DNA of 64,000 bases. Origin: Jutongia hominis (GTDB lineage: Bacteria; Bacillota; Clostridia; Lachnospirales; Lachnospiraceae). Shown here one piece after another: positions 1 through 64,000 of the stretch; within the stretch, counting starts at the first letter, position 1, and each line of letters opens with the position of its first letter. The stretch lies in NCBI RefSeq assembly GCF_014384965.1, contig NZ_JACRSW010000031.1, positions 124,001 through 188,000 of the forward strand. Direction: 5' to 3'. The notes beneath the pieces are model-generated. The model worked only from the letters and a program-made list of their open reading frames with translations, did not search any database and had not been told where the DNA came from. The translations under genes and the position numbers were made by a program.

Positions 1-42
1 ACTGCTTGATTTTCCTGCTGCCAGAATAATCGCATTTTTCAT
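1..42 (-). CDS. N-terminus of a nucleotidyltransferase (cut by window edge)
   Basis: Only the first 14 codons are in the window. They read MKNAIILAAGKSSS, the usual opening of NTP_transferase-fold sugar or phospho-base nucleotidyltransferases (ILAAGxxxR). The ATG at 42 is preceded by GGAGAGG about 13 bases upstream, a loose but credible ribosome site. It lies 68 bases after the APS-kinase fusion gene and is the next gene of the same train. Whether it activates a sugar, choline phosphate or a phosphoramidate cannot be told from 14 residues. Confidence 0.7.
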   Translation of the reverse strand, partial: MKNAIILAAGKSSS

Positions 43-110
43 ATCAACACAATCTCCTCTCCATGATTTTTCTATCTCATCTTTTGCTCAAAACCTGTTG
101 CGTTCTGCTT

Positions 111-2405
111 TTATAAGCCAAACTTTTCTACGATCTGCATCACGATTTTCTCCGGTAAATCTTTGCCATCATTATGAATCACCATAGACGGATTCTTTGG
201 CTCTTCAAATGGAATATCCATTCCCATTACATTGCTGATCTCTTTTTTCAGCACTTTGGAATACAGATGTTTTTGATCTCTGCGGATCAGCTCTTCCATT
301 GGTACATTCAAATAGATTTCATGATACTTTGAAATATTTTCATGGTTCCATGCCCTGCATTCATCGTACATGGCGATCACACAGATAACAACGTCGATAC
401 CCTGATCAGAAAGCATTTTGCATAACCGTCCATGCTGTTTTGCAAGTTTTAACCGACCCTGTGTACTATAATCTGTCGTCTGGTATACTTCACGCATGAT
501 ATCTCCATCTAAGAAAACAACGTTCTTTTCTTTCTTTTTCAAATGCTGATACAAAAGTTTACCGATCGTAGTCTTTCCGGCACCGGACAGTCCTGTCACC
601 CAGAATACATGACCTTTCTGTGAGCTTTGGGCTTCTAATGTTTCATATAATCTACGTGTGTTTTTAAATTCCGGCAGATTTTTAATATCAAGGAAATAGT
701 CGCCTGCCAATTCTCTTAACTGAGCAATTCTTTCCTGATAGAGCGGATTGTCAATTTGATCATCCTGCTCTGTATCCAGTTTCCAGTACATCTCCTTACC
801 ATTTGCAAGTCTTGCATACTTGTCTGTCTCTGTTACGATACAACGATAAGCAAGTCCATATATTTGATTCTTCTCTGCGACTATTTTGTTCACTCTAGAC
901 AAATTGTAAATATCTACATCCTCTATTAATGCATAATCCGACAATGCTTTATCTAATAGTGTTTCATCTCCATTTAATATATATTGTAATATTAAATAGA
1001 AATTTTTATAGGATATCATTTTATGTACTTTTTCTTTTTTCACCTTTTCTCCTTCAATTATGCAAAATGTATGCATTTTATCTTCCAGAAAATTCCATTC
1101 ATCTCTTTGGAAATTAATTCCATGATCCGCCATATATATCTTTATTATCGGTTCAGGAAATAGTGTACTGTAAAATTTTAGTTGATCATTCATGTATTTA
1201 TAATTTTCTATGATTTGTCCTGTTGTTAATGATTTTTTAAATTGATAAGAATAATCCACATCCATGCCAAAGGAAATAAACGGTCTATGTGTTTCACAAA
1301 TTGAGTGCATGATAACAAATTGTGGTTTTTGGACTTGTAACAAAAATTTCAAGGTATCCCAATAAATACTACATGCAGCAATAGAAAAACGATCATCTTT
1401 ATATAAATTCTCTTCTTTACCAATTCGGATATATACCGGATCAATATGTTTTTCTCCTACATATCCCATGTATGCAAATTCATATCCGGCCTCTGCAATT
1501 TCTTGTAAAACGATACTATTTTCTTTTTTTATTTCTTTTTTTGTCAATGAATAATCATCAATCCGATCTGTTCTTTGCATAATCGCATGCATTGTCGGGT
1601 GTGTATTCGGACAGCTTGAATATACCCTCTCAAAAAATAAACTCTTGTCTTTTTTCTCATACATAAAAGGAAGTTTTTCCAGATTCTTATATGGCACTGC
1701 ATCAATCCAAAACATTATAATATGTTGTAAAGACGAATGTTTCATTTCCTGTCGTACCTGCTCCAAAAGTTCTTTTAATTTCTCTTCTATTTCGGAATAC
1801 AATGCGATTCTGGAAAACTTTCTTTTTTTATACTCTTCTATCCATAAAAAAGCAGAATGAAAATCTTTTAAAACGAGAAGACTGTCTATTAACATTTCCA
1901 ACATTTCTTCTGTTCGCTCTTTTTGATAACAATGCTTATAATATAAAGACGTTTCGTAAAATTTATTGCGATAATAATAAAACGGTGCCTCTAAATGATA
2001 TCCTGCTTTTTCAAGCTCCTCATAAATATCCCAAATTAAAACAGATTCGGATTCATAATCCTCACGCATTGCATGACGATACGAATAGGAAGAAAGAATG
2101 ACCATATCATATTTAATCTGCTTTTGCTTTTTTTTTGCAAGAATCGCTATGCCGTTTAATTGTTCCCCTTGTAAATTATCATCTATAACAGCAACAATTG
2201 GTGATTCCTCCGGTGCTGATAACTTCTGAAGCCTATTTAATATATGCTCTGTGTGAATTCCTCCACCTCGTATAATTACTTTTCTCCCGTTCATAAGAAC
2301 AAGTAGCCTCAGAAAACAATCCGTCACATAATCTTCTATCCCTCTTGATTTACCATAATCTCCTAATTTTTCTATTATCTTGTTAAATTTGTCCTCTAAT
2401 TTCAT
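111..2405 (-). CDS. Rossmann-like / alkaline-phosphatase-fold / APS-kinase (CysC-like) fusion protein
   Basis: The protein has 764 residues from the ATG at 2405, which has GGGAG seven bases upstream. An in-frame ATG at 2474 would overlap the previous gene and lacks such a site. Order: a Rossmann-like segment around residues 40-150 (KVIIRGGG, then AVIDDN), a helical stretch, and an alkaline-phosphatase/sulfatase-like segment (IIMFWIDAVPY near 240, YMADHG near 450). The last ~170 residues are an APS-kinase domain: P-loop GLSGAGKTT, LDGDIMR, RRDQKHLY and MDIPFEEPKNP. True APS kinase phosphorylates adenylylsulfate, but no sulfate-assimilation gene is nearby. Campylobacter uses a CysC-like kinase (Cj1415) on CDP-phosphoramidate in capsule synthesis, a parallel that fits this cytidylyltransferase-rich setting. 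The substrate is inferred, not shown. The first two modules match those of the gene at 8610-10406. Confidence 0.8.
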   Translation of the reverse strand: MKLEDKFNKIIEKLGDYGKSRGIEDYVTDCFLRLLVLMNGRKVIIRGGGIHTEHILNRLQKLSAPEESPIVAVIDDNLQGEQLNGIAILAKKKQKQIKYDMVILSSYSYRHAMREDYESESVLIWDIYEELEKAGYHLEAPFYYYRNKFYETSLYYKHCYQKERTEEMLEMLIDSLLVLKDFHSAFLWIEEYKKRKFSRIALYSEIEEKLKELLEQVRQEMKHSSLQHIIMFWIDAVPYKNLEKLPFMYEKKDKSLFFERVYSSCPNTHPTMHAIMQRTDRIDDYSLTKKEIKKENSIVLQEIAEAGYEFAYMGYVGEKHIDPVYIRIGKEENLYKDDRFSIAACSIYWDTLKFLLQVQKPQFVIMHSICETHRPFISFGMDVDYSYQFKKSLTTGQIIENYKYMNDQLKFYSTLFPEPIIKIYMADHGINFQRDEWNFLEDKMHTFCIIEGEKVKKEKVHKMISYKNFYLILQYILNGDETLLDKALSDYALIEDVDIYNLSRVNKIVAEKNQIYGLAYRCIVTETDKYARLANGKEMYWKLDTEQDDQIDNPLYQERIAQLRELAGDYFLDIKNLPEFKNTRRLYETLEAQSSQKGHVFWVTGLSGAGKTTIGKLLYQHLKKKEKNVVFLDGDIMREVYQTTDYSTQGRLKLAKQHGRLCKMLSDQGIDVVICVIAMYDECRAWNHENISKYHEIYLNVPMEELIRRDQKHLYSKVLKKEISNVMGMDIPFEEPKNPSMVIHNDGKDLPEKIVMQIVEKFGL

Positions 2406-2448
2406 AGTCAACTCCCATTTTATCTTTTTTCTAATCCTTTCGCACCTT

Positions 2449-4875
2449 TTATATACTGTAATTTTTCTTTTCATTTTCCTTCAAAAAAGGCAAAATTTCT
2501 TTTTGTGGAAAGGTATAATAAATTTCTTTGTTCGGCAATTTCTTTTTTAATTCCATTACTTTTCCTATATCTAAATCTTCTACAGCGAGCATTTTTATAA
2601 TCTCAGCTACCAAATCTAACGCATCATCATTCCAGTTATATCGTGCAATTTCCTGTGTACCTAAGCGAATGCCAAAACCATGAAAAAGATTCTTAGTTTT
2701 CTTATTCAAAGTAACTTCACAGCGATAAGCATTATCATAAATCCGATTCATTGTATCCTGATCGCATTCTATAAAAATTTGATGTGTATATGAAATCTGG
2801 TCTCCTGTTTTTACAATATGATATCCTTTTTCTTCTAGTTTTTTTCCAAGATAATTTGAACAATGCACCATATGAGTCATATATTCAACACCATATTTCT
2901 CAAATTCAACCAGAGCAAATAAAAGAGAAATTTTCTGATGCATTTGTGAATGTCTTAAATATTTAGGATTTATCGTCATCTCCATCTTATCGTGCAAAGA
3001 TTTTTCATTTGTCATAATCAAACCTGATGCAGGACCTGGAAATGTCTTATGCGTTCCCGCAAACATAATAATATTTTTCATATGTTCTAATGGATTTTTA
3101 CATAAGCCCGCTGCAATCAACCCTAATAACTGACTACAGTCCCACATTAATACGCAAGACGACGTATCTATCTTCTCTACATCCAATGGTCTTATTACAT
3201 CTGATGGTGCTAACAGAATATATTTAATATTCTCTTTTTTTATCATTGCATTGACTTCATCATATTTTAAATCTAATGTTTCCATTGAAAACGGTGCTTC
3301 ATATGTTTTTAATCCCAAACGTTCAACTACCGGCTTCACAGAGGCATGACCACCATATTCTTTTCCTAAAAGCATAATCTTATCACCATGTTCACATACT
3401 GTTTTTACAATCATATCAATACAATTCATTCCGGTAAATGGTCTTGGATCTGTGTAAACTGCCCCAAACATTCTTCTGCACACTTCAGAAATTTTTTGAT
3501 AAAAAGGTAAAAGTTTTTCACATCCTATAAAGTTATCTGACATATTGAAGGAATATGTATTGTTCATAATATAACGCTCTTGAAATCCACATGATAATGG
3601 AATATTTGTAAATTCTGATGTAGGATTTTCTGCTGCACAGAGTGGTAATGTGCGTTGATGATACTCTTTAAATTCATTTGTTGCCTGATATAAATATTTC
3701 AAATCTCCCTCAACATTATACTCTCTTTTTCCATTAACTTTTATATTTTTATCTAACTTATACAGAGTTATCGTACTTCTTATTACATCACGACACAAAT
3801 AATACACTCTACCCTGATAATTAATTTTATCATTGTTATTTTCTTGTATATCACAAATATATGTTTCTTCTTTACATTCAAATTTAAACATAGAAAATTT
3901 GATTTTCTTTAATGATTCAATATGAATAATCTGATCTTCCGTAACACCTAATACATAACATATTTTTTGCATGATCTTAGAATTTGATTTTTTCTGATAA
4001 TTATAGTCAAATTTCCTTAGTTCTTCCAATGAATCAAATTCATGAATAACATCCGCACCACAATATTTTGCATACATATATAATTCTTCTAAATGTTCAT
4101 CTTGTATATCAGCCCAAAATTTCCCTGCAGTATCTGGCAAGTCATAAATTTCATCTAATATTTTTACAAAGTTTTCTGAAAATCTTTTATTAAAATACGC
4201 ATATCCTAATGTAACCCAGATATCATAACACTTATCTCCATACATAGTTTTTAAAATCTTATCATCCTCGTCTGTAACGATACCTCGTTCAGCTGTTTTT
4301 CCTGACATATAAACAGAAGAATAATAAGCATCATACGCATATGTCTGAAAGATATTTTCTGAAAAATATAGATCAGAAGAAGTAATGATTGTATTTTTCA
4401 AATATCTTTTGGCGGCATAAACACTTGAGTGATTATTTTTCTTTTCATACTCTTTAGATTCCACTAAGATAACTCCATATTTATCTACTAAATATTGGAA
4501 TTTTTCTTTCATATATCCTACGACAATGACTACCTCCTGAATTCCTTTTTCCCTAAGCTGGCATATTTGTCTTTCTACTAATACTTCACCCTTTACCTTT
4601 AGAAGACCTTTCGGCTGCTCATAGCTAAGTGGTACAAATCGAGTTGACATCCCGGCTGCAAGAATAATGGCATTATCTATTTTATGTTCTTCTAGCATTT
4701 TTTTACCTGATGGCAAAATTTCTTTACCACTAATATACCCATTTTCCTCTAGATTTTTTCTTGCACTTTCAATCAAATTATTATCTTTAAATAATTTACT
4801 TGCCAATTCTTCATTACTGAATTCTTCATTTTCATCCAATAAACGAATTATTTCAAATTGCAATTTATTTATCAT
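2449..4875 (-). CDS. Winged helix / LicC-like cytidylyltransferase / SHMT-like PLP enzyme fusion
   Basis: An 808-residue three-part protein. Residues 1-65 look like a small winged helix. About 66-300 are a nucleotidyltransferase domain (AIILAAGMSTRF, PKGLLKVKGE, SSDLYFSENIF) resembling LicC/PntC, which make CDP-choline or CDP-aminoethylphosphonate. About 405-790 are an SHMT-type PLP domain: LPLCAAENPTSEF, WDCSQLLGLIAAGL (Asp 579 matching the ring-nitrogen aspartate of SHMT) and AGTHKTFPGP (Lys 610 as the PLP lysine). The SHMT histidine in DMAH is replaced (DCSQ). PntC-aminotransferase fusions are known in phosphonate synthesis; I do not know one with an SHMT-like domain. It probably makes and CDP-activates an amino-phosphate or aminophosphonate head group for the LicD-like transferase encoded 15 bases upstream. 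GGAG lies eight bases before the ATG. The exact substrate is unknown. Confidence 0.8.
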   Translation of the reverse strand: MINKLQFEIIRLLDENEEFSNEELASKLFKDNNLIESARKNLEENGYISGKEILPSGKKMLEEHKIDNAIILAAGMSTRFVPLSYEQPKGLLKVKGEVLVERQICQLREKGIQEVVIVVGYMKEKFQYLVDKYGVILVESKEYEKKNNHSSVYAAKRYLKNTIITSSDLYFSENIFQTYAYDAYYSSVYMSGKTAERGIVTDEDDKILKTMYGDKCYDIWVTLGYAYFNKRFSENFVKILDEIYDLPDTAGKFWADIQDEHLEELYMYAKYCGADVIHEFDSLEELRKFDYNYQKKSNSKIMQKICYVLGVTEDQIIHIESLKKIKFSMFKFECKEETYICDIQENNNDKINYQGRVYYLCRDVIRSTITLYKLDKNIKVNGKREYNVEGDLKYLYQATNEFKEYHQRTLPLCAAENPTSEFTNIPLSCGFQERYIMNNTYSFNMSDNFIGCEKLLPFYQKISEVCRRMFGAVYTDPRPFTGMNCIDMIVKTVCEHGDKIMLLGKEYGGHASVKPVVERLGLKTYEAPFSMETLDLKYDEVNAMIKKENIKYILLAPSDVIRPLDVEKIDTSSCVLMWDCSQLLGLIAAGLCKNPLEHMKNIIMFAGTHKTFPGPASGLIMTNEKSLHDKMEMTINPKYLRHSQMHQKISLLFALVEFEKYGVEYMTHMVHCSNYLGKKLEEKGYHIVKTGDQISYTHQIFIECDQDTMNRIYDNAYRCEVTLNKKTKNLFHGFGIRLGTQEIARYNWNDDALDLVAEIIKMLAVEDLDIGKVMELKKKLPNKEIYYTFPQKEILPFLKENEKKNYSI

Positions 4876-4890
4876 AACAATTTCTCCATT

Positions 4891-6054
4891 CTATCCTAGC
4901 TGATAAACCCTCATTTTCTTGCTTTCTCGTTTTTCTTCCAGTGGCAAAATCATATAATCTCCATAATCTGCTTTTAAAATCTTATCATACCCATCCGGTA
5001 TCCAAAATTCTTCTGTTTCAAATTTTGTAAGATGTCGATTGATATAATCTTCTTTTAACATCACTCTGGATCTTCCATGATTAAAACCAAATGTTCCACA
5101 ATATATACAAGAAACCCATCTGCTATCAGCTAAATCATATTTCAATATAGTCTCTTTTATTTTTTTTACTAATTGTTCATAGTCTTTTTTGCAAAACAAG
5201 CTTGTTCCATATGGAATAACCACTTTTTCTTTCCATTCATTTCCGATTTTTTCCATATTATCAGAGAATACCTTTTGATCAGAAATGTCATTTGGAAAAC
5301 CGCCTAATGACCAAATATCTATTCCAATTCCCATTTTTTGTCGCAGCGGAAAATTTCTTTCTTCTCGTTTATACTTTTTCGATAGCAGTTTTGAAATCGT
5401 GCTGGTAAAATATTCTTTATTATTAAAAATGCTCAAAAATTCATACTCTTCTTCTTCGCTTAGCAATTCACAGCATTTAAAATAATCTTTTGCAGGCATT
5501 ATAACATCTACATCATCATCCCATGGAATAAAACCCTGATGTCTGATAGCCCCAATTAAACTGCCACTATATAGTGTATAATGAAGGTGATTTTTTTCAC
5601 AAAAATAATGAAACCATTTCAATATCTTCATCATTTCTTCCTGTGCCTTCGCAATTTCTATCATCCCTTTACTTTCTGACCAATCCAGACAATCTTCGGA
5701 AGCTTTATAATTATAAACATCAATCTCAATTATTTCCGTATTATCACTACCAGATGTCATTTCTTCCAATTTTTTTGCTTTTCCTTTTTCACATAAAACA
5801 ACACTCTTATCCTTCTGTGATTGACAAAATTGCTCAACCGATAAAACCTTTACATTTTGAAATTTTTTTCCAATCTTTTCTGGTCTGTTATCAATCATTC
5901 CTTTTACCGTCATATCCATTTTATGAAAATAACTTATAAAAAGTTTTGCCGGTGAACTATATTCAAAAATATAAATGTTTTTCTTATCTCTCTTTCCATC
6001 CAGTTCGTTTTTCAAATTTTTAATCGCATACTCAGCACATGATTTATATTCCAT
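4891..6054 (-). CDS. LicD-family phospho-base transferase with N-terminal Rossmann-like module
   Basis: 387 residues. The C-terminal two thirds is a LicD domain: LYSGSLIGAIRHQGFIPWDD followed by DVDVIMP near residues 170-195, carrying the acidic metal-binding residues. LicD proteins move phosphocholine or a similar group from a CDP carrier onto a glycan. Residues ~20-130 form the same Rossmann-like module (IYIFEYSS, MIDNRPEKIGKKF) found at the front of the proteins encoded at 111-2405 and 8610-10406. It ends 15 bases before the LicC-like fusion gene, so donor synthesis and transfer are probably coupled. No clear Shine-Dalgarno precedes the ATG at 6054, yet later starts would cut into the Rossmann module. 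Confidence 0.85.
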   Translation of the reverse strand: MEYKSCAEYAIKNLKNELDGKRDKKNIYIFEYSSPAKLFISYFHKMDMTVKGMIDNRPEKIGKKFQNVKVLSVEQFCQSQKDKSVVLCEKGKAKKLEEMTSGSDNTEIIEIDVYNYKASEDCLDWSESKGMIEIAKAQEEMMKILKWFHYFCEKNHLHYTLYSGSLIGAIRHQGFIPWDDDVDVIMPAKDYFKCCELLSEEEEYEFLSIFNNKEYFTSTISKLLSKKYKREERNFPLRQKMGIGIDIWSLGGFPNDISDQKVFSDNMEKIGNEWKEKVVIPYGTSLFCKKDYEQLVKKIKETILKYDLADSRWVSCIYCGTFGFNHGRSRVMLKEDYINRHLTKFETEEFWIPDGYDKILKADYGDYMILPLEEKRESKKMRVYQLG

Positions 6055-6102
6055 TTAATATCAATATAGTAATACCCTTACTGGTATTGTTTACTCCTCT
6101 CT

Positions 6103-7170
6103 TTATTGCTGATCGTCATCCTCCAAAAAATTCTCCACAAAGAATTCCATCGCATTCTTAGATCCCGTTGATACACGGATATACTCTGAAAGCATTGGAT
6201 TTCCAAATGTTTTGATCAAAATCTTTCTTTCTTCTTTTAACTCTTTTTCCAGTTCTTTCGGTGCTTTTTTCGTCTTAATAAAGATATAGTTTCCAAGTCC
6301 GTCCTTCGTTTCATATCCTTTTTCTTTCAGGATATCTAATGTATAGTTCTTGCCTTCTTTTTGTTTGCAAATCATCTGATCAACCAGATCTTTCTGCTCT
6401 AATATCCTCTCACCAAACTTTAATGCGATCGCATTGACATCGAAAGTCAGATGTGATTTTCTCACATACTCAATGATATTCGGATTACTGATGATAACAC
6501 CCAGACGACACGCTGCCATAGAAAACAACTTTGAAAAAGTTCGTAAGATCACCACATTATCGTATTGATCGATCAATGGCAGGAATGTCTTATCATAAAA
6601 ATAATGATATGCTTCATCAATGATCACGATCGCATTCTTTTCCTGTGCTTTTTGAATCACTCTTTCGGTTTCCTGTGTAGAATATGCAAAACCGATCGGA
6701 TTATTTGGATTTAGTAAAACGACGATATCGGTATCATCATCGATCGCATCGACAATATTGTCAACATTGACTGTCAGATCTTTTTCATAAGCAACCGGAA
6801 CATGCTGTAACCCCAGAATCGCACAATTCACACGATACATTTCAAAGGATGGGCTGACTGTCACTACTTTTTTACCTGTCTGTGCAAAGACTTCATACAA
6901 ATAGCGGATCGCCATATCCGATCCATTCGTAGCGATCACATTTTCAAAACCTACACCGATAAAATCAGAAAATTTCTTCAAAAAACGATCCGGTTCAGGA
7001 TAAATTGCCAGAAATTCCGGTGTGATCTCTTTTAAAACCTGATCGACAAAAGACTTCGGAAGTCCTTCCGGGTTTTCATTCATATCAAAGCGGTAATATC
7101 CATATCTTCCCTGCTCCGGGAATATTCTTTCACATTCTTTTACATATGGATTGACATAATAATTAGTCAT
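6103..7170 (-). CDS. HisC-like class I/II PLP aminotransferase or phospho-amino-acid decarboxylase
   Basis: 355 residues, fold type I aminotransferase of the histidinol-phosphate aminotransferase group: RFDMNENPEG near the start, NPNNPIG, IIDEAYHYF and RTFSKLFSMAACRLG, whose lysine should bind PLP. The ATG at 7170 sits nine bases after AAAGGAG; two earlier ATGs are too close to or upstream of that site. No other histidine gene is near, so a role in histidine synthesis is unlikely. Relatives in surface-glycan clusters act on phosphorylated three-carbon compounds or decarboxylate phosphoserine, which would suit the CDP-polyol genes on both sides. That role is inference. Confidence 0.8.
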   Translation of the reverse strand: MTNYYVNPYVKECERIFPEQGRYGYYRFDMNENPEGLPKSFVDQVLKEITPEFLAIYPEPDRFLKKFSDFIGVGFENVIATNGSDMAIRYLYEVFAQTGKKVVTVSPSFEMYRVNCAILGLQHVPVAYEKDLTVNVDNIVDAIDDDTDIVVLLNPNNPIGFAYSTQETERVIQKAQEKNAIVIIDEAYHYFYDKTFLPLIDQYDNVVILRTFSKLFSMAACRLGVIISNPNIIEYVRKSHLTFDVNAIALKFGERILEQKDLVDQMICKQKEGKNYTLDILKEKGYETKDGLGNYIFIKTKKAPKELEKELKEERKILIKTFGNPMLSEYIRVSTGSKNAMEFFVENFLEDDDQQ

Positions 7171-7270
7171 ATGATTCATCTCCTTTGTTTTTATCATTTT
7201 ACAAATACAACAGGAAAACTTCTTAATATGACACCATAAGTTTTCTTCCTGCCTGACAATGATCTGCTCC

Positions 7271-8575
7271 TTAAATTCTGTTAATTCGTTCCTTATCTAA
7301 ATAGAAAAACTTTTCCATCATTTCACTAATTCCGATAGACAATGTATTATCGACCGAATAATTTTTATGGTGTGTGCGGATCAGTCGTAAAAACTCTGCT
7401 ACTTCATAGCGGATGCCTTCACCTTCGACCTGATAGAAATACCGTTTGTTTCTGTTAAAATCTTCAAAACGCACTTCAAAATATTCCATCTTCCACCACG
7501 GTGATGGCACATATACATATCCCTTGGTGCCGGATATCACAAGACTGCCTTCGGATTTGACACCATATCCGACTTTTCCATTGGCAACCCCGCCATCATA
7601 GATCAATTGCAATTGCGTAAAAAGATCGGTTTCTTTCTGCTCGTCAATAAAAGAACTAAAGCTGCTCTTTTTATAATCCATTCCGAATAGTTGAAAGATC
7701 GGAAGCAGGATAAAAGAACCCCAGTCGGAAAAGCTGCCACCTTTTGCTTCTTTCTCATAAAACCATGCATTTGACGGCTTCATCGACGTACAGGTTACAT
7801 CAATCGCTTTCACGGCTCCAATCCCTCCGCCTTTGACAAGAGAGATCATACGGCAATACGCTCTCAGATACGCTGTTTTGATCGCATCAAACAGTACCAG
7901 ATGATGTTCGTAGGCATATTGGTATAATTCCTGCGTTTCTGCTTTCTTTAACGTTGCCGGTGATTCACAGATTACATGACAATTCTTTTCCAACGCTTTT
8001 TTGATGATCTGATAGCGTTTTGATGGTTCTGCCAGAATATACATGGCATCGCAGGATTCCATCAGCATTTCCATGGATACCATATCTTTGGTATCGCAGA
8101 CATCCTGCACCATGATCCCGCTGACGTACCGGCTTTCCTCGATCAGCTTATCGACCATTGTTCCCTGCCCGATAATGCCAAGCTTGATAAATTGCTGTTT
8201 CTCACGAATCTGCGTACTGGAGATTCCTTTCGTCCGCTCCAGATAGACAACCTCACAATATTCTTTCAAGTAATCAAAGTCACCATACCAGTCTGAGCCG
8301 ATTGCAAAAACATCTACCTGATATTTTTTGACATCATCTACTTTCTGCCCCTCATATTCTTCTAAAATGATCTTGTCTGCCAGCCCGGTATCCTGAATGG
8401 CTTTTACCCGATCCATGACAGACTGCTGTACATTTAACTTGCCTCGGTTTACATCAAAACTGTCTGTTGTCACTCCGACGATCAGGTAATCGCCAAGCTT
8501 TTTTGCTCTTTTTAGCAAATTCAGATGTCCCTGATGCAGCAGATCAAATGTTCCATATGTAATTACTGTTTTCAC
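7271..8575 (-). CDS. Fusion: TagD-like cytidylyltransferase + Gfo/Idh/MocA-like oxidoreductase
   Basis: 434 residues from a GTG at 8575 with AGAGGTGA just upstream. The in-frame ATG at 8605 is less likely, because the paralogue TagD at 10882 starts at the same point ([13 protein letters not shown] versus [13 protein letters not shown]). Residues 1-130 are a glycerol-3-phosphate cytidylyltransferase domain with HQGHLNLL (HxGH) and ISSTQIR. From about 137 an oxidoreductase-like part begins (LGIIGQGTMVDKL), with HVICESPATLKKAE, the 'E-K/S-P' signature of Gfo/Idh/MocA enzymes in altered form. The fusion suggests it makes a CDP-activated polyol phosphate and changes its oxidation state, or reduces the precursor. 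The fused order is seen directly; the product is not known. Confidence 0.8.
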   Translation of the reverse strand: MKTVITYGTFDLLHQGHLNLLKRAKKLGDYLIVGVTTDSFDVNRGKLNVQQSVMDRVKAIQDTGLADKIILEEYEGQKVDDVKKYQVDVFAIGSDWYGDFDYLKEYCEVVYLERTKGISSTQIREKQQFIKLGIIGQGTMVDKLIEESRYVSGIMVQDVCDTKDMVSMEMLMESCDAMYILAEPSKRYQIIKKALEKNCHVICESPATLKKAETQELYQYAYEHHLVLFDAIKTAYLRAYCRMISLVKGGGIGAVKAIDVTCTSMKPSNAWFYEKEAKGGSFSDWGSFILLPIFQLFGMDYKKSSFSSFIDEQKETDLFTQLQLIYDGGVANGKVGYGVKSEGSLVISGTKGYVYVPSPWWKMEYFEVRFEDFNRNKRYFYQVEGEGIRYEVAEFLRLIRTHHKNYSVDNTLSIGISEMMEKFFYLDKERINRI

Positions 8576-8609
8576 AAAATCACCTCTTTTGACCAGTTTA
8601 GCCACTGTT

Positions 8610-10406
8610 TTAATAATGCATCTCTAAAAACTTAGGGAAGGAAATATCATATTGGCTTTTTACTTTTTCTGCAAATCTTTTTCCTTCTTTGGTCTGTATC
8701 AGGTTATACTTCAGATCACCGATACGATACACTTCTTCTTTTCCTGTCTTTGTCACACAATACACATATTCCTTTGAACGGAAGCCCTGAATACCGTCAA
8801 TATAATCTTCCAGACCTTTCTGTTTTGCCACATCGCGAAACTGTTTATTATGTGTGCTGTAATACTGATAGTGGATCATTTCATTTTCAGGTACTTTGCC
8901 TTCGTTCCAGACATAATGCTCAACGAGCTTATTAAAATCAAGAAGACTTTGCAAACTGTCATCTTCTTTATGTACAATTCCCGGTCCTTTGATCGCCATA
9001 ATGCAATGTGTAGAGCGGTCATTATCCGCAGCATAACAATAGAACGGAACACATTTTTCAGGATCATATACAATTTGCGAATGATCACTAAAAAGCACTG
9101 TGTAGCCATTCTGCGGCAGGATCTTTGCATAAAATGCAAACTCTTGATCTACATAATGAAGACAATCCTGTAACTGTCCTTCTATAAAGCCTGACATATC
9201 CTTAATACCGACATCCTTAAATCCCATAGCAACCGGTTCTTTCGTATGATATCCACATAACAACGGAAAATGTAATTCCCATGGATAATATGCATAATTA
9301 AATGTCGCTTCTTTGGTTTCTGCCATTTCACAAGCCATCGTCCATAATTTATCGGTAAGATGGATCTGATCTACATAATGGATTCTTTCATCTTCTTTAA
9401 AGATCCGCCATTCCGCAGAAGAATACAAACGGATCGAATATCCTTTTTCATATGCTTTCTTTAACAGATCACACTCATCTAATCCTAAGATGAAACGATC
9501 TTCATATACATTTTCTGTATATGGCATATGTTCTGTGATCGTTGCATACATACTTTCATAGGTTGTCGGTGCGGTAGAATGGATATCCGTAAAGACAACG
9601 GAATCTTTTAAATATTCATTCAAGACCTGATACGTGTCTTTTTTCTCTCCCAATACATCGACTGCCCGCAGTGCATCAATATAATGAATCGTAATATCTC
9701 CCTTGCGCTTTTCATTTTTCTTTTGCACTTCTAAGATCAATTCCTGTATCTGTTCTTTTGTCTGTCTTATCTCTTCGTATCTGTCGTATTGCTTTTCTAT
9801 ATAACGATCCATATATACAAAGGCATAATAAAAATCTTTGATCTTTAGATACGAGGCGATCAATTTCCATAATAATGCTGCTTTTTCTTCTTCCTTGGCA
9901 TTCTCATATGCGACACGCACATCATATAATTCAGAATAAAAACTTCTCTCTTCATAAAAATTATAATGAATATCAATCCCCTGATCGCGCAGTTCCTGAT
10001 ACAGATCAAGTGAGGCACAGTCCGGTCCGAACTGATGTAAACTCTGCTTGATCGACTCTGCACTTGAACGGGAAGAAATGATCACTAGATCAATATCCCA
10101 GTCTTTTAACTGCTCCGGTGCAATGATCGGATAGCCAAGCAGATCTTTTCCCTGAAGTTCTTTACAAGAGTCGATCAGGCACACAACACCCTGTAAGCAG
10201 GTTGCATATTTTGTCAGCAAAACAGCCGCATGGCTTGTCATGGAATTATTGTATCCGGCTCCCCACAATGCAATTTTTTTCTTTAAACATTTTTTTTGAA
10301 ATAATTCCAAAATAATATTATGGATTTTCGTACTGTCTATAAAATCATTTCTGGTAAGATCATGTTCCTTTATGATCGAATCATATCTTGCTTCATAACT
10401 GTTCAA
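8610..10406 (-). CDS. Rossmann-like / alkaline-phosphatase-fold protein, paralogue of 111-2405
   Basis: 598 residues from a TTG at 10406, eight bases after GGGAGG. An ATG at 10565 is in frame but lies inside tagD. The TTG start makes the protein line up with the one at 111-2405: both reach the Rossmann motif (KIALWGAG versus KVIIRGGG) 42-43 residues in. After this come ~100 residues of helices, then a phosphatase/sulfatase-like domain (ITIHYIDALRAVDVL, TAPTTYESMYATI, TVLFSDHSQIVYDPEKC near residues 460-480). It lacks the kinase tail of its paralogue. Such domains cleave or transfer phosphate, sulfate or phospho-head groups (as in LtaS or EptA), but there are no membrane segments here, so a soluble cytosolic role is likely. 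Function unknown. Confidence 0.7.
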   Translation of the reverse strand: MNSYEARYDSIIKEHDLTRNDFIDSTKIHNIILELFQKKCLKKKIALWGAGYNNSMTSHAAVLLTKYATCLQGVVCLIDSCKELQGKDLLGYPIIAPEQLKDWDIDLVIISSRSSAESIKQSLHQFGPDCASLDLYQELRDQGIDIHYNFYEERSFYSELYDVRVAYENAKEEEKAALLWKLIASYLKIKDFYYAFVYMDRYIEKQYDRYEEIRQTKEQIQELILEVQKKNEKRKGDITIHYIDALRAVDVLGEKKDTYQVLNEYLKDSVVFTDIHSTAPTTYESMYATITEHMPYTENVYEDRFILGLDECDLLKKAYEKGYSIRLYSSAEWRIFKEDERIHYVDQIHLTDKLWTMACEMAETKEATFNYAYYPWELHFPLLCGYHTKEPVAMGFKDVGIKDMSGFIEGQLQDCLHYVDQEFAFYAKILPQNGYTVLFSDHSQIVYDPEKCVPFYCYAADNDRSTHCIMAIKGPGIVHKEDDSLQSLLDFNKLVEHYVWNEGKVPENEMIHYQYYSTHNKQFRDVAKQKGLEDYIDGIQGFRSKEYVYCVTKTGKEEVYRIGDLKYNLIQTKEGKRFAEKVKSQYDISFPKFLEMHY

Positions 10407-10492
10407 TGTCTTTTCCTCCCATTTTCCTATATATACTCTCGGAAATCCGTCCGGTAGGATTCGTTTTAAGAATACTGTCGAGAGTACATTTA

Positions 10493-10882
10493 CTATATCT
10501 TCAGATCTTTTTTGATCTTTGTTGTAGAAATCTCCGGTGTCCGTTCCAGATATACAACTTCGCAATAGTCTTTTAGAAAGTCAAACTTTCCTTTCCAGTC
10601 ATCCCCCATTACAAAGGTATCTACCTTAAATTCTTTGACATCCGAAATCTTCTGTTCCCAGTTCTGCTCCGGAATGACTAAATCCACATACCGGATCGCT
10701 TCTAACAGTCTTTTGCGTTCCTCATAAGAAAAGTATGTGATCTTATTTTTTTCTTTTGAATTAAATTCGTCCGTGGACAATGCTACGATCAGATAATCTC
10801 CTAATGCTTTTGCTCTTTGCAATAAATTAATATGACCATAATGCAACAGGTCAAATGTTCCATATGTAATAACTTTCTTCAT
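10493..10882 (-). CDS. tagD: Glycerol-3-phosphate cytidylyltransferase
   Basis: 129 residues, the full length of TagD/GCT enzymes, which make CDP-glycerol from CTP and sn-glycerol-3-phosphate. Seen: [17 protein letters not shown] with the HxGH nucleotide motif, [14 protein letters not shown], and [11 protein letters not shown] with the RTxGISTT-type signature (Gly replaced by Glu). GAGGAGG precedes the ATG. The CDP-glycerol transferase gene lies 22 bases upstream, so this pair should make and use CDP-glycerol. Paralogous to the N-terminal half of the fusion at 7271-8575. Confidence 0.93.
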
Positions 10883-10904
10883 TGTACCTCCTCGTTGACC
10901 ACTT

Positions 10905-12224
10905 CTATCGGATCTTTAAAATATCTTTGATATCCTGTACCATTCGCGGTGATGCTGCGTTTTGTGTCTCATCAAAGACGTTTCTTTTTATTTCCTGATA
11001 CTTCTCATTTTCTGTCATATCGGTCACTTTCCGATGGCAGACTGCTTCTTTTAATGCCTCTTCTAATTCTTCCTGATTCTTCGCTTTCATACCGGGTGTA
11101 AATGCTTCATAATCAAAATACATTTCACGCGTATCGGACAAATATTCTTCAAGATCATAGTCAAAAAACACAACCGGCTTATCTGTTAATAAAAAATCAA
11201 AATAAATAGAGGAATAATCCGTCACCAACACATCGGCTTCTTCTAAGAATGTATAGGGATCGGCATCCTTATCAATCACCTGAATTGCTTCTCCCTGCAG
11301 CTCTTTAAACTGCGCATTTAATTTTGACTTTGGGTGCAGCTTAACACAAAACAAAATATGATTTTCTTTTAAAAATTGCTGAAAGCTTTCTAATTGCATT
11401 ACATCAAAGAACTTTTTTTCACTGTCACGGAAAGTAGGCATATAATATACCATCTTCCCTCTGCTGTCTCTCTCCCGGAAAGAAGTGATTTTTTCCAATT
11501 CTTTCTCTTCAAGTTCCGGAAGTACATTCTCAAGCACATCAGAGATCAACCTGTCATTTCTCGGATAACCGGAAACTAAGACATGTTCCGTGCGAAATGC
11601 TGACGAAAAGATCGGCCGCATAAATTCTGATGTAGTAAGTACATAATGACTTGGTTTTTCATCGGATAAATTTCTTGGAAAACATTTGAATTTTTCCCAG
11701 CTGTTCTTTGGATGTCTGAACAGATCAAAGCGATTATCCGCCTGAATTTTCTTTAATGGAATGCCATGCCACATATTAACTTTTAAGGCTCTTCCACTCT
11801 GCCAGAAATTAATATCCTTAGAATAATTATCAAACAAATAAACGCCTGCTCTTAGAGCCATCCAAATGCCTTTCAAAGAATGATAATAATATGCTTCATA
11901 ACCATTGCTTTGTAAAAAAGAAACAATTTCTTTATTATGGCTGATCCAGACTGCCCGTATAGTAAGGCAATCTTCATTTGCCTTCCATTCATGCCCTTCT
12001 TTTTTCCATGCATCCACTCTTTGTGCAAGTTTGTCTGACTGATATGCCGAATGCTGGCTTACATACAGATAAAAATATCTTGGATTATCTGCAAATCTTC
12101 TTCCAAATGTGCTTCCAAACACCCATATATTTTTATTTCCAGGCACTAAAAAAGATAACCAATAGACCGGAAGGAGCAGCAATTGTCCCCAATACTTTAA
12201 TCCATTGATTATCTTTTTTTTCAT
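10905..12224 (-). CDS. CDP-glycerol glycerophosphotransferase (TagB/TagF family)
   Basis: 439 residues. A hydrophobic N-terminal stretch ([15 protein letters not shown], residues 16-30) may hold it at the membrane. Family marks: [12 protein letters not shown] near residue 150, [10 protein letters not shown] near 260, HPKSKL near 300, and [15 protein letters not shown] with KPVVFFDYD near 330-355. These enzymes transfer glycerol phosphate from CDP-glycerol in teichoic-acid or capsule synthesis. The polymerising TagF type is longer, so this may be a TagB-like primase or a single-residue decorator. In this locus the acceptor could be the flagellin glycan or a wall polymer. GGAGG lies nine bases before the ATG. 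Confidence 0.88.
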
Positions 12225-12412
12225 CTATTTATACCTCCATGTATCTGACATTTGCATCCTACTTTTTATATATATCGTCATTTTTTCTATAAATATAACC
12301 TTTATAATCTAAAAAAGTGCAACGCCGGCGCGTTGCACTGCAAGAATTACGAAGTAATTCTTGTTGTCATTCCACAACCTGCTGGCATTTCCTTTTTATA
12401 TCTTAACCGGTT
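12225..12412. repeat. Intergenic region with copy A of the two-hairpin repeat (12311-12384)
   Basis: Plus-strand reading: a 10-bp hairpin AGTGCAACGC/GCGTTGCACT (12316-12339) followed at once by a second 10-bp hairpin CAAGAATTAC/GTAATTCTTG (12341-12363), then GTTGTCATTCCACAACC. Copies B (34076-34168) and C (45118-45209) share this layout, but copy A lacks most of their 3' part. On the minus strand the first hairpin ends in a T-run, so the element can end transcription after neuB. No sure promoter for the downstream gene is visible. Confidence 0.8.
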
Positions 12413-13906
12413 CTACCATTTATAAACCTTTGTTTTACGTTCCATTAAATCTTTCTTGGCAATAACCGGATCTTCATAATACGAATCATTCTTGACATGT
12501 GTTGTGGAAATCTCTTCAAAAACGGCTCCGGTACGTGAGCTGAACGAATGCATCTGTCCACGAAGCACTGTCTGGATATCCCCCGGTTTCATTTCTCTTT
12601 CCTCTCCGTCTACAACGACTTCGAGATCACCATATAAAAGCTGGAAAGTCTCTTCTTTGACTTTGTGCATATGATCCGGATGCTGCTGTCCCGGTAAGAC
12701 TGCAATCAGCTTCTTACAGTATTCACGATTGACAATACTGATGATCACGGCACCAAACTGACGGAAATGCTTCATACCGTAATGATGGGAAAGTTCTGCT
12801 TCAAAGGTATCTCCTAAATAAATATTCGCTTCATAAAGCATACCTTTTACATCATGGATCACGCTTCTTGCCAGATTCGTATCGGTAACCGGCTTTGTCT
12901 CATGCAATTCTTCATTTGCCTTATAATCTTTACTGGCAACGACACCTTCAAAGAATTCTCCGCTTGTCATCTGCTTATCATGGTTTGGCATCGCAAAGAA
13001 AACATCTTCTCTCTTTAACTCTGTTCCCTTTTTGACATCATGTTTCAGATAGACTCCACGCATCAATGAATTCAGCGAATCAATCTCTGCCTGGCTGATA
13101 TAACGCTCTGTTTCCTTCTTCATCTTGCAGATTTCTTTGGCTTCTAATGCCGATTTAACCCATTTGTCTGCCTGATCCGGGTTCATCGAATAGGCATTTA
13201 ACGAGATTGTTTCTGTAGGAAGTCCTACATGACGTTCTAAGATTTTAGCGCCTTTTGCAATCGCCATCATCGGGATCACATTATCATCCGGATCTTCATG
13301 ACCGGAATACCCGATCACATTGTCAGGATAACGTCTTCTTAACTTGTCAATAAAATCAAGCTGTAAACGTTCAATCGGTGCCGGATATTCGGCAATGCAA
13401 TGCATAAATGCAAAGTCGCATCTTTTATGCGTAAAATAGTTATATAACTTATCAATGTCAGAAATTGTCTTTCCACCTACTGATATAATCACCGGCTTAT
13501 GTGTCGCTGCAATCTTTTCGAGCAATGGCCAGTCAAGAGAGCTGCAGCTGGCAACTTTGATAATATCGAGTCCCTGATCCATACACCAGTCCACACCATC
13601 TTCATCAAATGGTGTACTCATGGCGATCATGCCTTCACTGCGGATCGCTTCTACTAACTCTGTAAACTGGTCATAGGTCAGCCGTGTGCTTTCAAATCTT
13701 GGAATATGGTTGACATCTTTTCTACCCTTGTAGTCCGGGTGAATAAATGTATCCAGATTACGGTATTGCAATTTGACTGCTGCTTTAATGTTATACTTTC
13801 TTGCAATCTTTCCCATCTCATGGATAATATCTTTTCCATGTTCTACACTTCCCTGATGGCTGTTTGCCATTTCAAAAATAAACAAATCATCAAATATCTT
13901 ACTCAT
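12413..13906 (-). CDS. neuB: Nonulosonate (sialic-acid-type) synthase with SAF and C-terminal cupin domains
   Basis: 497 residues. Residues 1-270 are the NeuB TIM barrel: FEMANSHQGS, AVKLQYR, MSTPFDEDG, DIIKVASCSS, HCIAEYPAP and IGYSGHED. These enzymes condense PEP with an N-acyl hexosamine to form a nine-carbon keto acid. Residues ~305-370 are the SAF/antifreeze-like domain (RGVYLKHDVKKGTEL, FFAMP). The last ~120 are a cupin (GQQHPDHMHKVKEETF with metal-binding His/Glu), an extra part absent from the ~350-residue NeuB of standard pathways; cupins of this kind resemble sugar isomerases. neuA is just upstream. No neuC or pse/leg gene is in the window, so which nonulosonic acid is made is open. 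GAGGAG precedes the ATG. Confidence 0.92.
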   Translation of the reverse strand: MSKIFDDLFIFEMANSHQGSVEHGKDIIHEMGKIARKYNIKAAVKLQYRNLDTFIHPDYKGRKDVNHIPRFESTRLTYDQFTELVEAIRSEGMIAMSTPFDEDGVDWCMDQGLDIIKVASCSSLDWPLLEKIAATHKPVIISVGGKTISDIDKLYNYFTHKRCDFAFMHCIAEYPAPIERLQLDFIDKLRRRYPDNVIGYSGHEDPDDNVIPMMAIAKGAKILERHVGLPTETISLNAYSMNPDQADKWVKSALEAKEICKMKKETERYISQAEIDSLNSLMRGVYLKHDVKKGTELKREDVFFAMPNHDKQMTSGEFFEGVVASKDYKANEELHETKPVTDTNLARSVIHDVKGMLYEANIYLGDTFEAELSHHYGMKHFRQFGAVIISIVNREYCKKLIAVLPGQQHPDHMHKVKEETFQLLYGDLEVVVDGEEREMKPGDIQTVLRGQMHSFSSRTGAVFEEISTTHVKNDSYYEDPVIAKKDLMERKTKVYKW

Positions 13907-14025
13907 AACTCTCCTCTTTTCTGTATCTAAATATTAATCTTAAATTAAACCACGGTCGCAACAATTACTGTCAAGAGCACAAGTAATGCTAATATCACAA
14001 TATATGCAAATAAAAACTTTTTTTC

Positions 14026-14547
14026 TTATGCCTTTTCTATCTCCATTTTTGTCTGCTTGTCATATTCTTCTTTATAACTTCCCAGCCCACGATAATTTTC
14101 TTCATCTTTAAATGCAGCATCTGTCTGCTCACTATACGGTACATCCGGCTTGTTTGTTAATTCTTCAAAAATAATCTGTGCAATTCGCATTCCTGCTGAT
14201 AATTCTATTGTATTGTTGGAAATATTCTGAATTCGTAAAAATGCAAATGTCACATGACCCGGCTGATAATGTGGTCCATCTACTTTTAATCCCTGACGCA
14301 TTCTGGAATTTTTCTCAGCAATCCTGCCTAAGATATTCAAAGGAATTGCCAGTTTTTCTTTTGTTTTCACAAACACGGTTTCACCCGGTCTCAAATCATA
14401 ATGTATATTCTCTTTTTCATCAATACCGCAAATCACTCCTATTGTCAGATCATATGATATACCATTCAAATTTTCTTCCTGATAACCGGCTTGAATCAAT
14501 TGACCTTCCTGAATATAACTTTTTATATCCTTATCTACCAATATCAT
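14026..14547 (-). CDS. dCTP deaminase/dUTPase-family protein, probably diverged
   Basis: 173 residues from the ATG at 14547 (GGAG eight bases upstream; MILVDKDIKSYI matches the Dcd start). An ATG at 14622 would add an unrelated leader. Family marks are NGISYDLTIG, EKNSRMRQGL and GMRIAQIIF. In the position of the catalytic glutamate of dCTP deaminase (LEFYN-type segment) this protein reads FLRIQN, placing arginine where glutamate is expected. It sits between neuA and neuB, an odd place for a housekeeping pyrimidine enzyme. It may bind a cytidine nucleotide without deaminating it, or may act as a plain dCTP deaminase if my alignment is off. It has its own likely promoter at 14721-14749. Confidence 0.75.
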   Translation of the reverse strand: MILVDKDIKSYIQEGQLIQAGYQEENLNGISYDLTIGVICGIDEKENIHYDLRPGETVFVKTKEKLAIPLNILGRIAEKNSRMRQGLKVDGPHYQPGHVTFAFLRIQNISNNTIELSAGMRIAQIIFEELTNKPDVPYSEQTDAAFKDEENYRGLGSYKEEYDKQTKMEIEKA

Positions 14548-14851
14548 AAAATACACTCCTTTTAAAGCATCCGATAAAGCTATTTTACCGAATACTTTTT
14601 CCATAAAACACTCCAAAGGCATTATGTTAATTACGCATCATTATAGCCAATACCTTAGTTCATTCATGTAGATAAATGAACATTTTTACTTATAATTCCC
14701 TTTTATATTTCTACTTTTTCAGTATAGCACGCTTATTTTCATACAACAAGCGTTACTTACATATCTTTAACCTATATTCTATTACTATTTCCAACCAATG
14801 CTTTTATTTTTAGATAATTTATTTTCTTCTGAACAGAATCACTATGACACT
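14548..14851. other. AT-rich intergenic region between neuA and the dCTP-deaminase-like gene
   Basis: This 304-base stretch carries the promoter at 14721-14749 and a small hairpin GTTCATT...AATGAAC at 14659-14682 inside the likely leader. No ORF with a ribosome site and no RNA gene is seen. Confidence 0.6.
14721..14749 (-). promoter_or_regulatory. Sigma-A-type promoter before the dCTP-deaminase-like gene
   Basis: On the minus strand: TTGTTG, 17 bases, then TATACT preceded by TGC, an extended -10. The predicted leader is about 165 bases. It would let the genes from 14547 leftwards be transcribed separately from the maf operon. Confidence 0.6.
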
Positions 14852-15553
14852 TTATTCTTCCTGCAAAAGATACTCCTTCGCACGAAGGAACTCTTCTTCG
14901 GTATCAATATCAAAGTTGTCTTCCATCTTATAACCTGCAATCGTATCTCCCGTCATTGAATGCTTTTTTGTAACAACTTCACTTCGAAAGACATCAATAC
15001 ACGCATTTTGATAATACACATTCGGAAGCTGCTGCCGTGGCATGTTGTAGCATTCCGGTATGTCTGTCATTAATGGAGAAAGCATTCCGGTATCTTCATC
15101 CATATGCCACATCTTATAGGGGATTTCTTTTGCCGGTGCTACGCATCGCATACTGTCTACATCCGGGTGTACCTCCATATATCGAATCATATTTTCAATA
15201 TCCTGTATCCGACGGATCGGATATGTCGGGCGAAGCTGTACAACAAGATCAGGTATATATCCTTCTTTTTCTTCTAAAAAGCTAAGAGCATGCATAAATA
15301 CATCCAGATCAAGAGATGTATCTGTCGCATACTCTGCCGGTCTGATAAACGGTACTTCTGCTCCATATTCTCTCGCAATTGATGCATATTTTTCACTATC
15401 TGTACTTACGATCACTCGATCGATCAAGGATGTTTGCAATGCATGCTCAATAGAATACGCCAACATCGGCTTACCATTGATCAGTCTGATATTTTTATCA
15501 ACAACACTTTTTGAGCCACTTCTGGCCGGTATTACAGCAAGTACTTCACTCAT
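14852..15553 (-). CDS. neuA: CMP-nonulosonate cytidylyltransferase
   Basis: 233 residues, the normal length for CMP-sialic, CMP-legionaminic or CMP-pseudaminic acid synthetases. Motifs: VIPARSGSKSVVDKNIRLI (nucleotide-binding start), MLAYSIEHAL, VSTDSEKYA, QLRPTYPIR and DNFDIDTEEEF with the metal-binding aspartates near 213-217. It activates the product of NeuB with CTP for glycosyltransferases. AAAGGAG lies about eight bases before the ATG. The CMP-sugar is the natural donor for the Maf proteins encoded upstream, some of which transfer nonulosonic acids to flagellin. Confidence 0.93.
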   Translation of the reverse strand: MSEVLAVIPARSGSKSVVDKNIRLINGKPMLAYSIEHALQTSLIDRVIVSTDSEKYASIAREYGAEVPFIRPAEYATDTSLDLDVFMHALSFLEEKEGYIPDLVVQLRPTYPIRRIQDIENMIRYMEVHPDVDSMRCVAPAKEIPYKMWHMDEDTGMLSPLMTDIPECYNMPRQQLPNVYYQNACIDVFRSEVVTKKHSMTGDTIAGYKMEDNFDIDTEEEFLRAKEYLLQEE

Positions 15554-15588
15554 ATGTTCTCTCCTTTGAACATTCTGTTCCTAACTAT

Positions 15589-15601
15589 ATTATATATCGG
15601 C
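15589..15601 (-). promoter_or_regulatory. Overlapping -10-like boxes upstream of neuA
   Basis: On the minus strand GCCGATAT (an exact sigma-28 -10 form) runs into TATAAT (sigma-A -10). Neither has a convincing -35 partner at 15-17 bases, so promoter activity is only possible. It would place neuA under separate control from the maf genes. Confidence 0.3.
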
Positions 15602-15698
15602 TACACACCTAAAAAAATAACTCTTTTATCTTGCCGAATCAATTCCTGTTAAGCTTTACTACGCTGACAACATTTGTTTATCTGCTAAAAACACATGA

Positions 15699-16844
15699 TC
15701 AACATACAAAATGTGTATTATGAACAGCTTTCTCCCGGTAATGCTTTCCATAACGAAATACATTTTCAATTGCTTTTTCTTTCTCTACACAGGCAAGCTC
15801 AATAATTTTTTCTACACAGATAGAAGAAATTTTTTTCTCTTCCAAATACGCTATTGCTTCTTTACAATCTTCATCTGACAAACTGTATTCAAGTCTTCTC
15901 ACACAAAACTTCAACTTCATAAAATGTTCTTTAATCGTTGTACTATTAACCGGCTCTATGCAAGCAAAAAGATCACTTTCTCCTGCTGCTTTCTCACGAT
16001 CCTGTATTTGAAAAAGCAGATATAATACAACAAAAAGCTCACTGCTTTGCATCTTTTTGATATGCTGGTATACCATTTCTTTTGCAAAATCCAGGTTTCC
16101 CTGATCTAGCTGTGCGATAATCAGATTTTCAATTCTTTGAACAGCAGCATTTTCTGTTTGCTGCTCTTTGCTTTCTACAAGCGTAGAATGATATTCCTTG
16201 CAAAAAAGTGCTCTATATTTCTCATAATTCTGAAAATTCAGGAAACCGCAATCATGAAGCACCCATGGCACTTCCTGATACGGAACGACCACATGATACC
16301 CTTTTATACGAAATTCATAGGATTGCGATGCATCGTAAAAATCCCATCCGTCAAAAAGATCTTCTCTCCATGGCACATCATACTGTGTCATCATCAAAAG
16401 ACCATCCACGGCTTCAACTTGTGTATAAACCGCTTCTTTGTCATGTTCATGATCAAAGAAATCGTCTACTGTATTCAAATGGCAGCTCCGCAAGGCACCG
16501 ATGCGGTCATTGGTTTCCCACATTACTGCACTTTGCGGCATTTTAAGCGTTCCGACCATTCCGATTATCCCAATTTCAGGATGCTTTAAAAAAAGTGCGA
16601 TCGTGTCTTTTAAAAATCCGCGATATAAAACAAAAACGTCCTGATGCAAATAGACTTTATACTTCGCATCGCTTGCCTGCATCGCAGCATTATAGCCGGC
16701 TGTCATGGATTCTGCCTGTGCGATCGTCAAAAGATCCAGTTCAAATCCATCCGGGATTTCAAGACGATTCAAATAACGGATGCATTCCGATAAATACAGT
16801 TCATTATTATAGCAAATAATAAAGCAGATTTTTTGTTCATTCAT
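15699..16844 (-). CDS. GT2-like glycosyltransferase family protein
   Basis: 381 residues from the ATG at 16844, six bases after GGAGAG and 24 bases past the preceding gene. The N-terminal ~220 residues have the shape of the 'Glycosyltransferase like family' (GT-A type): ICFIICYNNELYLSECIRYL, ESMTAGYNAAMQ, YKVYLHQDVFV (DxD equivalent), GIIGMVGT and WREDLFDGWDFYDASQS. The last ~150 residues are helical with no recognised domain. It probably adds a sugar in assembly of the glycan made by this cluster. An in-frame ATG at 16874 lies inside the upstream gene and lacks a ribosome site. Confidence 0.8.
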   Translation of the reverse strand: MNEQKICFIICYNNELYLSECIRYLNRLEIPDGFELDLLTIAQAESMTAGYNAAMQASDAKYKVYLHQDVFVLYRGFLKDTIALFLKHPEIGIIGMVGTLKMPQSAVMWETNDRIGALRSCHLNTVDDFFDHEHDKEAVYTQVEAVDGLLMMTQYDVPWREDLFDGWDFYDASQSYEFRIKGYHVVVPYQEVPWVLHDCGFLNFQNYEKYRALFCKEYHSTLVESKEQQTENAAVQRIENLIIAQLDQGNLDFAKEMVYQHIKKMQSSELFVVLYLLFQIQDREKAAGESDLFACIEPVNSTTIKEHFMKLKFCVRRLEYSLSDEDCKEAIAYLEEKKISSICVEKIIELACVEKEKAIENVFRYGKHYREKAVHNTHFVC

Positions 16845-16867
16845 ATCTTCTCTCCATGTGCTTTTCG

Positions 16868-18439
16868 CTACCAATATTTTTCTCTGACTCTTTGCTCTAT
16901 CGCATCATTTAGATCCCTGATTGCAGACTCAGAAGAAGTCATAAGCTTTGCCCTGTCTTTTGCTTTTGCAGACATTTCCCGATAAAATGCATCATCCTTA
17001 CGATACCGTTCTATCTGCTCTTTCATTTCACTAAGATCATTGACTGCAAAATCCGGTCCACCGGATACAAAAACGTCCCCTGTCTTTGTATACACACCCG
17101 GAACTCCTTTGGCAAATGCTTCGATCACCGAGAATCCTCCCCCTAAACGGATCGGATTGATATAAAGATCACAAATTTCCATCAATGCTTCCATATCTTC
17201 ACAATAGCCTATAAAGTTCGTATTTTGTTCTAAAACCGGATCATTTTGACACCAATCCGAATACGTTTCAAATTTTCCTGCCAGAACTACAAAAAAACCT
17301 TCTTTTTCCAGCGTGATCAAAAGTTTTGTAAAATCATCACTAAGCTCATAGTCCAGACGAATCCCTACGATAACCAATACAAAGGCATCTTCCGGTATCC
17401 GGTATTCTTTTCTTGTAAACGTATGTGTCTGTTCTTTTAATTCAAAAGTAAAACGGCTTTCGATCACATCCATATTGGCAAATGTCTCTTTTTCTTCTTC
17501 CCGTATCATTCTTCCTAATATCTTCATCGGGTTCATTGTATGTGGCAGATTAGAAAAAGCCAATGCCATAGATGCAGTCGGAATAGCCTGACCACATAGA
17601 TCAGCGGTCATACTTCCGGTTCCCATCGATAAAATGTAGAATGGTTTTACCTGCCTGATCAGTCGGAGCACCGTGCGCAGTTTCCGTTCAATCGTCATCT
17701 TTTCTGATATTTGTAAAAAATCAAATTCATCTTCTCCAAAACGTATCACATGTGCGTTGCGATAGCTTTCCTCTACACTTCCAACAGCCGGATCATAGAT
17801 GGGAATTTCTCCTGCTGCCAGATATTGTTCGGTTGTATTGACAATAAATACTTTTTTCCCTAATTTCTTTAACCATTTCACACGTTCGATCAACGTTTTC
17901 GTTGGAGCATGATTCATACCGAGAAGCTGAATCGTAAGAACAACAATACAAGCAGGATCTCTTTGTTCTTTCGGAATTTTCTCCAACTGTGATTTTGTTT
18001 TTTCAAAATAAATACCATAGCTTTTCCGATAGATCCGCTCAAGAAGGTTATAACTTTCCCGGTCTGTTTGCACCATCTTTTTCAAAGAAAGCCGTTTAAA
18101 CTGATTCCAGATATAATACAGTTCATCAGCATTAAAATCGCCCAGAAGTATTTCTTTTAATAAACTATTTGTATCTTCTGTTTTTTTCTCTAATCGCATT
18201 AAAAGAGACAGTATAAAGCAAAAAAACTCTTTTGTCATCTTTTCTTCCTGTCTTTGATAACCTGTATTTTTCCTGTCAGCACATGGCTCTAATACCTCTT
18301 TACAAGCCTCGATCAACAAATCTTTTTGTTCTATTGCCGCCTGACTCAAATAATCATAGATCATATTATCTAACTCTTTGAATGCATTTTTATCCTGACA
18401 TTCTTTGTATGACCTTAAAATTTCCGTCAATGAATTCAA
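16868..18439 (-). CDS. GT4-type glycosyltransferase, translationally coupled to maf
   Basis: 523 residues starting at a TTG at 18439. That codon overlaps the stop of the previous gene as TTGA, five bases after GGAGGAG, a clear coupling junction; the in-frame ATG at 18505 lies inside the upstream gene. The C-terminal half is a GT-B fold donor domain: LVIVGIRLDYEL, VVLAGKFETY, NFIGYCEDMEALMEICDLYI, GGGFSVIEAFAKGVPGVYT. The N-terminal ~200 residues are helical, followed by an acceptor-like domain around 170-330. Retaining GT4 enzymes of this form add sugars from NDP donors. It shares an operon with two Maf proteins, so it may extend the flagellin-linked glycan. Confidence 0.82.
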   Translation of the reverse strand: MNSLTEILRSYKECQDKNAFKELDNMIYDYLSQAAIEQKDLLIEACKEVLEPCADRKNTGYQRQEEKMTKEFFCFILSLLMRLEKKTEDTNSLLKEILLGDFNADELYYIWNQFKRLSLKKMVQTDRESYNLLERIYRKSYGIYFEKTKSQLEKIPKEQRDPACIVVLTIQLLGMNHAPTKTLIERVKWLKKLGKKVFIVNTTEQYLAAGEIPIYDPAVGSVEESYRNAHVIRFGEDEFDFLQISEKMTIERKLRTVLRLIRQVKPFYILSMGTGSMTADLCGQAIPTASMALAFSNLPHTMNPMKILGRMIREEEKETFANMDVIESRFTFELKEQTHTFTRKEYRIPEDAFVLVIVGIRLDYELSDDFTKLLITLEKEGFFVVLAGKFETYSDWCQNDPVLEQNTNFIGYCEDMEALMEICDLYINPIRLGGGFSVIEAFAKGVPGVYTKTGDVFVSGGPDFAVNDLSEMKEQIERYRKDDAFYREMSAKAKDRAKLMTSSESAIRDLNDAIEQRVREKYW

Positions 18440-19758
18440 AAAATCTCCTCCAGTGTTTGTTCTTTCATACCATGTATTCTTGCTCCGTTCGAAGCGTTGA
18501 TCCATTCAATCTCCGTCTCAGATTCAATACGTCTTTCGATCCAGCGTCGGTAAATATCCAGCGTTTTACCGGTTCGTACCTGTCTGCCGCCAACACCTTC
18601 TACCAAACGTAAATTCTGTGTATCGACAAGCTTCTTTCCAACTCCTCCGGCATGCGTTTGCTCACCCGGATATCCCATATCCAGACCAACGACTATGATC
18701 CTTTTGCAATGCATACGAATTCCAAGATCGATTGCAAAGGTAGCTACCGATCCACCGGATTCATATAGTGTATATCCCATTTTGTGTGCTGTCTCTTCTG
18801 CTTCCGGCATTCCCTCCTGATAAGCAATATAACGCTTGCTTTCATATTCATTTGCCACAATTGCCGCTACTGTCGATAGGTAGATCAACGGGATTCCTGA
18901 ATTTTCAATTCCACGGATACGGCAGCGAGTGCCTGCTTTTGCATCCGTCATTACAAGATAATCCGGACGGATCTTTTCTGCCAATACTTTTTGGGCAACT
19001 TTTCCGACACAAAGCATAACAATATCTTCTCTGCCGCTTAACTCTCGAAGCTTCTCCCAGTGTTCTTCTAACGACGGTCCACCGGCTAATAATATCATCG
19101 TTTTATCGCAGAATGTATCAGAAAGCACATCTACACATTCGTCCTGTAACGTCTGGTTTTTATGAAAATTTTCAACCAAAAGCTCACCCTGCTTTTCCAT
19201 CGAAGCAAAGATCACTTTATAATTTTCTAAAATTTCACGAAGAGAACGATCCGGTGTGGTCTTGATCGCCGGTTCCCACATACAATAGCGTATGTCTTCT
19301 TTTTCTCCGTCAAGCCATGGAATATAATCTTTGGGATTTTTGCAATATACGATCGTCACTTTTGTATCTTCTAAAAGTTCTTTCAGGTTACGATAACGCA
19401 TACAGATTGCAAGCACTTCGAGATCACTTTCCAAAACGACGATCTTTTTAGATGTCATTTTTGCTAATGCTTCTACATGATAGCCAAGAGCCATGCCAAA
19501 CACGACATATTCCTCGCAGGATTCATTACGATTCGCTTTTGCAAAAAGTTCAGCCTCCCGTCTGGGATTTCTTGCAGAGCAAAGACGAATCTTTTTTTGC
19601 TCTTCTTCTAATGAAAGAACGACATCTCCATCCCTTGTCCGATCCAGATAAAATATTCTGTCGGATTCATCCTGAAATGTGTTTAACACACGATACAACT
19701 TAGAATCTTTCTTTTTTAAGATAGAAAGATTACTTTGCCAAAAATCATTTTCTTCCAA
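18436..19758 (-). CDS. Maf/DUF115-type flagellin glycosylation protein, short form
   Basis: 440 residues from a TTG at 19758 with AGGAG eight bases upstream. It shows the MAF_flag10/DUF115 core: EEYVVFGMALGYHVEALAK, a long insert, MILLAGGPSLEEHWEKL, DYLVMTDAKAG, YESGGSVATFAIDLG, IIVVGLDMGYPGEQTHAGG. Maf proteins are thought to transfer nonulosonic acids to flagellin serine/threonine residues in the cytoplasm before export. It is a paralogue of the next gene upstream but shorter by ~170 residues, mostly at the C-terminus. With neuA and neuB downstream, a nonulosonate donor is likely. Confidence 0.85.
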   Translation of the reverse strand: MEENDFWQSNLSILKKKDSKLYRVLNTFQDESDRIFYLDRTRDGDVVLSLEEEQKKIRLCSARNPRREAELFAKANRNESCEEYVVFGMALGYHVEALAKMTSKKIVVLESDLEVLAICMRYRNLKELLEDTKVTIVYCKNPKDYIPWLDGEKEDIRYCMWEPAIKTTPDRSLREILENYKVIFASMEKQGELLVENFHKNQTLQDECVDVLSDTFCDKTMILLAGGPSLEEHWEKLRELSGREDIVMLCVGKVAQKVLAEKIRPDYLVMTDAKAGTRCRIRGIENSGIPLIYLSTVAAIVANEYESKRYIAYQEGMPEAEETAHKMGYTLYESGGSVATFAIDLGIRMHCKRIIVVGLDMGYPGEQTHAGGVGKKLVDTQNLRLVEGVGGRQVRTGKTLDIYRRWIERRIESETEIEWINASNGARIHGMKEQTLEEIF

Positions 19759-19892
19759 TACAATTACTCCTGTACTTTTTTGCTCTCCATTAAAGTCAGA
19801 TCAATACACTTTCAGAAAACTTCAGATGATCTGACTCTATACTTTTCATGAAAAACATATATTTTACTCTAAATTTTAATGATAATCTCTTA

Positions 19893-21722
19893 TCACAATT
19901 TTGCTAACGATTCTTTCAACAATGGTGTCAATTCATCAATAGCTTCTATCATAGCTGTATAAACCGCTCCTGAGATAGCGAGCGTCTGTAACATGTTCTG
20001 ATCTGCGTCTTCAGAAAGCATATTGATCTGCTGTACTTTTTCCGTAGTCATACCTGTAATATAGGTATCCAATAAGTTATATGCACTTTGTTTTGCTATT
20101 ACATTATTGACTTTACGAATTGTTTTCAGACATTTTTCTTCTTTTTGAGCAGATGTATTATGCTTACGGATCAGTTTCATCAGATCTTCCTGTGCTTTTT
20201 TCCCTTCCGTTGCTTTCCCTCGTAAAAGAACAAATTCCTTTTCTAGATGCAGCATTTTCTCTTTGACTTTTGTATACTCTTCTGCGGAAAAAGTAGGTCC
20301 TGTCTCTTCTAAAACAGCCGCAAAATCAAATTCTTTTTTACATTCCTTTTTAATGACATCGGCTAAAGTCCGCACCTTAGATCCTTCGATCAAAGCACCG
20401 CCTTCTGTTGCATCAATTACTTCAATCTCGGGAAGTGCACGGATCGCATCTTCAAACCAGTCTTTATAGATCAGCCAGTCATAACGAGAACGTACTTTAC
20501 CGCCATTCACGCCATCCACCATCTTCATGCCATAAGATTCATTGACAATGTGCTTTTCTACACCTCCGGCATGTGTCACATCTCCATCATAAGCAAGATC
20601 CTGACCGATCAGAACGATCTTTTTAAATCCTAAAGCAGCACAAGTACTGAATGCACCTGTCGCAACCGACCCGCCACTGCTATATGGTGGAAACTCTCTG
20701 CCAAACTCACTATACAAAGCTTCTGTATATGGTTCACTGCGAAACCAGATTTTTCTCGATCTGTTCTTCTCTAAGAAAAGATTTTTTGCTTCCACATTGC
20801 TAAAGATCGGCACCTGTTCACATCGCTCGTCAGTCAGATGACGCGGGCTTTTCTTCGCATCCAAAGTTACGATCGCATCAAATGGTGCATCATGCATCAA
20901 TAAATATTTTACTGCTGTATCTGTTGCAAGAATAAACGCTTTTCCTTTTGCATTTTTCAATTGATCAATGTTCTTATCCAAAGATGGTCCGGCAGCAACA
21001 ACAATTGCCGGCACTCCGTCCGGGATTTTATCTATCAGATCCGGAATATAGTTACTATCCTTGATAAAATGAAGATTTTTCATCACATTGCTAATAGCCG
21101 AATGCGCCAGATGTGCTTCGGTATCCCGATTAACCTTTGCCATTTTATTCACATTTTCTACAGCTGCTAAAAAATCCTTATACTGCTCTATATATAGCTT
21201 ATCATAATTAGGATGAAAGCTTAAGATCTGTGAGGGAAGATTGGTCCAATGCACGCTTCTTTCCAATGCACCCGCAAATCCGTCGAGATTGATCTGATCT
21301 ACATAAATCTGTACTCTCTCATCTTTTAAGACATCTTCCATATCAAAATGATCTAGGCAAAAACAGAATAATGCAAAATCCGGTTCACAAACAAAAACTT
21401 TTGCATCTGCATCCAGTCTTTTTAGTAATTCTCCTAAAAAGATACCATTGCCCAATCCATATAAAATGGTAATAATATTCATATTTTGAAAAGTAAACTG
21501 ATCTGCCCATTTCTTAGCTTCCTGTGCCGGACGATATGTACTGTTCATTCGATTTACTTTTCCGTCTTTTTTTATACAAAGTGCCCAGTTTCCGTCTCTT
21601 GTTTCGGTTTTTTCGAACGAATCAAACGAAGGCTGCTGTTCTTTTTCTCTTTCTATTAGTTTTTCATATAATTTTGGTCTTACTTCCTGCAAGACCGAAC
21701 GATTTTTCTCAGCGTTATCCAT
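19893..21722 (-). CDS. Maf/DUF115-type flagellin glycosyltransferase
   Basis: 609 residues, usual size for full Maf proteins. N-terminal region with ITILYGLGNGIFLGELLKRL, then the core: VVAAGPSLDKNIDQLKN, AIVTLDAKKSPRHL, PPYSSGGSVATGAFSTCAAL, IVLIGQDLAYDGDVTHAGG, and a ~200-residue helical C-terminus. GGAG is seven bases before the ATG. Two Maf paralogues in tandem may use different sugars or different flagellin sites. It sits 2.4 kb downstream of the flagellin gene on the same strand. Confidence 0.88.
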   Translation of the reverse strand: MDNAEKNRSVLQEVRPKLYEKLIEREKEQQPSFDSFEKTETRDGNWALCIKKDGKVNRMNSTYRPAQEAKKWADQFTFQNMNIITILYGLGNGIFLGELLKRLDADAKVFVCEPDFALFCFCLDHFDMEDVLKDERVQIYVDQINLDGFAGALERSVHWTNLPSQILSFHPNYDKLYIEQYKDFLAAVENVNKMAKVNRDTEAHLAHSAISNVMKNLHFIKDSNYIPDLIDKIPDGVPAIVVAAGPSLDKNIDQLKNAKGKAFILATDTAVKYLLMHDAPFDAIVTLDAKKSPRHLTDERCEQVPIFSNVEAKNLFLEKNRSRKIWFRSEPYTEALYSEFGREFPPYSSGGSVATGAFSTCAALGFKKIVLIGQDLAYDGDVTHAGGVEKHIVNESYGMKMVDGVNGGKVRSRYDWLIYKDWFEDAIRALPEIEVIDATEGGALIEGSKVRTLADVIKKECKKEFDFAAVLEETGPTFSAEEYTKVKEKMLHLEKEFVLLRGKATEGKKAQEDLMKLIRKHNTSAQKEEKCLKTIRKVNNVIAKQSAYNLLDTYITGMTTEKVQQINMLSEDADQNMLQTLAISGAVYTAMIEAIDELTPLLKESLAKL

Positions 21723-21737
21723 ATCATTTCTCCAATG

Positions 21738-22052
21738 CTATTCCATATTACCAACAAGTTCTTCCATATATTCCAAATAGTCATATTGTAAGATATCTGC
21801 AAGCAATACCATATCTCCGTCTTGTAATGCATTCATTGCATCTTTTAAAATATTTGTAAGCTGTGCTTCATCCAAAACAAAATCATCATGTTCTGTCCGA
21901 TAAGTAAATAAGGCATCAATTGCTGTCATCATATTGCTAAGTCCTATTGTAAATTGATCCAATGCCTCTTTTTCTTTTTGCTGGTAAAAAAGATCAACTA
22001 TCCCTTTTACTTCTTCTATACTTTTCATTACAACATCTTTTGATCCACTCAT
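21738..22052 (-). CDS. Small helical protein leading the maf operon, function unknown
   Basis: 104 residues, acidic and predicted all helical, with no membrane segment or known motif. GGAGG lies nine bases before the ATG at 22052. It ends 15 bases before maf and follows a good promoter, so it is a real gene and first in the operon. Its size and helical nature recall flagellar chaperones such as FliT, or an accessory partner of Maf, but I see no signature to decide. Confidence 0.75.
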   Translation of the reverse strand: MSGSKDVVMKSIEEVKGIVDLFYQQKEKEALDQFTIGLSNMMTAIDALFTYRTEHDDFVLDEAQLTNILKDAMNALQDGDMVLLADILQYDYLEYMEELVGNME

Positions 22053-22106
22053 CTGCAGCTTCCTCCTCTATTTTTGTTCATATTTCTAACATCTTAGAAT
22101 ATCCTC

Positions 22107-22135
22107 ATAATACCATAATGATATCTATACTTCAA
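22107..22135 (-). promoter_or_regulatory. Sigma-A-type promoter of the maf/glycan gene train
   Basis: Minus strand: TTGAAG, 17 bases, TATTAT, with TG one base before the -10. It starts a ~50-base leader into the gene at 22052. It lies after the flagellin terminator, so the glycan genes appear independent of sigma-28. Confidence 0.65.
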
Positions 22136-22192
22136 AATTCCACTCTTTTTAGCCATTATTTTTTATTAAAACAATACACAATTTAATGATAG

Positions 22193-22228
22193 AAAAAATG
22201 GAGCCGGTCGATAATCGACCAGCTCCAT
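22193..22228 (-). terminator. Rho-independent terminator of flagellin
   Basis: Minus strand: a 14-bp stem with one mismatch (ATGGAGC...GCTCCAT with GGTCGAT/ATCGACC inside) followed by a T-run. It lies ~35 bases after the flagellin stop. Confidence 0.9.
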
Positions 22229-22260
22229 CCCAAGTTTAGGATACCATCCTAGTCCAATAA

Positions 22261-23091
22261 TTACTGGAGTAAAGAAAGTACACCCTGTGTAGCCTGGTTT
22301 GCCTGAGCAAGCATAGACTGACCAGCCTGCTGTAAGATAGATGATGCTGAGTAAGAAACCATCTCGTCAGCCATATCTACGTCACGGATCTTGCTTTCTG
22401 ATGACTGTAAGTTCTCAGCCATGTTATCAGCATTAGCAATTGTATGATCTAATCTGTTCTGTAAAGCACCAAGTGCAGATCTCTGTGTAGAAACCTTTGT
22501 GATAGCTGTGTTTACAGTTGTGATCAACTTAGTGATATCCTTACCTGTGCTAGAAGAAATAACCTTAGCAATTACAGTTGCAGAAACACCGAGCTTACCA
22601 GCTGTCATTGAGCTGATTGTGATGCTGATTGTCTGGTTTGTGTTAGCACCAACCTGAAGTTTCTTGTTCTTGAAACCACCTGAAAGAAGTCCCATTGTAT
22701 TGAACTGTGTCTGAGTTGCAATACGGTTGATCTCTGATGTAAGAGCTCTAACTTCTTTAGCGATAGCCTTACGGTCAGCTGAAACGTTAGTATCGTTTGA
22801 AGCCTGAACTGTAAGTTCTCTCATTCTCTGAAGTACTGAGTGAATTTCACTTAAAGCACCTTCAGCTGTCTGGATAAGTGACTGACCATCTTCAGCGTTT
22901 GTTGAAGCCTGCTCAAGACCTCTGATCTGTCCTCTCATCTTCTCACTGATTGAAAGACCAGCTGCATCATCAGCTGCACGGTTTACTCTGTAACCAGAAG
23001 ATAACTTCTCTGTGCTTCTTGCAAGATTTGTGTTTGTAATGCCTAACTGTCTGTTTGCGTTAAGCGCTGTCATATTATGCTGTACTATCAT
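22261..23091 (-). CDS. hag: Flagellin
   Basis: 276 residues from the ATG at 23091, eight bases after AGGAGG; an upstream in-frame start at 23175 reads through the leader and is rejected. N-terminal D0/D1: MIVQHNMTALNANRQLG, STEKLSSGYRVNRAADDAAG, LSISEKMRGQIRGL, then MRELTVQASNDTNV. C-terminal D1/D0: ALQNRLDHTIANADNMAENL, SRIRDVDMADEM-like KIRDVDMADEMVSY, ILQQAGQSMLAQANQ. The middle is short (~80 residues, Ser/Thr rich: SITISSMTAGKLGVSATV), so the outer domain is minimal and offers hydroxyl sites for O-glycosylation. It is monocistronic, from a sigma-28 promoter to its own terminator. Confidence 0.97.
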   Translation of the reverse strand: MIVQHNMTALNANRQLGITNTNLARSTEKLSSGYRVNRAADDAAGLSISEKMRGQIRGLEQASTNAEDGQSLIQTAEGALSEIHSVLQRMRELTVQASNDTNVSADRKAIAKEVRALTSEINRIATQTQFNTMGLLSGGFKNKKLQVGANTNQTISITISSMTAGKLGVSATVIAKVISSSTGKDITKLITTVNTAITKVSTQRSALGALQNRLDHTIANADNMAENLQSSESKIRDVDMADEMVSYSASSILQQAGQSMLAQANQATQGVLSLLQ

Positions 23092-23099
23092 AGCATTTT

Positions 23100-23235
23100 C
23101 CTCCTTGATTTCGCAATGGCATCCATGCCATTGGTGCATTGTTTTTAGTTTGCTGCCCCTTCCATGTCCGTACACACTTTAGAAACCGCATATATCTATA
23201 CTCCTTATGGAGAATAAATAACTTTGTTGTTTACA
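23100..23235 (-). promoter_or_regulatory. Flagellin mRNA leader with putative CsrA sites
   Basis: The ~140-base leader has five GGA motifs on the minus strand at 23202-23204 (AAGGAGT), 23167-23169 (ACGGACA), 23161-23163 (ATGGAAG), 23122-23124 (ATGGATG) and the Shine-Dalgarno at 23100-23104 (AAGGAGG). The fourth sits at the tip of a hairpin AATGGCAT/ATGCCATT (23115-23132), a favoured CsrA presentation. In Bacillus subtilis CsrA represses hag by binding a leader hairpin and the ribosome site, relieved by FliW. Both csrA and fliW are in this window. Confidence 0.65.
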
Positions 23236-23241
23236 TTAAGG

Positions 23242-23268
23242 TTATCGTCAGCTTTTCTGATTCTCTTA
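23242..23268 (-). promoter_or_regulatory. Sigma-28 promoter of flagellin
   Basis: Minus strand: TTAAG, then GACGATAA. Counted as TAAG with a 15-base spacer or TTAA with 16. The -10 differs from the consensus GCCGATAA at one base. Confidence 0.8.
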
Positions 23269-23299
23269 ACCCATTTCCATAAAAAAATTAATTTTTTTG

Positions 23300-23788
23300 T
23301 TATTTTTTCTGATCCACAAAATAAGTCTGCCATTGGTGATGCTGATTTGACATATTTTGATAATACGATGCTGCGGTTTTGTTACTCGCATTAAAATCAC
23401 GAATCTCTTTTCTTTTATTTTTCACAAACATTTCGAACTTATTTTTGTTCTTTTGCTCCAATGCCTGAATTTTCATGCTGCATTCCGTAATAATACGGAT
23501 ATAATTCTGCATTTCCAATATTTCAGGCTTAAAGCTTTGCGGATCTGCCTGTATAAAAGGATTCACTTTCGAAAATACACGCTCAAATCCACCATCTAAT
23601 GTAAAGATCCGTGAGATCAATTCTTCTTTTTGCGATAGCATTTCATCAAAAGCATCTGCATCAACCGGATCTGATGACAAAATCTCTGCCTGACGCTTTG
23701 TCGCATCAAGAATCTTTTGCATCACTTCATATTTTTCTTTTAAGGAATCTTTTAATATGGATACATAAACTGTCACCTGATCTGCCAT
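23300..23788 (-). CDS. FliT/FlgN-like flagellar chaperone-type protein
   Basis: 162 residues, helical and coiled-coil-like, rich in Lys/Glu/Gln, with no membrane segment. It follows fliS by 19 bases, the usual place of a FliT-type export chaperone in Clostridia. AGAGG precedes the ATG. The family has little sequence conservation, so the name rests on position, size and helical make-up. Confidence 0.65.
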   Translation of the reverse strand: MADQVTVYVSILKDSLKEKYEVMQKILDATKRQAEILSSDPVDADAFDEMLSQKEELISRIFTLDGGFERVFSKVNPFIQADPQSFKPEILEMQNYIRIITECSMKIQALEQKNKNKFEMFVKNKRKEIRDFNASNKTAASYYQNMSNQHHQWQTYFVDQKK

Positions 23789-23807
23789 ACATCCTCTTTT
23801 CTATAAA

Positions 23808-24188
23808 TCACATACTATGTGTTTTTTTCATTACTTCGATCCACGTTTCACGCATTGTCTTAATATGCTTTAACGCTTCTTCGAGTATTTCATTGTCTTT
23901 TTTCATGTTCGCTTCAACAAGTCTCCGGTAAATATAATCATATACCTTATCAAACTCCTGTGATACCGGATACTTTGTATCAAGTGACACACGAAGCTGC
24001 ACGATGATCTTTTGCGCTTTCTGAATGTTCAGATTCGCCTTTTCGATATTTTTTTCATCAATTGCCACCTGTGCCATATGACAAAACTTGATCGCACCAT
24101 CATATAACATCAAAATAATCTTTGCCGGTGATGCTGTCTGAACAGAATTTTTTTGGTAAAGTTGTGCAGCATTTCGATATTGTGCCAT
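23808..24188 (-). CDS. fliS: Flagellin export chaperone FliS
   Basis: 126 residues, normal FliS length. Seen: QYRNAAQLYQKNSVQTASPA, KIILMLYDGAIKFCHMAQ, then DEKNIEKANLNIQKAQKII and YIYRRLVEANMKKDNEILEE, the helical bundle that wraps the flagellin C-terminus. AAGGAGG precedes the ATG. It lies between fliD and the FliT-like gene. Confidence 0.95.
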   Translation of the reverse strand: MAQYRNAAQLYQKNSVQTASPAKIILMLYDGAIKFCHMAQVAIDEKNIEKANLNIQKAQKIIVQLRVSLDTKYPVSQEFDKVYDYIYRRLVEANMKKDNEILEEALKHIKTMRETWIEVMKKTHSM

Positions 24189-24262
24189 TGTAGTTACCTC
24201 CTTGTATTAGCAATTACACCTTTTTCATAGCAGGCAATCCCTATACGAACTGCCTTGGCTTT

Positions 24263-26326
24263 TTAACTAAAGAAGTTTGAGAGCGAATTTGACTGGGAAT
24301 TTAATGAAGCTAATGCTTTCTCCATTGCCGTAAACTGAGAATAATAACGCTCTTCCATGGTTGATAATTTGCTGTCCCACTTCTTGATCTCGTCTTTATA
24401 ATCCGATAACTGAGAATTCATCTCAACATCATTATAGAATGTCAAAGCACTACTCATGCTTGTCTTACCCATTTTCTTAAACAAGTCATCATAAAGATTT
24501 GATGCAAGTCCGGAGAATACTTCCATAACAAGATCCGGATCTTTATTCAGTAATTCTTCCAACTTATTTGTTTCATCGGCGTACTCGCTGTCATCTTCAT
24601 CACCCTTAATATGTAAGAGACCACCTTCTGCATAATCGGCTGATGTTGAAATACCTATTGATGACAATGCATACCTCTTGCCATCCGATGCTGTGATCGT
24701 TCCTGACATATTATCACGGAATGATGAGATCAGAGAACTTAATGTATCATCACGGCGAAGCAGGGAATCCTTAATCTTGTCTTCCCATTTTTCTACTTCA
24801 TCATCTGACATTGCTTCTTTCTGCTCATCTGTCAGAACATCATAATCTTTAGCAGAGGATGCATTGTACTTCGTATTCATCTCTTTTAAGATTGAATTGT
24901 ATTCTGAAATGAAGTCTTTGATCGTATCATAGATACCGGATACATCCTTTGTAACAGAAATCGAAACTTCACTACCCGCTGTCATATCCAGGATATTTAA
25001 TGTCAACCCGTTCACTGTGATCGTAGAACCCGAACTGCTAAGCGTTGCACCATTTAATTCGATCGATGCATCACTGGCTGCTATGACAACCATACCACTT
25101 GTATTACCGGCATCGCCTTCTGCAACGGCTGTACCATCAATAGAAGAAAGCCCCAGACCGGCAAGTACCGATGAAGAGTTTGTGATTGTACCAATATCAT
25201 CTTTGAACGTCGTTGCAGCTGCTACGGAATCAATCTTACGTGTTGCACTGTCTTTCTTTAAGAAATCATCGTCTGCATTGGCAATACCGTTCTCTATACC
25301 ATCTGTAATCTTCTGCTGGTATTCATCTGACTTCAAGTCTTTTGCAACATTTTTACTGATCAGAGAATTTATGCTGTCTGCTAATTCTTTCTCTGTCATT
25401 TTGTCAAGATCATCCTGCTTTACACCGGAATCCAGGAGTGCCTGTTTGCCTGCATCCGATACCTTTGTATGCTCATCATCTGTAAAATAGCTTGCTTCAT
25501 AACCATCCTGAAGCTGCTTTTTATAATATGCATTGACCGCATTAGATGCTGCTTTATCTGTATATGACTCAATAGAATTCTGTACCTTATCAATTGTAGC
25601 AGAACCTGTCTGTAACTGGTCAAAGATCTTTTGTACACTTGCTTTATCAGAAGAAGACAAGTTATCGTAACCAATCTGCTTTTTCCAGTTAGCGATCGTA
25701 TCCTGCTGGTCTGTTGTCAGATTACTTGCCGTAATTGAAAACGTCTGATCCACACCACTATCATCCGAACTGATAAAAAATCTCTGCTGTGTCTCATCAA
25801 AGCTGGCTTTTAGTCCTGCGTTTGTGCATGCTTTTGTAAAATCTCCTATTGTGGTATTTTCATCAACCAGCAAAAGCGATGTGCCGGATTTTGACTTGAT
25901 CGCAATCTGTGTACCGGCTGCGATCGGATCAGCAAGCTCGGTAAGTTTTGTTGTTTCTTTTGCTTTCGAGCCATCTGTAAGTGTACCAAGTTTTCCGCTT
26001 GTTACATACTGAGCCGAAGCTAAAGAATTTACTTTGACCTTATAAGTACCTTCTGCTGCCTGTGATGTAGCAGTCGCTGTTACTTTACTGGTATCTGAAC
26101 TTGTTGCCGCTTTGGTTTTATATGCAGATTGTGATTTAATCTTATTTAAAGATCCCTTATAGAAATCATAGAGTTTTGTATTCATCTCGCTCCAGATATC
26201 TTTTTTCCATTCAAGCTTTGTCTTTTTGCTTGTGACTTTTGTTTTCTTCATTCGCTGTGCAGACATCAATGCCTGTACGATTGAATCGGTATCCAATCCT
26301 GAATTAAGACCTGTCATTCTAATCAT
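24263..26326 (-). CDS. fliD: Flagellar filament cap protein FliD
   Basis: 687 residues. The N-terminus RMTGLNSGLDTDSIVQALM and the C-terminal FISEYNSILKEMNTKY, GISTSADYAEGGLLHI and a final coiled coil (KKWDSKLSTMEERYYSQF) are typical of the cap protein. The centre (~200-400) is a large variable insert. It folds flagellin at the filament tip. GGAGG precedes the ATG; flaG is 12 bases upstream and fliS follows, all from the promoter at 26834-26861. Confidence 0.95.
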   Translation of the reverse strand: MIRMTGLNSGLDTDSIVQALMSAQRMKKTKVTSKKTKLEWKKDIWSEMNTKLYDFYKGSLNKIKSQSAYKTKAATSSDTSKVTATATSQAAEGTYKVKVNSLASAQYVTSGKLGTLTDGSKAKETTKLTELADPIAAGTQIAIKSKSGTSLLLVDENTTIGDFTKACTNAGLKASFDETQQRFFISSDDSGVDQTFSITASNLTTDQQDTIANWKKQIGYDNLSSSDKASVQKIFDQLQTGSATIDKVQNSIESYTDKAASNAVNAYYKKQLQDGYEASYFTDDEHTKVSDAGKQALLDSGVKQDDLDKMTEKELADSINSLISKNVAKDLKSDEYQQKITDGIENGIANADDDFLKKDSATRKIDSVAAATTFKDDIGTITNSSSVLAGLGLSSIDGTAVAEGDAGNTSGMVVIAASDASIELNGATLSSSGSTITVNGLTLNILDMTAGSEVSISVTKDVSGIYDTIKDFISEYNSILKEMNTKYNASSAKDYDVLTDEQKEAMSDDEVEKWEDKIKDSLLRRDDTLSSLISSFRDNMSGTITASDGKRYALSSIGISTSADYAEGGLLHIKGDEDDSEYADETNKLEELLNKDPDLVMEVFSGLASNLYDDLFKKMGKTSMSSALTFYNDVEMNSQLSDYKDEIKKWDSKLSTMEERYYSQFTAMEKALASLNSQSNSLSNFFS

Positions 26327-26338
26327 AATTCTGCCTCC

Positions 26339-26743
26339 TTATCGTTTCTCATCTACGATCAATCCTGCAATTTCCCAAATCTTTTTAATTGCTTCAAGAG
26401 ATTTTTCAGGCGGTACTTCACGAATAAGATCGCCGGTATCTTTATCATATACCTTTACCGTGATCGTATTGGTCGGATCATCAAAATCATACTCACAACG
26501 TGTCTTTTTGATTCTTGAATTCATATTTGACATTGCTGACTCAAGTGTGCTCTGAGCTACTTCTTTGTCCTTTTGATTGTCTTTTGTCTTTCCTTTGTCA
26601 CCGTCATCACCAAACGTAGTCTTTTTGACTGTATTTGTACTACTTACCATACCTGCTGTCGTGTCTTTTGTCTCTATCTCAGTCGGTATGATCTTTCGGT
26701 TTGGATCAGCCGAAAAACCATTAAGCTTTGCTTCCATTGCCAT
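26339..26743 (-). CDS. flaG: FlaG family protein
   Basis: 134 residues from the ATG at 26743, nine bases after GGAGG; an earlier ATG at 26785 has no ribosome site. The C-terminal ~60 residues are the FlaG domain: NSRIKKTRCEYDFDDPTN, TVKVYDKDTGDLIREVPPEK. FlaG limits filament length or helps filament assembly in other bacteria. The N-terminus is low-complexity and charged. Confidence 0.9.
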   Translation of the reverse strand: MAMEAKLNGFSADPNRKIIPTEIETKDTTAGMVSSTNTVKKTTFGDDGDKGKTKDNQKDKEVAQSTLESAMSNMNSRIKKTRCEYDFDDPTNTITVKVYDKDTGDLIREVPPEKSLEAIKKIWEIAGLIVDEKR

Positions 26744-26833
26744 TGTAATACACCTCCATGTGCAAATGCTGTAAATAAACTTCAAAAATAACGTCTGTAA
26801 CTTTTGATATATCCTTATATCTAACTAACCTTT

Positions 26834-26861
26834 ATATCGACATTTTTGCTATTTATCTTTA
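26834..26861 (-). promoter_or_regulatory. Sigma-28 promoter at the 3' end of csrA, before flaG
   Basis: Minus strand: TAAA, 16 bases, GTCGATAT. The -35 overlaps the end of csrA. Same spacing as the flgM promoter. It would give flaG-fliD-fliS their own start inside the larger operon. Confidence 0.7.
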
Positions 26862-27085
26862 CTCTTTTTTTCAAATAAGTCTCTGATCTTTGCAATATCG
26901 ACTTCCTGTCCTGCCTGTTTATTTTCTTCCTGAATCTGCAGATAAATCTCTTTTCGGTAAACCGGAATGGATTTTGGTGCACTGATTCCGATCTTTACCT
27001 GATCTCCTTTAATCTCCAGTAATGTGATCTCGATATCATCACCGATCATGATCGACTGGTTTACCTTTCTGGCTAATGCTAACAT
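26849..27085 (-). CDS. csrA: Carbon storage regulator CsrA
   Basis: 78 residues, typical length. Seen: [39 protein letters not shown], including the RNA-contacting arginines near residues 6 and 44. CsrA binds GGA motifs at ribosome sites and blocks translation. fliW is 19 bases upstream, the standard Firmicute pair. Its likely target is the flagellin leader at 23100-23235. GGAGGAG precedes the ATG. Confidence 0.96.
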
Positions 27086-27104
27086 CTGACTCCTCCGATC
27101 CTGC

Positions 27105-27542
27105 TTATTGTTCTTCTAATATCATATGTTTAACCTGATACTCATTATTCTCTGCAATGATCTGCATCGCTTTGTTATTACGCGTATTGATAACGATAGG
27201 TGCTTTCATGTTCACAGAAGTTTTGCTGACATCTGCCGGAACAGTTGCCAAAAGAAAAACCGCCAGATCTTCTGTCTCAAAATCTCCAAGCTGTTTTAAC
27301 AATGCATCTTCTACAACCGGATCATAGGACGTATCCACACGAAACGGATTCACGATTGGGAATGCAAGCCCCTCTTCCGTAATACATTGCAGCCAGGAAA
27401 AGAATGCTTCCTGACCTTCTTCTATATCATATAAGATCGTATAATCCGTATACTGTTCAAACCCCGGAATTCCTTTTTCGAAATGGATCACTTTGGTATC
27501 TTCAATGTCTACCTCACCAAAATATCTTGTTTTTACTCTCAT
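27105..27542 (-). CDS. fliW: Flagellar assembly factor FliW
   Basis: 145 residues. Seen: [41 protein letters not shown], and [20 protein letters not shown]. FliW binds flagellin and CsrA in turn, so free CsrA rises when cytoplasmic flagellin is low in the sequestered state. GAGGAGG precedes the ATG. Confidence 0.96.
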
Positions 27543-27573
27543 CTTGTCCTCCTCACCAAATACTCTTTACTCA

Positions 27574-29103
27574 TTAAATATAATTAAGTAAAGAAGTACC
27601 AAGAATCTTTACTGTAGCAGATAAGGATGCCTGATACAGATTGTCTGCCTGAGTCATATTGATATATGCATCTGTCAGATCGACATCTTCATTATCTGAC
27701 AATTTTTCTTCTGTGTTAGTACTCTGATCATCCAGTTTATCTTCTGTCAGTTCAAGACGGTTATAACGTGAACCGAGATCTGCTAATGCAACATTTAACT
27801 TATCCTGCGTAAAGCTTACCATACTCAGTCCTTTTGTAAATGCCTCTGTCATAACTTCCGTACGAAGCTTTTTCTCTGCTTCAAAACGACTCTGAAGTTC
27901 CTTTAATGCAGCAATCTCATCCTCATCGGCACTGTTTGCGATCTGCTTATCTACATCACTCATCTTCTGCTCTAACTCATCCATTGCCTGCACACATTCT
28001 TCAATGTGATTGATCGCACGATAGATCTGTGGATCAAATGCATCTTTTGCCTGTGTATTGACAACAGCTGTCTGGCTGAAATTAACTTCATAACGGATAT
28101 CCTGTTTCTCCGGTGCAGAATAATTGATTGTTCTTCCTGTACTTGTATTATAACTTGTACATCCAAAATACATTTCCGGACGGATATCACTCTTTTCAAA
28201 TTCTTTCTTTGTATAATCAACCATAATTGTTGCATTATTCATCTGGACATCAGAATATGCCTGCGCACCAAAGATCACGGTGCCGGTATCATACAGATAG
28301 ATTGTATCAAAGTTGGTACCGTTTGCTTTATTATAAGCATCTACATCATATGCGTTCGGATCGTCTGAACTTACCACTGCACTGGATAAAGTATCCGTAA
28401 CCGTTGTGCCTGCTGCATTCTTATAGGATGTTGTAATATTAAATACCGTATTATCTCCTGTGATCGCACTGTTTGAGCAATTACGGTAAGAAAGCTGTAA
28501 GCGGTATGCGGTATCCTGAGATGCAAGCTGGTCGGAATAATCCGTGATATCATTACCTGCTACATATCCCACATTACTTGTAACATATTTGATCGTATCA
28601 ATTGCTTTTGATGAAAAACTTTCCGAAATCTTATATTCCAGATTATCGGTATCGGTCGGAAAGATAAGAGAGGTATCGGTACGATATCCGCTAAATACAT
28701 ATCTGCCCGAATAATCGGTATTAGCTTCATCTTCAAAGATAGAAGAAACATATTCCTGCAGCACAGAAAGGACAGAGTTTCTCTGATCTGATTCAAGATA
28801 ATCATTTGCACCCTGGTTTAAATAACCTTTCATATTCTTTAAAGTTGTATTTGCATTTTTTAATGCTGTCTCTGTAGAATCCATCCAGTCCATGGCGTCC
28901 GATACATTTTTACTTGCATACTGCCTGATCTGTGTATAAGTAGTACGCAGTTGTAAAGCACGAACCGCTACTGTAGGATCATCCGATGGACGCTGGATCT
29001 TTTTTTCTGACGCAAATTGTGTCTGGTATTTTAAAAATAAATTTTTCGCATTGGTAATATGCTGCTGCGAACTATTTGTGATCATGCTGTTTGTAACTCT
29101 CAT
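27574..29103 (-). CDS. flgL: Flagellar hook-filament junction protein FlgL
   Basis: 509 residues, longer than the ~300 of Bacillus FlgL, by an enlarged middle. N-terminus MRVTNSMITNSSQQHITNAK, then ASEKKIQRPSDDPTVAVRAL and RQYASKNVSDAMDWMDSTET; C-terminus VDLTDAYINMTQADNLYQAS and ILGTSLLNYI. It is the second junction protein between hook and filament. AGGAGGG precedes the ATG, and flgK is just upstream. Confidence 0.94.
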   Translation of the reverse strand: MRVTNSMITNSSQQHITNAKNLFLKYQTQFASEKKIQRPSDDPTVAVRALQLRTTYTQIRQYASKNVSDAMDWMDSTETALKNANTTLKNMKGYLNQGANDYLESDQRNSVLSVLQEYVSSIFEDEANTDYSGRYVFSGYRTDTSLIFPTDTDNLEYKISESFSSKAIDTIKYVTSNVGYVAGNDITDYSDQLASQDTAYRLQLSYRNCSNSAITGDNTVFNITTSYKNAAGTTVTDTLSSAVVSSDDPNAYDVDAYNKANGTNFDTIYLYDTGTVIFGAQAYSDVQMNNATIMVDYTKKEFEKSDIRPEMYFGCTSYNTSTGRTINYSAPEKQDIRYEVNFSQTAVVNTQAKDAFDPQIYRAINHIEECVQAMDELEQKMSDVDKQIANSADEDEIAALKELQSRFEAEKKLRTEVMTEAFTKGLSMVSFTQDKLNVALADLGSRYNRLELTEDKLDDQSTNTEEKLSDNEDVDLTDAYINMTQADNLYQASLSATVKILGTSLLNYI

Positions 29104-29200
29104 GAAACCCTCCTATCTATGCTTTGCAAGCATCGCTCTTCATTTATCAGTCTGTCTGATTGCGGTACAACGAAATTCAAATTTTCACATTTTCGTTATA

Positions 29201-31057
29201 CTAGACTGCTGTTCCATTGATCAACTTATCTAACACTTCATTCATAACAGATAATACTTTATATTGATAATTCAACAGATTCTGGCAGATGATCATGTTC
29301 TGGCCTTCTTCATCTTCATCAACACCCGCTGTTGATAACCTTCTATTTGCTACTGCATTTTTGATATTTTCTGCATTCTCCATCGCCGTTTTTACCTTGG
29401 ATCCGTCTACACCGGCTGCAGAAGTAAGCACCTGTAAAAAAGATCCCGGTTTTCCCTGTCGAAACATCGTAGTATCATTTGCAAGGTCAGACATCTTCGC
29501 TAAGTTACCACCATTTGATACACCGCCGCCCTGTTTATCGGAAAGTGCAAGCAAAGAACCGTCTTTTGCAATCTGTGAATCAATATTGCAATTCAACGCG
29601 GTCATCATATAATAACTTGTATTAGCATACCCTTCGGTATCCGTTGCGATCTTTCCATTAGCATCTAAGGCTAATAAGGAATCAAACGTAAATCCTGTCT
29701 TTACTGTATCCGAAAAGCGCATCTCAATACCATTTACTTTATCTTTTGCAATAAACATCTGCTGACCTGCATTATCATTCAGATCATAACCACTTGTCTG
29801 TACTTTATTGAAGTTATATGAAAAAGTTCTGATAAATTCATTCAGCTGCGACATATAATAAGGAACACCTCTGTAATCTACCGCATCGCTGATATGCATA
29901 TCCTCATCCTGAATATCTCTTCCTAATGCATTTTCCAATGTAAATGTATACGTATAATTTCCATCAGCATCCACTGTTGCTGTAAATGACTTATAATTAT
30001 ATGTAGCATTTCCCAGTGTGATCACACCATCCGAAGCCGGAATATCCAGTTTTAAAAGAGAATTTCCAAGGTCGTTTACATCTGTTACTGTTAATGTCTT
30101 AGAACCCGCTGTTCCGGTTGCTTTTCCTTCAAATGTCTCATTATTATTACCATCACGCATTTCAAACAATGCCTGCAGTTTTCCGCCTAATGCTTTGCTC
30201 CGCTTATCAAAGCTCTGACCGGTACTCCATGTCAGATCATACATCTTATCCATATCATTCATAGAATAACAGGTATCCATTGCTGTATACTTGATCGTAT
30301 TATAATCATTGGTATCTACTAAAGGCGACCCTGCGATCGATACAATGTATTGAGCAAGTCCGTTACCGTTTGTCGGCTCTTTTTCTACCACGTCAACATC
30401 CACTAATGCCGAAAGCTCATCTATGATCGTTGCTCTCTGGTCGCGCAGATCATTTGCCTTTGTACCATATATTTCAATCGTAGCGATCTGCTTGTTCAGC
30501 GATGCGATCTGCTGTGCATACGCATTGATCTGATCTACTGTTGATGCTATCTGGTCATTTAAATCTTTTTGTAATGCCTGTAACGAATTCGCTACTTCAT
30601 TGATCGATTTGACTAATGTATCTGCATAACCGACTGTCTGTGTACGAATCGTTGTGCTGGATGGATCTGTTGTCAGACTGGTAACTACTTTGAAAAAATT
30701 ATCCAAAGAATTTGTCATTCCGCCACTTGTACTGTCTTTTGCATACAGATCATTCTCAATACTGTTCATATAATAATTTAATGATTCATAACGGCTATAG
30801 CTTGTATTGCTCATGCGATATTTATTATCGTAATAAACGTCTCTCTGGCTGTCAATGCTGATCGCATCGACACCGGTTCCTACCATACCATATGTAGTTT
30901 TAAAAGAGATTGCTTCTGTTGCCTGCTGTTTTACAACCTGTCTGGAATATCCTGTTGTTTTTACATTTGCGATATTATGTGCTGTTGTATTTAATACGGC
31001 ATTGTAGGTAGACATACCTGATCTTGCAATATTTAACCCAAAAAATGTTGATGGCAT
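29201..31057 (-). CDS. flgK: Flagellar hook-associated protein FlgK, copy 2
   Basis: 618 residues. N-terminus FGLNIARSGMSTYNAVLNTT, AHNIANVKTTGYSRQ; C-terminus GVDEDEEGQNMIICQNLLNY followed by VMNEVLDKLING. It is a first junction protein. It lies 12 bases after a second, clearly diverged FlgK gene, so the organism has two in tandem. AGGAGGG precedes the ATG. Confidence 0.92.
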   Translation of the reverse strand: MPSTFFGLNIARSGMSTYNAVLNTTAHNIANVKTTGYSRQVVKQQATEAISFKTTYGMVGTGVDAISIDSQRDVYYDNKYRMSNTSYSRYESLNYYMNSIENDLYAKDSTSGGMTNSLDNFFKVVTSLTTDPSSTTIRTQTVGYADTLVKSINEVANSLQALQKDLNDQIASTVDQINAYAQQIASLNKQIATIEIYGTKANDLRDQRATIIDELSALVDVDVVEKEPTNGNGLAQYIVSIAGSPLVDTNDYNTIKYTAMDTCYSMNDMDKMYDLTWSTGQSFDKRSKALGGKLQALFEMRDGNNNETFEGKATGTAGSKTLTVTDVNDLGNSLLKLDIPASDGVITLGNATYNYKSFTATVDADGNYTYTFTLENALGRDIQDEDMHISDAVDYRGVPYYMSQLNEFIRTFSYNFNKVQTSGYDLNDNAGQQMFIAKDKVNGIEMRFSDTVKTGFTFDSLLALDANGKIATDTEGYANTSYYMMTALNCNIDSQIAKDGSLLALSDKQGGGVSNGGNLAKMSDLANDTTMFRQGKPGSFLQVLTSAAGVDGSKVKTAMENAENIKNAVANRRLSTAGVDEDEEGQNMIICQNLLNYQYKVLSVMNEVLDKLINGTAV

Positions 31058-31069
31058 CTCTTATCCCTC

Positions 31070-32923
31070 CTATCCTAAACGTTCGATCAAATGCTGTAAC
31101 ATTGCATCTACCGTCGTGATATATCTTGATGCAGCATTGTACGCATGCTGGTACATCAAAAGACTTGTCATTTCTTCTTCTGTCGATACACCGGCAATCT
31201 GCTGTCTCTTATCTTCTATGCTTTCTGTTTCTTTTGTCTGGTTTTCCATAATACTCTTCCAGACACTCCCCTGCGTAGCAAGGTTTCCGACCATTGCATC
31301 ATAGAAACCGTCTGCACCATATTTTGATAATGCATTCGGATCTAATGCCGTATCTTCTTTTCTCCAGCTTGCAAGGATATTTTCATATGGTGTCTGTAAA
31401 TATGTTCCATAATTTCCGGTTGCGGGATTACCCTTGACCGGAAGGTAAGAATAATTCTCTTTGAGGCTCGAATTCACTTCTAGATTCTGTAATGTATATA
31501 ATGTATTTTTATCATCTGCGTCTTCTTCATTGTATACATACAGGCTGTATGTCTTTGTACCATCCGCTGCAACATTTTCTTTTGTCAGCGTAATCGTGTT
31601 GCCATTCTCATCTGTGGTTGTCACAGGTCCGTTTACCGTATATACCGTATAACGTGAACCTTGTCCTTTTCGTGTGAAAACTTCCGTTCCGATTGTTTCA
31701 TCGTCATCCGCACCTACCAGGCAGTTGTTCGCATCAAGTACTTTTGCATTTGTCAATGCCGGCATTGCATTTCCCTTTGCATCGGTTCCGGAAACACCTG
31801 TCAGATCTGCATCAACATTTGGTGCAAATGCATCATTGACAGCTGTAACGATCTTGTGGATCAAAAGGTCAAACTGTGCTTCTACTTTCTCTAGCAGACA
31901 ATTTCCTGTTGTATTATTATAATTCTCCAATTCATAGGATGTCGGATTCTGTACAATATCTGTGTACACACCAACATTCTTGCCTCGTGCTGTCAGAATA
32001 CCAAGAAGTGAACCCATATCTGTTTCTTCTTCCTGTGAGTATGCACGATTGATATCATATACTTCACCATAACCGTTCTTTTCCCATACTACCGTATACA
32101 TCGGAGAAGATTCAATATCGGTATATGTTCCGGTTGCTTCATCGTATTTCTGGTTCTTGATATTTTTGCAAGCCATATGATACGATCTTGATTCATCAAC
32201 TAACGGTGCGTTATTGATTCTGACGTTAACCTGTCCTGTGCTGTCTTCATAGTAATCATAGTTTGTATATTCCGCTAACTGATCTAATAAAAGGTTTCTT
32301 GCATCACGGTAATCATTTGCATTTTCAAGTCCCGATGCTTCTGCTGCGGAAATCTTTGTATTCAGCTCTGCGATCTGGTCAGCAATCTTGTTGATCGATG
32401 TCACCTGATTTTCAATCTGTGAATTCAGATTAACCTGATAACTCTTCAATGCAGAATAGACATTTTGTGCCTTTTCCAGGAACGATTCTGCCTGTGTAAT
32501 GAAAAGCTTACGATTTGTAATACTTTCCGGATTGGTTGACAGATCTTGTACAGTCTGCCAGATGTCCGATAAGACATCATTGAACTCCACGCCTTCTGTC
32601 TCGCCTAAGATATCTTCAATCTCGGTTGCCGTATTATACTGTACTTCGTAGAAAGTCTGTCTGCTGACTTCCTTTCTATACTCTTTATCCAGAAATTCAT
32701 TTCTGATCTGACGTATTGTGGCAATCGTTGTACCGTATCCTACCTGAAGTGTAGAATTCGTTGTTGTCTTGATTGTCTGATAATAGGTATCTTTATTGAT
32801 ATTCTGCTGTCTGGTATACCCCTGTGTCTTTGTATTCGCAAGGTTATGTGCCGTTGTATTCAGTCCTGCCTGCGACGATTGCAAGCCGGAAACACCCGCA
32901 TTAAAACTTGTAAATAAACTCAT
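31070..32923 (-). CDS. flgK: Flagellar hook-associated protein FlgK, copy 1
   Basis: 617 residues from the ATG at 32923, five bases after GGAGG; a longer frame back to 32974 lacks a site. N-terminus SLFTSFNAGVSGLQSSQAGL, NTTAHNLANTKTQGYTRQ; C-terminus IAGVSTEEEMTSLLMYQHAY, NAASRYITTVDAMLQHLI, the classic FlgK ending. This ending fits canonical FlgK better than that of the downstream copy, so this may be the standard junction protein. Confidence 0.94.
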   Translation of the reverse strand: MSLFTSFNAGVSGLQSSQAGLNTTAHNLANTKTQGYTRQQNINKDTYYQTIKTTTNSTLQVGYGTTIATIRQIRNEFLDKEYRKEVSRQTFYEVQYNTATEIEDILGETEGVEFNDVLSDIWQTVQDLSTNPESITNRKLFITQAESFLEKAQNVYSALKSYQVNLNSQIENQVTSINKIADQIAELNTKISAAEASGLENANDYRDARNLLLDQLAEYTNYDYYEDSTGQVNVRINNAPLVDESRSYHMACKNIKNQKYDEATGTYTDIESSPMYTVVWEKNGYGEVYDINRAYSQEEETDMGSLLGILTARGKNVGVYTDIVQNPTSYELENYNNTTGNCLLEKVEAQFDLLIHKIVTAVNDAFAPNVDADLTGVSGTDAKGNAMPALTNAKVLDANNCLVGADDDETIGTEVFTRKGQGSRYTVYTVNGPVTTTDENGNTITLTKENVAADGTKTYSLYVYNEEDADDKNTLYTLQNLEVNSSLKENYSYLPVKGNPATGNYGTYLQTPYENILASWRKEDTALDPNALSKYGADGFYDAMVGNLATQGSVWKSIMENQTKETESIEDKRQQIAGVSTEEEMTSLLMYQHAYNAASRYITTVDAMLQHLIERLG

Positions 32924-33046
32924 CTTTTCCTCCGTTTCAATAATATGTACTCTCGATATCTTCTCAAAAACCAATCCGAAAGCACATCAATCTATATCCA
33001 TTCAATATATTCAACTTTTCTTTTCAAAACTCATATCTTTCTGACC

Positions 33047-33152
33047 GGATGACCACTACCGGTCATCCTATCACTTCCGATATATTGCCAGATTTTAATT
33101 CTCTTATACAGCAAAAAAACGGCTGTCACAGTACAGGGAGCTTTACGCTCCC
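33047..33152 (-). other. Structured spacer between flgN and flgK
   Basis: Two hairpins: GGGAGC/GCTCCC (33136-33152) followed on the minus strand by a T-run (33113-33119), and GGATGACC/GGTCATCC (33047-33068). The second can also pair as GACCGG/CCGGTC (33043-33064), so two folds exclude each other. It could act as a partial terminator within the operon. The rest of 32924-33164 shows nothing clear. Confidence 0.5.
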
Positions 33153-33164
33153 CGTAAACAATCA

Positions 33165-33680
33165 CTACTGCTTTGCATCAAACCCTCCCGGTGTATATCC
33201 CGGACTGTAGGATGACGATGCATTGCGGTCGTAATTATTTACCCCTGGTGACATCCGTGTACTTTGAATAAAATTCATATTGAATTCTATCATTTCAAGG
33301 GAATTCTCAATGAGATTTTTATTTTTCTCATTAATATCTACTAAACGCCTCATGATCACTTTCAATTCATCATGAAGCTGTGCTATCTTTTTTCTTTCTC
33401 CAGGCTGCTTTTCTAACAGCGTTGCCAATGTTGTCAGATCCAATGTGCTCGCATCCCTGTTTAGCACGACTCCAATATTGGCAATCACTTCTTCTCTTTT
33501 CTTTCCTATCGCTGTCGCTTTCTCAACCAAAGCCTGCTCTTCCCGGGTTACCTCTTCCAGTTCTTTCAGATCTCCACGGGTTAAGATCTCCGTCTTCTTC
33601 TCTGATACCGGAATCAGTTTCTCATAAATTTCTTTTTCACCGCTCAATGCAGTAAAAAGATCCTCCATCAAACTAGCCAA
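33165..33680 (-). CDS. flgN: FlgN-like chaperone for FlgK/FlgL
   Basis: 171 residues from a TTG at 33680, seven bases after GAGG; the next ATG (33668) is too far from it. Helical coiled-coil protein (LMEDLFTALSGEKEIYEKLI, EEVTREEQALVEKATAIGKK) with a disordered Ser/Pro/Gly tail. Position between flgM and flgK is the usual one for FlgN, the export chaperone of the junction proteins. Confidence 0.88.
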   Translation of the reverse strand: MASLMEDLFTALSGEKEIYEKLIPVSEKKTEILTRGDLKELEEVTREEQALVEKATAIGKKREEVIANIGVVLNRDASTLDLTTLATLLEKQPGERKKIAQLHDELKVIMRRLVDINEKNKNLIENSLEMIEFNMNFIQSTRMSPGVNNYDRNASSSYSPGYTPGGFDAKQ

Positions 33681-33696
33681 TGTTCAACCTCATTTC

Positions 33697-33975
33697 TTAT
33701 ATTGAGATGTCATAGTAATTACTGATCATCTTTTCTGCGATTTCCTGTGAAGATACGTTATACGTTCCACTGGCAAGTGCTTCTTTCATTTCAGCAACTC
33801 TGTCTTCGCGAACATCTGATGACTCAGCGATCGCATTCTTTGCTACCTGATAATCTTTTGCAGATTGAGAGATTTCATAAGCATCCTGATATGAGGATTT
33901 CTTTGTCTTACCTACGCTTTTTACCTTTGTTGACTGGTACAGCTGACTTACATGATTAATGGCATCTACTCTCAT
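33697..33975 (-). CDS. flgM: Anti-sigma-28 factor FlgM
   Basis: 92 residues from the ATG at 33975 (AGGTGG upstream). The C-terminal half carries the sigma-binding region: DVREDRVAEMKEALASGTYN, VSSQEIAEKMISNYY. It holds sigma-28 inactive until export. It is the first gene of the operon and has a sigma-28 promoter, giving feedback control. Confidence 0.95.
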   Translation of the reverse strand: MRVDAINHVSQLYQSTKVKSVGKTKKSSYQDAYEISQSAKDYQVAKNAIAESSDVREDRVAEMKEALASGTYNVSSQEIAEKMISNYYDISI

Positions 33976-34019
33976 TCTAATCACCACCTAAATAAAATTT
34001 CACAACATTTTCAATATAA

Positions 34020-34047
34020 ATATCGGAATGATAAAAAAGAAACTTTA
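34020..34047 (-). promoter_or_regulatory. Sigma-28 promoter of the flgM operon
   Basis: Minus strand: TAAAGTTT, 12 bases, TCCGATAT (TAAA to -10 spacing 16). The -35 part matches the extended sigma-28 form in full. Confidence 0.85.
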
Positions 34048-34075
34048 GTTTTTTTTTGACTTTTTTGCAAAAAAT

Positions 34076-34168
34076 AAAAAAGTGCAAAGCCCGCACTTTG
34101 CACTGCAAGAATTGCTAATGCAATTCTTGTTGATGCACCACTACTGCACGAACAGATTCCTATTCCAC
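34076..34168. repeat. Two-hairpin intergenic repeat, copy B
   Basis: Plus strand: hairpin AGTGCAAAG/CTTTGCACT (34081-34104), hairpin CAAGAATTGC/GCAATTCTTG (34106-34129), then a conserved tail TGCACCACTACTGCACGAAC and CTATTCC. Closely like copy C. On the minus strand the first hairpin ends in a T-rich run just before the flgM promoter, so it can insulate that promoter. Confidence 0.85.
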
Positions 34169-34195
34169 AAAAAAGGACAGCACCTATGTGCTGCC
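34169..34195 (-). terminator. Terminator of lysA
   Basis: Minus strand: GGCAGCAC/GTGCTGTCC hairpin then six T, 24 bases after the lysA stop. Confidence 0.85.
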
Positions 34196-34218
34196 CTCTG
34201 TCAGACCATCTGATCTTT

Positions 34219-35490
34219 TTATTCGTATTTAACATCCTTTAAGATATCCGAAAAGTCAAAGGTAGCAAAGTAATCCTTTGGCGTCTCTGCACGACGGATC
34301 ATCTTAACACTTCCGTCTTCCTGTAACAACAACTCTGCTGATTTCAATTTACCATTGTAATTATATCCCATTGCAAAACCATGTGCACCTGCATCATGAA
34401 TGAACAAATAATCTCCCATATCAATCTTTGGAAGCATTCTGTCTACTGCAAATTTATCATTATTCTCACAAAGAGATCCTGTTACATCATATTTGTGATC
34501 ACAAGGAGCGTCTTCCTTCCCAAGAACCGTGATATGATGATATGCACCATACATAGCCGGTCTCATCAGATTGACAGCACATGCATCTACACCGATATAT
34601 TCCTTATAAATATGCTTCTCATGGATTGCTTTTGTGACAAGTCCACCGTAAGGTGCAAGCATAAATCTTCCTAATTCTGTAAAGATTGCAACATCACCAA
34701 GCCCTGCAGGTACCATGATCTTTTCAAACTGCTTGCGTACGCCTTCACCGATCACTGCAATATCATTCGGCTCTTTGTCCGGTGTATAAGGAATACCGAC
34801 ACCACCGGAAAGATTGATGAATGCAATATCTACACCTGTTTCTTCCTTCAATTCAACAGCAAGATCAAAAAGGATACCTGCCAAAGTCGGATAATATTCA
34901 TTTGATACGGTATTACTTGCAAGGAAAGAATGAATTCCAAAACGCTTTGCTCCCATTTTTTTCAAACGTTTGAACGCTTCTTTCATCTGCTCTTTTGTCA
35001 TACCGTATTTGGCATCTCCCGGATTATCCATAATGTCTGTTCCCATCTTGAACACTCCGCCCGGATTGTAACGACAGCAGATAGTCTCCGGGATACCTGC
35101 TTCTTTTTCCAGGAAATCAATATGTGTAATATCATCTAAGTTGATAAATGCATCTAATGCTTTTGCTTTTTTATATTCTTCTGCCGGAGTTACGTTTGAA
35201 GAAAACATAATGTCTGATCCATGGAAGCCACAAGCTTCTGACATCATAAGCTCTGTCAATGAAGAACAGTCAACACCACATCCTTCTTCCTGTAATATTT
35301 TTAAAATATATGGATTCGGAGTTGCTTTTACCGCAAAATATTCACGATATCCTTTATTCCATGAAAATGCTGCTTTTAACTTACGTGCATTCTCTCTGAT
35401 CCCTTTTTCATCATAAATATGAAACGGAGTCGGATATGTCTTTGCAATCTCTTCTACTTGTTCTTTGGTTACAAATGGTGTCTTTTTCAT
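34219..35490 (-). CDS. lysA: Diaminopimelate decarboxylase family protein
   Basis: 423 residues, alanine-racemase-fold PLP decarboxylase. Seen: FAVKATPNPYILKIL (PLP lysine in the A-V-K motif), GCGVDCSSLTELMMS, FGIHSFLASNTVS, INLSGGVGIPY, FTELGRFMLAPYG, GSLCENNDKFA and LFIHDAGAHGFAMGYNYNG. The C-E-x-x-D and DAGAHG motifs fit LysA, which makes lysine from meso-diaminopimelate. It is monocistronic with its own promoter and terminator. Sequence details (SLCENND) differ somewhat from standard LysA, so another carboxyl-amine substrate cannot be ruled out. Confidence 0.85.
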   Translation of the reverse strand: MKKTPFVTKEQVEEIAKTYPTPFHIYDEKGIRENARKLKAAFSWNKGYREYFAVKATPNPYILKILQEEGCGVDCSSLTELMMSEACGFHGSDIMFSSNVTPAEEYKKAKALDAFINLDDITHIDFLEKEAGIPETICCRYNPGGVFKMGTDIMDNPGDAKYGMTKEQMKEAFKRLKKMGAKRFGIHSFLASNTVSNEYYPTLAGILFDLAVELKEETGVDIAFINLSGGVGIPYTPDKEPNDIAVIGEGVRKQFEKIMVPAGLGDVAIFTELGRFMLAPYGGLVTKAIHEKHIYKEYIGVDACAVNLMRPAMYGAYHHITVLGKEDAPCDHKYDVTGSLCENNDKFAVDRMLPKIDMGDYLFIHDAGAHGFAMGYNYNGKLKSAELLLQEDGSVKMIRRAETPKDYFATFDFSDILKDVKYE

Positions 35491-35581
35491 AATCTGTCTC
35501 TTCCTTTCTATACTTTACAGACTAACATCGCAAATCGCCTTATGATCGTCTGATTCTTCTGGTAAACTCCACACAATCTTT

Positions 35582-35610
35582 ATCATATCAAAAAGCAAAT
35601 CCACTTTCAA
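35582..35610 (-). promoter_or_regulatory. Promoter of lysA
   Basis: Minus strand: TTGAAA, 17 bases, TATGAT. Each box differs from consensus at one base. The leader is ~85 bases with no T-box or L-box features that I can see. Confidence 0.75.
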
Positions 35611-35651
35611 TACTTCTTTTTGGCACAAGCGCAAACATTTGTTCTGATTAT

Positions 35652-35681
35652 TTGCAATCTTATTTTTATTTGTGCTATACT
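35652..35681 (+). promoter_or_regulatory. Promoter of parE-parC
   Basis: TTGCAA, 18 bases, TATACT with TGC before the -10. A small hairpin GCCGG/CCGGC lies in the leader at 35711-35724. It is back to back with the lysA promoter. Confidence 0.65.
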
Positions 35682-35757
35682 TATTAGATATGTACGCAAT
35701 AAACACTTGCGCCGGTTTACCGGCATTTATAAAAAAGCAACTTAAAGGGGAAAGAAA

Positions 35758-37731
35758 ATGAGCGAATATTCAGGAAAAGATATTGTAATCCTGGAAGGAT
35801 TAGAAGCAGTCAGAAAAAGACCGGGTATGTATATCGGTTCAACCGGTTCGAGGGGTCTTCATCATCTGATCTGGGAAATCTTAGACAACAGTATTGATGA
35901 ACATCTTGCGGGATTTTGTGATGAAATCCATATCACGATGCAAAAAGACGGAGGAATCTGTATCGAAGATAACGGGCGAGGGGTTCCGGTTGACTTACAT
36001 CCGACCAAGAAGATACCGACAGTACGTGTTGTATATACGATCCTGCATGCCGGTGGAAAGTTCGGAAACAGTGCCTACAAAGTTTCAGGTGGTCTGCATG
36101 GTGTCGGCTCTTCTGTTGTCAATGCATTATCAACAAAAATGATCGTTGAGGTACGCCATAACGGATGCATCTATCAGGATATCTATGAGAATGGCGGTAA
36201 GCCTGCTGTCTCCTTAGAAAACGGAATGCTTCCGGTCATTGGCAAATGTGCAAAAAGTGCTTCCGGCACAAAAGTAACCTTTTATCCTGATCCGGAAATT
36301 TTTGAAACAATCCATTTCAAACCGGAAGTGATCAAAAAGAAATTAAAAGAGATCGCCTTTTTGAATAAAAATCTCAAATTGATCTTTAAAAACGAAATAG
36401 ACGACGAAGAAATTGTCTATCTTGAAGAATTCGGAATCCAGAGTTTCGTCCGCTATATCAACAGGGATGCCGTTGTATTGCATGAAGATCCTATTTATAT
36501 AGAAGGAAAAAGCGGTGATATTGAAGTTGAAATTGCTTTCCAGTATACAACGAATTTTTCAGAACAGATCAATCCGTATTGTAACCGTATCAATGTCGTA
36601 GACGGCGGTACCTTAGTAACCGGCTTTAAAACCGGTCTCACGCGTGTAATGAATCAGTATGCAAGAGAACTTGGCATCCTAAAAGAAAAAGACGAAAACT
36701 TTGACGGAAAGGATATCCGAAACGGTCTTGTTGCAATCATTTCGATCAAGCATCCCGATCCGCAGTTCGAAGGACAGACAAAAACGAAGCTTGGAAATAC
36801 TGACGCAAAAACAGCTGTAGAAGATGTCTTTACCACGCAGGTACAACGTTATCTTGATAAGAATGTCGAAGTCTTAAAAAAAATCTTAGACAATTCCTTA
36901 AAATCCTACAATGCCAGAAAAGCGAGTGATAAAGCAAGAACCGCTGTCTTAAAACAGTTAAATGATATTGACAGCAAAAGCAAACTTGCTGCATGCACTT
37001 CTAAAAAGCCGGAAGAATGTGAAGTATACATTGTCGAGGGTGACTCTGCCGGCGGTACGGTAAAAACAGCCCGTAACCGAAAGACGCAGGCAGTTCTTCC
37101 TTTGCGTGGAAAAATCTTAAACGTAGAGAAAGCTTCGTTAGAAAAGATCTTGCAAAACAACGAGATCAAATCCATGATCGCATCCTTTGGCTGTGGCATT
37201 GGTGATGATTTCGATATCAAAAAACTACGCTATGACAAGATCATTATCCTGACCGATGCCGATGTCGATGGTGCTCATATCAGTACATTGCTTTTAACAT
37301 TCTTTTATCGTTTTATGCCGGAACTGATCTATGAAGGAAAAGTCTATCGTGGTCTTCCGCCATTATATAAGGTAGATTACGAGAACAAAAAGCTGCCGGT
37401 CAAAGATAATGATAAAGCCGAAAAAGGCAAAAAAAGCCGTAGCAAAAAAATGCATTCCGAATATATCTTTAACGACTTTGAGTTAGAAAAATTCCGTAAG
37501 AATAAAGATAACAAGATCCTAAGTATCCAACGTTACAAAGGTCTTGGCGAAATGGATGCCAGCCAGCTCTGGGAGACAACACTTGATCCCGAGACAAGAA
37601 TTCTTGCACAGATCTCTATCAGTGATACGGTTGAGGCAGATGATGTGACTACGACATTAATGAGCAGCAGTGTCCCACCAAGACGGCAGTTTATTATGGA
37701 AGAAGCCAAGTATGCTACATTAGATGTGTAA
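35758..37731 (+). CDS. parE: DNA topoisomerase IV subunit B (GyrB/ParE family)
   Basis: 657 residues. GHKL ATPase: ILDNSIDEHLAGF, DNGRGVPVD, GGLHGVGSSVVNAL. TOPRIM: VEGDSAGGTVKTARNRKTQA, TDADVDGAHISTLLL, QRYKGLGEMDASQLW, and the ending PPRRQFIMEEAKYATLDV. A Lys-rich insert (KAEKGKKSRSKKMH) sits in the TOPRIM region. The parC-type partner is 77 bases downstream. Since the pair lies together and away from recF/dnaN, topoisomerase IV is preferred over gyrase. AAAGGGG precedes the ATG. Confidence 0.9.
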   Translation: MSEYSGKDIVILEGLEAVRKRPGMYIGSTGSRGLHHLIWEILDNSIDEHLAGFCDEIHITMQKDGGICIEDNGRGVPVDLHPTKKIPTVRVVYTILHAGGKFGNSAYKVSGGLHGVGSSVVNALSTKMIVEVRHNGCIYQDIYENGGKPAVSLENGMLPVIGKCAKSASGTKVTFYPDPEIFETIHFKPEVIKKKLKEIAFLNKNLKLIFKNEIDDEEIVYLEEFGIQSFVRYINRDAVVLHEDPIYIEGKSGDIEVEIAFQYTTNFSEQINPYCNRINVVDGGTLVTGFKTGLTRVMNQYARELGILKEKDENFDGKDIRNGLVAIISIKHPDPQFEGQTKTKLGNTDAKTAVEDVFTTQVQRYLDKNVEVLKKILDNSLKSYNARKASDKARTAVLKQLNDIDSKSKLAACTSKKPEECEVYIVEGDSAGGTVKTARNRKTQAVLPLRGKILNVEKASLEKILQNNEIKSMIASFGCGIGDDFDIKKLRYDKIIILTDADVDGAHISTLLLTFFYRFMPELIYEGKVYRGLPPLYKVDYENKKLPVKDNDKAEKGKKSRSKKMHSEYIFNDFELEKFRKNKDNKILSIQRYKGLGEMDASQLWETTLDPETRILAQISISDTVEADDVTTTLMSSSVPPRRQFIMEEAKYATLDV

Positions 37732-37808
37732 TGTTCTTTCCCGCTATAGATGGTATCACTGCATAATAAAGATTCAGATATAAAATTGAAATAGAAACGA
37801 GGATTATA

Positions 37809-40064
37809 ATGACAACGAAAGACCAATCAATCATTCAATTAGATTTTTCAGATGAAATGAAAAATTCCTACCGGGATTATGCTGTCAGCGTTATTATCTC
37901 GCGTGCACTTCCCGATGTCAGAGACGGACTCAAACCGGTTCAGCGAAGAATATTATATGCCATGACAGAACTCGGACTGGCACCGGACAAGCCACACAGA
38001 AAAAGTGCCCGTATCGTCGGAGATACCATGGGTAAATATCATCCGCATGGCGACAGCTCCATCTACGATGCTTTAGTACATATGACCGAAGATTATTCCC
38101 TAAACCTTCCTTTAGTAGATGGTCATGGTAACTTTGGTTCCATTGACGGAGACAGTGCTGCTGCGATGCGATATACCGAAGCCCGTTTGTCTGCAGGTGC
38201 CTTGACGCTTCTTGAAAACTTAGACAAAGGACTGGTTCCTTTCGGTCCAAACTTTGATGAAAGCGAAAAGGAGCCACTTGTTTTACCGGCTACACTGCCA
38301 AACCTTTTGATCAACGGTACAACCGGTATTGCTGTCGGTATGGCGACAAACATTCCACCGCATAATGTATCCGAAGTTATTGACGGAACCGTGGCATTGA
38401 TCAAAAATCCTGATATTACAACAAAAGGACTTATGAAATATATCAAGGGACCGGATTTTCCAACCGGAGCAATGATCACAAATGCTGACAGCATTGAACA
38501 GATCTATAATACCGGTGAAGGAAAATTAACGATCCGTGCCAAAACAGAAATTGAAAACAGCGATAACGGACGCAAAAATATTGTAATTACCGAAATTCCC
38601 TATACCGTTGCCGGTAACAAAACAAAATTATTAGAAAGCCTTGTCGCTCTGACAAAAGATAAAGTCTTTGATGAGATCTATGATGTCCGTGATGAGTCTT
38701 CAAAAGAAGGAATCCGTCTTGTGATCGAAGTAAAAAAAGACCGTAATATCGAAAATCTCTTAAATGGGCTCTATAAAAAGACAGCCATGGAAGATACCTA
38801 TGGTGTCAATATGCTTGCAGTCAAAGACAAACAGCCGATCACATTTACGTTAAAGCATATGCTTCAGGAATTTGTACTTTTCCAGGAAGAGTTATATACC
38901 AAAGAATATGAGCATCTTCTTGCCAAAGCCAAAGACCGCCTTGAGATTGTAAACGGTCTGATCAAAGCAACCGATGTGATCGATCTGATCATTGAGATCT
39001 TACGTGGCAGCCAGTCTGTCAAACAGGCAAAATCCTGCCTGATCGATGGGATCACCGAAGGGATCACATTCCGTTCCAAAAAATCAGAAAAAGATGCCGC
39101 TACGCTCTCTTTTACCGAACGTCAGGCAGATGCGATCCTTGCTATGCCGTTAAGCCGTCTGATCGGTCTTGAACTTTTAAAACTACACCAGGAAAAAGAT
39201 GTACTTGATAATAACATTGCGCAATATCTTGTGATCTTAAACAACAAAGAAGAATTAGACAAAACAATCATTGCCCGTCTGAAACGATACAAAAAACAAT
39301 TTGGAGTACCCAGAAAAACAGAACTTGCGAATGTTTCTCAGGTCAAATATGTTGAAGAGATCAAAGAAGAGGATATCTATGTTCTGATCGATCGCTTTGG
39401 CTACATCAAATCTGTTGATGCCACAAGTTATTCCCGCCTTTCTGCAGAAACGCTCAACGATTATGCACATATCGTCTGTATGCGTAACACAGATCGGCTT
39501 TGTGTCTTCTCTTCTGCGGGTAACATGTATCAGATCAAAGCCATGAACATACCAAAAGGCAGGAGCCGTGATAAGGGTGTGCTGATCCAGTCACTTTGCA
39601 AGATCGGGCACGAAGATGCTCTGCTTTATGTCGATGCAGAAACATTATTTAATTCACAGCTTCTCTTTACAACAGCATATGGTTTTGTCAAGCTGGTATC
39701 GGGTATTGAATTCGATACGAACCGTCTGGCAATCGCTTCTACAAAACTGGATGAGAATGATTACCTTGCCGGTGTGACTTTATTAACCGTAGAAGATGCG
39801 ATCGCACAGGATCGTAAAGTCATTATGATCACAAAAGACGGACTGTCTCTTGGCTTTCCACTCACAGAAGTCAGCGAGCTCAAAAAAACAAGCCGTGGCG
39901 TTAAAGGTATTGCACTGGAAAAAGAGGACCTTGTCGAATACTCTTCCGTTGTAACGCCGGATTGTGAAGAGGTCACTTTTGAACAGACTAAATACAATCC
40001 AAAGAAGATACGAAACCGCAAACGTGGTGCGAAGGGGCAGAAAGCACAGATACGTCTTTCTTAA
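37809..40064 (+). CDS. parC: DNA topoisomerase IV subunit A (GyrA/ParC family)
   Basis: 751 residues. Breakage-reunion domain: [37 protein letters not shown] (quinolone-resistance region with a serine at the usual sensitive position) and catalytic Tyr122 in [11 protein letters not shown]. The C-terminal propeller is reduced and lacks a clear GyrA box (QRRGGKG), favouring ParC. The tail is basic ([17 protein letters not shown]). GAGG precedes the ATG. Confidence 0.9.
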
Positions 40065-40124
40065 TACAATAGAGTATTATCTGTATGAATAGAGCGATAT
40101 CTGTCCGAAAACCCCTGTATAGCA

Positions 40125-40226
40125 AAAAAGCTCTATGCGATAGAATGAAACTATACTGCCTTCCAAAATCAGATTTAAAATCTATTTTGGAAAGCGGTAT
40201 CAGAATTCTATAACATAGAGCTTTTT
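40125..40226. repeat. Long imperfect inverted repeat between convergent transcripts
   Basis: About 50-base arms: AAAAAGCTCTATG-CG-ATAGAA on the left mirrors AAAAAGCTCTATG-TT-ATAGAA read on the other strand, with a second paired block CTTCCAAAAT / ATTTTGGAA around the centre. Both ends carry A/T runs, so it can end transcription from parC (+) and from the pfkA operon (-). A smaller hairpin ACAATGAT/ATCATTGT follows near 40255-40301. Nothing coding is seen in 40065-40330. Confidence 0.8.
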
Positions 40227-40330
40227 ATGATATGAATTTTCTTTTTTATCTAATACAATGATGATGCCAAAAAGGAATAAAAATTTTCTCATATCATTGT
40301 GGAATTTTAGCATCGATCACTTTGTACTTC

Positions 40331-40573
40331 TTATTCCTCTTTAGAAGTTTCTGTGCTTTCTTCTTTTGCTTCTGTTCCTTCTTCCTCACCGATATCTAAT
40401 GTCACATAATCTCTGTCACTGTCATCGTTCTCATCTTCAAAGATATCATCAAAGTCATCATCGAAATCATCTTCTTCTAAGTCTGCTTTGCGTTTGTCCC
40501 AGAAATATAAGACACCGGCAACACTTCCTGCTACTGCAGCAACACCTACTACAAATTTCAAAAATTTCTTCAT
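40331..40573 (-). CDS. Small membrane-anchored acidic protein, function unknown
   Basis: 80 residues. A hydrophobic helix (FLKFVVGVAAVAGSVAGVLY, residues 4-23) is followed by a highly acidic tail rich in Asp/Glu and ending in Glu/Thr/Ser. Probably a single-pass inner-membrane protein, or a glycine-alanine zipper type anchor with a soluble tail. GAGGG precedes the ATG and it follows pfkA by 25 bases, so it shares that operon. Nothing shows what it does. Confidence 0.8.
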   Translation of the reverse strand: MKKFLKFVVGVAAVAGSVAGVLYFWDKRKADLEEDDFDDDFDDIFEDENDDSDRDYVTLDIGEEEGTEAKEESTETSKEE

Positions 40574-40598
40574 AAATCATCCCTCATTTCAAACATTA

Positions 40599-41576
40599 TT
40601 AACGAGTTGTCAGTTTCTTTGTAATATGCCATAAGAATGGATCTAATCCTTTGTCCATTGCAAGAGCTTCCTGAATATCAAAGTCAACGAATTCGCCTTC
40701 TTTATATCCTACAACACGGTTAGATTTACCCTCGCAAAGAAGCTCAACTGCTTTCGCACCCATAGCAGAAGCAAATACACGATCTTTACATGTTGGATTA
40801 CCACCACGCTGGATATGACCAAGTACCGTAGCTCTTGTCTCAACACCGGTAGCAATCTCAATCACCTTTGCCATCTCCGCTGAGTTTCCGATTCCCTCTG
40901 CATTGACAATGATATGGTTCTTCTTACCGATGCGTCGTCTATCCTGAATCTTATTGATGATTCTCTGGATATCACCATGATATTCTTCTGTTGTCAATAT
41001 ATACTCTGCACCGCTGGCAATGCCTGTCCAAAGTGCAATATGACCTGCTGTACGTCCCATTACTTCAACAATGCTGCATCGTTCATGTGATTCTGAAGTA
41101 TCTCTTAATTTATCGATTGCTTCCATTGCTGTATTGATCGCTGTATCAAATCCGATCGTGTACTCTGTACATGCAATATCCAGATCGATCGTTCCCGGAA
41201 CACCGATCGTATTGATTCCATGCTGTGCAAGCTTGCTCGCACCATTGAAAGAACCATCACCACCGATTACTACGATACCATCAATACCATGCTTACGACA
41301 GATCTCAGCACCTTTTTTCTGGTATTCTTCATGCTTGAACTCAAGACAGCGGGCTGTATATAAGATTGTACCACCTGTCTGGATAATATCCGATACGGTC
41401 AGATTATTCATATCAAAGATATCTTCTTCTAAAAGTCCTGCAAAACCACGACGGATTCCCTTTACATTTAATCCATTTGAAATACCGGTACGAACTACTG
41501 CACGGATTGCTGCATTCATTCCCGGTGCATCCCCACCACTTGTTAAAACACCAATTGTCTTTACTGCGTTACTCAT
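40599..41576 (-). CDS. pfkA: ATP-type 6-phosphofructokinase
   Basis: 325 residues. Seen: GVLTSGGDAPGMNAAIRAVV, VVIGGDGSFNGASKL (Gly at the ATP-selecting position), GVPGTIDLDI, EVMGRTAGHIAL, LGHIQRGGNP and ASAMGAKAVEL. It phosphorylates fructose-6-phosphate in glycolysis. In the usual TIDND motif the asparagine is leucine (TIDLD), while both aspartates remain. AAAGGAGG precedes the ATG. It follows dnaE by ~50 bases on the same strand. Confidence 0.95.
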   Translation of the reverse strand: MSNAVKTIGVLTSGGDAPGMNAAIRAVVRTGISNGLNVKGIRRGFAGLLEEDIFDMNNLTVSDIIQTGGTILYTARCLEFKHEEYQKKGAEICRKHGIDGIVVIGGDGSFNGASKLAQHGINTIGVPGTIDLDIACTEYTIGFDTAINTAMEAIDKLRDTSESHERCSIVEVMGRTAGHIALWTGIASGAEYILTTEEYHGDIQRIINKIQDRRRIGKKNHIIVNAEGIGNSAEMAKVIEIATGVETRATVLGHIQRGGNPTCKDRVFASAMGAKAVELLCEGKSNRVVGYKEGEFVDFDIQEALAMDKGLDPFLWHITKKLTTR

Positions 41577-41628
41577 ATTGTCCTCCTTTTGTGCCTTAAT
41601 CTATTTATAAATTTTACGCTAATTAAGA

Positions 41629-44600
41629 TCATTTTTCAATACTCTTTTCACGAATTGCTAAAGCATTCTCACCGAATTCTTTTAATACATTTTCCTGTAA
41701 GATCCTGCGTGCATCTATACTGTAGCTTCTTGCCAGTTTTTTAACCTGCTTTTCTTTTTCTGCATAAATACATACGGTATCTGCACCATCAAAAGGCAGT
41801 ATCTTTTGGTACAGCTCTTTTTCCTTCTCCTGAAATGATGCGATATCCGGAAAACGGATCCATAATTCACATGGAATTTTTTCAAATGGTATGATCTGCC
41901 GGCATAAAAGTTTTCCGCCTCTTCCTTCCTCTACCTGTGCTCTTCCTTTGACAAAAACTTTGCTGTCAACTTCGAGATACGGTTTGTTTTTCTCATAATC
42001 TCTTGGGAATACGACTACTTCTATGTTTCCATACAGATCTTCAACTGTCAGAAATGCCATCATCGTATTCTGTCTTGTAGTTTTGACACTTTTGGAAATT
42101 ATCATTCCTCCGACAACTACCTTTTCACCATCGTCAACAGCCGCCATCATTTCTTCGTTTTCAGCAGACGGCTGGAAATCCAGTGAATTTCTGGTACAGT
42201 TCTTCTCCATAAGAGACACATATTCTTCGAGCGGATGACCACTGATATAAATTCCTAAAACTTCTTTTTCATACATCAGAAACTCTTCTTTATCCCATTC
42301 TCCTACATCGGGAAACGTAATGCGGTCCGCCTGATCTAACTCTTCATCTCCCATGTCAAACAACGAAAGCTGTCCGGCAAGATTGTCTTTCTTTTCACGG
42401 TTGACATGCTCAAGCATTGATTCATAGACATAAAATTTCTGCTTTCTTGTACCATCCATACTGTCAAACGCACCTGATTTGATAAAGTTTTCAATTGTGT
42501 GACGGTTGACTTCTTTCGATGACAGACGTTTCATAAAATCTTCCATTGATGTAAATGGTCCGTTTTGTGTTCTTTCCTGAATAATAGATTCGATCACACC
42601 GTCTCCGACACCTTTGATCGCTGAAAGACCAAAACGAATCTTTCCGTCTGCTGCCGAAAATGCAGACATTCCTTCATTGACATCCGGTCCTAAGATCTCA
42701 ATCCCCATTTTTCGGCAGCTCATCGCGTATTCTAACACTTTTGCGGTGTTATCTTTAACAGATGTCATCAAAGCTGCCATAAAGGCAACCGGATAATAAT
42801 ATTTCAAATATGCCGTTTGGTAAGAAACCACAGCATATGCAGCCGCATGTGACTTGTTAAACGCATACTTTGCAAATTCTGTCATATCATCATAGATCTT
42901 ATTGGCAATTTCTTCTGATATTCCATTGGCAATACAGCCTTTTACGCCTTCTTCTTCATTACCATAGACGAAATTCTTACGTTCTGCTGCCATGACTGCG
43001 GCTTTTTTCTTTGCCATCGCACGACGTACCAGATCACTTCGTCCAAAGCTGTATCCGGCAAGATTACGCACGATCTGCATAACCTGCTCCTGATAGACAA
43101 TACAGCCATAAGTCGGTTCAAGGATCGGCTCTAACTGTGGGCAGTCATATGTAACACTGTCACGATTGTTCTTACCTTTGATGTATTGCGGGATGTAATC
43201 CATTGGTCCCGGACGATATAGAGAAATTCCGGCAATGATATCTTCCATGTTCTCCGGTTTCAACTCTGTCATAAACTGTGTCATGCCGGCACTTTCTAAC
43301 TGGAACACACCTTCGGTCTTTCCTGCTCCGATCATCTCATAGACATTTTGATCATCAAAGTCAATATCCATTAATGTATCATCTTTTAATCCTGCCATCT
43401 TTGCTGCATTCTGGATCACAGTCAATGTACGAAGTCCTAAAAAGTCCATCTTCAAAAGACCAAGTTCTTCTAGCGTTGTCATTGTATACTGCGTTGTGAT
43501 CGTACCGTCTGCTGCCTTCGACAATGGCACATATTCATCGACCGGCTTAGGACTGATCAGCACACCCGCCGCATGCATTGACGTATGACGTGGCAGTCCT
43601 TCTAATCGTTTGGACATATCGATCAAGTTTCTTGCCTGTTCATCTGTCTGATAGATATTTTTAAATTCAGGATTATGCTGTAAGGCTTTCTCGATCGTAA
43701 TACCAAGTTCCATCGGTACTGCTTTTGCGATTGAATCCACATAATTGTACGGAAGATCTAACACTCTTCCGACATCACGGATCACACCTCTTGCCGCCAT
43801 CGTACCAAATGTGACGATCTGTACCACATGATCTTTTCCGTATTTTTCCATCACATAATCAATCACGCGCGGACGGTTTTCATAACAGAAGTCAATATCA
43901 ATATCGGGCATCGTCACACGTTCCGGATTCAGGAAACGTTCAAACAACAGATTATAACGGATCGGATCAATATTCGTAATACCCAGTGAATACGATACAA
44001 TACTTCCGGCTGCCGAACCTCGTCCCGGTCCGACACTGATCCCGTTTTCCCTTGCATAACGAATAAAATCCCATACGATCAGGAAGTAATCGACAAATCC
44101 CATTTTGTGAATGACCGCTAATTCTTCCTCTAAACGTTCTTCATGCTGTTTTGCCTGCGTACCATATCTTTTTTGCAAACCTTCTTTACAAAGTTTTTGT
44201 AAATATTCCCATGCGGTATACCCATCCGGCACATCAAACTGTGGCAGTTTGTAATTGCCGAATTCGATCTCTACATGACAACGGTCTGCCACTTTTTGAG
44301 TATTATCAATGGCCTGCTGTGCATAAGGAAAAAGCTTTCGCATCTCTTCTTCGGATTTTAAATAATACTGTCCTCCGTCATAGCGCATACGGTCTTCATC
44401 AGTTACAAGCTTTTTCGTCTGGATACAAAGCAGGATGTCATGTGCTTCTGCATCCTCTGCCATAATATAATGCACATCGTTTGTTGCCACAAGCTCAATC
44501 CCTGTTTCTTCGCTCATTTTCAAAAGTCCGGTATTTACCGTCTGCTGGTCGGCAATTCCATGATCCTGCAATTCCAAAAAGAAGTTATCTTTTCCAAAGA

Positions 44601-45093
44601 TCTTTTGCAAACGCAGTGCTTCCTTTTTTGCCTGATCATACAGACCTCTGCGCAGATTAGAAGCAACAATACCCGCAAGACAGGCACTTAATGCAATGAT
44701 CCCTTCATGATATTTTTCAAGCACTTCATAATCGACACGGGGTTTGTAATAAAAACCTTCCGTAAAACCAATCGAAACAATCTTCATCAGATTATGATAG
44801 CCAAGATCATTTTCTGCTAACAGTACCAGATGATTATACCGGTCTTCTCCCTTGATAAGCTCTTTGTCGTGACGCGAACCGGATGTCACATAAACTTCGC
44901 ATCCTATGACCGGATTGATTCCTGCTTCATGTGCCGCACGATAAAAATCAATCACACCATACATATTTCCATGATCTGTGATCGCCAGATTTTTCATTCC
45001 GAGATCTTTAGCCCTTTGCACAAGTTCTTTGATCTTGCAGGAACCATCTAGCAAAGAATACTCTGTATGCACATGCAAATGTGAAAAACTCAT
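41629..45093 (-). CDS. dnaE: DNA polymerase III subunit alpha (DnaE type)
   Basis: 1154 residues. PHP domain at the start (FSHLHVHTEYSLLDG, ITDHGNMYGVIDFY), polymerase core with VGPGRGSAAGSIVSY and VTMPDIDIDF (catalytic aspartates), YQEQVMQI, then helix-hairpin-helix, and an OB fold near 980-1060 (VVGGMIISKSVKTTRQNTMM). In Firmicutes it extends primers before PolC or works in repair. AGGAGGAG precedes the ATG; pfkA follows. Confidence 0.95.
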   Translation of the reverse strand: MSFSHLHVHTEYSLLDGSCKIKELVQRAKDLGMKNLAITDHGNMYGVIDFYRAAHEAGINPVIGCEVYVTSGSRHDKELIKGEDRYNHLVLLAENDLGYHNLMKIVSIGFTEGFYYKPRVDYEVLEKYHEGIIALSACLAGIVASNLRRGLYDQAKKEALRLQKIFGKDNFFLELQDHGIADQQTVNTGLLKMSEETGIELVATNDVHYIMAEDAEAHDILLCIQTKKLVTDEDRMRYDGGQYYLKSEEEMRKLFPYAQQAIDNTQKVADRCHVEIEFGNYKLPQFDVPDGYTAWEYLQKLCKEGLQKRYGTQAKQHEERLEEELAVIHKMGFVDYFLIVWDFIRYARENGISVGPGRGSAAGSIVSYSLGITNIDPIRYNLLFERFLNPERVTMPDIDIDFCYENRPRVIDYVMEKYGKDHVVQIVTFGTMAARGVIRDVGRVLDLPYNYVDSIAKAVPMELGITIEKALQHNPEFKNIYQTDEQARNLIDMSKRLEGLPRHTSMHAAGVLISPKPVDEYVPLSKAADGTITTQYTMTTLEELGLLKMDFLGLRTLTVIQNAAKMAGLKDDTLMDIDFDDQNVYEMIGAGKTEGVFQLESAGMTQFMTELKPENMEDIIAGISLYRPGPMDYIPQYIKGKNNRDSVTYDCPQLEPILEPTYGCIVYQEQVMQIVRNLAGYSFGRSDLVRRAMAKKKAAVMAAERKNFVYGNEEEGVKGCIANGISEEIANKIYDDMTEFAKYAFNKSHAAAYAVVSYQTAYLKYYYPVAFMAALMTSVKDNTAKVLEYAMSCRKMGIEILGPDVNEGMSAFSAADGKIRFGLSAIKGVGDGVIESIIQERTQNGPFTSMEDFMKRLSSKEVNRHTIENFIKSGAFDSMDGTRKQKFYVYESMLEHVNREKKDNLAGQLSLFDMGDEELDQADRITFPDVGEWDKEEFLMYEKEVLGIYISGHPLEEYVSLMEKNCTRNSLDFQPSAENEEMMAAVDDGEKVVVGGMIISKSVKTTRQNTMMAFLTVEDLYGNIEVVVFPRDYEKNKPYLEVDSKVFVKGRAQVEEGRGGKLLCRQIIPFEKIPCELWIRFPDIASFQEKEKELYQKILPFDGADTVCIYAEKEKQVKKLARSYSIDARRILQENVLKEFGENALAIREKSIEK

Positions 45094-45117
45094 CTTACTC
45101 CTCCTAAAATGCCACTT

Positions 45118-45209
45118 CTAAAAGTGCATCGTCAGCACGCTGCACTACAAGAATTGCTATTGCAATTCTTGTTGGTGTACCACTACTGTACGAGCAGTTT
45201 TCTATTTCC
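45118..45209. repeat. Two-hairpin intergenic repeat, copy C
   Basis: Plus strand: hairpin AGTGCATCG/CGCTGCACT (45123-45146, one mismatch), hairpin CAAGAATTGC/GCAATTCTTG (45148-45171), tail GTACCACTACTGTACGAGC and CTATTTCC. It follows the terminator of the Crh-like gene in the same order as copy B follows that of lysA. Confidence 0.85.
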
Positions 45210-45210
45210 T

Positions 45211-45240
45211 AAAAAAGCCATGTGAATACTCTCACATGGC
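45211..45240 (-). terminator. Terminator of the glcK-murB-rapZ-whiA-Crh-like operon
   Basis: Minus strand: GCCATGTGA, 6-base loop, TCACATGGC, then six T. Confidence 0.9.
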
Positions 45241-45259
45241 TTCTAACATTTCTTTTTCT

Positions 45260-45520
45260 TTATGCTTCTGCTGCACTCAGGAATTTCTCAATGTCTTCCA
45301 TTGCACTTGTCTCATCATCGCCTTCAGCCGATACGACAACTTCCTCTCCTGCGTCCAGTCCTAATGCCATCATCCCCATAATACTCTTGGCATTTACTTT
45401 CTTTGCTCCACTTTCTACATATATGCTGCTGTTAAACTGACTTGCTACCTGAACAAGTACAGCAACCGGTCTAGCCTCTAAACCATTTTGAATCTGAATT
45501 TTGATCTTCTTAGTAATCAT
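45260..45520 (-). CDS. Crh-like HPr paralogue lacking the active-site histidine
   Basis: 86 residues from the ATG at 45520 (GGAGG upstream); the in-frame ATG at 45556 lies before that site. HPr fold: IQNGLEARPVAVLVQVASQF, NAKSIMGMMALGLDAGEEVV. In HPr the motif is GLHARP with phosphorylatable His15; here it is GLEARP, so PTS phosphotransfer is not expected. Ser46 in KSIMG is kept, the HPr-kinase site. Bacillus Crh also lacks His15 and lies beside whiA (yvcL), the same order as here. A regulatory role in catabolite control is likely. Confidence 0.85.
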   Translation of the reverse strand: MITKKIKIQIQNGLEARPVAVLVQVASQFNSSIYVESGAKKVNAKSIMGMMALGLDAGEEVVVSAEGDDETSAMEDIEKFLSAAEA

Positions 45521-45562
45521 GCTTATTTTTCCTCCTTCTGATAAGCGATAAGTCATAATGTA

Positions 45563-46531
45563 TCATTTTGCAGCCACGAAACCATTCTTTTCTCTTAACT
45601 GTTCTGCAAATTCACTAATCTTTCGCAAGCGATGATTGACTCCCGATTTACCAATCGGCTTCGAAAGCATTTTGCCTAACTCCACTAAAGAGGAATCAGG
45701 ATATTCCAGCCTTAACTCGGCAATCTCTTTCAATCCATCTGCTAATTGGCTAAACCCCATATGCTCCTGTAAATACTGTATATCTTCAATCTGCTTGGCT
45801 GCAGCAGTCACCGTTTTATTGATGTTTGCCGTCTCGCAATTCACCTGACGATTTACAGAATTTCTTACTTCCTTTAAAATTCTGACATTTTCAAAATCCA
45901 TAAGAGCAATATGTGCTTCAATCACATTCAAAAAGTCTACAATCTGTGTTCCTTCTTTTATGTAAAGCACAAAATATTTCTTACGCAAAACAATCTTAGC
46001 ATCCATAGAAAACGACTGCATCAGTTTTTGCAGCGAACGTGCATATTCTTCTGACGCGGTTGCAATTTCCAAATGATATGCTTTTTGCGGATTCGTGATT
46101 GAACCGGCTACTAAAAATGCTCCCCGTAAATAGGCTCTTTTACAACATGTATTCTGAACCAAAAGCTGATGCACTTTATCATAAGCTCCCCATAGCTTAC
46201 CGGTATCATCGATCACTTTGATCGCTTTTAATACCATCAAAACATCCCGGTTCCCCTTAATAATCAAGCAATAATTTGTACTGTTTGCCCGGATATTATG
46301 ATTTTGCACCCGGATATCTGCTTTTACACAAAATGCATACCCTATTAAGATATAAGATTTTCGGGCAACTGTCAAGTTTTCTGTCCTGATTTCCAGATAA
46401 ATATCACCATATCTGTCCTTTCTGATCTTGCCTGTTAATGCAAAAATAGCGGCAAATTCAGCAATCAGACAATGTCTTCCATTGCCTGTCTGTGAAACCA
46501 GCTCTTCTTTTACTTTTCGTGAAAAAGACAT
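45563..46531 (-). CDS. whiA: WhiA family DNA-binding protein
   Basis: 322 residues from the ATG at 46531, six bases after GGAGG and two bases past the rapZ stop. N-terminal LAGLIDADG-like halves (RKVKEELVS, AYLRGAFLVAGSITNPQKAY) and a C-terminal helix-turn-helix (EIAELRLEYPDSSLVELGKM, KSGVNHRLRKISEFAE). WhiA controls sporulation in Streptomyces and affects cell division in Bacillus. Confidence 0.95.
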   Translation of the reverse strand: MSFSRKVKEELVSQTGNGRHCLIAEFAAIFALTGKIRKDRYGDIYLEIRTENLTVARKSYILIGYAFCVKADIRVQNHNIRANSTNYCLIIKGNRDVLMVLKAIKVIDDTGKLWGAYDKVHQLLVQNTCCKRAYLRGAFLVAGSITNPQKAYHLEIATASEEYARSLQKLMQSFSMDAKIVLRKKYFVLYIKEGTQIVDFLNVIEAHIALMDFENVRILKEVRNSVNRQVNCETANINKTVTAAAKQIEDIQYLQEHMGFSQLADGLKEIAELRLEYPDSSLVELGKMLSKPIGKSGVNHRLRKISEFAEQLREKNGFVAAK

Positions 46532-46533
46532 AC

Positions 46534-47412
46534 TCACCCTCCTTTACGAATGGCATCCTTTTCAATATCACGATGTTCTACTTTCAGTCCATACGGCATG
46601 TCTTTCATCTTCTTCGCTAAAGCATTTGCCATTGATACCGAACGATGTTTTCCACCGGTACAGCCAATGCTGATCACGATCTGGTTTTTGCCTTCTAAAA
46701 TGTAATTCGGAATCAAAAAACGGATCATCTGAAAAAGTTGCTTTAAAAAGACCATAGCCGGTTCTGTTGTCATCACATATTCATATACTTCACTATCATT
46801 ACCGGTCAGTGGTTTTAGTTCCGGAACATAATATGGATTTGGAAGAAAACGAACATCAAATACCAGATCCGAATCTTCCGGTATTCCATATTTAAATCCA
46901 AAAGACAGGATCGTTACAAAGAAGTTTTCATATACTGTCTTTTCTAAAAAAATCTTATCAATCTCCTGTTTTAATTCCCGTACCAACATATGACTGGTAT
47001 CCAGAATGTAATCGGCTTTTTTTCGAATCGGTGCAAGTTCTTTTCTCTCTGCTTCAATTGCTTTATCCACTCTTCCCTGTAACGCAAGCGGATGGTTACG
47101 CCTTGTTTCTTTATATCGCTTGATCAAAACATTGCTGTCCGCATCCAAAAAAAGGATCTCATAATGATATCCGGCTTCCTTCATGGCTTCTAAAATATCA
47201 TCCAATGCCGAAAGTCCTTCCTGATTACGGATATCGATTCCCAATGCAACTCTGTCGATCGTTTTTCTCTCTGCCATAAATACTTTTGTTAATTTAGGGA
47301 TCAGCAAAACAGGAAGATTATCAATACAAAAATATCCCATATCTTCTAATATCCGAAGAGCAGAACCTCTCCCTGCACCGGACATTCCCGTAACGATCAC
47401 AAAACGTATCAT
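46534..47412 (-). CDS. rapZ: RapZ/YvcJ nucleotide-binding protein
   Basis: 292 residues. Family marks: VIVTGMSGAGRGSALRILED, MGYFCIDNLPVLLI, DVRFLPNPYYVPELKPLTG, VSIGCTGGKHRSVSMA. The P-loop reads GMSGAGRGS where relatives have GAGKS/T: the lysine is arginine and the next residue glycine, so nucleotide hydrolysis may be weak. The C-terminal GGKHRS domain is intact. The B. subtilis order yvcJ-yvcK-whiA-crh is kept here except that yvcK is missing. Confidence 0.94.
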   Translation of the reverse strand: MIRFVIVTGMSGAGRGSALRILEDMGYFCIDNLPVLLIPKLTKVFMAERKTIDRVALGIDIRNQEGLSALDDILEAMKEAGYHYEILFLDADSNVLIKRYKETRRNHPLALQGRVDKAIEAERKELAPIRKKADYILDTSHMLVRELKQEIDKIFLEKTVYENFFVTILSFGFKYGIPEDSDLVFDVRFLPNPYYVPELKPLTGNDSEVYEYVMTTEPAMVFLKQLFQMIRFLIPNYILEGKNQIVISIGCTGGKHRSVSMANALAKKMKDMPYGLKVEHRDIEKDAIRKGG

Positions 47413-47425
47413 AACAACCGCCTTT

Positions 47426-48421
47426 CTATTGTATCATTTTTACTTCCAACTCCAACGATACATGAAACTTTTCTTCTACTGTTTTTTGCACATGTTCAAT
47501 TACCTGACGTGCTTCATCATATGTTCCTTCGCCTACATTGACAACAAAACCGCAATGCTTATCCGATACCATCACATCACCGACACGATATCCTTTTAAT
47601 CCGGCATCTTCTATCAATTTGCCGGCAAAATATCCTTCCGGTCTTTTAAATGTACTGCCGGCACTTCCATATTGCAATGGCTGTTTTTCACGTCTCCGCT
47701 GATTCAGATCGCGCATCGTTTCTTCAATCTTTTGGGTGTCTCCCTTTGCAAAAGCAAACAATGCCCATAATACAATCCGTTCTTCTTTTTGTATACGGCT
47801 GCTTCGATATCCGAGTTCTAATTCCTCTTTTGTCAGATATTCGGTTTTGCCATCTTTTGTCAATGTCATGGCTCCTAAAATGGAATCCTTAATCTCTCCA
47901 CCATACGCACCGGCATTCATCACAACAGCTCCTCCGAGTGTTCCCGGAATGCCTCCGGCAAACTCAAATCCTGTCAATCCGGCTTTTGCAGCTTTTGCTG
48001 CCATGTTAGAAAGCATGATCCCGCTTCCGGCAAAGATAATGGTCTTACCTTCTGTCTCCGTCTGTTCTTCCGCCAGAATCTTTTTACGGTTCAAATCGCC
48101 CGGCATTAAGATCTGTAACGTATCCAGTGCTGTCTTATCTGCTTTTTCTTTCACCGTTTTTCCAGCCATATGCGTTGCGATCACAATGCCGTCATATCCG
48201 GTATCATATGCTAACAGATTACTTCCGTTTCCCATTACAAAGTAACGAAGATTCTGCCTTCTAACGTAATCCAATAAAGCAACAAGATCTTCTATATATT
48301 GAGGCATCACAAAAATCTTTGCATTTCCACCAATATGAAATGTCGTGTGTTTTGACAATGGTTCTTCACAAAGTACATTTTCCTCTCCGGCTATTCTTTT
48401 AATCTCATCTAAATCAGACAT
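47426..48421 (-). CDS. murB: UDP-N-acetylenolpyruvoylglucosamine reductase
   Basis: 331 residues. FAD domain: FHIGGNAKIFVMP, MGNGSNLLAYD, AGGIPGTLGGAVVMNAGAYG; catalytic region QYGSAGSTFKRPEGYFAGKL with the serine proton donor, and a late glutamate in SLELEVKMI. It makes UDP-MurNAc for peptidoglycan. Type IIb-like, as in Gram-positives. A ~35-residue insert follows ATHMAGKTV. Confidence 0.95.
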   Translation of the reverse strand: MSDLDEIKRIAGEENVLCEEPLSKHTTFHIGGNAKIFVMPQYIEDLVALLDYVRRQNLRYFVMGNGSNLLAYDTGYDGIVIATHMAGKTVKEKADKTALDTLQILMPGDLNRKKILAEEQTETEGKTIIFAGSGIMLSNMAAKAAKAGLTGFEFAGGIPGTLGGAVVMNAGAYGGEIKDSILGAMTLTKDGKTEYLTKEELELGYRSSRIQKEERIVLWALFAFAKGDTQKIEETMRDLNQRRREKQPLQYGSAGSTFKRPEGYFAGKLIEDAGLKGYRVGDVMVSDKHCGFVVNVGEGTYDEARQVIEHVQKTVEEKFHVSLELEVKMIQ

Positions 48422-48459
48422 TCAATCACATCCTTTCCATCAGGCTGTTCTTTGCGTTA

Positions 48460-49398
48460 TTAATCCAACACCATTCTTGCACTGCCATAAATACCGGCAT
48501 CATTGCCAAGCTCTGCCATTTTAAATGCTTTGTTCTTTAAAGCAAACATAACATTTTCTTCATAGTTTTTGCTGACTTCATCAATAATGATCTGACCGGC
48601 ACGTGCAACGCCTCCGCCAATGACAAAAACTTCTGGATCGATCACCTGTGAAATATGTGCTAAAGCCATTCCAAGATAAAAACCAAATTTTTCAACAATA
48701 TCCATTGCAAGTTCATCACCTGCTTTGGCAGCGCCAAAAACAGCTTTAGCAGAAAGATCATCCGCAACTAATGTTGTTTTCTTTTCCTTTTTTTCTAATG
48801 CTTTCTTAGCAAGTCTGACCACTCCGGTAGCGGATGCATATTGCTCTAAGCATCCTGTCTTTCCACAGCCGCAGACATCCTTTTCCTCATAATTCACACG
48901 AATATGACCGATCTCGCCACCAGCACCATTGCTTCCGGTTAAGATCTTACCGCCCAGAATGACACCGCCGCCAACACCGGTTCCCAGTGTGACCATCACC
49001 AGATTATTATAACCTTTACCGCCGCCCTGCCACATTTCACCCAAAGCGGCAACATTAGCATCATTTCCCACTTTAACATTTTCTATTCCGGTTAGTTCTC
49101 TTACAGTATCCGCCACATTAAAAACGCCCCATCCTAAATTTGCGCATTTTAATACGGTTCCATCTTCTTTGACCGGTCCCGGAACACCAATACCAAGTCC
49201 TGCAATATCTTCTAATGTTAATGTATCTCTTTGCATTCTTTCCTTAACGGATTTTGCAATATCTTCTAAAATATATTTTCCATTTTCTTCTTTTCTCGTC
49301 GGAATCTCCCATTTGTCTGTTACTTTTCCATCAACCGTAAAAAGTCCCATTTTAACTGTTGTGCCACCAATATCTACACCAAAACATCTCTTTTCCAT
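48460..49398 (-). CDS. glcK: ROK-family glucokinase
   Basis: 312 residues. Seen: FGVDIGGTTVKMGLF, GLGIGVPGPVKEDG, VTLGTGVGGGVILGGKI, GHIRVNYEEKDVCGCGKTGC followed by LEQYASATG (zinc-binding cysteines). It phosphorylates glucose; the zinc motif and GlcK-type sequence favour glucose over other sugars. GAGAGG precedes the ATG. First gene of the murB operon. Confidence 0.92.
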   Translation of the reverse strand: MEKRCFGVDIGGTTVKMGLFTVDGKVTDKWEIPTRKEENGKYILEDIAKSVKERMQRDTLTLEDIAGLGIGVPGPVKEDGTVLKCANLGWGVFNVADTVRELTGIENVKVGNDANVAALGEMWQGGGKGYNNLVMVTLGTGVGGGVILGGKILTGSNGAGGEIGHIRVNYEEKDVCGCGKTGCLEQYASATGVVRLAKKALEKKEKKTTLVADDLSAKAVFGAAKAGDELAMDIVEKFGFYLGMALAHISQVIDPEVFVIGGGVARAGQIIIDEVSKNYEENVMFALKNKAFKMAELGNDAGIYGSARMVLD

Positions 49399-49497
49399 GA
49401 AAATTCCTCTCTCTCTTATAATCTGTCACAAACTATTCTATATATGTGTTTTTCCGGACTGGAAATTATTCCCGTCTTTTAACGCCAATTACTTTAT

Positions 49498-49526
49498 ATT
49501 TTATCATATCCACTATTGCTTTTCAA
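49498..49526 (-). promoter_or_regulatory. Promoter of glcK operon
   Basis: Minus strand: TTGAAA, 17 bases, TAAAAT. The leader is ~95 bases. Confidence 0.7.
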
Positions 49527-49587
49527 CAAAAAAGGCTGTCACAAACACTTTTCTATGACACAAAAAAAGCTGTCACAAACACTTTTC
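49527..49587. repeat. 27-base tandem duplication, period 34
   Basis: CAAAAAAGGCTGTCACAAAC + ACTTTTC (49527-49553) recurs at 49561-49587 with a single base change. The same core GGCTGTCACA after an A-run is also at 33113-33130. On the minus strand each unit reads TGTGACAGC followed by T6-T7, like the second half of a terminator stem, but no matching first half is present. Confidence 0.8.
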
Positions 49588-49681
49588 CGGTACATCTTTA
49601 TCTGCAGGATATGATGATATCTGCTTCTTGTTTGTATTCCTTTACTGTACAGGCATTTTCCGATTCCATCAAAAAATGCAA

Positions 49682-49710
49682 CAAAAAACCTGTCAAATAA
49701 TTGACAGGTT
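49682..49710 (-). terminator. Terminator of tRNA-Arg
   Basis: Minus strand: AACCTGTCAA, 4-base loop, TTGACAGGTT, then a T-run. It starts seven bases after the tRNA end. Confidence 0.9.
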
Positions 49711-49716
49711 CTTCAG

Positions 49717-49790
<74 letters not shown>

Positions 49791-49835
49791 ATATTTTATT
49801 TTTCAAATGCTTTTCGTAAGCACCGAACGAATAGA

Positions 49836-49864
49836 ATAATAACACACATATTTTTAAAATGCAA
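49836..49864 (-). promoter_or_regulatory. Promoter of tRNA-Arg
   Basis: Minus strand: TTGCAT, 17 bases, TATTAT, about 45 bases before the mature tRNA. Confidence 0.65.
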
Positions 49865-50101
49865 GCCTTTTTTTAATTTTTTTCAAACCTTTTTCAAAAA
49901 ATACCTTTTTCAAAAAATATACTAAACATATATTTATTATAAAAACAAATAAATGGTGTATCATTTTTCCATCTTATGATACACTATAGGTACTAACATA
50001 CACTCGATACATACGAATAGATTCGGGTATAGTCTGAAATTTGAAATAAGATATAGTTTTATATTTTTACAACACATAATTTAGTAGAAATGAGGCTTTA
50101 T
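49865..50101. other. Upstream region of ktrB with an inverted repeat
   Basis: AT-rich. A perfect inverted repeat GTGTATCA/TGATACAC (49956-49984, 13-base loop) and a small palindrome CGAATAGATTCG (50018-50029) precede ktrB, possible operator or leader hairpins. I looked for a c-di-AMP (ydaO) riboswitch, common before ktr genes, and did not find its conserved core. No confident promoter is visible. Confidence 0.5.
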
Positions 50102-51469
50102 ATGAAATCAATAAAAAAAAGTTTATCCACCACCCAGATCATTGCTTTGGGCTTTTTTGTTGCTATACTGATCGGCACTGCCCTTTTAATGCTTCCGGTA
50201 TCTTCTGCCGATGGCAGGGTTACGCCATTGATTGACTCTCTTTTTACCGCAACAACTTCGATCTGCGTAACCGGTCTTGTTGTTGTTCCCACTTATTTGC
50301 ATTGGAGTGCTTTTGGAAAAGTAGTCATCCTGCTTCTGATCCAGCTTGGTGGTCTTGGCATTATCTCTTTTACAACCGGTATTATGATGGTGATAGGCCG
50401 ACGCATTACCTTACATGACCGTATTCTTTTAGAAGATGCCTTAAATCTGAATACCTTAAGCGGTCTGGTTGCTTTTTTACGCAAGATCTTTTGCGGTACA
50501 TTTATCATAGAAGGAATCGGAGCACTCGGATATACGTTTCTTTTCATTCCAAAATATGGTCTCCTTCGTGGTATCTGGTATTCCATTTTCCACTCAGTAT
50601 CAGCTTTTTGTAACGCCGGGATCGATCTGCTTGGCAATAACAGTCTTAGTAATTATCTGACTAATACATGGATGAATGTTGTAACAATGTTTTTAATCAT
50701 TTCCGGCGGAATCGGCTTTATTGTCTGGTGGGATCTGTTAGATGCTTTTAAAAATCTGATGAAAAAGGAAAAAACTTTTTCTTTTATTGTAAAGAAACTC
50801 CGTGTTCACACTAAACTTGTATTGATTACAACTTTTATATTACTTTTTGGCGGAATGTTACTGATTCTGCTGTTTGAATATGATAATACCGCAACAATCG
50901 GAAACTTGGACTTCTACCATAAAATATTAGCTTCTCTTTTCCAGTCCGTCACTACCAGAACCGCAGGATTTCTGACTATATCGCAAAGCAGTCTGCGTCC
51001 TCATACTGCTTTGATCTGTATGTTTTTGATGTTTATCGGCGGTTCATCAATCGGTACAGCTGGAGGAATCAAAACAACAACTTTCGCTCTTTTGGTCTTA
51101 AATACCATAATGATCGTAAAAGGACAGAATCATGTTACCGTCTTTCACAAAACAATTCCACATAAAACACACCAAAAAGCAATTGCTGTCACTTTAGTCA
51201 GCTTTTTGGTACTAGGTGTTGCCATCATTACAATGTCCTGTTTTGAAACAGGCTCTTTGATGGATATTGCCTATGAGGTAACAAGTGCGATCGCTACTGT
51301 CGGTCTTTCCCGTGACTTTACCCCTCACTTGCATCTGATCGGAAAAACCATTATCATAATCTGTATGTATCTTGGACGAATTGGTCCATTATCACTGGCC
51401 ATCCTTTTTAATAACAATACCAAACGTTCTTTAATAGCGTATCCGCATGAAGATGTTACAGTTGGTTAA
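50102..51469 (+). CDS. ktrB: TrkH/KtrB-type potassium uptake channel subunit
   Basis: 455 residues from the ATG at 50102, six bases after GAGG; the ATG at 50090 overlaps that site. Hydrophobic throughout with four pore-loop repeats bearing the selectivity glycines: TSICVTGLVV, SAFCNAGIDLL, TTRTAGFLTI, AIATVGLSRDF. It moves K+ (or Na+-coupled K+) across the membrane, gated by the cytosolic RCK partner encoded downstream. Confidence 0.93.
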   Translation: MKSIKKSLSTTQIIALGFFVAILIGTALLMLPVSSADGRVTPLIDSLFTATTSICVTGLVVVPTYLHWSAFGKVVILLLIQLGGLGIISFTTGIMMVIGRRITLHDRILLEDALNLNTLSGLVAFLRKIFCGTFIIEGIGALGYTFLFIPKYGLLRGIWYSIFHSVSAFCNAGIDLLGNNSLSNYLTNTWMNVVTMFLIISGGIGFIVWWDLLDAFKNLMKKEKTFSFIVKKLRVHTKLVLITTFILLFGGMLLILLFEYDNTATIGNLDFYHKILASLFQSVTTRTAGFLTISQSSLRPHTALICMFLMFIGGSSIGTAGGIKTTTFALLVLNTIMIVKGQNHVTVFHKTIPHKTHQKAIAVTLVSFLVLGVAIITMSCFETGSLMDIAYEVTSAIATVGLSRDFTPHLHLIGKTIIIICMYLGRIGPLSLAILFNNNTKRSLIAYPHEDVTVG

Positions 51470-51573
51470 AAGCAATATGCCTATAAATTACCAACACTGA
51501 TATTGTTCTGTTTTTTTAGGATGACATGGTTATAAATTTGATTTATTAATTGCATTTAGAATAGGAGGCACTT

Positions 51574-52224
51574 ATGAAAAAATCAATTGTAGTATTCGGT
51601 CTTGGCCAATATGGTAAAAGCATTGCTTTAGAACTTACCAATGCCGGTGCTGATGTACTTGCTGTTGACAATAATAAAGAACGTGTCAACGAACTTTCTG
51701 ACATTGTAACCTGCAGCGTGATCGCTGATGCATGCGATACAGAAAGTATGCAGACATTAGGTATCTCAAATATGGATGCCGCCGTGGTCGCGATCACACA
51801 AAGTCTTGATGCCAGTATTATGGCAACCATCTTTTGCAAAGATGCCGGAGTACCTTATATCTTTGCAAAGGCAAAAGATACAATTCATACAAAGATCTTA
51901 TATAAAGTCGGTGCTGATAAAGTTGTGATACCGGAACATGAATCCGGTATCCGGGCTGCCAGACAGCTCTTAACCGGCAACATTTTAGATTTTGTAGAAT
52001 TATCGGATACGATACGTATGATTGAAATTACGATACGCCCTGAATGGATTGGACAGACACTGCGCGAATTAAACCTACGACAAAAAGAAAATATCAATGT
52101 TGTGGCAATTCGCTCTCATGGCGAGATTCTTGTCAATCCCAACCCGGATCATGCATTAGAAGCAGATATCACACTTTTGATCATCGTCAATCAAAAAGAT
52201 ATCCAAAAAGTTATTAACGGATAA
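51574..52224 (+). CDS. ktrA: TrkA/KtrA-type RCK regulatory subunit
   Basis: 216 residues. N-terminal Rossmann: VVFGLGQYGKSIALELTNAG with the GxGxxG loop and DNNKERVNE; C-terminal RCK_C part (RMIEITIRPEWIGQTLREL, LLIIVNQKDIQKV). Binds ATP/ADP (and often c-di-AMP) to gate KtrB. GGAGG precedes the ATG. Confidence 0.94.
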   Translation: MKKSIVVFGLGQYGKSIALELTNAGADVLAVDNNKERVNELSDIVTCSVIADACDTESMQTLGISNMDAAVVAITQSLDASIMATIFCKDAGVPYIFAKAKDTIHTKILYKVGADKVVIPEHESGIRAARQLLTGNILDFVELSDTIRMIEITIRPEWIGQTLRELNLRQKENINVVAIRSHGEILVNPNPDHALEADITLLIIVNQKDIQKVING

Positions 52225-52230
52225 TACAAA

Positions 52231-52266
52231 CAGCCATTCAAAAAGCAAATACCTTTTGAATGGCTG
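52231..52266 (+). terminator. Terminator of ktrB-ktrA
   Basis: Perfect 13-bp stem CAGCCATTCAAAA / TTTTGAATGGCTG, then TTCTT. The T-tract is short. Confidence 0.75.
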
Positions 52267-52305
52267 TTCTTATGTTGGCTAAAGAAAATATATTCTTTCA
52301 TAGCA

Positions 52306-52340
52306 GGTATTTCCGTCATGTTGATGCTGACGGAAATACC
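52306..52340 (-). terminator. Hairpin after the alcohol dehydrogenase gene
   Basis: Perfect 13-bp stem GGTATTTCCGTCA / TGACGGAAATACC, loop 9 bases, 33 bases past the stop. No clear T-run on the minus strand, so it may act as an mRNA end protector as well as a terminator. Confidence 0.6.
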
Positions 52341-52372
52341 TACAAAGAAGTAGTACTTCTGTGATATCCTGA

Positions 52373-53521
52373 TTAGATCAGGCTCTTATATAATTCTGTG
52401 ATATCTTCCACACTTGTCTCTTTTGGATTGCCCGGTCTGCAAGCATCATCATAAGCAGACTGTGCAAGGAACGGAATATCTTCTTCTTTTACGATCTCTT
52501 TTAAATCTTTTGGAATTCCAACATCCTCAGAAAGCTTCTTAACAGCATCTACTGCTGCCTTACGATATTCTTCCTGTGTCATGTTCTCTGTTCCTTCTAC
52601 GCCCATTGCCTTTGCAATATCACGATATTTCTCTCCTGTAGCTTCTGCATTATATTCCATAACAGTTGGAAGAATGATCGCATTTGCTACACCGTGTGGA
52701 GTATCATATAAAGCACCGAGAGGATGTGCCATAGAATGAACAATACCAAGCCCTACATTAGAAAATCCCATGCCGGCTACATACTGGCCAAGAGCCATGC
52801 CTTCACGACCTTCCGGTGTATTGGCAACAGCACCTCTTAATGATTTTGAAATAATCTCAATTGCTTTTAAATGGAACATGTCTGATAATTCCCATGCACC
52901 TGCTGTAATATAACCTTCGATCGCATGTGTCAATGCGTCCATACCGGTTGCTGCTGTCAGTCCTTTTGGCATAGATGACATCATTTCAGAATCAATAAAT
53001 GCTACAACAGGAATGTCATGTGGATCAACACAAACCATCTTTCTGTTCTTCTCAGCATCTGTAATAACATAGTTGATCGTTACTTCTGCTGCTGTACCTG
53101 CTGTTGTAGGAACAGCAAAGATCGGAACTGCTTTATTCTTTGTATCAGCAACTCCTTCTAAGCTGCGGACATCTGCAAAATCAGGGTTATTAATAATGAT
53201 ACCGATTGCTTTTGCTGTATCCATAGAAGATCCACCACCAATTGCGATCAGATAATCTGTCTCTGCTTTTTTGAATGCCTCTACACCGGTCTGAACATTT
53301 TCAATCGTTGGATTTGGTTTAATGTTAGAATACAATTCATATGCAAGTCCGTTCTTTTCTAACACGTCAAGTACCTTTTGTGTTACACCAAACTTTACAA
53401 GATCGGGATCGGAACATACAAATGCTTTCTTAAATCCTCTTCCTTTTGCTTCATCAGCAATACTTGCAATCGCTCCCGCTCCATGATATGAAGTTTCGTT
53501 CAAAATAAATCTGTTTACCAT
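52373..53521 (-). CDS. fucO: Iron-containing (group III) alcohol dehydrogenase, FucO-like
   Basis: 382 residues from the ATG at 53521, the same length as E. coli lactaldehyde reductase; a TTG at 53527 is possible. NAD(H) site IAIGGGSSMDTAKAIGI; metal-binding residues in TGMDALTHAIEGY, GIVHSMAHPLGA and YDTPHGVANA. FucO interconverts lactaldehyde and 1,2-propanediol in fucose/rhamnose use; relatives act on 1,3-propanediol or butanol. No fucose gene is adjacent, so the substrate is not fixed. It has its own promoter and a structured leader. Confidence 0.88.
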   Translation of the reverse strand: MVNRFILNETSYHGAGAIASIADEAKGRGFKKAFVCSDPDLVKFGVTQKVLDVLEKNGLAYELYSNIKPNPTIENVQTGVEAFKKAETDYLIAIGGGSSMDTAKAIGIIINNPDFADVRSLEGVADTKNKAVPIFAVPTTAGTAAEVTINYVITDAEKNRKMVCVDPHDIPVVAFIDSEMMSSMPKGLTAATGMDALTHAIEGYITAGAWELSDMFHLKAIEIISKSLRGAVANTPEGREGMALGQYVAGMGFSNVGLGIVHSMAHPLGALYDTPHGVANAIILPTVMEYNAEATGEKYRDIAKAMGVEGTENMTQEEYRKAAVDAVKKLSEDVGIPKDLKEIVKEEDIPFLAQSAYDDACRPGNPKETSVEDITELYKSLI

Positions 53522-53556
53522 CGTCAAAAAACCTCTCTTTCTTTACTTTATCTTTG

Positions 53557-53606
53557 CTATCTGCCGGATACTTTCTGTCTTTTTTCAGAAAACATTCAAC
53601 AGATAG
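53557..53606 (-). promoter_or_regulatory. Nested hairpin in the leader of the alcohol dehydrogenase gene
   Basis: Outer arms CTATCTG/CAGATAG (53557-53563, 53600-53606) enclose inner arms TTTCTG/CAGAAA (53572-53577, 53586-53591). It sits between promoter and ribosome site, so it may control expression. Confidence 0.5.
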
Positions 53607-53623
53607 GTACTGTCACTATCTCT

Positions 53624-53651
53624 ATTATACATCAGAACGGAAAAAAAGCAA
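53624..53651 (-). promoter_or_regulatory. Promoter of the alcohol dehydrogenase gene
   Basis: Minus strand: TTGCTT, 16 bases, TATAAT. The -10 is perfect and the -35 weak. Confidence 0.6.
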
Positions 53652-53727
53652 TGCAATATTACCAATTTTCCAATAATATTGATTGCTTTTTTATGCAAAA
53701 TTTACATATAATACACTGATCCAACAC

Positions 53728-53831
53728 AATATCAGCAACGTTGACCTTATCTTCGCCAAAACTTTTTTCATATAACACATTATCGGCAGCATTGACTTTA
53801 TCTGCATCAAAGCTGCTTTTTAATGTAACAC
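53728..53831 (-). pseudogene. Decayed tandem coding repeats after the arylsulfotransferase-like gene
   Basis: Two units of 53 bases (53779-53831) and 51 bases (53728-53778) run on from the end of the gene at 53820. Unit 1 reads V-L-Y-E-K-S-F-G-E-D-K-V-N-V-A-D-I. Unit 2 reads V-L-H-stop, then, after removing two bases, F-D-A-D-K-V-N-A-A-D-N. The gene's own end, NEIRVVDEVLH, fits the same pattern. So the present stop appears to be a GAA-to-TAA change within a former 17-residue repeat. Confidence 0.6.
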
Positions 53832-55742
53832 TTCATCAACCACCCGGATCTCGTTCTTTAATTTGTGAACCATGCCGTTGCGTTCCACATAAATATAATA
53901 TTCATCTTTTGGCAGATCTTCTAATGCAACAGCAAACGGGAATTTGATCTTGCCTGAGATCATATTCGAGTAATCCTGCACAAACGTGTGATTCTCACCG
54001 ACAAAATAAATACGGTCCACATGGCTTGGCATAATATAACTCAGGAAAATATTTTCACAAAGATAAGCACTGCTGAAATTCTCACGTCCGACCGGTTTAT
54101 CCGAAAGTGGCGGAAGTGTTCCATGAAATTCTGCAGGAGCAGATAATCTGCCAAAAATAACATTTTCCGTTACAGCAACCGGCTCACTAAACTGTTTGAT
54201 ATCCGGCTTAAACTGCCATACCTTGTTAAATAACTTAGCAAAATACAATTCTCTTTTTACTTCACCATTGGTACTGTCAATCTCTACTAATTTTGATTTC
54301 TTACCTTTAACACGCTTTTTCATGCAGCCTGCACAGGCAAGAATACGTTCCTGATCATCAGAATATAACGCACTGCCGGAACGCTGGTTCTTAACACAAT
54401 CATGCACACATAAAGTCTGAAATTTCTTTGTCTGATCATCAATTTCAATCAATGCTATACCGGAATTTTCACTGTCTTTTTCCTGCAATTTGACCTCACC
54501 CATGCTGTGCTCTTCAAATATCAGGATCTTTTCTTTCTGCTGTGCAACATTCTTTGTGATCACTGTAACAGAGTCCGGTCTGCGGCAGATTTCTTCTGCA
54601 TCTACATTTCCTTTCAGACAATAGTTTTCCAACTCGGTTCCTTCCCAGACCTCTTTTGGTGCAAGTATCCACCGGATTTTTCTACTCTTCCAATCCATTT
54701 TCAGAATTGTGTGTAATCGTTTCAATGTAATCAGTAATGATCCCTTCTGACAGCAAAGATGTGATATATTTGCCCAGTTTTCACAATCACGATATTTGTC
54801 TCCGATCACATCACAGAGGTTGCATTCTTTTAAAATACTTCCACTATTGATATCGAGTTCAATGATCTTATCTGCAATATGCTTTTCATCCGAAGAAGTA
54901 ACAAGATAAAGCGAATTGCCTTTCTGTGCAACCGCACCCATAATCGGAAAATCCAGCAAAAACGTACGATATACCCTGCCCATATAATCCATCTCATGAT
55001 AACGGCATGGAACAATCTGTCCTTTCACATTCATGCGGTTTGCGGTACGGTCTTCATACAGGAAGTGTCCATTTTCCAAGGGAATCATACCGATACTGTT
55101 TGTTCGAAGCTGTAAAGAATAACGGATTGCGCTGTTGCAATCAACGACCAACGGATTAAAAGATACACCATTTACTAATATAAACGGGAAATGGGTTGCA
55201 TCTTCATATTTTGCTTCACCAACAACATCAATGATCTTTTTGGGTGTTTCCGATACATAGATACGCAGCATTCTCCTTTTGATCACATTACCTTTCTCGT
55301 CGATCATCTCTAATTCCACTTTATTGCTTCGTTCAAGATACAGCCCCATAACCGGCACACGGTGTCGTCTGGTATATTCTGTTTCACCGACAAAATCAGC
55401 TTCAGGTGTATCACCAAGCACACGATAACGTACCTTCGTCAGTTTCGAAGAATTAAACAGGATCAATGCCGACTGTTTGACTAAATCATACGGATTCGGT
55501 ACAACCAGCAAATGTGCAAATGTATACATATGGCCGTCTAATATCTTTTCAAACGCATAGTCTCTAATCTGTGTTAAATATGCCTGCTGCGGTGCCTTTC
55601 GCAGTGGTGACATGATCTTTCTTCTTCCACTTGGAAAAACTTCCTTTTCATAAGTACGGTCTAATTTACGAAGATCGCTTTCGCTATAGGTTACTTTGGT
55701 ACCTCTTTTTACATCTACAAACCATTTTCCAAATAATCCCAT
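53820..55742 (-). CDS. Arylsulfotransferase (ASST)-like protein
   Basis: 640 residues without a signal peptide or membrane segment. Residues ~55-170 form a beta-rich N-terminal domain (FAHLLVVPNPYDLVKQSALI, LEMIDEKGNVIKRRMLRIYV). From ~190 a propeller-like repeat region follows (MIPLENGHFLYED, RYHEMDYMGRVYRTFLLDFP, NWANISHLCCQKGSLLITLK, ILKMDWKSRKIRWILA). The order 'W-x-N/H...H...sll...K-D-R-kxIxW-xL' recalls bacterial arylsulfate sulfotransferases, which move sulfate between phenols using a histidine. Here several key residues are not clearly kept and the protein appears cytosolic, so the reaction is uncertain. Translation starts after a hairpin spacer (see 55740-55772), and the 3' end is followed by decayed repeats. 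Confidence 0.6.
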   Translation of the reverse strand: MGLFGKWFVDVKRGTKVTYSESDLRKLDRTYEKEVFPSGRRKIMSPLRKAPQQAYLTQIRDYAFEKILDGHMYTFAHLLVVPNPYDLVKQSALILFNSSKLTKVRYRVLGDTPEADFVGETEYTRRHRVPVMGLYLERSNKVELEMIDEKGNVIKRRMLRIYVSETPKKIIDVVGEAKYEDATHFPFILVNGVSFNPLVVDCNSAIRYSLQLRTNSIGMIPLENGHFLYEDRTANRMNVKGQIVPCRYHEMDYMGRVYRTFLLDFPIMGAVAQKGNSLYLVTSSDEKHIADKIIELDINSGSILKECNLCDVIGDKYRDCENWANISHLCCQKGSLLITLKRLHTILKMDWKSRKIRWILAPKEVWEGTELENYCLKGNVDAEEICRRPDSVTVITKNVAQQKEKILIFEEHSMGEVKLQEKDSENSGIALIEIDDQTKKFQTLCVHDCVKNQRSGSALYSDDQERILACAGCMKKRVKGKKSKLVEIDSTNGEVKRELYFAKLFNKVWQFKPDIKQFSEPVAVTENVIFGRLSAPAEFHGTLPPLSDKPVGRENFSSAYLCENIFLSYIMPSHVDRIYFVGENHTFVQDYSNMISGKIKFPFAVALEDLPKDEYYIYVERNGMVHKLKNEIRVVDEVLH

Positions 55743-55772
55743 ATATTTTCATGTACTTTTGTACATGCCTCC
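55740..55772 (-). promoter_or_regulatory. Shine-Dalgarno separated from the start codon by a hairpin
   Basis: Minus strand: GGAGG (55768-55772), directly followed by CATGTAC-AAAA-GTACATG (55750-55767), then AAAATAT and ATG (55740-55742). Linear distance is 25 bases, too long for efficient initiation; folding the 7-bp hairpin leaves seven bases, the best spacing. No other start in this frame fits the GGAGG. Confidence 0.7.
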
Positions 55773-55870
55773 TTTTTGCTTGCTTTGTACTCTTGTCTGT
55801 TTCTTTTTTTGAAAGCATTGGTATCTGTTATTTTGTTATACCAGGCTCTTCTTTATGAATCTTGCATTTT

Positions 55871-58186
55871 TTATAATTTCATTGTAAGCTGAATTCTTTG
55901 TTTTTGCAGATCGACACTCATTACTTTTACATCGACCACATCGCCTACGCTGACAACTTCAAGCGGATGCTTGACAAATTTCTTATCCGATAACTGTGAA
56001 ATATGAACCAGCCCGTCCTGATGCACTCCGATATCCACAAATGCACCAAAATCAATAACATTACGCACTGTTCCCTTTAAGATCATACCTTCTTTGAGGT
56101 CTTTCATCTCTAATACATCGGTACGAAGAATCGGTTTTGGCATTTCTTCACGCGGATCTCTTGCCGGCTTTTCTAATTCTTTTAAGATATCCGTCAATGT
56201 GATCTCACCAACGCCAAGTTCTGCTGCCATTTTCTTTTTATCTTTGACTTTCTTCATAATACCTAAAGAAGCTTTTGCCTCATCCCCGGTGTCTGCTGCC
56301 TGCTCAAAGGAAAGTTCTTTGTTTCCAAAAGCTTTTGCAAATGCAGCACCGAATGCCGTATTTGTATTGACTGCTTTGAATTCTTTCTTCTTTTCTTTTT
56401 TTACAGTTTTTTTCGTCGTTGTCTTCTTTTTTGCCTCGCTTTGCATCTTCTTTACATCATCCATTGTCATGCCAAGCTTATCAAGCAATGCATTGGCTGC
56501 GTCATAAGACTCCGGATGTACACTGGTTGCATCGAGTGCATTGTCTCCGTCTAAGATTCTCATGAAACCGGCACATTGTTCAAAGGCTTTTGGTCCAAGC
56601 TTGGGTACTTTTAAAAGCTGCCTGCGATTCTTAAACTTACCGTTTTCTTCACGAAATACGACAATATTTTTTGCGATCGCTTTTGATATGCCCGAAATAT
56701 ATTCTAATAAAGAAGCAGAAGCTGTATTTAAGTCAACACCGACTTTATTTACACAGTCTTCTACCACACCCGATAAGGTCTCTGAAAGTTTCTTCTGGTT
56801 CATATCATGCTGATACTGACCGACACCGATCGACTGCGGATCAATCTTTACTAATTCCGCTAACGGATCTTGCAAACGTCTTGCAATGGATACCGCACTT
56901 CTTTGTCCTACATCAAAATTCGGAAATTCCTCTGTAGCGAGTTTACTTGCCGAATAGACAGAAGCTCCTGCCTCATTTGTAATAATATATTGTACCGGTT
57001 TGTCAATCTCTTTTAGCATCTGTGCAATGATCTGCTCGGATTCTCTGGAAGCCGTACCGTTTCCTACCGAGATCAGACCGATATCATATTTTGCAATAAG
57101 CTGTTTGACTACTTTTTTAGACTCTTCAACCTTATTCTGTGGTGCTGTCGGAAAAATGACCGTAGTGTCAAGCACTTTGCCGGTTGCATCAACGACAGCC
57201 AGTTTACATCCGGTACGGAATGCCGGATCCCATCCAAGTACATTTTTGCCTGCGATCGGTGGCTGCATCAAAAGCTGTTCTAAGTTCTTACCAAAAACTT
57301 TGATCGCTCCATCTTCTGCTTTTTCTGTCAATTCATTACGGATCTCCCTCTCGATTGCCGGTGCGATCAGACGCTTGTAACTGTCTTCTAACGCTTCTGC
57401 TAAGAGCGGTTCTGTATATTCATTTTCCTTGGTTACAACATTTTTCTTTAAATATTGTAAAATGCGTTCTTCCGGTGCTTCCATCTTTACTACAAGGAAT
57501 TTTTCTTTCTCACCGCGATTCAGAGCAAGCACACGATGTCCTGCCACTTTATTGATCTCTTCCTGATAATCATAGTACATTTCATAGACAGACTGTGCTT
57601 TTTCATCTTTGGCACCAGAAAGCAGTTTTCCTTCTTCAAAAGTCAGTTTACGGATATACATACGATATTCTGCATTATCAGAAATTTCTTCTGCAATGAT
57701 ATCTTTTGCACCATTGATCGCATCTTTGGCATTTTCTACTTCTTTTTCCTCGGAAATATATTTTTCCGCTTCATCTTCTACCGGTGTAGAGCATTCCTGT
57801 TCCAAGATGTATGCAGCCAGTCCGTCAAGTCCTTTTTCTTTGGCGATCGTTGCTCTGGTTCTCCTCTTTGGACGATACGGACGATACAGATCGTCTACTA
57901 CAACTTGTGTTTCTGCTTTTGTAATCTTTTCTTTTAATTCGTCTGTCAGCTTGCCCTGCTCTTCAATGCTTGCAAGTACCTGTGCTTTCTTTTCTTCGAG
58001 ATTACGAAGATACACCAGACGTTCGTGCAGATTACGAAGTTGTTCATCATTTAAGGAACCATGTGCTTCTTTACGGTAACGTGCGATAAAAGGGATTGTA
58101 TTGCCTTCATCAATCAGCTTTACGGTAGCTTCTACCTGCCATAATTTTATATCTAATTCCTGCGCAATCTTCTTTAAAATATCCAT
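55871..58186 (-). CDS. tex: Tex-family RNA-binding transcription accessory protein
   Basis: 771 residues from the ATG at 58186 (GGAGAGG upstream); two earlier in-frame starts lack a site. N-terminal helical domain (DEGNTIPFIARYRKEAHGSL), YqgF RNase-H-like domain (VLGWDPAFRTGCKLAVVDAT, GNGTASRESE), helix-hairpin-helix (QYQHDMNQKKLSETLSGVVE, NTASASLLEYISGISKAIAK), and a C-terminal S1 domain (GMILKGTVRNVIDFGAFVDI). A Lys-rich linker (KKKTTTKKTVKKEKKKE) before the S1 region is longer than usual. Confidence 0.95.
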   Translation of the reverse strand: MDILKKIAQELDIKLWQVEATVKLIDEGNTIPFIARYRKEAHGSLNDEQLRNLHERLVYLRNLEEKKAQVLASIEEQGKLTDELKEKITKAETQVVVDDLYRPYRPKRRTRATIAKEKGLDGLAAYILEQECSTPVEDEAEKYISEEKEVENAKDAINGAKDIIAEEISDNAEYRMYIRKLTFEEGKLLSGAKDEKAQSVYEMYYDYQEEINKVAGHRVLALNRGEKEKFLVVKMEAPEERILQYLKKNVVTKENEYTEPLLAEALEDSYKRLIAPAIEREIRNELTEKAEDGAIKVFGKNLEQLLMQPPIAGKNVLGWDPAFRTGCKLAVVDATGKVLDTTVIFPTAPQNKVEESKKVVKQLIAKYDIGLISVGNGTASRESEQIIAQMLKEIDKPVQYIITNEAGASVYSASKLATEEFPNFDVGQRSAVSIARRLQDPLAELVKIDPQSIGVGQYQHDMNQKKLSETLSGVVEDCVNKVGVDLNTASASLLEYISGISKAIAKNIVVFREENGKFKNRRQLLKVPKLGPKAFEQCAGFMRILDGDNALDATSVHPESYDAANALLDKLGMTMDDVKKMQSEAKKKTTTKKTVKKEKKKEFKAVNTNTAFGAAFAKAFGNKELSFEQAADTGDEAKASLGIMKKVKDKKKMAAELGVGEITLTDILKELEKPARDPREEMPKPILRTDVLEMKDLKEGMILKGTVRNVIDFGAFVDIGVHQDGLVHISQLSDKKFVKHPLEVVSVGDVVDVKVMSVDLQKQRIQLTMKL

Positions 58187-58263
58187 ATGCCTCTCCATTT
58201 CCAAACAATCTTTCACAAACTATTCCTGTCCTATCTGTCGAAACCAAAAATCACCCAATATGG

Positions 58264-58298
58264 CAGGAAGGCAGCTAACAAATGTAACTGCCTTCCTG
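58264..58298 (-). terminator. Hairpin after lysC
   Basis: Perfect 11-bp stem CAGGAAGGCAG / CTGCCTTCCTG between lysC and tex, lacking a clear T-run. A second small hairpin ATGCACA/TGTGCAT lies at 58361-58387, nearer the lysC stop. Confidence 0.55.
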
Positions 58299-58406
58299 TT
58301 TACGATATATTATTTTTTCGCGACAGCCTGATCTGAATTTGATCTGAAATATCAAAATCCATGCACAACACATACCTGCATGTGCATCTATTGATCTATC
58401 TTTTTC

Positions 58407-59618
58407 TTATTTCTCCAATGCAAATGCATCATGTACAGCCTGTGCTGCTACTTCTGTGTACTTCTGATCGATCAATACCGTAACACGGATCTCTGAAGTA
58501 GAGATCTGTCTGATATTTACACCTGCATCATAAAGAGCTTCAAACATCTTTGCAGCAACACCCGGATTTGACATCATACCGGCACCTACTACAGATACTT
58601 TTGCTACATCTTTTACGATTGCCATCTTTTCACACTTTAAACTTGTATCTGCATGACGCTTTAATGTTTCCATTGCTACATCAGACATGTCCTCTGTTAC
58701 GGTAAAACAGATATCCTGTGTTCCGCCATGTTCTACAGACTGTAAGATCATATCTACATTAACCTGATGATTTGCAAGATGCTGGAACAGCTTAAAGGCA
58801 ACGCCCGGTTTATTCTCAAGACCTTCTACTGCGATCTGTGCAACATTTTTATCTGTGGCAACTCCACTAACTAACATTTTCTCCATTTTACTTTCCTCCT
58901 TTACAACTGTTCCTTCTGTCGTATTTAAACTTGAACGTACTACTAACTGTACTCCGTATTTTTTAGCCATTTCTACGGAACGATTATGCAAAACGCCCGC
59001 ACCAAGGCTTGCCAACTCAAGCATCTCATCATAAGTGATCTCATCTAATTTACGTGCATTTGATACTACACGGGGATCTGCGGTAAAGACACCATCTACA
59101 TCGGTATAGATCTCACAGGCATCTGCATGAAGAGCCGCTGCCAATGCAACTGCTGTTGTATCAGAACCACCACGGCCTAATGTGGTAAGATCATCATATT
59201 TGCTGATTCCCTGGAATCCTGTGATCACAACAATACGACGATTGTCTAACTCAAATTTGATCCTTTCTGTATCAATCTTTTTGAGTCTGGCATTACCATA
59301 ATCTGCTGTTGTATGCATTGCTACCTGAAAAGCATTCAATGATACCGCCGGCACTCCAAGAGAATCCATTGCCATTGCCATCAAAGCAACGGATGTCTGC
59401 TCACCTGTTGTCAAAAGCATATCTAATTCACGACGGGAAGCCTTCGGATTGATGTCTTTTGCCATATCCAAAAGTACATCTGTCTGCTTACCCATAGCAG
59501 AAAGTACAACGACAACCTGATTTCCTTTTTTATAATCTTCAATACAACGTTTTGCTACATTAAAGATTCTTTCTTTGTTGGCAACCGATGTGCCACCAAA
59601 CTTCTTTACTACTAACAT
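58407..59618 (-). CDS. lysC: Aspartate kinase
   Basis: 403 residues, the class with a kinase domain (VVKKFGGTSVANKERIFNVA, LTTLGRGGSDTTAVALAAAL, EIYTDVDGVFTADPR) and two C-terminal ACT domains (VDMILQSVEHGGTQDICFTV, SVVGAGMMSNPGVAAKMFEA), which bind threonine/lysine for feedback. It phosphorylates aspartate, first step to lysine, threonine and methionine. AGGAGG precedes the ATG. Last gene of hom-apgM-lysC. Confidence 0.95.
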   Translation of the reverse strand: MLVVKKFGGTSVANKERIFNVAKRCIEDYKKGNQVVVVLSAMGKQTDVLLDMAKDINPKASRRELDMLLTTGEQTSVALMAMAMDSLGVPAVSLNAFQVAMHTTADYGNARLKKIDTERIKFELDNRRIVVITGFQGISKYDDLTTLGRGGSDTTAVALAAALHADACEIYTDVDGVFTADPRVVSNARKLDEITYDEMLELASLGAGVLHNRSVEMAKKYGVQLVVRSSLNTTEGTVVKEESKMEKMLVSGVATDKNVAQIAVEGLENKPGVAFKLFQHLANHQVNVDMILQSVEHGGTQDICFTVTEDMSDVAMETLKRHADTSLKCEKMAIVKDVAKVSVVGAGMMSNPGVAAKMFEALYDAGVNIRQISTSEIRVTVLIDQKYTEVAAQAVHDAFALEK

Positions 59619-59635
59619 AGTATCCTCCTATCTAT

Positions 59636-60838
59636 TTACTTTTCTAATAGTTTACTCATCAATGTGTATCCCTGTTCCACTACAACGCCACTCTTCTTGG
59701 CATCTGCTTCATTATACAAACCGTCAAACTTTTTGTCTACCCTGCTATCATATAACATATATGGCACAGGATCTGAAGTATGGGTACGGCAGGCGATCGG
59801 AGTCGGATGATCCGGCATTACAAGAATACGGAAATCTTCACCGGACTGTTCCATTTTCTCTACAACAGTAGAAAGCACTCTGTTATCCACATATTCGATT
59901 GCTTTGATCTTACGCTCTAAACTTCCCTGGTGTCCCATTTCATCCGGTGCTTCCATATGAATATATACAAAATCAAATCCATCTTCTAAAAGAGCTTTGA
60001 CCGCTGCATCTGCTTTGCCTTCCCAGTTTGTCTCAAGAGTGCCGTCAGCACCCTCAACATCAATATTGGTCATTTCGGCACCTACTGCAATGCCTTTTAA
60101 AAGATCAACCGCAGAGATCATTGCACCCTTTTTATGGAATTTTCCTTCAAAGGAATCTAAGATCGGTTTTGTACCGGCTCCCCAGAACCAGATCGAATTA
60201 GCTTTATTCAAGCCTTTTTTCGCACGCTCTACATTCAGTGGATGATTGTTTAAGATATCATAACTGCGTTTCATCATTTCACGAAGTTTTGCATCCTGTG
60301 GAAGATATTGTCCAATCTTTTTGCCGAGGACATCATGCGGCGGTGTCAGTTCTACAACTTCACCCTTATCCCAAATCGTCAGGTGACGATAGCTTGTTCC
60401 TACATAATGCTGATAGATTTCATCATTCATTTCTTTCTGGATCGCTTCCATTAAAACAGCAGCATCTTTTGTTGATATCTCGCTTGAACTATGATCAATG
60501 ATCGTCTTTTCTTCATAAGGAAGATCATCATCCGATACCGTTACGATATTACAACGGATCGCAATATCGGTATCTTTCATTGGAACACCGATACTTAATG
60601 CTTCCAGCGGAGAACGTCCTGTATAATATTTTTTTGGATCATATCCCAATACAGCTAAGTTTGCTGTATCACTGCCCGGTTTCATTCCTTCCGGGATCGT
60701 ATGAGCCAATCCAATCTCTGATCTCTTAGCAAGAACATCCATCGTTGGTGTCTTTGCATATGCAAGAGGCGTCTTTCCTCCGATCTCGGCAATCGGTTCA
60801 TCTGCCATGCCATCACCTAACACTACAATATACTTCAT
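59636..60838 (-). CDS. apgM: ApgM-type phosphoglycerate mutase family protein, candidate homoserine kinase analogue
   Basis: 400 residues, alkaline-phosphatase superfamily: VVLGDGMADEPIAEIGGKTP, SDTANLAVLGYDPKKYYTGR, FVYIHMEAPDEMGHQGSLER, LVMPDHPTPIACRTH. By family name it interconverts 2- and 3-phosphoglycerate. Placed between homoserine dehydrogenase and aspartate kinase, with no thrB beside them, it fits the proposed use of this family to phosphorylate homoserine. That is inference from context. Confidence 0.88.
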   Translation of the reverse strand: MKYIVVLGDGMADEPIAEIGGKTPLAYAKTPTMDVLAKRSEIGLAHTIPEGMKPGSDTANLAVLGYDPKKYYTGRSPLEALSIGVPMKDTDIAIRCNIVTVSDDDLPYEEKTIIDHSSSEISTKDAAVLMEAIQKEMNDEIYQHYVGTSYRHLTIWDKGEVVELTPPHDVLGKKIGQYLPQDAKLREMMKRSYDILNNHPLNVERAKKGLNKANSIWFWGAGTKPILDSFEGKFHKKGAMISAVDLLKGIAVGAEMTNIDVEGADGTLETNWEGKADAAVKALLEDGFDFVYIHMEAPDEMGHQGSLERKIKAIEYVDNRVLSTVVEKMEQSGEDFRILVMPDHPTPIACRTHTSDPVPYMLYDSRVDKKFDGLYNEADAKKSGVVVEQGYTLMSKLLEK

Positions 60839-60871
60839 CTTTTCGTCCTTCTTTCCGAATATACTATGAAT

Positions 60872-62083
60872 CTATGCATCAAAACGAATCTTATTGATAA
60901 TCTCCATTTCTTTTGCTGCCTGTTCATAAACAGCTTCTGTGATCTCTTCTGTCACAAAACCAAATTCATCATCAAATCCCGCATCAACAGCTGTAATCTT
61001 ACCAAATAATTTAGCTGCCTGCTCTTGTACCTCATCTTTTGTACCTTTTACACGGACAAAAAATTTAGACTTTACTTCATCCATTGGCATTAATGCTAGT
61101 TTTTCATGATCCCATAATGTTCTCATGTTGACATTGACATGCTTTGCTTCATCGATCACATCTGATACTACTGCACTTGCTGTAGCAAGCTTTCCGGCAC
61201 CCTGACCATAGAACATAACATCGCCAACCATATTTCCTTTTACTAAAATTGCATTAAACACACCATCTACACTATATAACGGATGTTCTGATGTGATCAG
61301 CTTCGGAGCAACCATAGCAGAGACTTTGTCTCCTACTTTTTTGCTGGAACCAAAGATTTTGACTTTAGCACCGATCTTTTTTGCATAGCAGATATCCCGG
61401 TCTGTGATCTTTGTAATACCCTCTGTATAAATATCTTCAAAATCAAGCTGTTTGCCATATGCTAAAGAAGTAAGGATCGCAATCTTACGACACGCATCAT
61501 ATCCTTCTACATCCGCTGTCGGATCTTTTTCTGCATAACCTTTGTCCTGTGCATCCTTTAATACGGTATCAAATGCAGATCCGTTATTGGTCATCTCTGT
61601 CAGAATATAGTTTGTTGTACCATTTAAGATACCTGAAATTTCAAGGATCTCATCCGGCGCGAGCGAGATCTTTAACGGACGGATGATCGGAATACCGCCA
61701 CCGACACTTGCTTCAAACAGGAAATTAACATTGTGCTCCTGAGCGATCTCTAACAATTCAGGTCCATATGCCGCAACAAGTGCTTTATTCGATGTGCTGA
61801 CACTTTTGCCGCTTTCTAAAGATGCCTTTACAAATTCATAGGCAGGATGAACGCCACCCATTGTTTCAACAACAATCTGTACGTCCGGATCATTTTTGAT
61901 CTCTTCAAAATCATGGACAATCATATCCTGAACCGGATCTCCCGGAAAATCTCTTAGGTCAAGGACAGATTTTACTCTGATCTCTTCGCCGGCTCTCTTT
62001 GTAATAAGATCTGCATTTTCCTTTAAAATCTCTACTACACCGGAACCAACGGTACCATAGCCTAATACACTAACGTTAATCAT
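60872..62083 (-). CDS. hom: Homoserine dehydrogenase
   Basis: 403 residues. NAD(P) site SVLGYGTVGSGVVEILKEN; catalytic part EASVGGGIPIIRPLKISLAP, ISGILNGTTNYILTEM, DPTADVEGYDACRK; a C-terminal ACT domain (KFFVRVKGTKDEVQEQAAKL). It reduces aspartate semialdehyde to homoserine. AAGGAGG precedes the ATG. First gene of the threonine operon, 36 bases after prfB. Confidence 0.95.
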   Translation of the reverse strand: MINVSVLGYGTVGSGVVEILKENADLITKRAGEEIRVKSVLDLRDFPGDPVQDMIVHDFEEIKNDPDVQIVVETMGGVHPAYEFVKASLESGKSVSTSNKALVAAYGPELLEIAQEHNVNFLFEASVGGGIPIIRPLKISLAPDEILEISGILNGTTNYILTEMTNNGSAFDTVLKDAQDKGYAEKDPTADVEGYDACRKIAILTSLAYGKQLDFEDIYTEGITKITDRDICYAKKIGAKVKIFGSSKKVGDKVSAMVAPKLITSEHPLYSVDGVFNAILVKGNMVGDVMFYGQGAGKLATASAVVSDVIDEAKHVNVNMRTLWDHEKLALMPMDEVKSKFFVRVKGTKDEVQEQAAKLFGKITAVDAGFDDEFGFVTEEITEAVYEQAAKEMEIINKIRFDA

Positions 62084-62119
62084 GTTTTCCTCCTTTTTCT
62101 GCCTGGCAGTCTTGTATTT

Positions 62120-63224
62120 TTATTTTGTGATCCATGCTAAATATGCATTGATAAACGGATCAATATTACCATCTAAAACATTCTGTACATTTCCGACTTC
62201 TGCATTCGTACGATGATCTTTTACCATCGTATACGGCTGCATAACATACGAGCGGATCTGGCTTCCCCAGCCAATTTCCTTTGACTCGCCACGAATGCCA
62301 TTTGCTTTATCGATCTGTTCCTGCTGTTTGAGTATAAAAAGTTTTGCTTTTAACATCTGCATTGCTTTGTCTTTGTTCATATGCTGTGAACGCTCATTCT
62401 GACATTGTACGACAATTCCTGTAGGGAAATGTGTGATTCGGATAGCCGATGAAGTCTTATTGATATGCTGTCCGCCTGCACCGCTGGAACGATAGGTGTC
62501 AATACGGATATCGTCATCATTGATCTCTACATCCAGATCTTCTTCAATATCGGGCATAACATCACACGATACAAAGGATGTCTGACGTTTTCCTGCTGCA
62601 TTAAATGGTGAAATACGCACCAGACGATGTACACCATGTTCTGACTTTAAATAGCCATATACATTCAGGCCGGATATCTGCAAAGTGACAGATTTGTAAC
62701 CGGCTTCATCACCATCCAGAAAATCAAGCATTTCTACCTGAAATCCTTTTTTTTCTGCCCATCTTTGGTACATACGGCAAAGCATTGATGCCCAGTCACA
62801 ACTCTCTGTTCCGCCGGCTCCTGCATGTAACGTCAGAATCGCATTATTCTTATCATATTCTCCACTTAGCAAAGTCTCTATACGAAGCTCTTCGAATTGC
62901 TGCTTAAATTCTTCAAGTGATTCTGCTACTTCTGATACGATATCCGTGTCGCCTTCTTCTTCACCGATCTCGATCAATGTAAGCATATCTTCTCTGTCGT
63001 TACACAAAGTTTCGTATCGTTCTATTGTTGTCTTTAGTTTCTTACATTCTTGTACTACTGCTGTCGAATGGTCCGGATTATCCCAAAAACCCGGTTCTTC
63101 CATTGTTTTCTCTAATTCTTCAACCCTGTCTTTTTTATTAGCAAGGTCAAAGTGAGTTCCCCATTTCAAGCAGTGGCTGTTCGTAATTTGATAATTCCAT
63201 CTTCATGTTATCAAATTCTACCAT
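62120..63224 (-). CDS. prfB: Peptide chain release factor 2, programmed +1 frameshift
   Basis: 367 residues when read as 63224-63150 joined to 63148-62120. The first 25 codons (MVEFDNMKMELSNYEQPLLE, then MGNSL) end at an in-frame TGA; a +1 shift continues with DLANKKDRVEELEK. Stop-recognition motif SPF in RISPFNAAGKRQTSF and the catalytic GGQ in SSGAGGQHINKTSSAIR are intact. RF2 reads UGA and UAA. GAGGTGA precedes the ATG. It lies between secA and hom, a common order (secA-prfB) in Firmicutes. Confidence 0.97.
63146..63152 (-). promoter_or_regulatory. RF2 frameshift site CTTTGAC
   Basis: CTT TGA C on the minus strand, with GGGG six bases upstream as the internal Shine-Dalgarno-like stimulator. 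Low RF2 lets the ribosome slip +1 at CTT to read GAC, an autoregulatory loop. Confidence 0.95.
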
Positions 63225-63273
63225 CAACTCACCTCTTTCTATTCGGATCGTTTCTGATCCTTTGTGCTGTGTT

Positions 63274-64000
63274 TTAAAATTTCTTTCCACAGCACATTTT
63301 ATATTTCTTTCCACTTCCACATGGGCATGGATCGTTTGGCTGAATCTTCTTGCCTTCTCTTTTCTTTGGTGTGGCAACTGCAGAATCATCTTTGTTTGTT
63401 CCGGTTACCTGCGCAACCTGTTCACGCTCTACTTTCTGTTCGATCTGAACATGCATCATCGCTTTAACGGTTTCTTCTGAAATCGCATCGATCATTGCAT
63501 CAAACATTTCAAATCCGGCAAATTTATATTCTACTACCGGATCTCTCTGACCAAATGCCTGTAAACCGATTCCCTGACGAAGCTGATCCATATCATCAAT
63601 GTGATCCATCCATTTGTGATCGATGACTTTCAATAAAATGATACGTTCTACTTCACGGATCTGATCAGGATCAGGGAATTCTGCTTCTTTTTCTTCATAA
63701 ACTTTGACAGCTTCTTCTTTTAATTGCTGTAAAAGTTCATCTTTCTTCATATGCTTGATCTGTTCTTCTGTCAATACGATCTTCTTCATCGGAATGATCG
63801 GACGAAGTACATTATTCAACTCTGCAAGATCCCAATCTTCCGGAAGTGCATCATCATTGATGATCGAATTCACATAATGCTCTACCACATCCGTGATCAT
63901 CTTGTAGATCGTATCGCGCATGCTCTCGCCATCGAGTACCTGACGACGCTCTTTATAGATTACTTCACGCTGCTCGTTGTTGACACGGTCAAATTCAAGC
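63274..64000 (-). CDS. secA: SecA preprotein translocase ATPase, C-terminal part (runs off window)
   Basis: The frame is open to the right edge; 241 codons are visible. They cover the helical scaffold/wing end (LKVIDHKWMDHIDDMDQLRQ, GIGLQAFGQRDPVVEYKFAG), a linker, and the zinc-binding SEC-C tail DPCPCGSGKKYKMCCGKKF that binds SecB-like partners or ribosomes and lipids. SecA drives protein export through SecYEG. The ATG at 63921 is internal, not a start. Confidence 0.96.
   Translation of the reverse strand, partial: LEFDRVNNEQREVIYKERRQVLDGESMRDTIYKMITDVVEHYVNSIINDDALPEDWDLAELNNVLRPIIPMKKIVLTEEQIKHMKKDELLQQLKEEAVKVYEEKEAEFPDPDQIREVERIILLKVIDHKWMDHIDDMDQLRQGIGLQAFGQRDPVVEYKFAGFEMFDAMIDAISEETVKAMMHVQIEQKVEREQVAQVTGTNKDDSAVATPKKREGKKIQPNDPCPCGSGKKYKMCCGKKF

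Follow-up and report, generated by a model that had tools for sequence, protein, structure and literature searches.

Gene content of the island and its division into two units

The window, which is the whole 64,000-nucleotide stretch analysed here, carries a glycan-related gene island behind fliC, with all island genes on the minus strand. The island as read comprises 17 genes, as far as window base 1. A Pfam/NCBIfam scan of 20 window genes (111–26326) found every family that an earlier note had named at the locus, each in its expected place. Two genes had been overlooked, encoding a dCTP-deaminase/dUTPase-like protein and a second sulfatase-fold protein. The features are as follows, in the order of transcription.

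22261–23175, minus strand: fliC, flagellin (Pfam Flagellin_N/C); the acceptor protein in the model
21738–22052, minus strand: orf104, a conserved small protein encoded between fliC and maf; no Pfam match
19893–21722, minus strand: Maf1, flagellin glycosyltransferase family (PF01973, E 6e-31)
18436–19758, minus strand: Maf2 (PF01973, E 1e-28; PF20157)
16868–18505, minus strand: glycosyltransferase, group 1 (PF13692/PF00534)
15699–16874, minus strand: glycosyltransferase-like protein, family 2 type (PF13712, E 2e-89)
14852–15553, minus strand: NeuA-like CMP-nonulosonate synthetase (PF02348)
14026–14622, minus strand: dCTP deaminase/dUTPase-like (DCD-like) protein (PF22769, PF00692; below the TIGR02274 cut-off)
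12413–13906, minus strand: NeuB-like nonulosonate synthase with C-terminal cupin (PF03102, PF07883)
12316–12339, minus strand: intrinsic-terminator-like hairpin with T-run, 10-pair stem (6 G-C); likely boundary of the two units
10905–12224, minus strand: TagF/TarF-like CDP-glycerol:glycan glycerophosphotransferase (PF04464, Glyphos_transf, E 2e-57)
10493–10882, minus strand: TagD, CTP:glycerol-3-phosphate cytidylyltransferase (TIGR01518, 206.5 bits, cut-off 165.4)
8610–10565, minus strand: SULF2, sulfatase/alkaline-phosphatase-fold protein with Thr at the nucleophile position; no Pfam match, fold from model
7271–8605, minus strand: TagD2-pseudo-oxidoreductase, divergent cytidylyltransferase plus degenerate Gfo/Idh/MocA domain
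6103–7197, minus strand: HisC-like PLP aminotransferase (PF00155; TIGR01141, 242.8 bits, below the cut-off of 276.55)
4891–6054, minus strand: LicD-family phosphotransferase (PF04991, E 4e-36)
2449–4875, minus strand: winged helix, LicC and SHMT-like PLP enzyme in one protein (LicC-SHMT); predicted CDP-amino-acid synthase
111–2474, minus strand: SULF1-APSK, sulfatase-fold domain plus APS-kinase-like domain (NF004041 subfamily)

The earlier note had read these genes as one train. The families, the strand and the position behind flagellin held, but the single train did not. Because the terminator-like hairpin after NeuB divides the flagellin genes from the phospho-genes, there are probably two transcription units, a flagellin/Maf/glycosyltransferase/NeuA/NeuB unit (unit 1) and an eight-gene phospho-cassette (unit 2). 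The gap from NeuB to the glycerophosphotransferase is 188 bases and contains the hairpin, which is the longest among 13 terminator-like sites in 4400–23400, a number of sites not above chance (shuffles 9.7, sd 3.0). The 71-base stretch around it folds better than 200/200 shuffles (z −3.7) and contains a second hairpin. After it, the intergenic gaps among the eight cassette genes range from −73 to +73 bases. Promoter-like sites gave no signal (68 versus 66.7 in shuffles), and of two matches to a sigma-28-like pattern (0.71 expected) neither precedes fliC or the cassette.

In unit 1, PF01973 Maf proteins, NeuA and NeuB lie together beside fliC, which is the gene combination of Maf-type flagellin nonulosonate glycosylation. 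FlgN, FliS and FliD are encoded upstream of fliC, and orf104 has counterparts at the equivalent position in loci L057 and L058 (50% and 45% identical). The NeuB-like protein scores 143.4 bits against the NnaB cut-off of 399.65 and 130.6 bits against the PseI cut-off of 340.25. A look through the 17 island genes revealed none for the early nonulosonate steps.

The TagD2 fusion and its aminotransferase neighbor

TagD2 is below the TIGR01518 cut-off (121.5 versus 165.4 bits). In its oxidoreductase half the EKP motif, whose Lys we take to be the catalytic Lys of Gfo/Idh/MocA oxidoreductases, is changed to ESP, the Rossmann half is shortened to 33 residues versus 47–51 in intact fusions, and HxTHY is lost; the NAD loop keeps its GxG. 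Judged from these motifs, the oxidoreductase half is probably inactive. The TagD-oxidoreductase (TagD-GFO) fusion of the earlier note is real, but its oxidoreductase half is unlikely to be a working enzyme.

In a midpoint-rooted tree of 47 fusions (the window protein, 8 from loci of the LicC-SHMT search and 38 from a later genome search; G350, split by stops in L139, and GFO-only matches were left out), the window protein falls within a clade of ten without the catalytic Lys, a degenerate clade read from topology only. At 85% identity the 47 proteins reduce to 40, so the strains are not all independent; the ten degenerate-clade proteins are at most 65% identical to each other. An aminotransferase lies within 2 kb in 8/10 of the degenerate clade versus 1/37 of the others as a standalone gene (Fisher P 1.2e-6) or 3/37 when fusions are included (P 2.0e-5). 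The two HMMs behind these counts were built on aminotransferase families of the degenerate clade and so are biased towards it. For the 37 other loci, a Pfam check of the 95 same-strand neighbours of 250–720 aa lying no more than 2 kb away found Aminotran_1_2 in at least 3 proteins among the matches listed, presumably those of L125 (standalone), L129 and L130 (LicC fusions). Relatives of the HisC-like aminotransferase adjoin TagD2 in other loci, and this enzyme is predicted to make an amino-polyol phosphate. The CDP-2-glycerol route (pneumococcal Gtp1/2/3) was also considered for TagD-GFO and found no useful support in the open-licence PMC literature.

The LicC-SHMT fusion

The SHMT half belongs to the PF00464 fold family (64.7 bits, cut-off 27) and is below the subfamily cut-off of NF000586 (151.7 versus 335 bits). 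The PLP Lys motif and the Arg of GIRLGT are kept, and the Glu of YAEG, which we take to be the folate-linked Glu of SHMT, is Met in 15/15 proteins. For the LicC domain the nearest match is pneumococcal LicC (1jyk, E 4e-35). Its W136, presumably part of the choline-binding aromatic box, is replaced by R197, and D105 by S166, both invariant in 15/15 LicC-SHMT proteins. D105 is given as a choline-pocket residue in the available part of PMC6697681. With the folate-linked Glu missing from the SHMT half and an invariant Arg standing in for Trp136, LicC-SHMT is predicted from its residues to be a CDP-amino-acid synthase. Its predicted structure, poor in the SHMT active site, was not used.

Database searching found 1,038 proteins matching LicC-SHMT at E ≤ 1e-20, with both domains in 120/120 among the matches listed. 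A LicD or TagF-like (Glyphos) transferase lies at most two genes from LicC-SHMT in 26/29 fused loci, as counted with HMMs built partly from those very loci, and the 3 others lie at contig ends. At unfused SHMT-type loci, such a gene was found on the same strand within two genes in only 1/6.

The sulfatase-fold proteins and the kinase domain

SULF1 and SULF2 have the fold of the LtaS/sulfatase (alkaline phosphatase) superfamily and conserved residues at the nucleophile and metal positions, the roles of which are assigned by analogy. PF22674 was rejected as a family identity, as the name covers an N-terminal domain only. SULF1 minus the kinase has 10 database matches at E ≤ 1e-6 (426–764 aa), and SULF2 was matched in 2/397 genomes. 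SULF1-APSK was matched in 5/299 genomes of the family of Butyribacter intestini (E ≤ 1e-30), over its full length only in B. intestini; another match covers residues 60–613 and the rest cover part of the sulfatase or the kinase. From length only, SULF1 and SULF2 are suspected to be related to the Campylobacter MeOPN transferases Cj1421/Cj1422.

The kinase domain is predicted, on its motifs, not to be an APS kinase. DGDIMREVY and IAMYDECR replace DGDNxRxGL and ISP of APS kinases, and the score is below the TIGR00455 equivalog cut-off (116.3 versus 138.7 bits). The domain exceeds the cut-offs of PF01583 (99 versus 21.1 bits) and NF004041 (203.3 versus 127), and NCBI names NF004041 adenylyl-sulfate kinase, which counts against the prediction. 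It is 48–49% identical to kinases adjoining phosphoramidate-type and PEP-mutase genes, 28–31% identical to those of 613–631 aa CysNC-looking ORFs, and related to a kinase of bacterium D16-51 in a Cj1415–1418-like gene set.

Related islands in other genomes

The order fliC-orf104-Maf-NeuA-NeuB followed by other cassette versions was found in B. intestini and bacterium D16-51. The co-occurrence that the earlier note asked for, unit 1 followed by CDP-phospho-X genes, therefore exists in two further strains. In B. intestini a LicC-choline-kinase fusion lies downstream; the parts of D16-51 that were read contained neither TagD-GFO nor a HisC-like gene. At the junction of the units, L015 carries a methyltransferase and L058 a further flagellin gene.

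TagD-GFO lies within 10 kb of flagellin, start to start, in 8/38 genomes, with 0.67 expected, and 0/200,000 simulations reached 8 (38 of 39 genomes, without G350 and with one of the two fusions in G337). Given the two related islands and this proximity, chance co-location was rejected. A minimal form, fliC-GT-Glyphos-LicC-SHMT, was found in L009, a Peptostreptococcaceae MAG. The search for a C. difficile counterpart covered 197 genomes of the family of L009, where the Glyphos protein was matched in four, its own and three others: L146 reads fliC-GT-Glyphos, L149 has Glyphos beside TagD-GFO, and the neighbours in L147 are unannotated.

According to the earlier note, phospho-genes found mostly in genomes without Maf or flagella would speak against a flagellin role, and the outcome was mixed. 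Maf was over the cut-off in 6/29 genomes searched from LicC-SHMT loci. These genomes (from 29 of 38 loci) hold 25 fused LicC-SHMT, 3 split genes and 1 LicC fused to an aminotransferase instead. The short or SHMT-less loci L007, L011–L013, L030, L032, L034, L037 and L038 were left out, and L036, without SHMT match, was kept. Flagellin was found in 31/38 genomes with the TagD-oxidoreductase fusion, a raw proportion uncorrected for the background rate of the order. Therefore, the phospho-genes resemble an all-purpose kit for surface glycans, which some lineages have placed behind flagellin, rather than a flagellin-only pathway.

Proposed function and alternative explanations

On balance we favour a flagellin-glycosylation island in two units, whose product would be a flagellin nonulosonate glycan to which glycerol and amino substituents are joined through phosphodiesters. 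The families, gene order, hairpin boundary, related islands, neighbour statistics and residue changes were observed here; every substrate, the acceptor sugar and the action of the cassette on flagellin rather than another polymer we infer. The phospho-substituted flagellin nonulosonate of the earlier note gains support from the island order in two strains and the flagellin proximity, which do not fix the substituted sugar. Counting against the favoured reading are the polysaccharide setting of most LicC-SHMT loci, the hairpin and the other genes seen at the junction, the low NeuB scores and missing early nonulosonate genes, the scarcity of LicD or Glyphos near unfused SHMT-type genes, and the lack of TagD-GFO and HisC-like genes in the D16-51 parts read.

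In the favoured mechanism, unit 1 would make a CMP-nonulosonate-type sugar, which Maf would attach to flagellin. Unit 2 would be a cassette for phospho-decoration, comprising three cytidylyltransferases along with four possible phosphotransferases. TagD would make CDP-glycerol and the TagF-like enzyme would transfer glycerol phosphate. The HisC-like aminotransferase would form the amino-polyol phosphate, for which our best guess is serinol phosphate derived, as with Cj1437, from dihydroxyacetone phosphate; TagD2 would activate it, the fused oxidoreductase having decayed when no longer needed. The SHMT-like enzyme may make or cleave a beta-hydroxy-alpha-amino acid without folate, LicC would activate its phosphate ester as CDP-amino acid, and LicD would transfer it. 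The SULF1-fused kinase may phosphorylate this amino acid or, alternatively, a CDP-donor at its 3'-OH; SULF1 and SULF2 may transfer or trim phospho-groups.

The main alternative, distinctly less probable, is that the cassette decorates wall teichoic acid or capsule and merely happens to adjoin the flagellin unit. It could serve a wall polymer because most LicC-SHMT loci resemble capsule or wall-polysaccharide clusters, with flippases, EpsG and glycosyltransferases, and because Maf is infrequent in their genomes; the hairpin between the units and the lack of flagellin-specific genes in the cassette (0/8) point the same way. Against this stand the unit 1-cassette order in B. intestini and D16-51, the proximity of TagD-GFO to flagellin, the L009 locus, and the absence of any flippase or polymerase among the eight unit 2 genes.

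Two other readings change the chemistry; the first, phosphonate tailoring, overlaps with the rest in its acceptor. In 2-aminoethylphosphonate-type tailoring, LicC would be PntC, TagD2 a Fom1-like CyTase and the aminotransferase an AEP transaminase. PhnW-like aminotransferases, below cut-off, do adjoin the degenerate TagD2 clade, PEP mutase is over the cut-off in 8/29 genomes from LicC-SHMT loci, and the island of D16-51 contains it. But PEP mutase is absent from B. intestini, from 8/9 degenerate-clade genomes and from 37/45 TagD-GFO genomes (completeness not stated for any of these), and from the 20 window genes scanned, and since these searches are mostly negative, phosphonate chemistry in the window is less likely. 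TagD2 is also far closer to TagD (1.4e-34) than to 5x3d (3.7e-4), which we take to be the Fom1 CyTase. We consider this reading improbable, even though a PntC of LicC type joined to a PLP enzyme is already known (PMC6697681, available part). Equally doubtful is Lic-type phosphocholine or phosphoethanolamine decoration with an accessory SHMT. The similarity to pneumococcal LicC, the adjacent LicD and the LicC-choline-kinase fusion in B. intestini fit it, but the invariant Arg and Ser in the choline pocket and the lack of LicA- or LicB-type matches among the eight cassette genes do not.

A more far-reaching form of the favoured flagellin reading, which we regard as unlikely as a whole, is a flagellin glycan whose CDP-donors form a new set: a CDP-amino-polyol, for which an aminotransferase replaced the fused reductase; a CDP-beta-hydroxy-amino acid from one PLP-enzyme-cytidylyltransferase protein; and a CDP-donor phosphorylated at the 3' position, like PAPS, on which soluble phosphotransferases of the sulfatase fold would draw. 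The D16-51 island would add phosphonate and phosphoramidate to flagellin. No description of LicC-SHMT or of the island gene set was found in the open-licence PMC literature. If the favoured flagellin reading is true, gut relatives carry a richer, swappable phospho-chemistry at flagellin than the two pathogens known, which could affect how host receptors, antibodies and phages recognise flagellin. Direct tests can now address three enzyme questions: LicC-SHMT, the fused sulfatase-kinase protein and, next to TagD2, what looks like a switch from reductase to aminotransferase.

Comparison with known systems

The island shares with wall teichoic acid systems (TagD, TagF/TarF) a TagD over the cut-off and a PF04464 transferase, whereas here they lie behind Maf and nonulosonate genes, and TagA, TagO and TagGH-type proteins had no match among the eight unit 2 genes. 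Compared with LtaS, PbgA and sulfatases, the SULF proteins have no membrane helices noticed by eye and carry an extra N-terminal domain, and SULF1 is kinase-fused.

The genes for O-methyl phosphoramidate (Cj1415–Cj1418, of which Cj1415 is reportedly the APS-kinase-like member) and serinol/ethanolamine (Cj1435–Cj1438) of the C. jejuni capsule were also compared. According to the available part of PMC11800397, Cj1415–1418 make CDP-phosphoramidate 3'-phosphate and Cj1437 converts dihydroxyacetone phosphate to serinol phosphate. In contrast, the island kinase is fused to a sulfatase-fold domain, and neither a Cj1416–1418-like set nor a Cj1438-like amide ligase was identified among the window genes seen.

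With the Lic phosphocholine and PntC pathways the island shares a LicC-like cytidylyltransferase, and with T. denticola PntC-AEPT (PMC6697681, available part) the joining of such a domain to a PLP enzyme; in the island LicD lies beside it. The PLP partner is SHMT-like and no AEP transaminase, the choline pocket is altered, and PEP mutase accompanies LicC-SHMT in a minority of genomes (8/29).

A further parallel lies in flagellin glycans. The available parts of PMC10714395 and PMC11833859 describe flagellin of C. difficile and P. aeruginosa that bears amino acids in phosphodiester linkage, and a model in which synthesis of a CDP-amino acid is followed by transfer of the phospho-amino acid to the flagellin sugar by a TagF-like enzyme; the inference of the earlier note is chemically reasonable for this reason. 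As far as these parts go, the C. difficile type A (cd0240–cd0244) and P. aeruginosa b-type (pa1088–pa1091) gene sets adjoin flagellin like the island, and the type A pairing of a cytidylyltransferase with a TagF-like transferase near flagellin recurs in the island and in L009. The island is not counted as a member of the type A system; a CD0241-type phosphatase and a CD0243-type N-methyltransferase had no Pfam match in the 17 island genes. It adds Maf/NeuA/NeuB, three cytidylyltransferases, LicD, two sulfatase-fold proteins, and SHMT-like and APS-kinase-like domains. On the best reading, the island glycan would follow the logic of the type A glycan of C. difficile on a larger scale.

Layout of the island

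The island contains 17 genes on the minus strand, which run from fliC down to base 111.

Gene order of the island in the window
Unit 1
22261-23175, -, flagellin gene fliC
next, -, orf104, Maf1, Maf2, two glycosyltransferases and NeuA
14026-14622, -, dCTP-deaminase/dUTPase-like protein
next, -, NeuB-cupin
Unit 2
next, -, TagF-like transferase (Glyphos) and TagD
8610-10565, -, SULF2, a sulfatase-fold protein
7271-8605, -, TagD2-GFO, a cytidylyltransferase fused to a degenerate Gfo/Idh/MocA oxidoreductase
next, -, HisC-like aminotransferase and LicD
2449-4875, -, winged helix-LicC-SHMT, with an SHMT-like PLP enzyme
111-2474, -, SULF1-APSK, a sulfatase-fold protein with an APS-kinase-like domain

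The gene set that the earlier note had named behind flagellin was confirmed with corrections. The single train it proposed is probably two units, because NeuB and the TagF-like gene are separated by a hairpin of 10 pairs that carries a T-run (12339-12316). This hairpin is the longest among 13 terminator-like sites in 4400-23400, a count not clearly above chance (9.7, sd 3.0, in shuffles), and the 71 bases around it, including a second hairpin, fold better than 200 of 200 shuffles (z -3.7). Intergenic gaps inside unit 2 range from -73 to +73 bases. For the dCTP-deaminase/dUTPase-like gene, which sits between NeuA and NeuB, BLAST (E 1e-4) found no counterpart in the flagellin-side loci of Butyribacter intestini (L057) or bacterium D16-51 (L058).

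In B. intestini (L057 and L015), the flagellin side reads FliD-FliS-FlgN-FliC-orf104-Maf-(Maf and NeuA in one frame)-Maf-NeuB-cupin, followed by a methyltransferase on the opposite strand. Its cassette carries Glyphos, an aminotransferase, SULF2, TagD-GFO, a FemAB-like protein, LicD, LicC-SHMT, SULF1-APSK, a LicC-choline-kinase fusion and an IspD-like protein. In D16-51 (L058 and L014), FliC-orf104-Maf-Maf-two GT2-NeuA-two unannotated ORFs-NeuB-cupin is followed by a second flagellin gene, and the cassette holds Glyphos, TagD, SULF2, a metallophosphoesterase, several other genes, a TPP enzyme, a CyTase-PEP-mutase fusion, LicD, GT2 and LicC-SHMT. These gene orders indicate that a cassette of variable content comes after the NeuB junction.

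The CyTase-PEP-mutase fusion and the TPP (Ppd-like) enzyme (L014:5666-8090) lie within the D16-51 flagellin island near LicD and LicC-SHMT, and a phosphonate on flagellin is possible there. Clostridium porci (L061:3864-12212) has in one row a SULF1 relative, two radical SAM proteins, a CyTase-PEP mutase, an APS-kinase-like protein, a TPP enzyme and a further CyTase.

Predicted chemistry of LicC-SHMT

Pneumococcal LicC (1jyk) is the nearest match of the LicC half. D107 of LicC is retained as D168, D105 is replaced by S166 and W136 by R197, and all three residues are invariant in 15 homologues. W136 belongs to the choline box, and an arginine in its place would suit a carboxylate. The SHMT half retains the PLP-lysine motif (THKTF) and the arginine of GIRLGT. 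The glutamate of YAEG, which we take to be required for folate-dependent transfer, is methionine in 15/15 homologues. Matches to SHMT (151.7 bits) and fluorothreonine transaldolase (133.6 bits) were each under cut-off. We read the SHMT half as a putative folate-independent aldolase or transaldolase that would act on a beta-hydroxy-alpha-amino acid and be linked to CDP activation. LicC D105 is reported near the substrate amine (PMC6697681), and for SHMTs, other beta-hydroxy amino acids are described as folate-free substrates (PMC5958214), as is allo-threonine formation (PMC3697235).

Relatives of LicC-SHMT numbered 1,038 at E <= 1e-20, and both domains were present in all of the best 120 of these. 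Among 38 loci from species genomes, 35 had an SHMT-type match and 29 the fusion. Of the 29 fused loci, 26 had LicD or Glyphos no more than two genes away on the same strand, the three misses lying at contig ends, compared with 1 of the 6 unfused SHMT-type loci.

Probable decay of the oxidoreductase half, and the neighbouring aminotransferase

Of 47 TagD-GFO proteins, 34 have an intact Gfo/Idh/MocA half, with both GxGR and EKP present. A single degenerate clade of ten (window, L015 and L101-L108) has ESP (nine) or ESL (one) for EKP; eight lost the second glycine of GxG, which the window and L015 proteins retain, and these two lost HxTHY. EKP was also lost, apparently separately, in L136-L138, whose genomes (G579, G292 and G628) gave no flagellin match.

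A standalone aminotransferase lies within 2 kb on the same strand in eight of the ten degenerate-clade loci: HisC-like in the window, L015, L102 and L103, and PhnW-like class V, under cut-off, in L101, L105, L106 and L108. In L107 its place is taken by an iron alcohol dehydrogenase and a TPP enzyme, and no aminotransferase was found in that range of L104. Among the remaining 37 loci, Pfam detects three aminotransferases, of which one is presumably the standalone protein of L125 and the other two LicC fusions. Fisher P for the association is 1.2e-6 against 1/37 and 2.0e-5 against 3/37. PEP mutase is present in 1/9 degenerate-clade genomes, so for most of the clade this would not be the AEP pathway. 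The simplest reading is that intact TagD-GFO would reduce a keto-phosphate and then activate the alcohol, and the degenerate form would activate an amine made by transamination. By analogy, C. jejuni Cj1437, reported to convert dihydroxyacetone phosphate to serinol phosphate (PMC11800397), may be a model for the HisC-like aminotransferase with TagD2.

Flagellin or another surface polymer

TagD-GFO was found in 39/392 genomes of the order of B. intestini. Flagellin is present in 31/38 TagD-GFO genomes, a share with no background rate for comparison. TagD-GFO lies within 10 kb of flagellin in 8/38 (0.67 expected) and within 15 kb in 11/38 (0.96 expected), with expectations computed from flagellin positions and genome sizes and some strains closely related. 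The 95 close neighbours of intact or independently decayed fusions include 19 LicD, 11 Glyphos and 4 flagellins. The general proposal of the earlier note, a phosphorus-bearing flagellin glycan, is plausible and slightly favoured as the island product, with every substrate inferred. The main rival, that the cassette serves a wall or capsule polymer, is considered rather unlikely. The majority of LicC-SHMT loci resemble polysaccharide clusters, and of 29 genomes drawn from them (25 fused, 3 split, 1 LicC-aminotransferase), 6 have Maf above cut-off and 8 have PEP mutase.

Also among these 95 neighbours are seven glycerophosphodiester phosphodiesterases and six TIM barrels of xylose-isomerase-like type, which hint at what TagD-GFO naturally acts on. 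Proteins of 805-880 aa immediately precede intact TagD-GFO (L020:215-2785, L021:2-2419, L022:5164-7695, L023:5124-7715 and L025:5133-7775); the two scanned, L020 and L022, had no Pfam match.

Comparison with known systems

In D16-51 (G010), L060:693-5741 encodes a kinase, a PPDK/PEP-utiliser, a methyltransferase, a C26 amidase and a LicC-like protein, which together correspond at family level to the Campylobacter O-methyl phosphoramidate genes. A flagellin-like gene of the same island lies about 3 kb from this set. The window island is not classed as a member of the C. difficile type A flagellin glycan system, because neither the phosphatase nor the methyltransferase partner was found among its genes, but it would work alike. 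The order fliC-GT-Glyphos-LicC-SHMT in a Peptostreptococcaceae MAG (L009) resembles the type A set.
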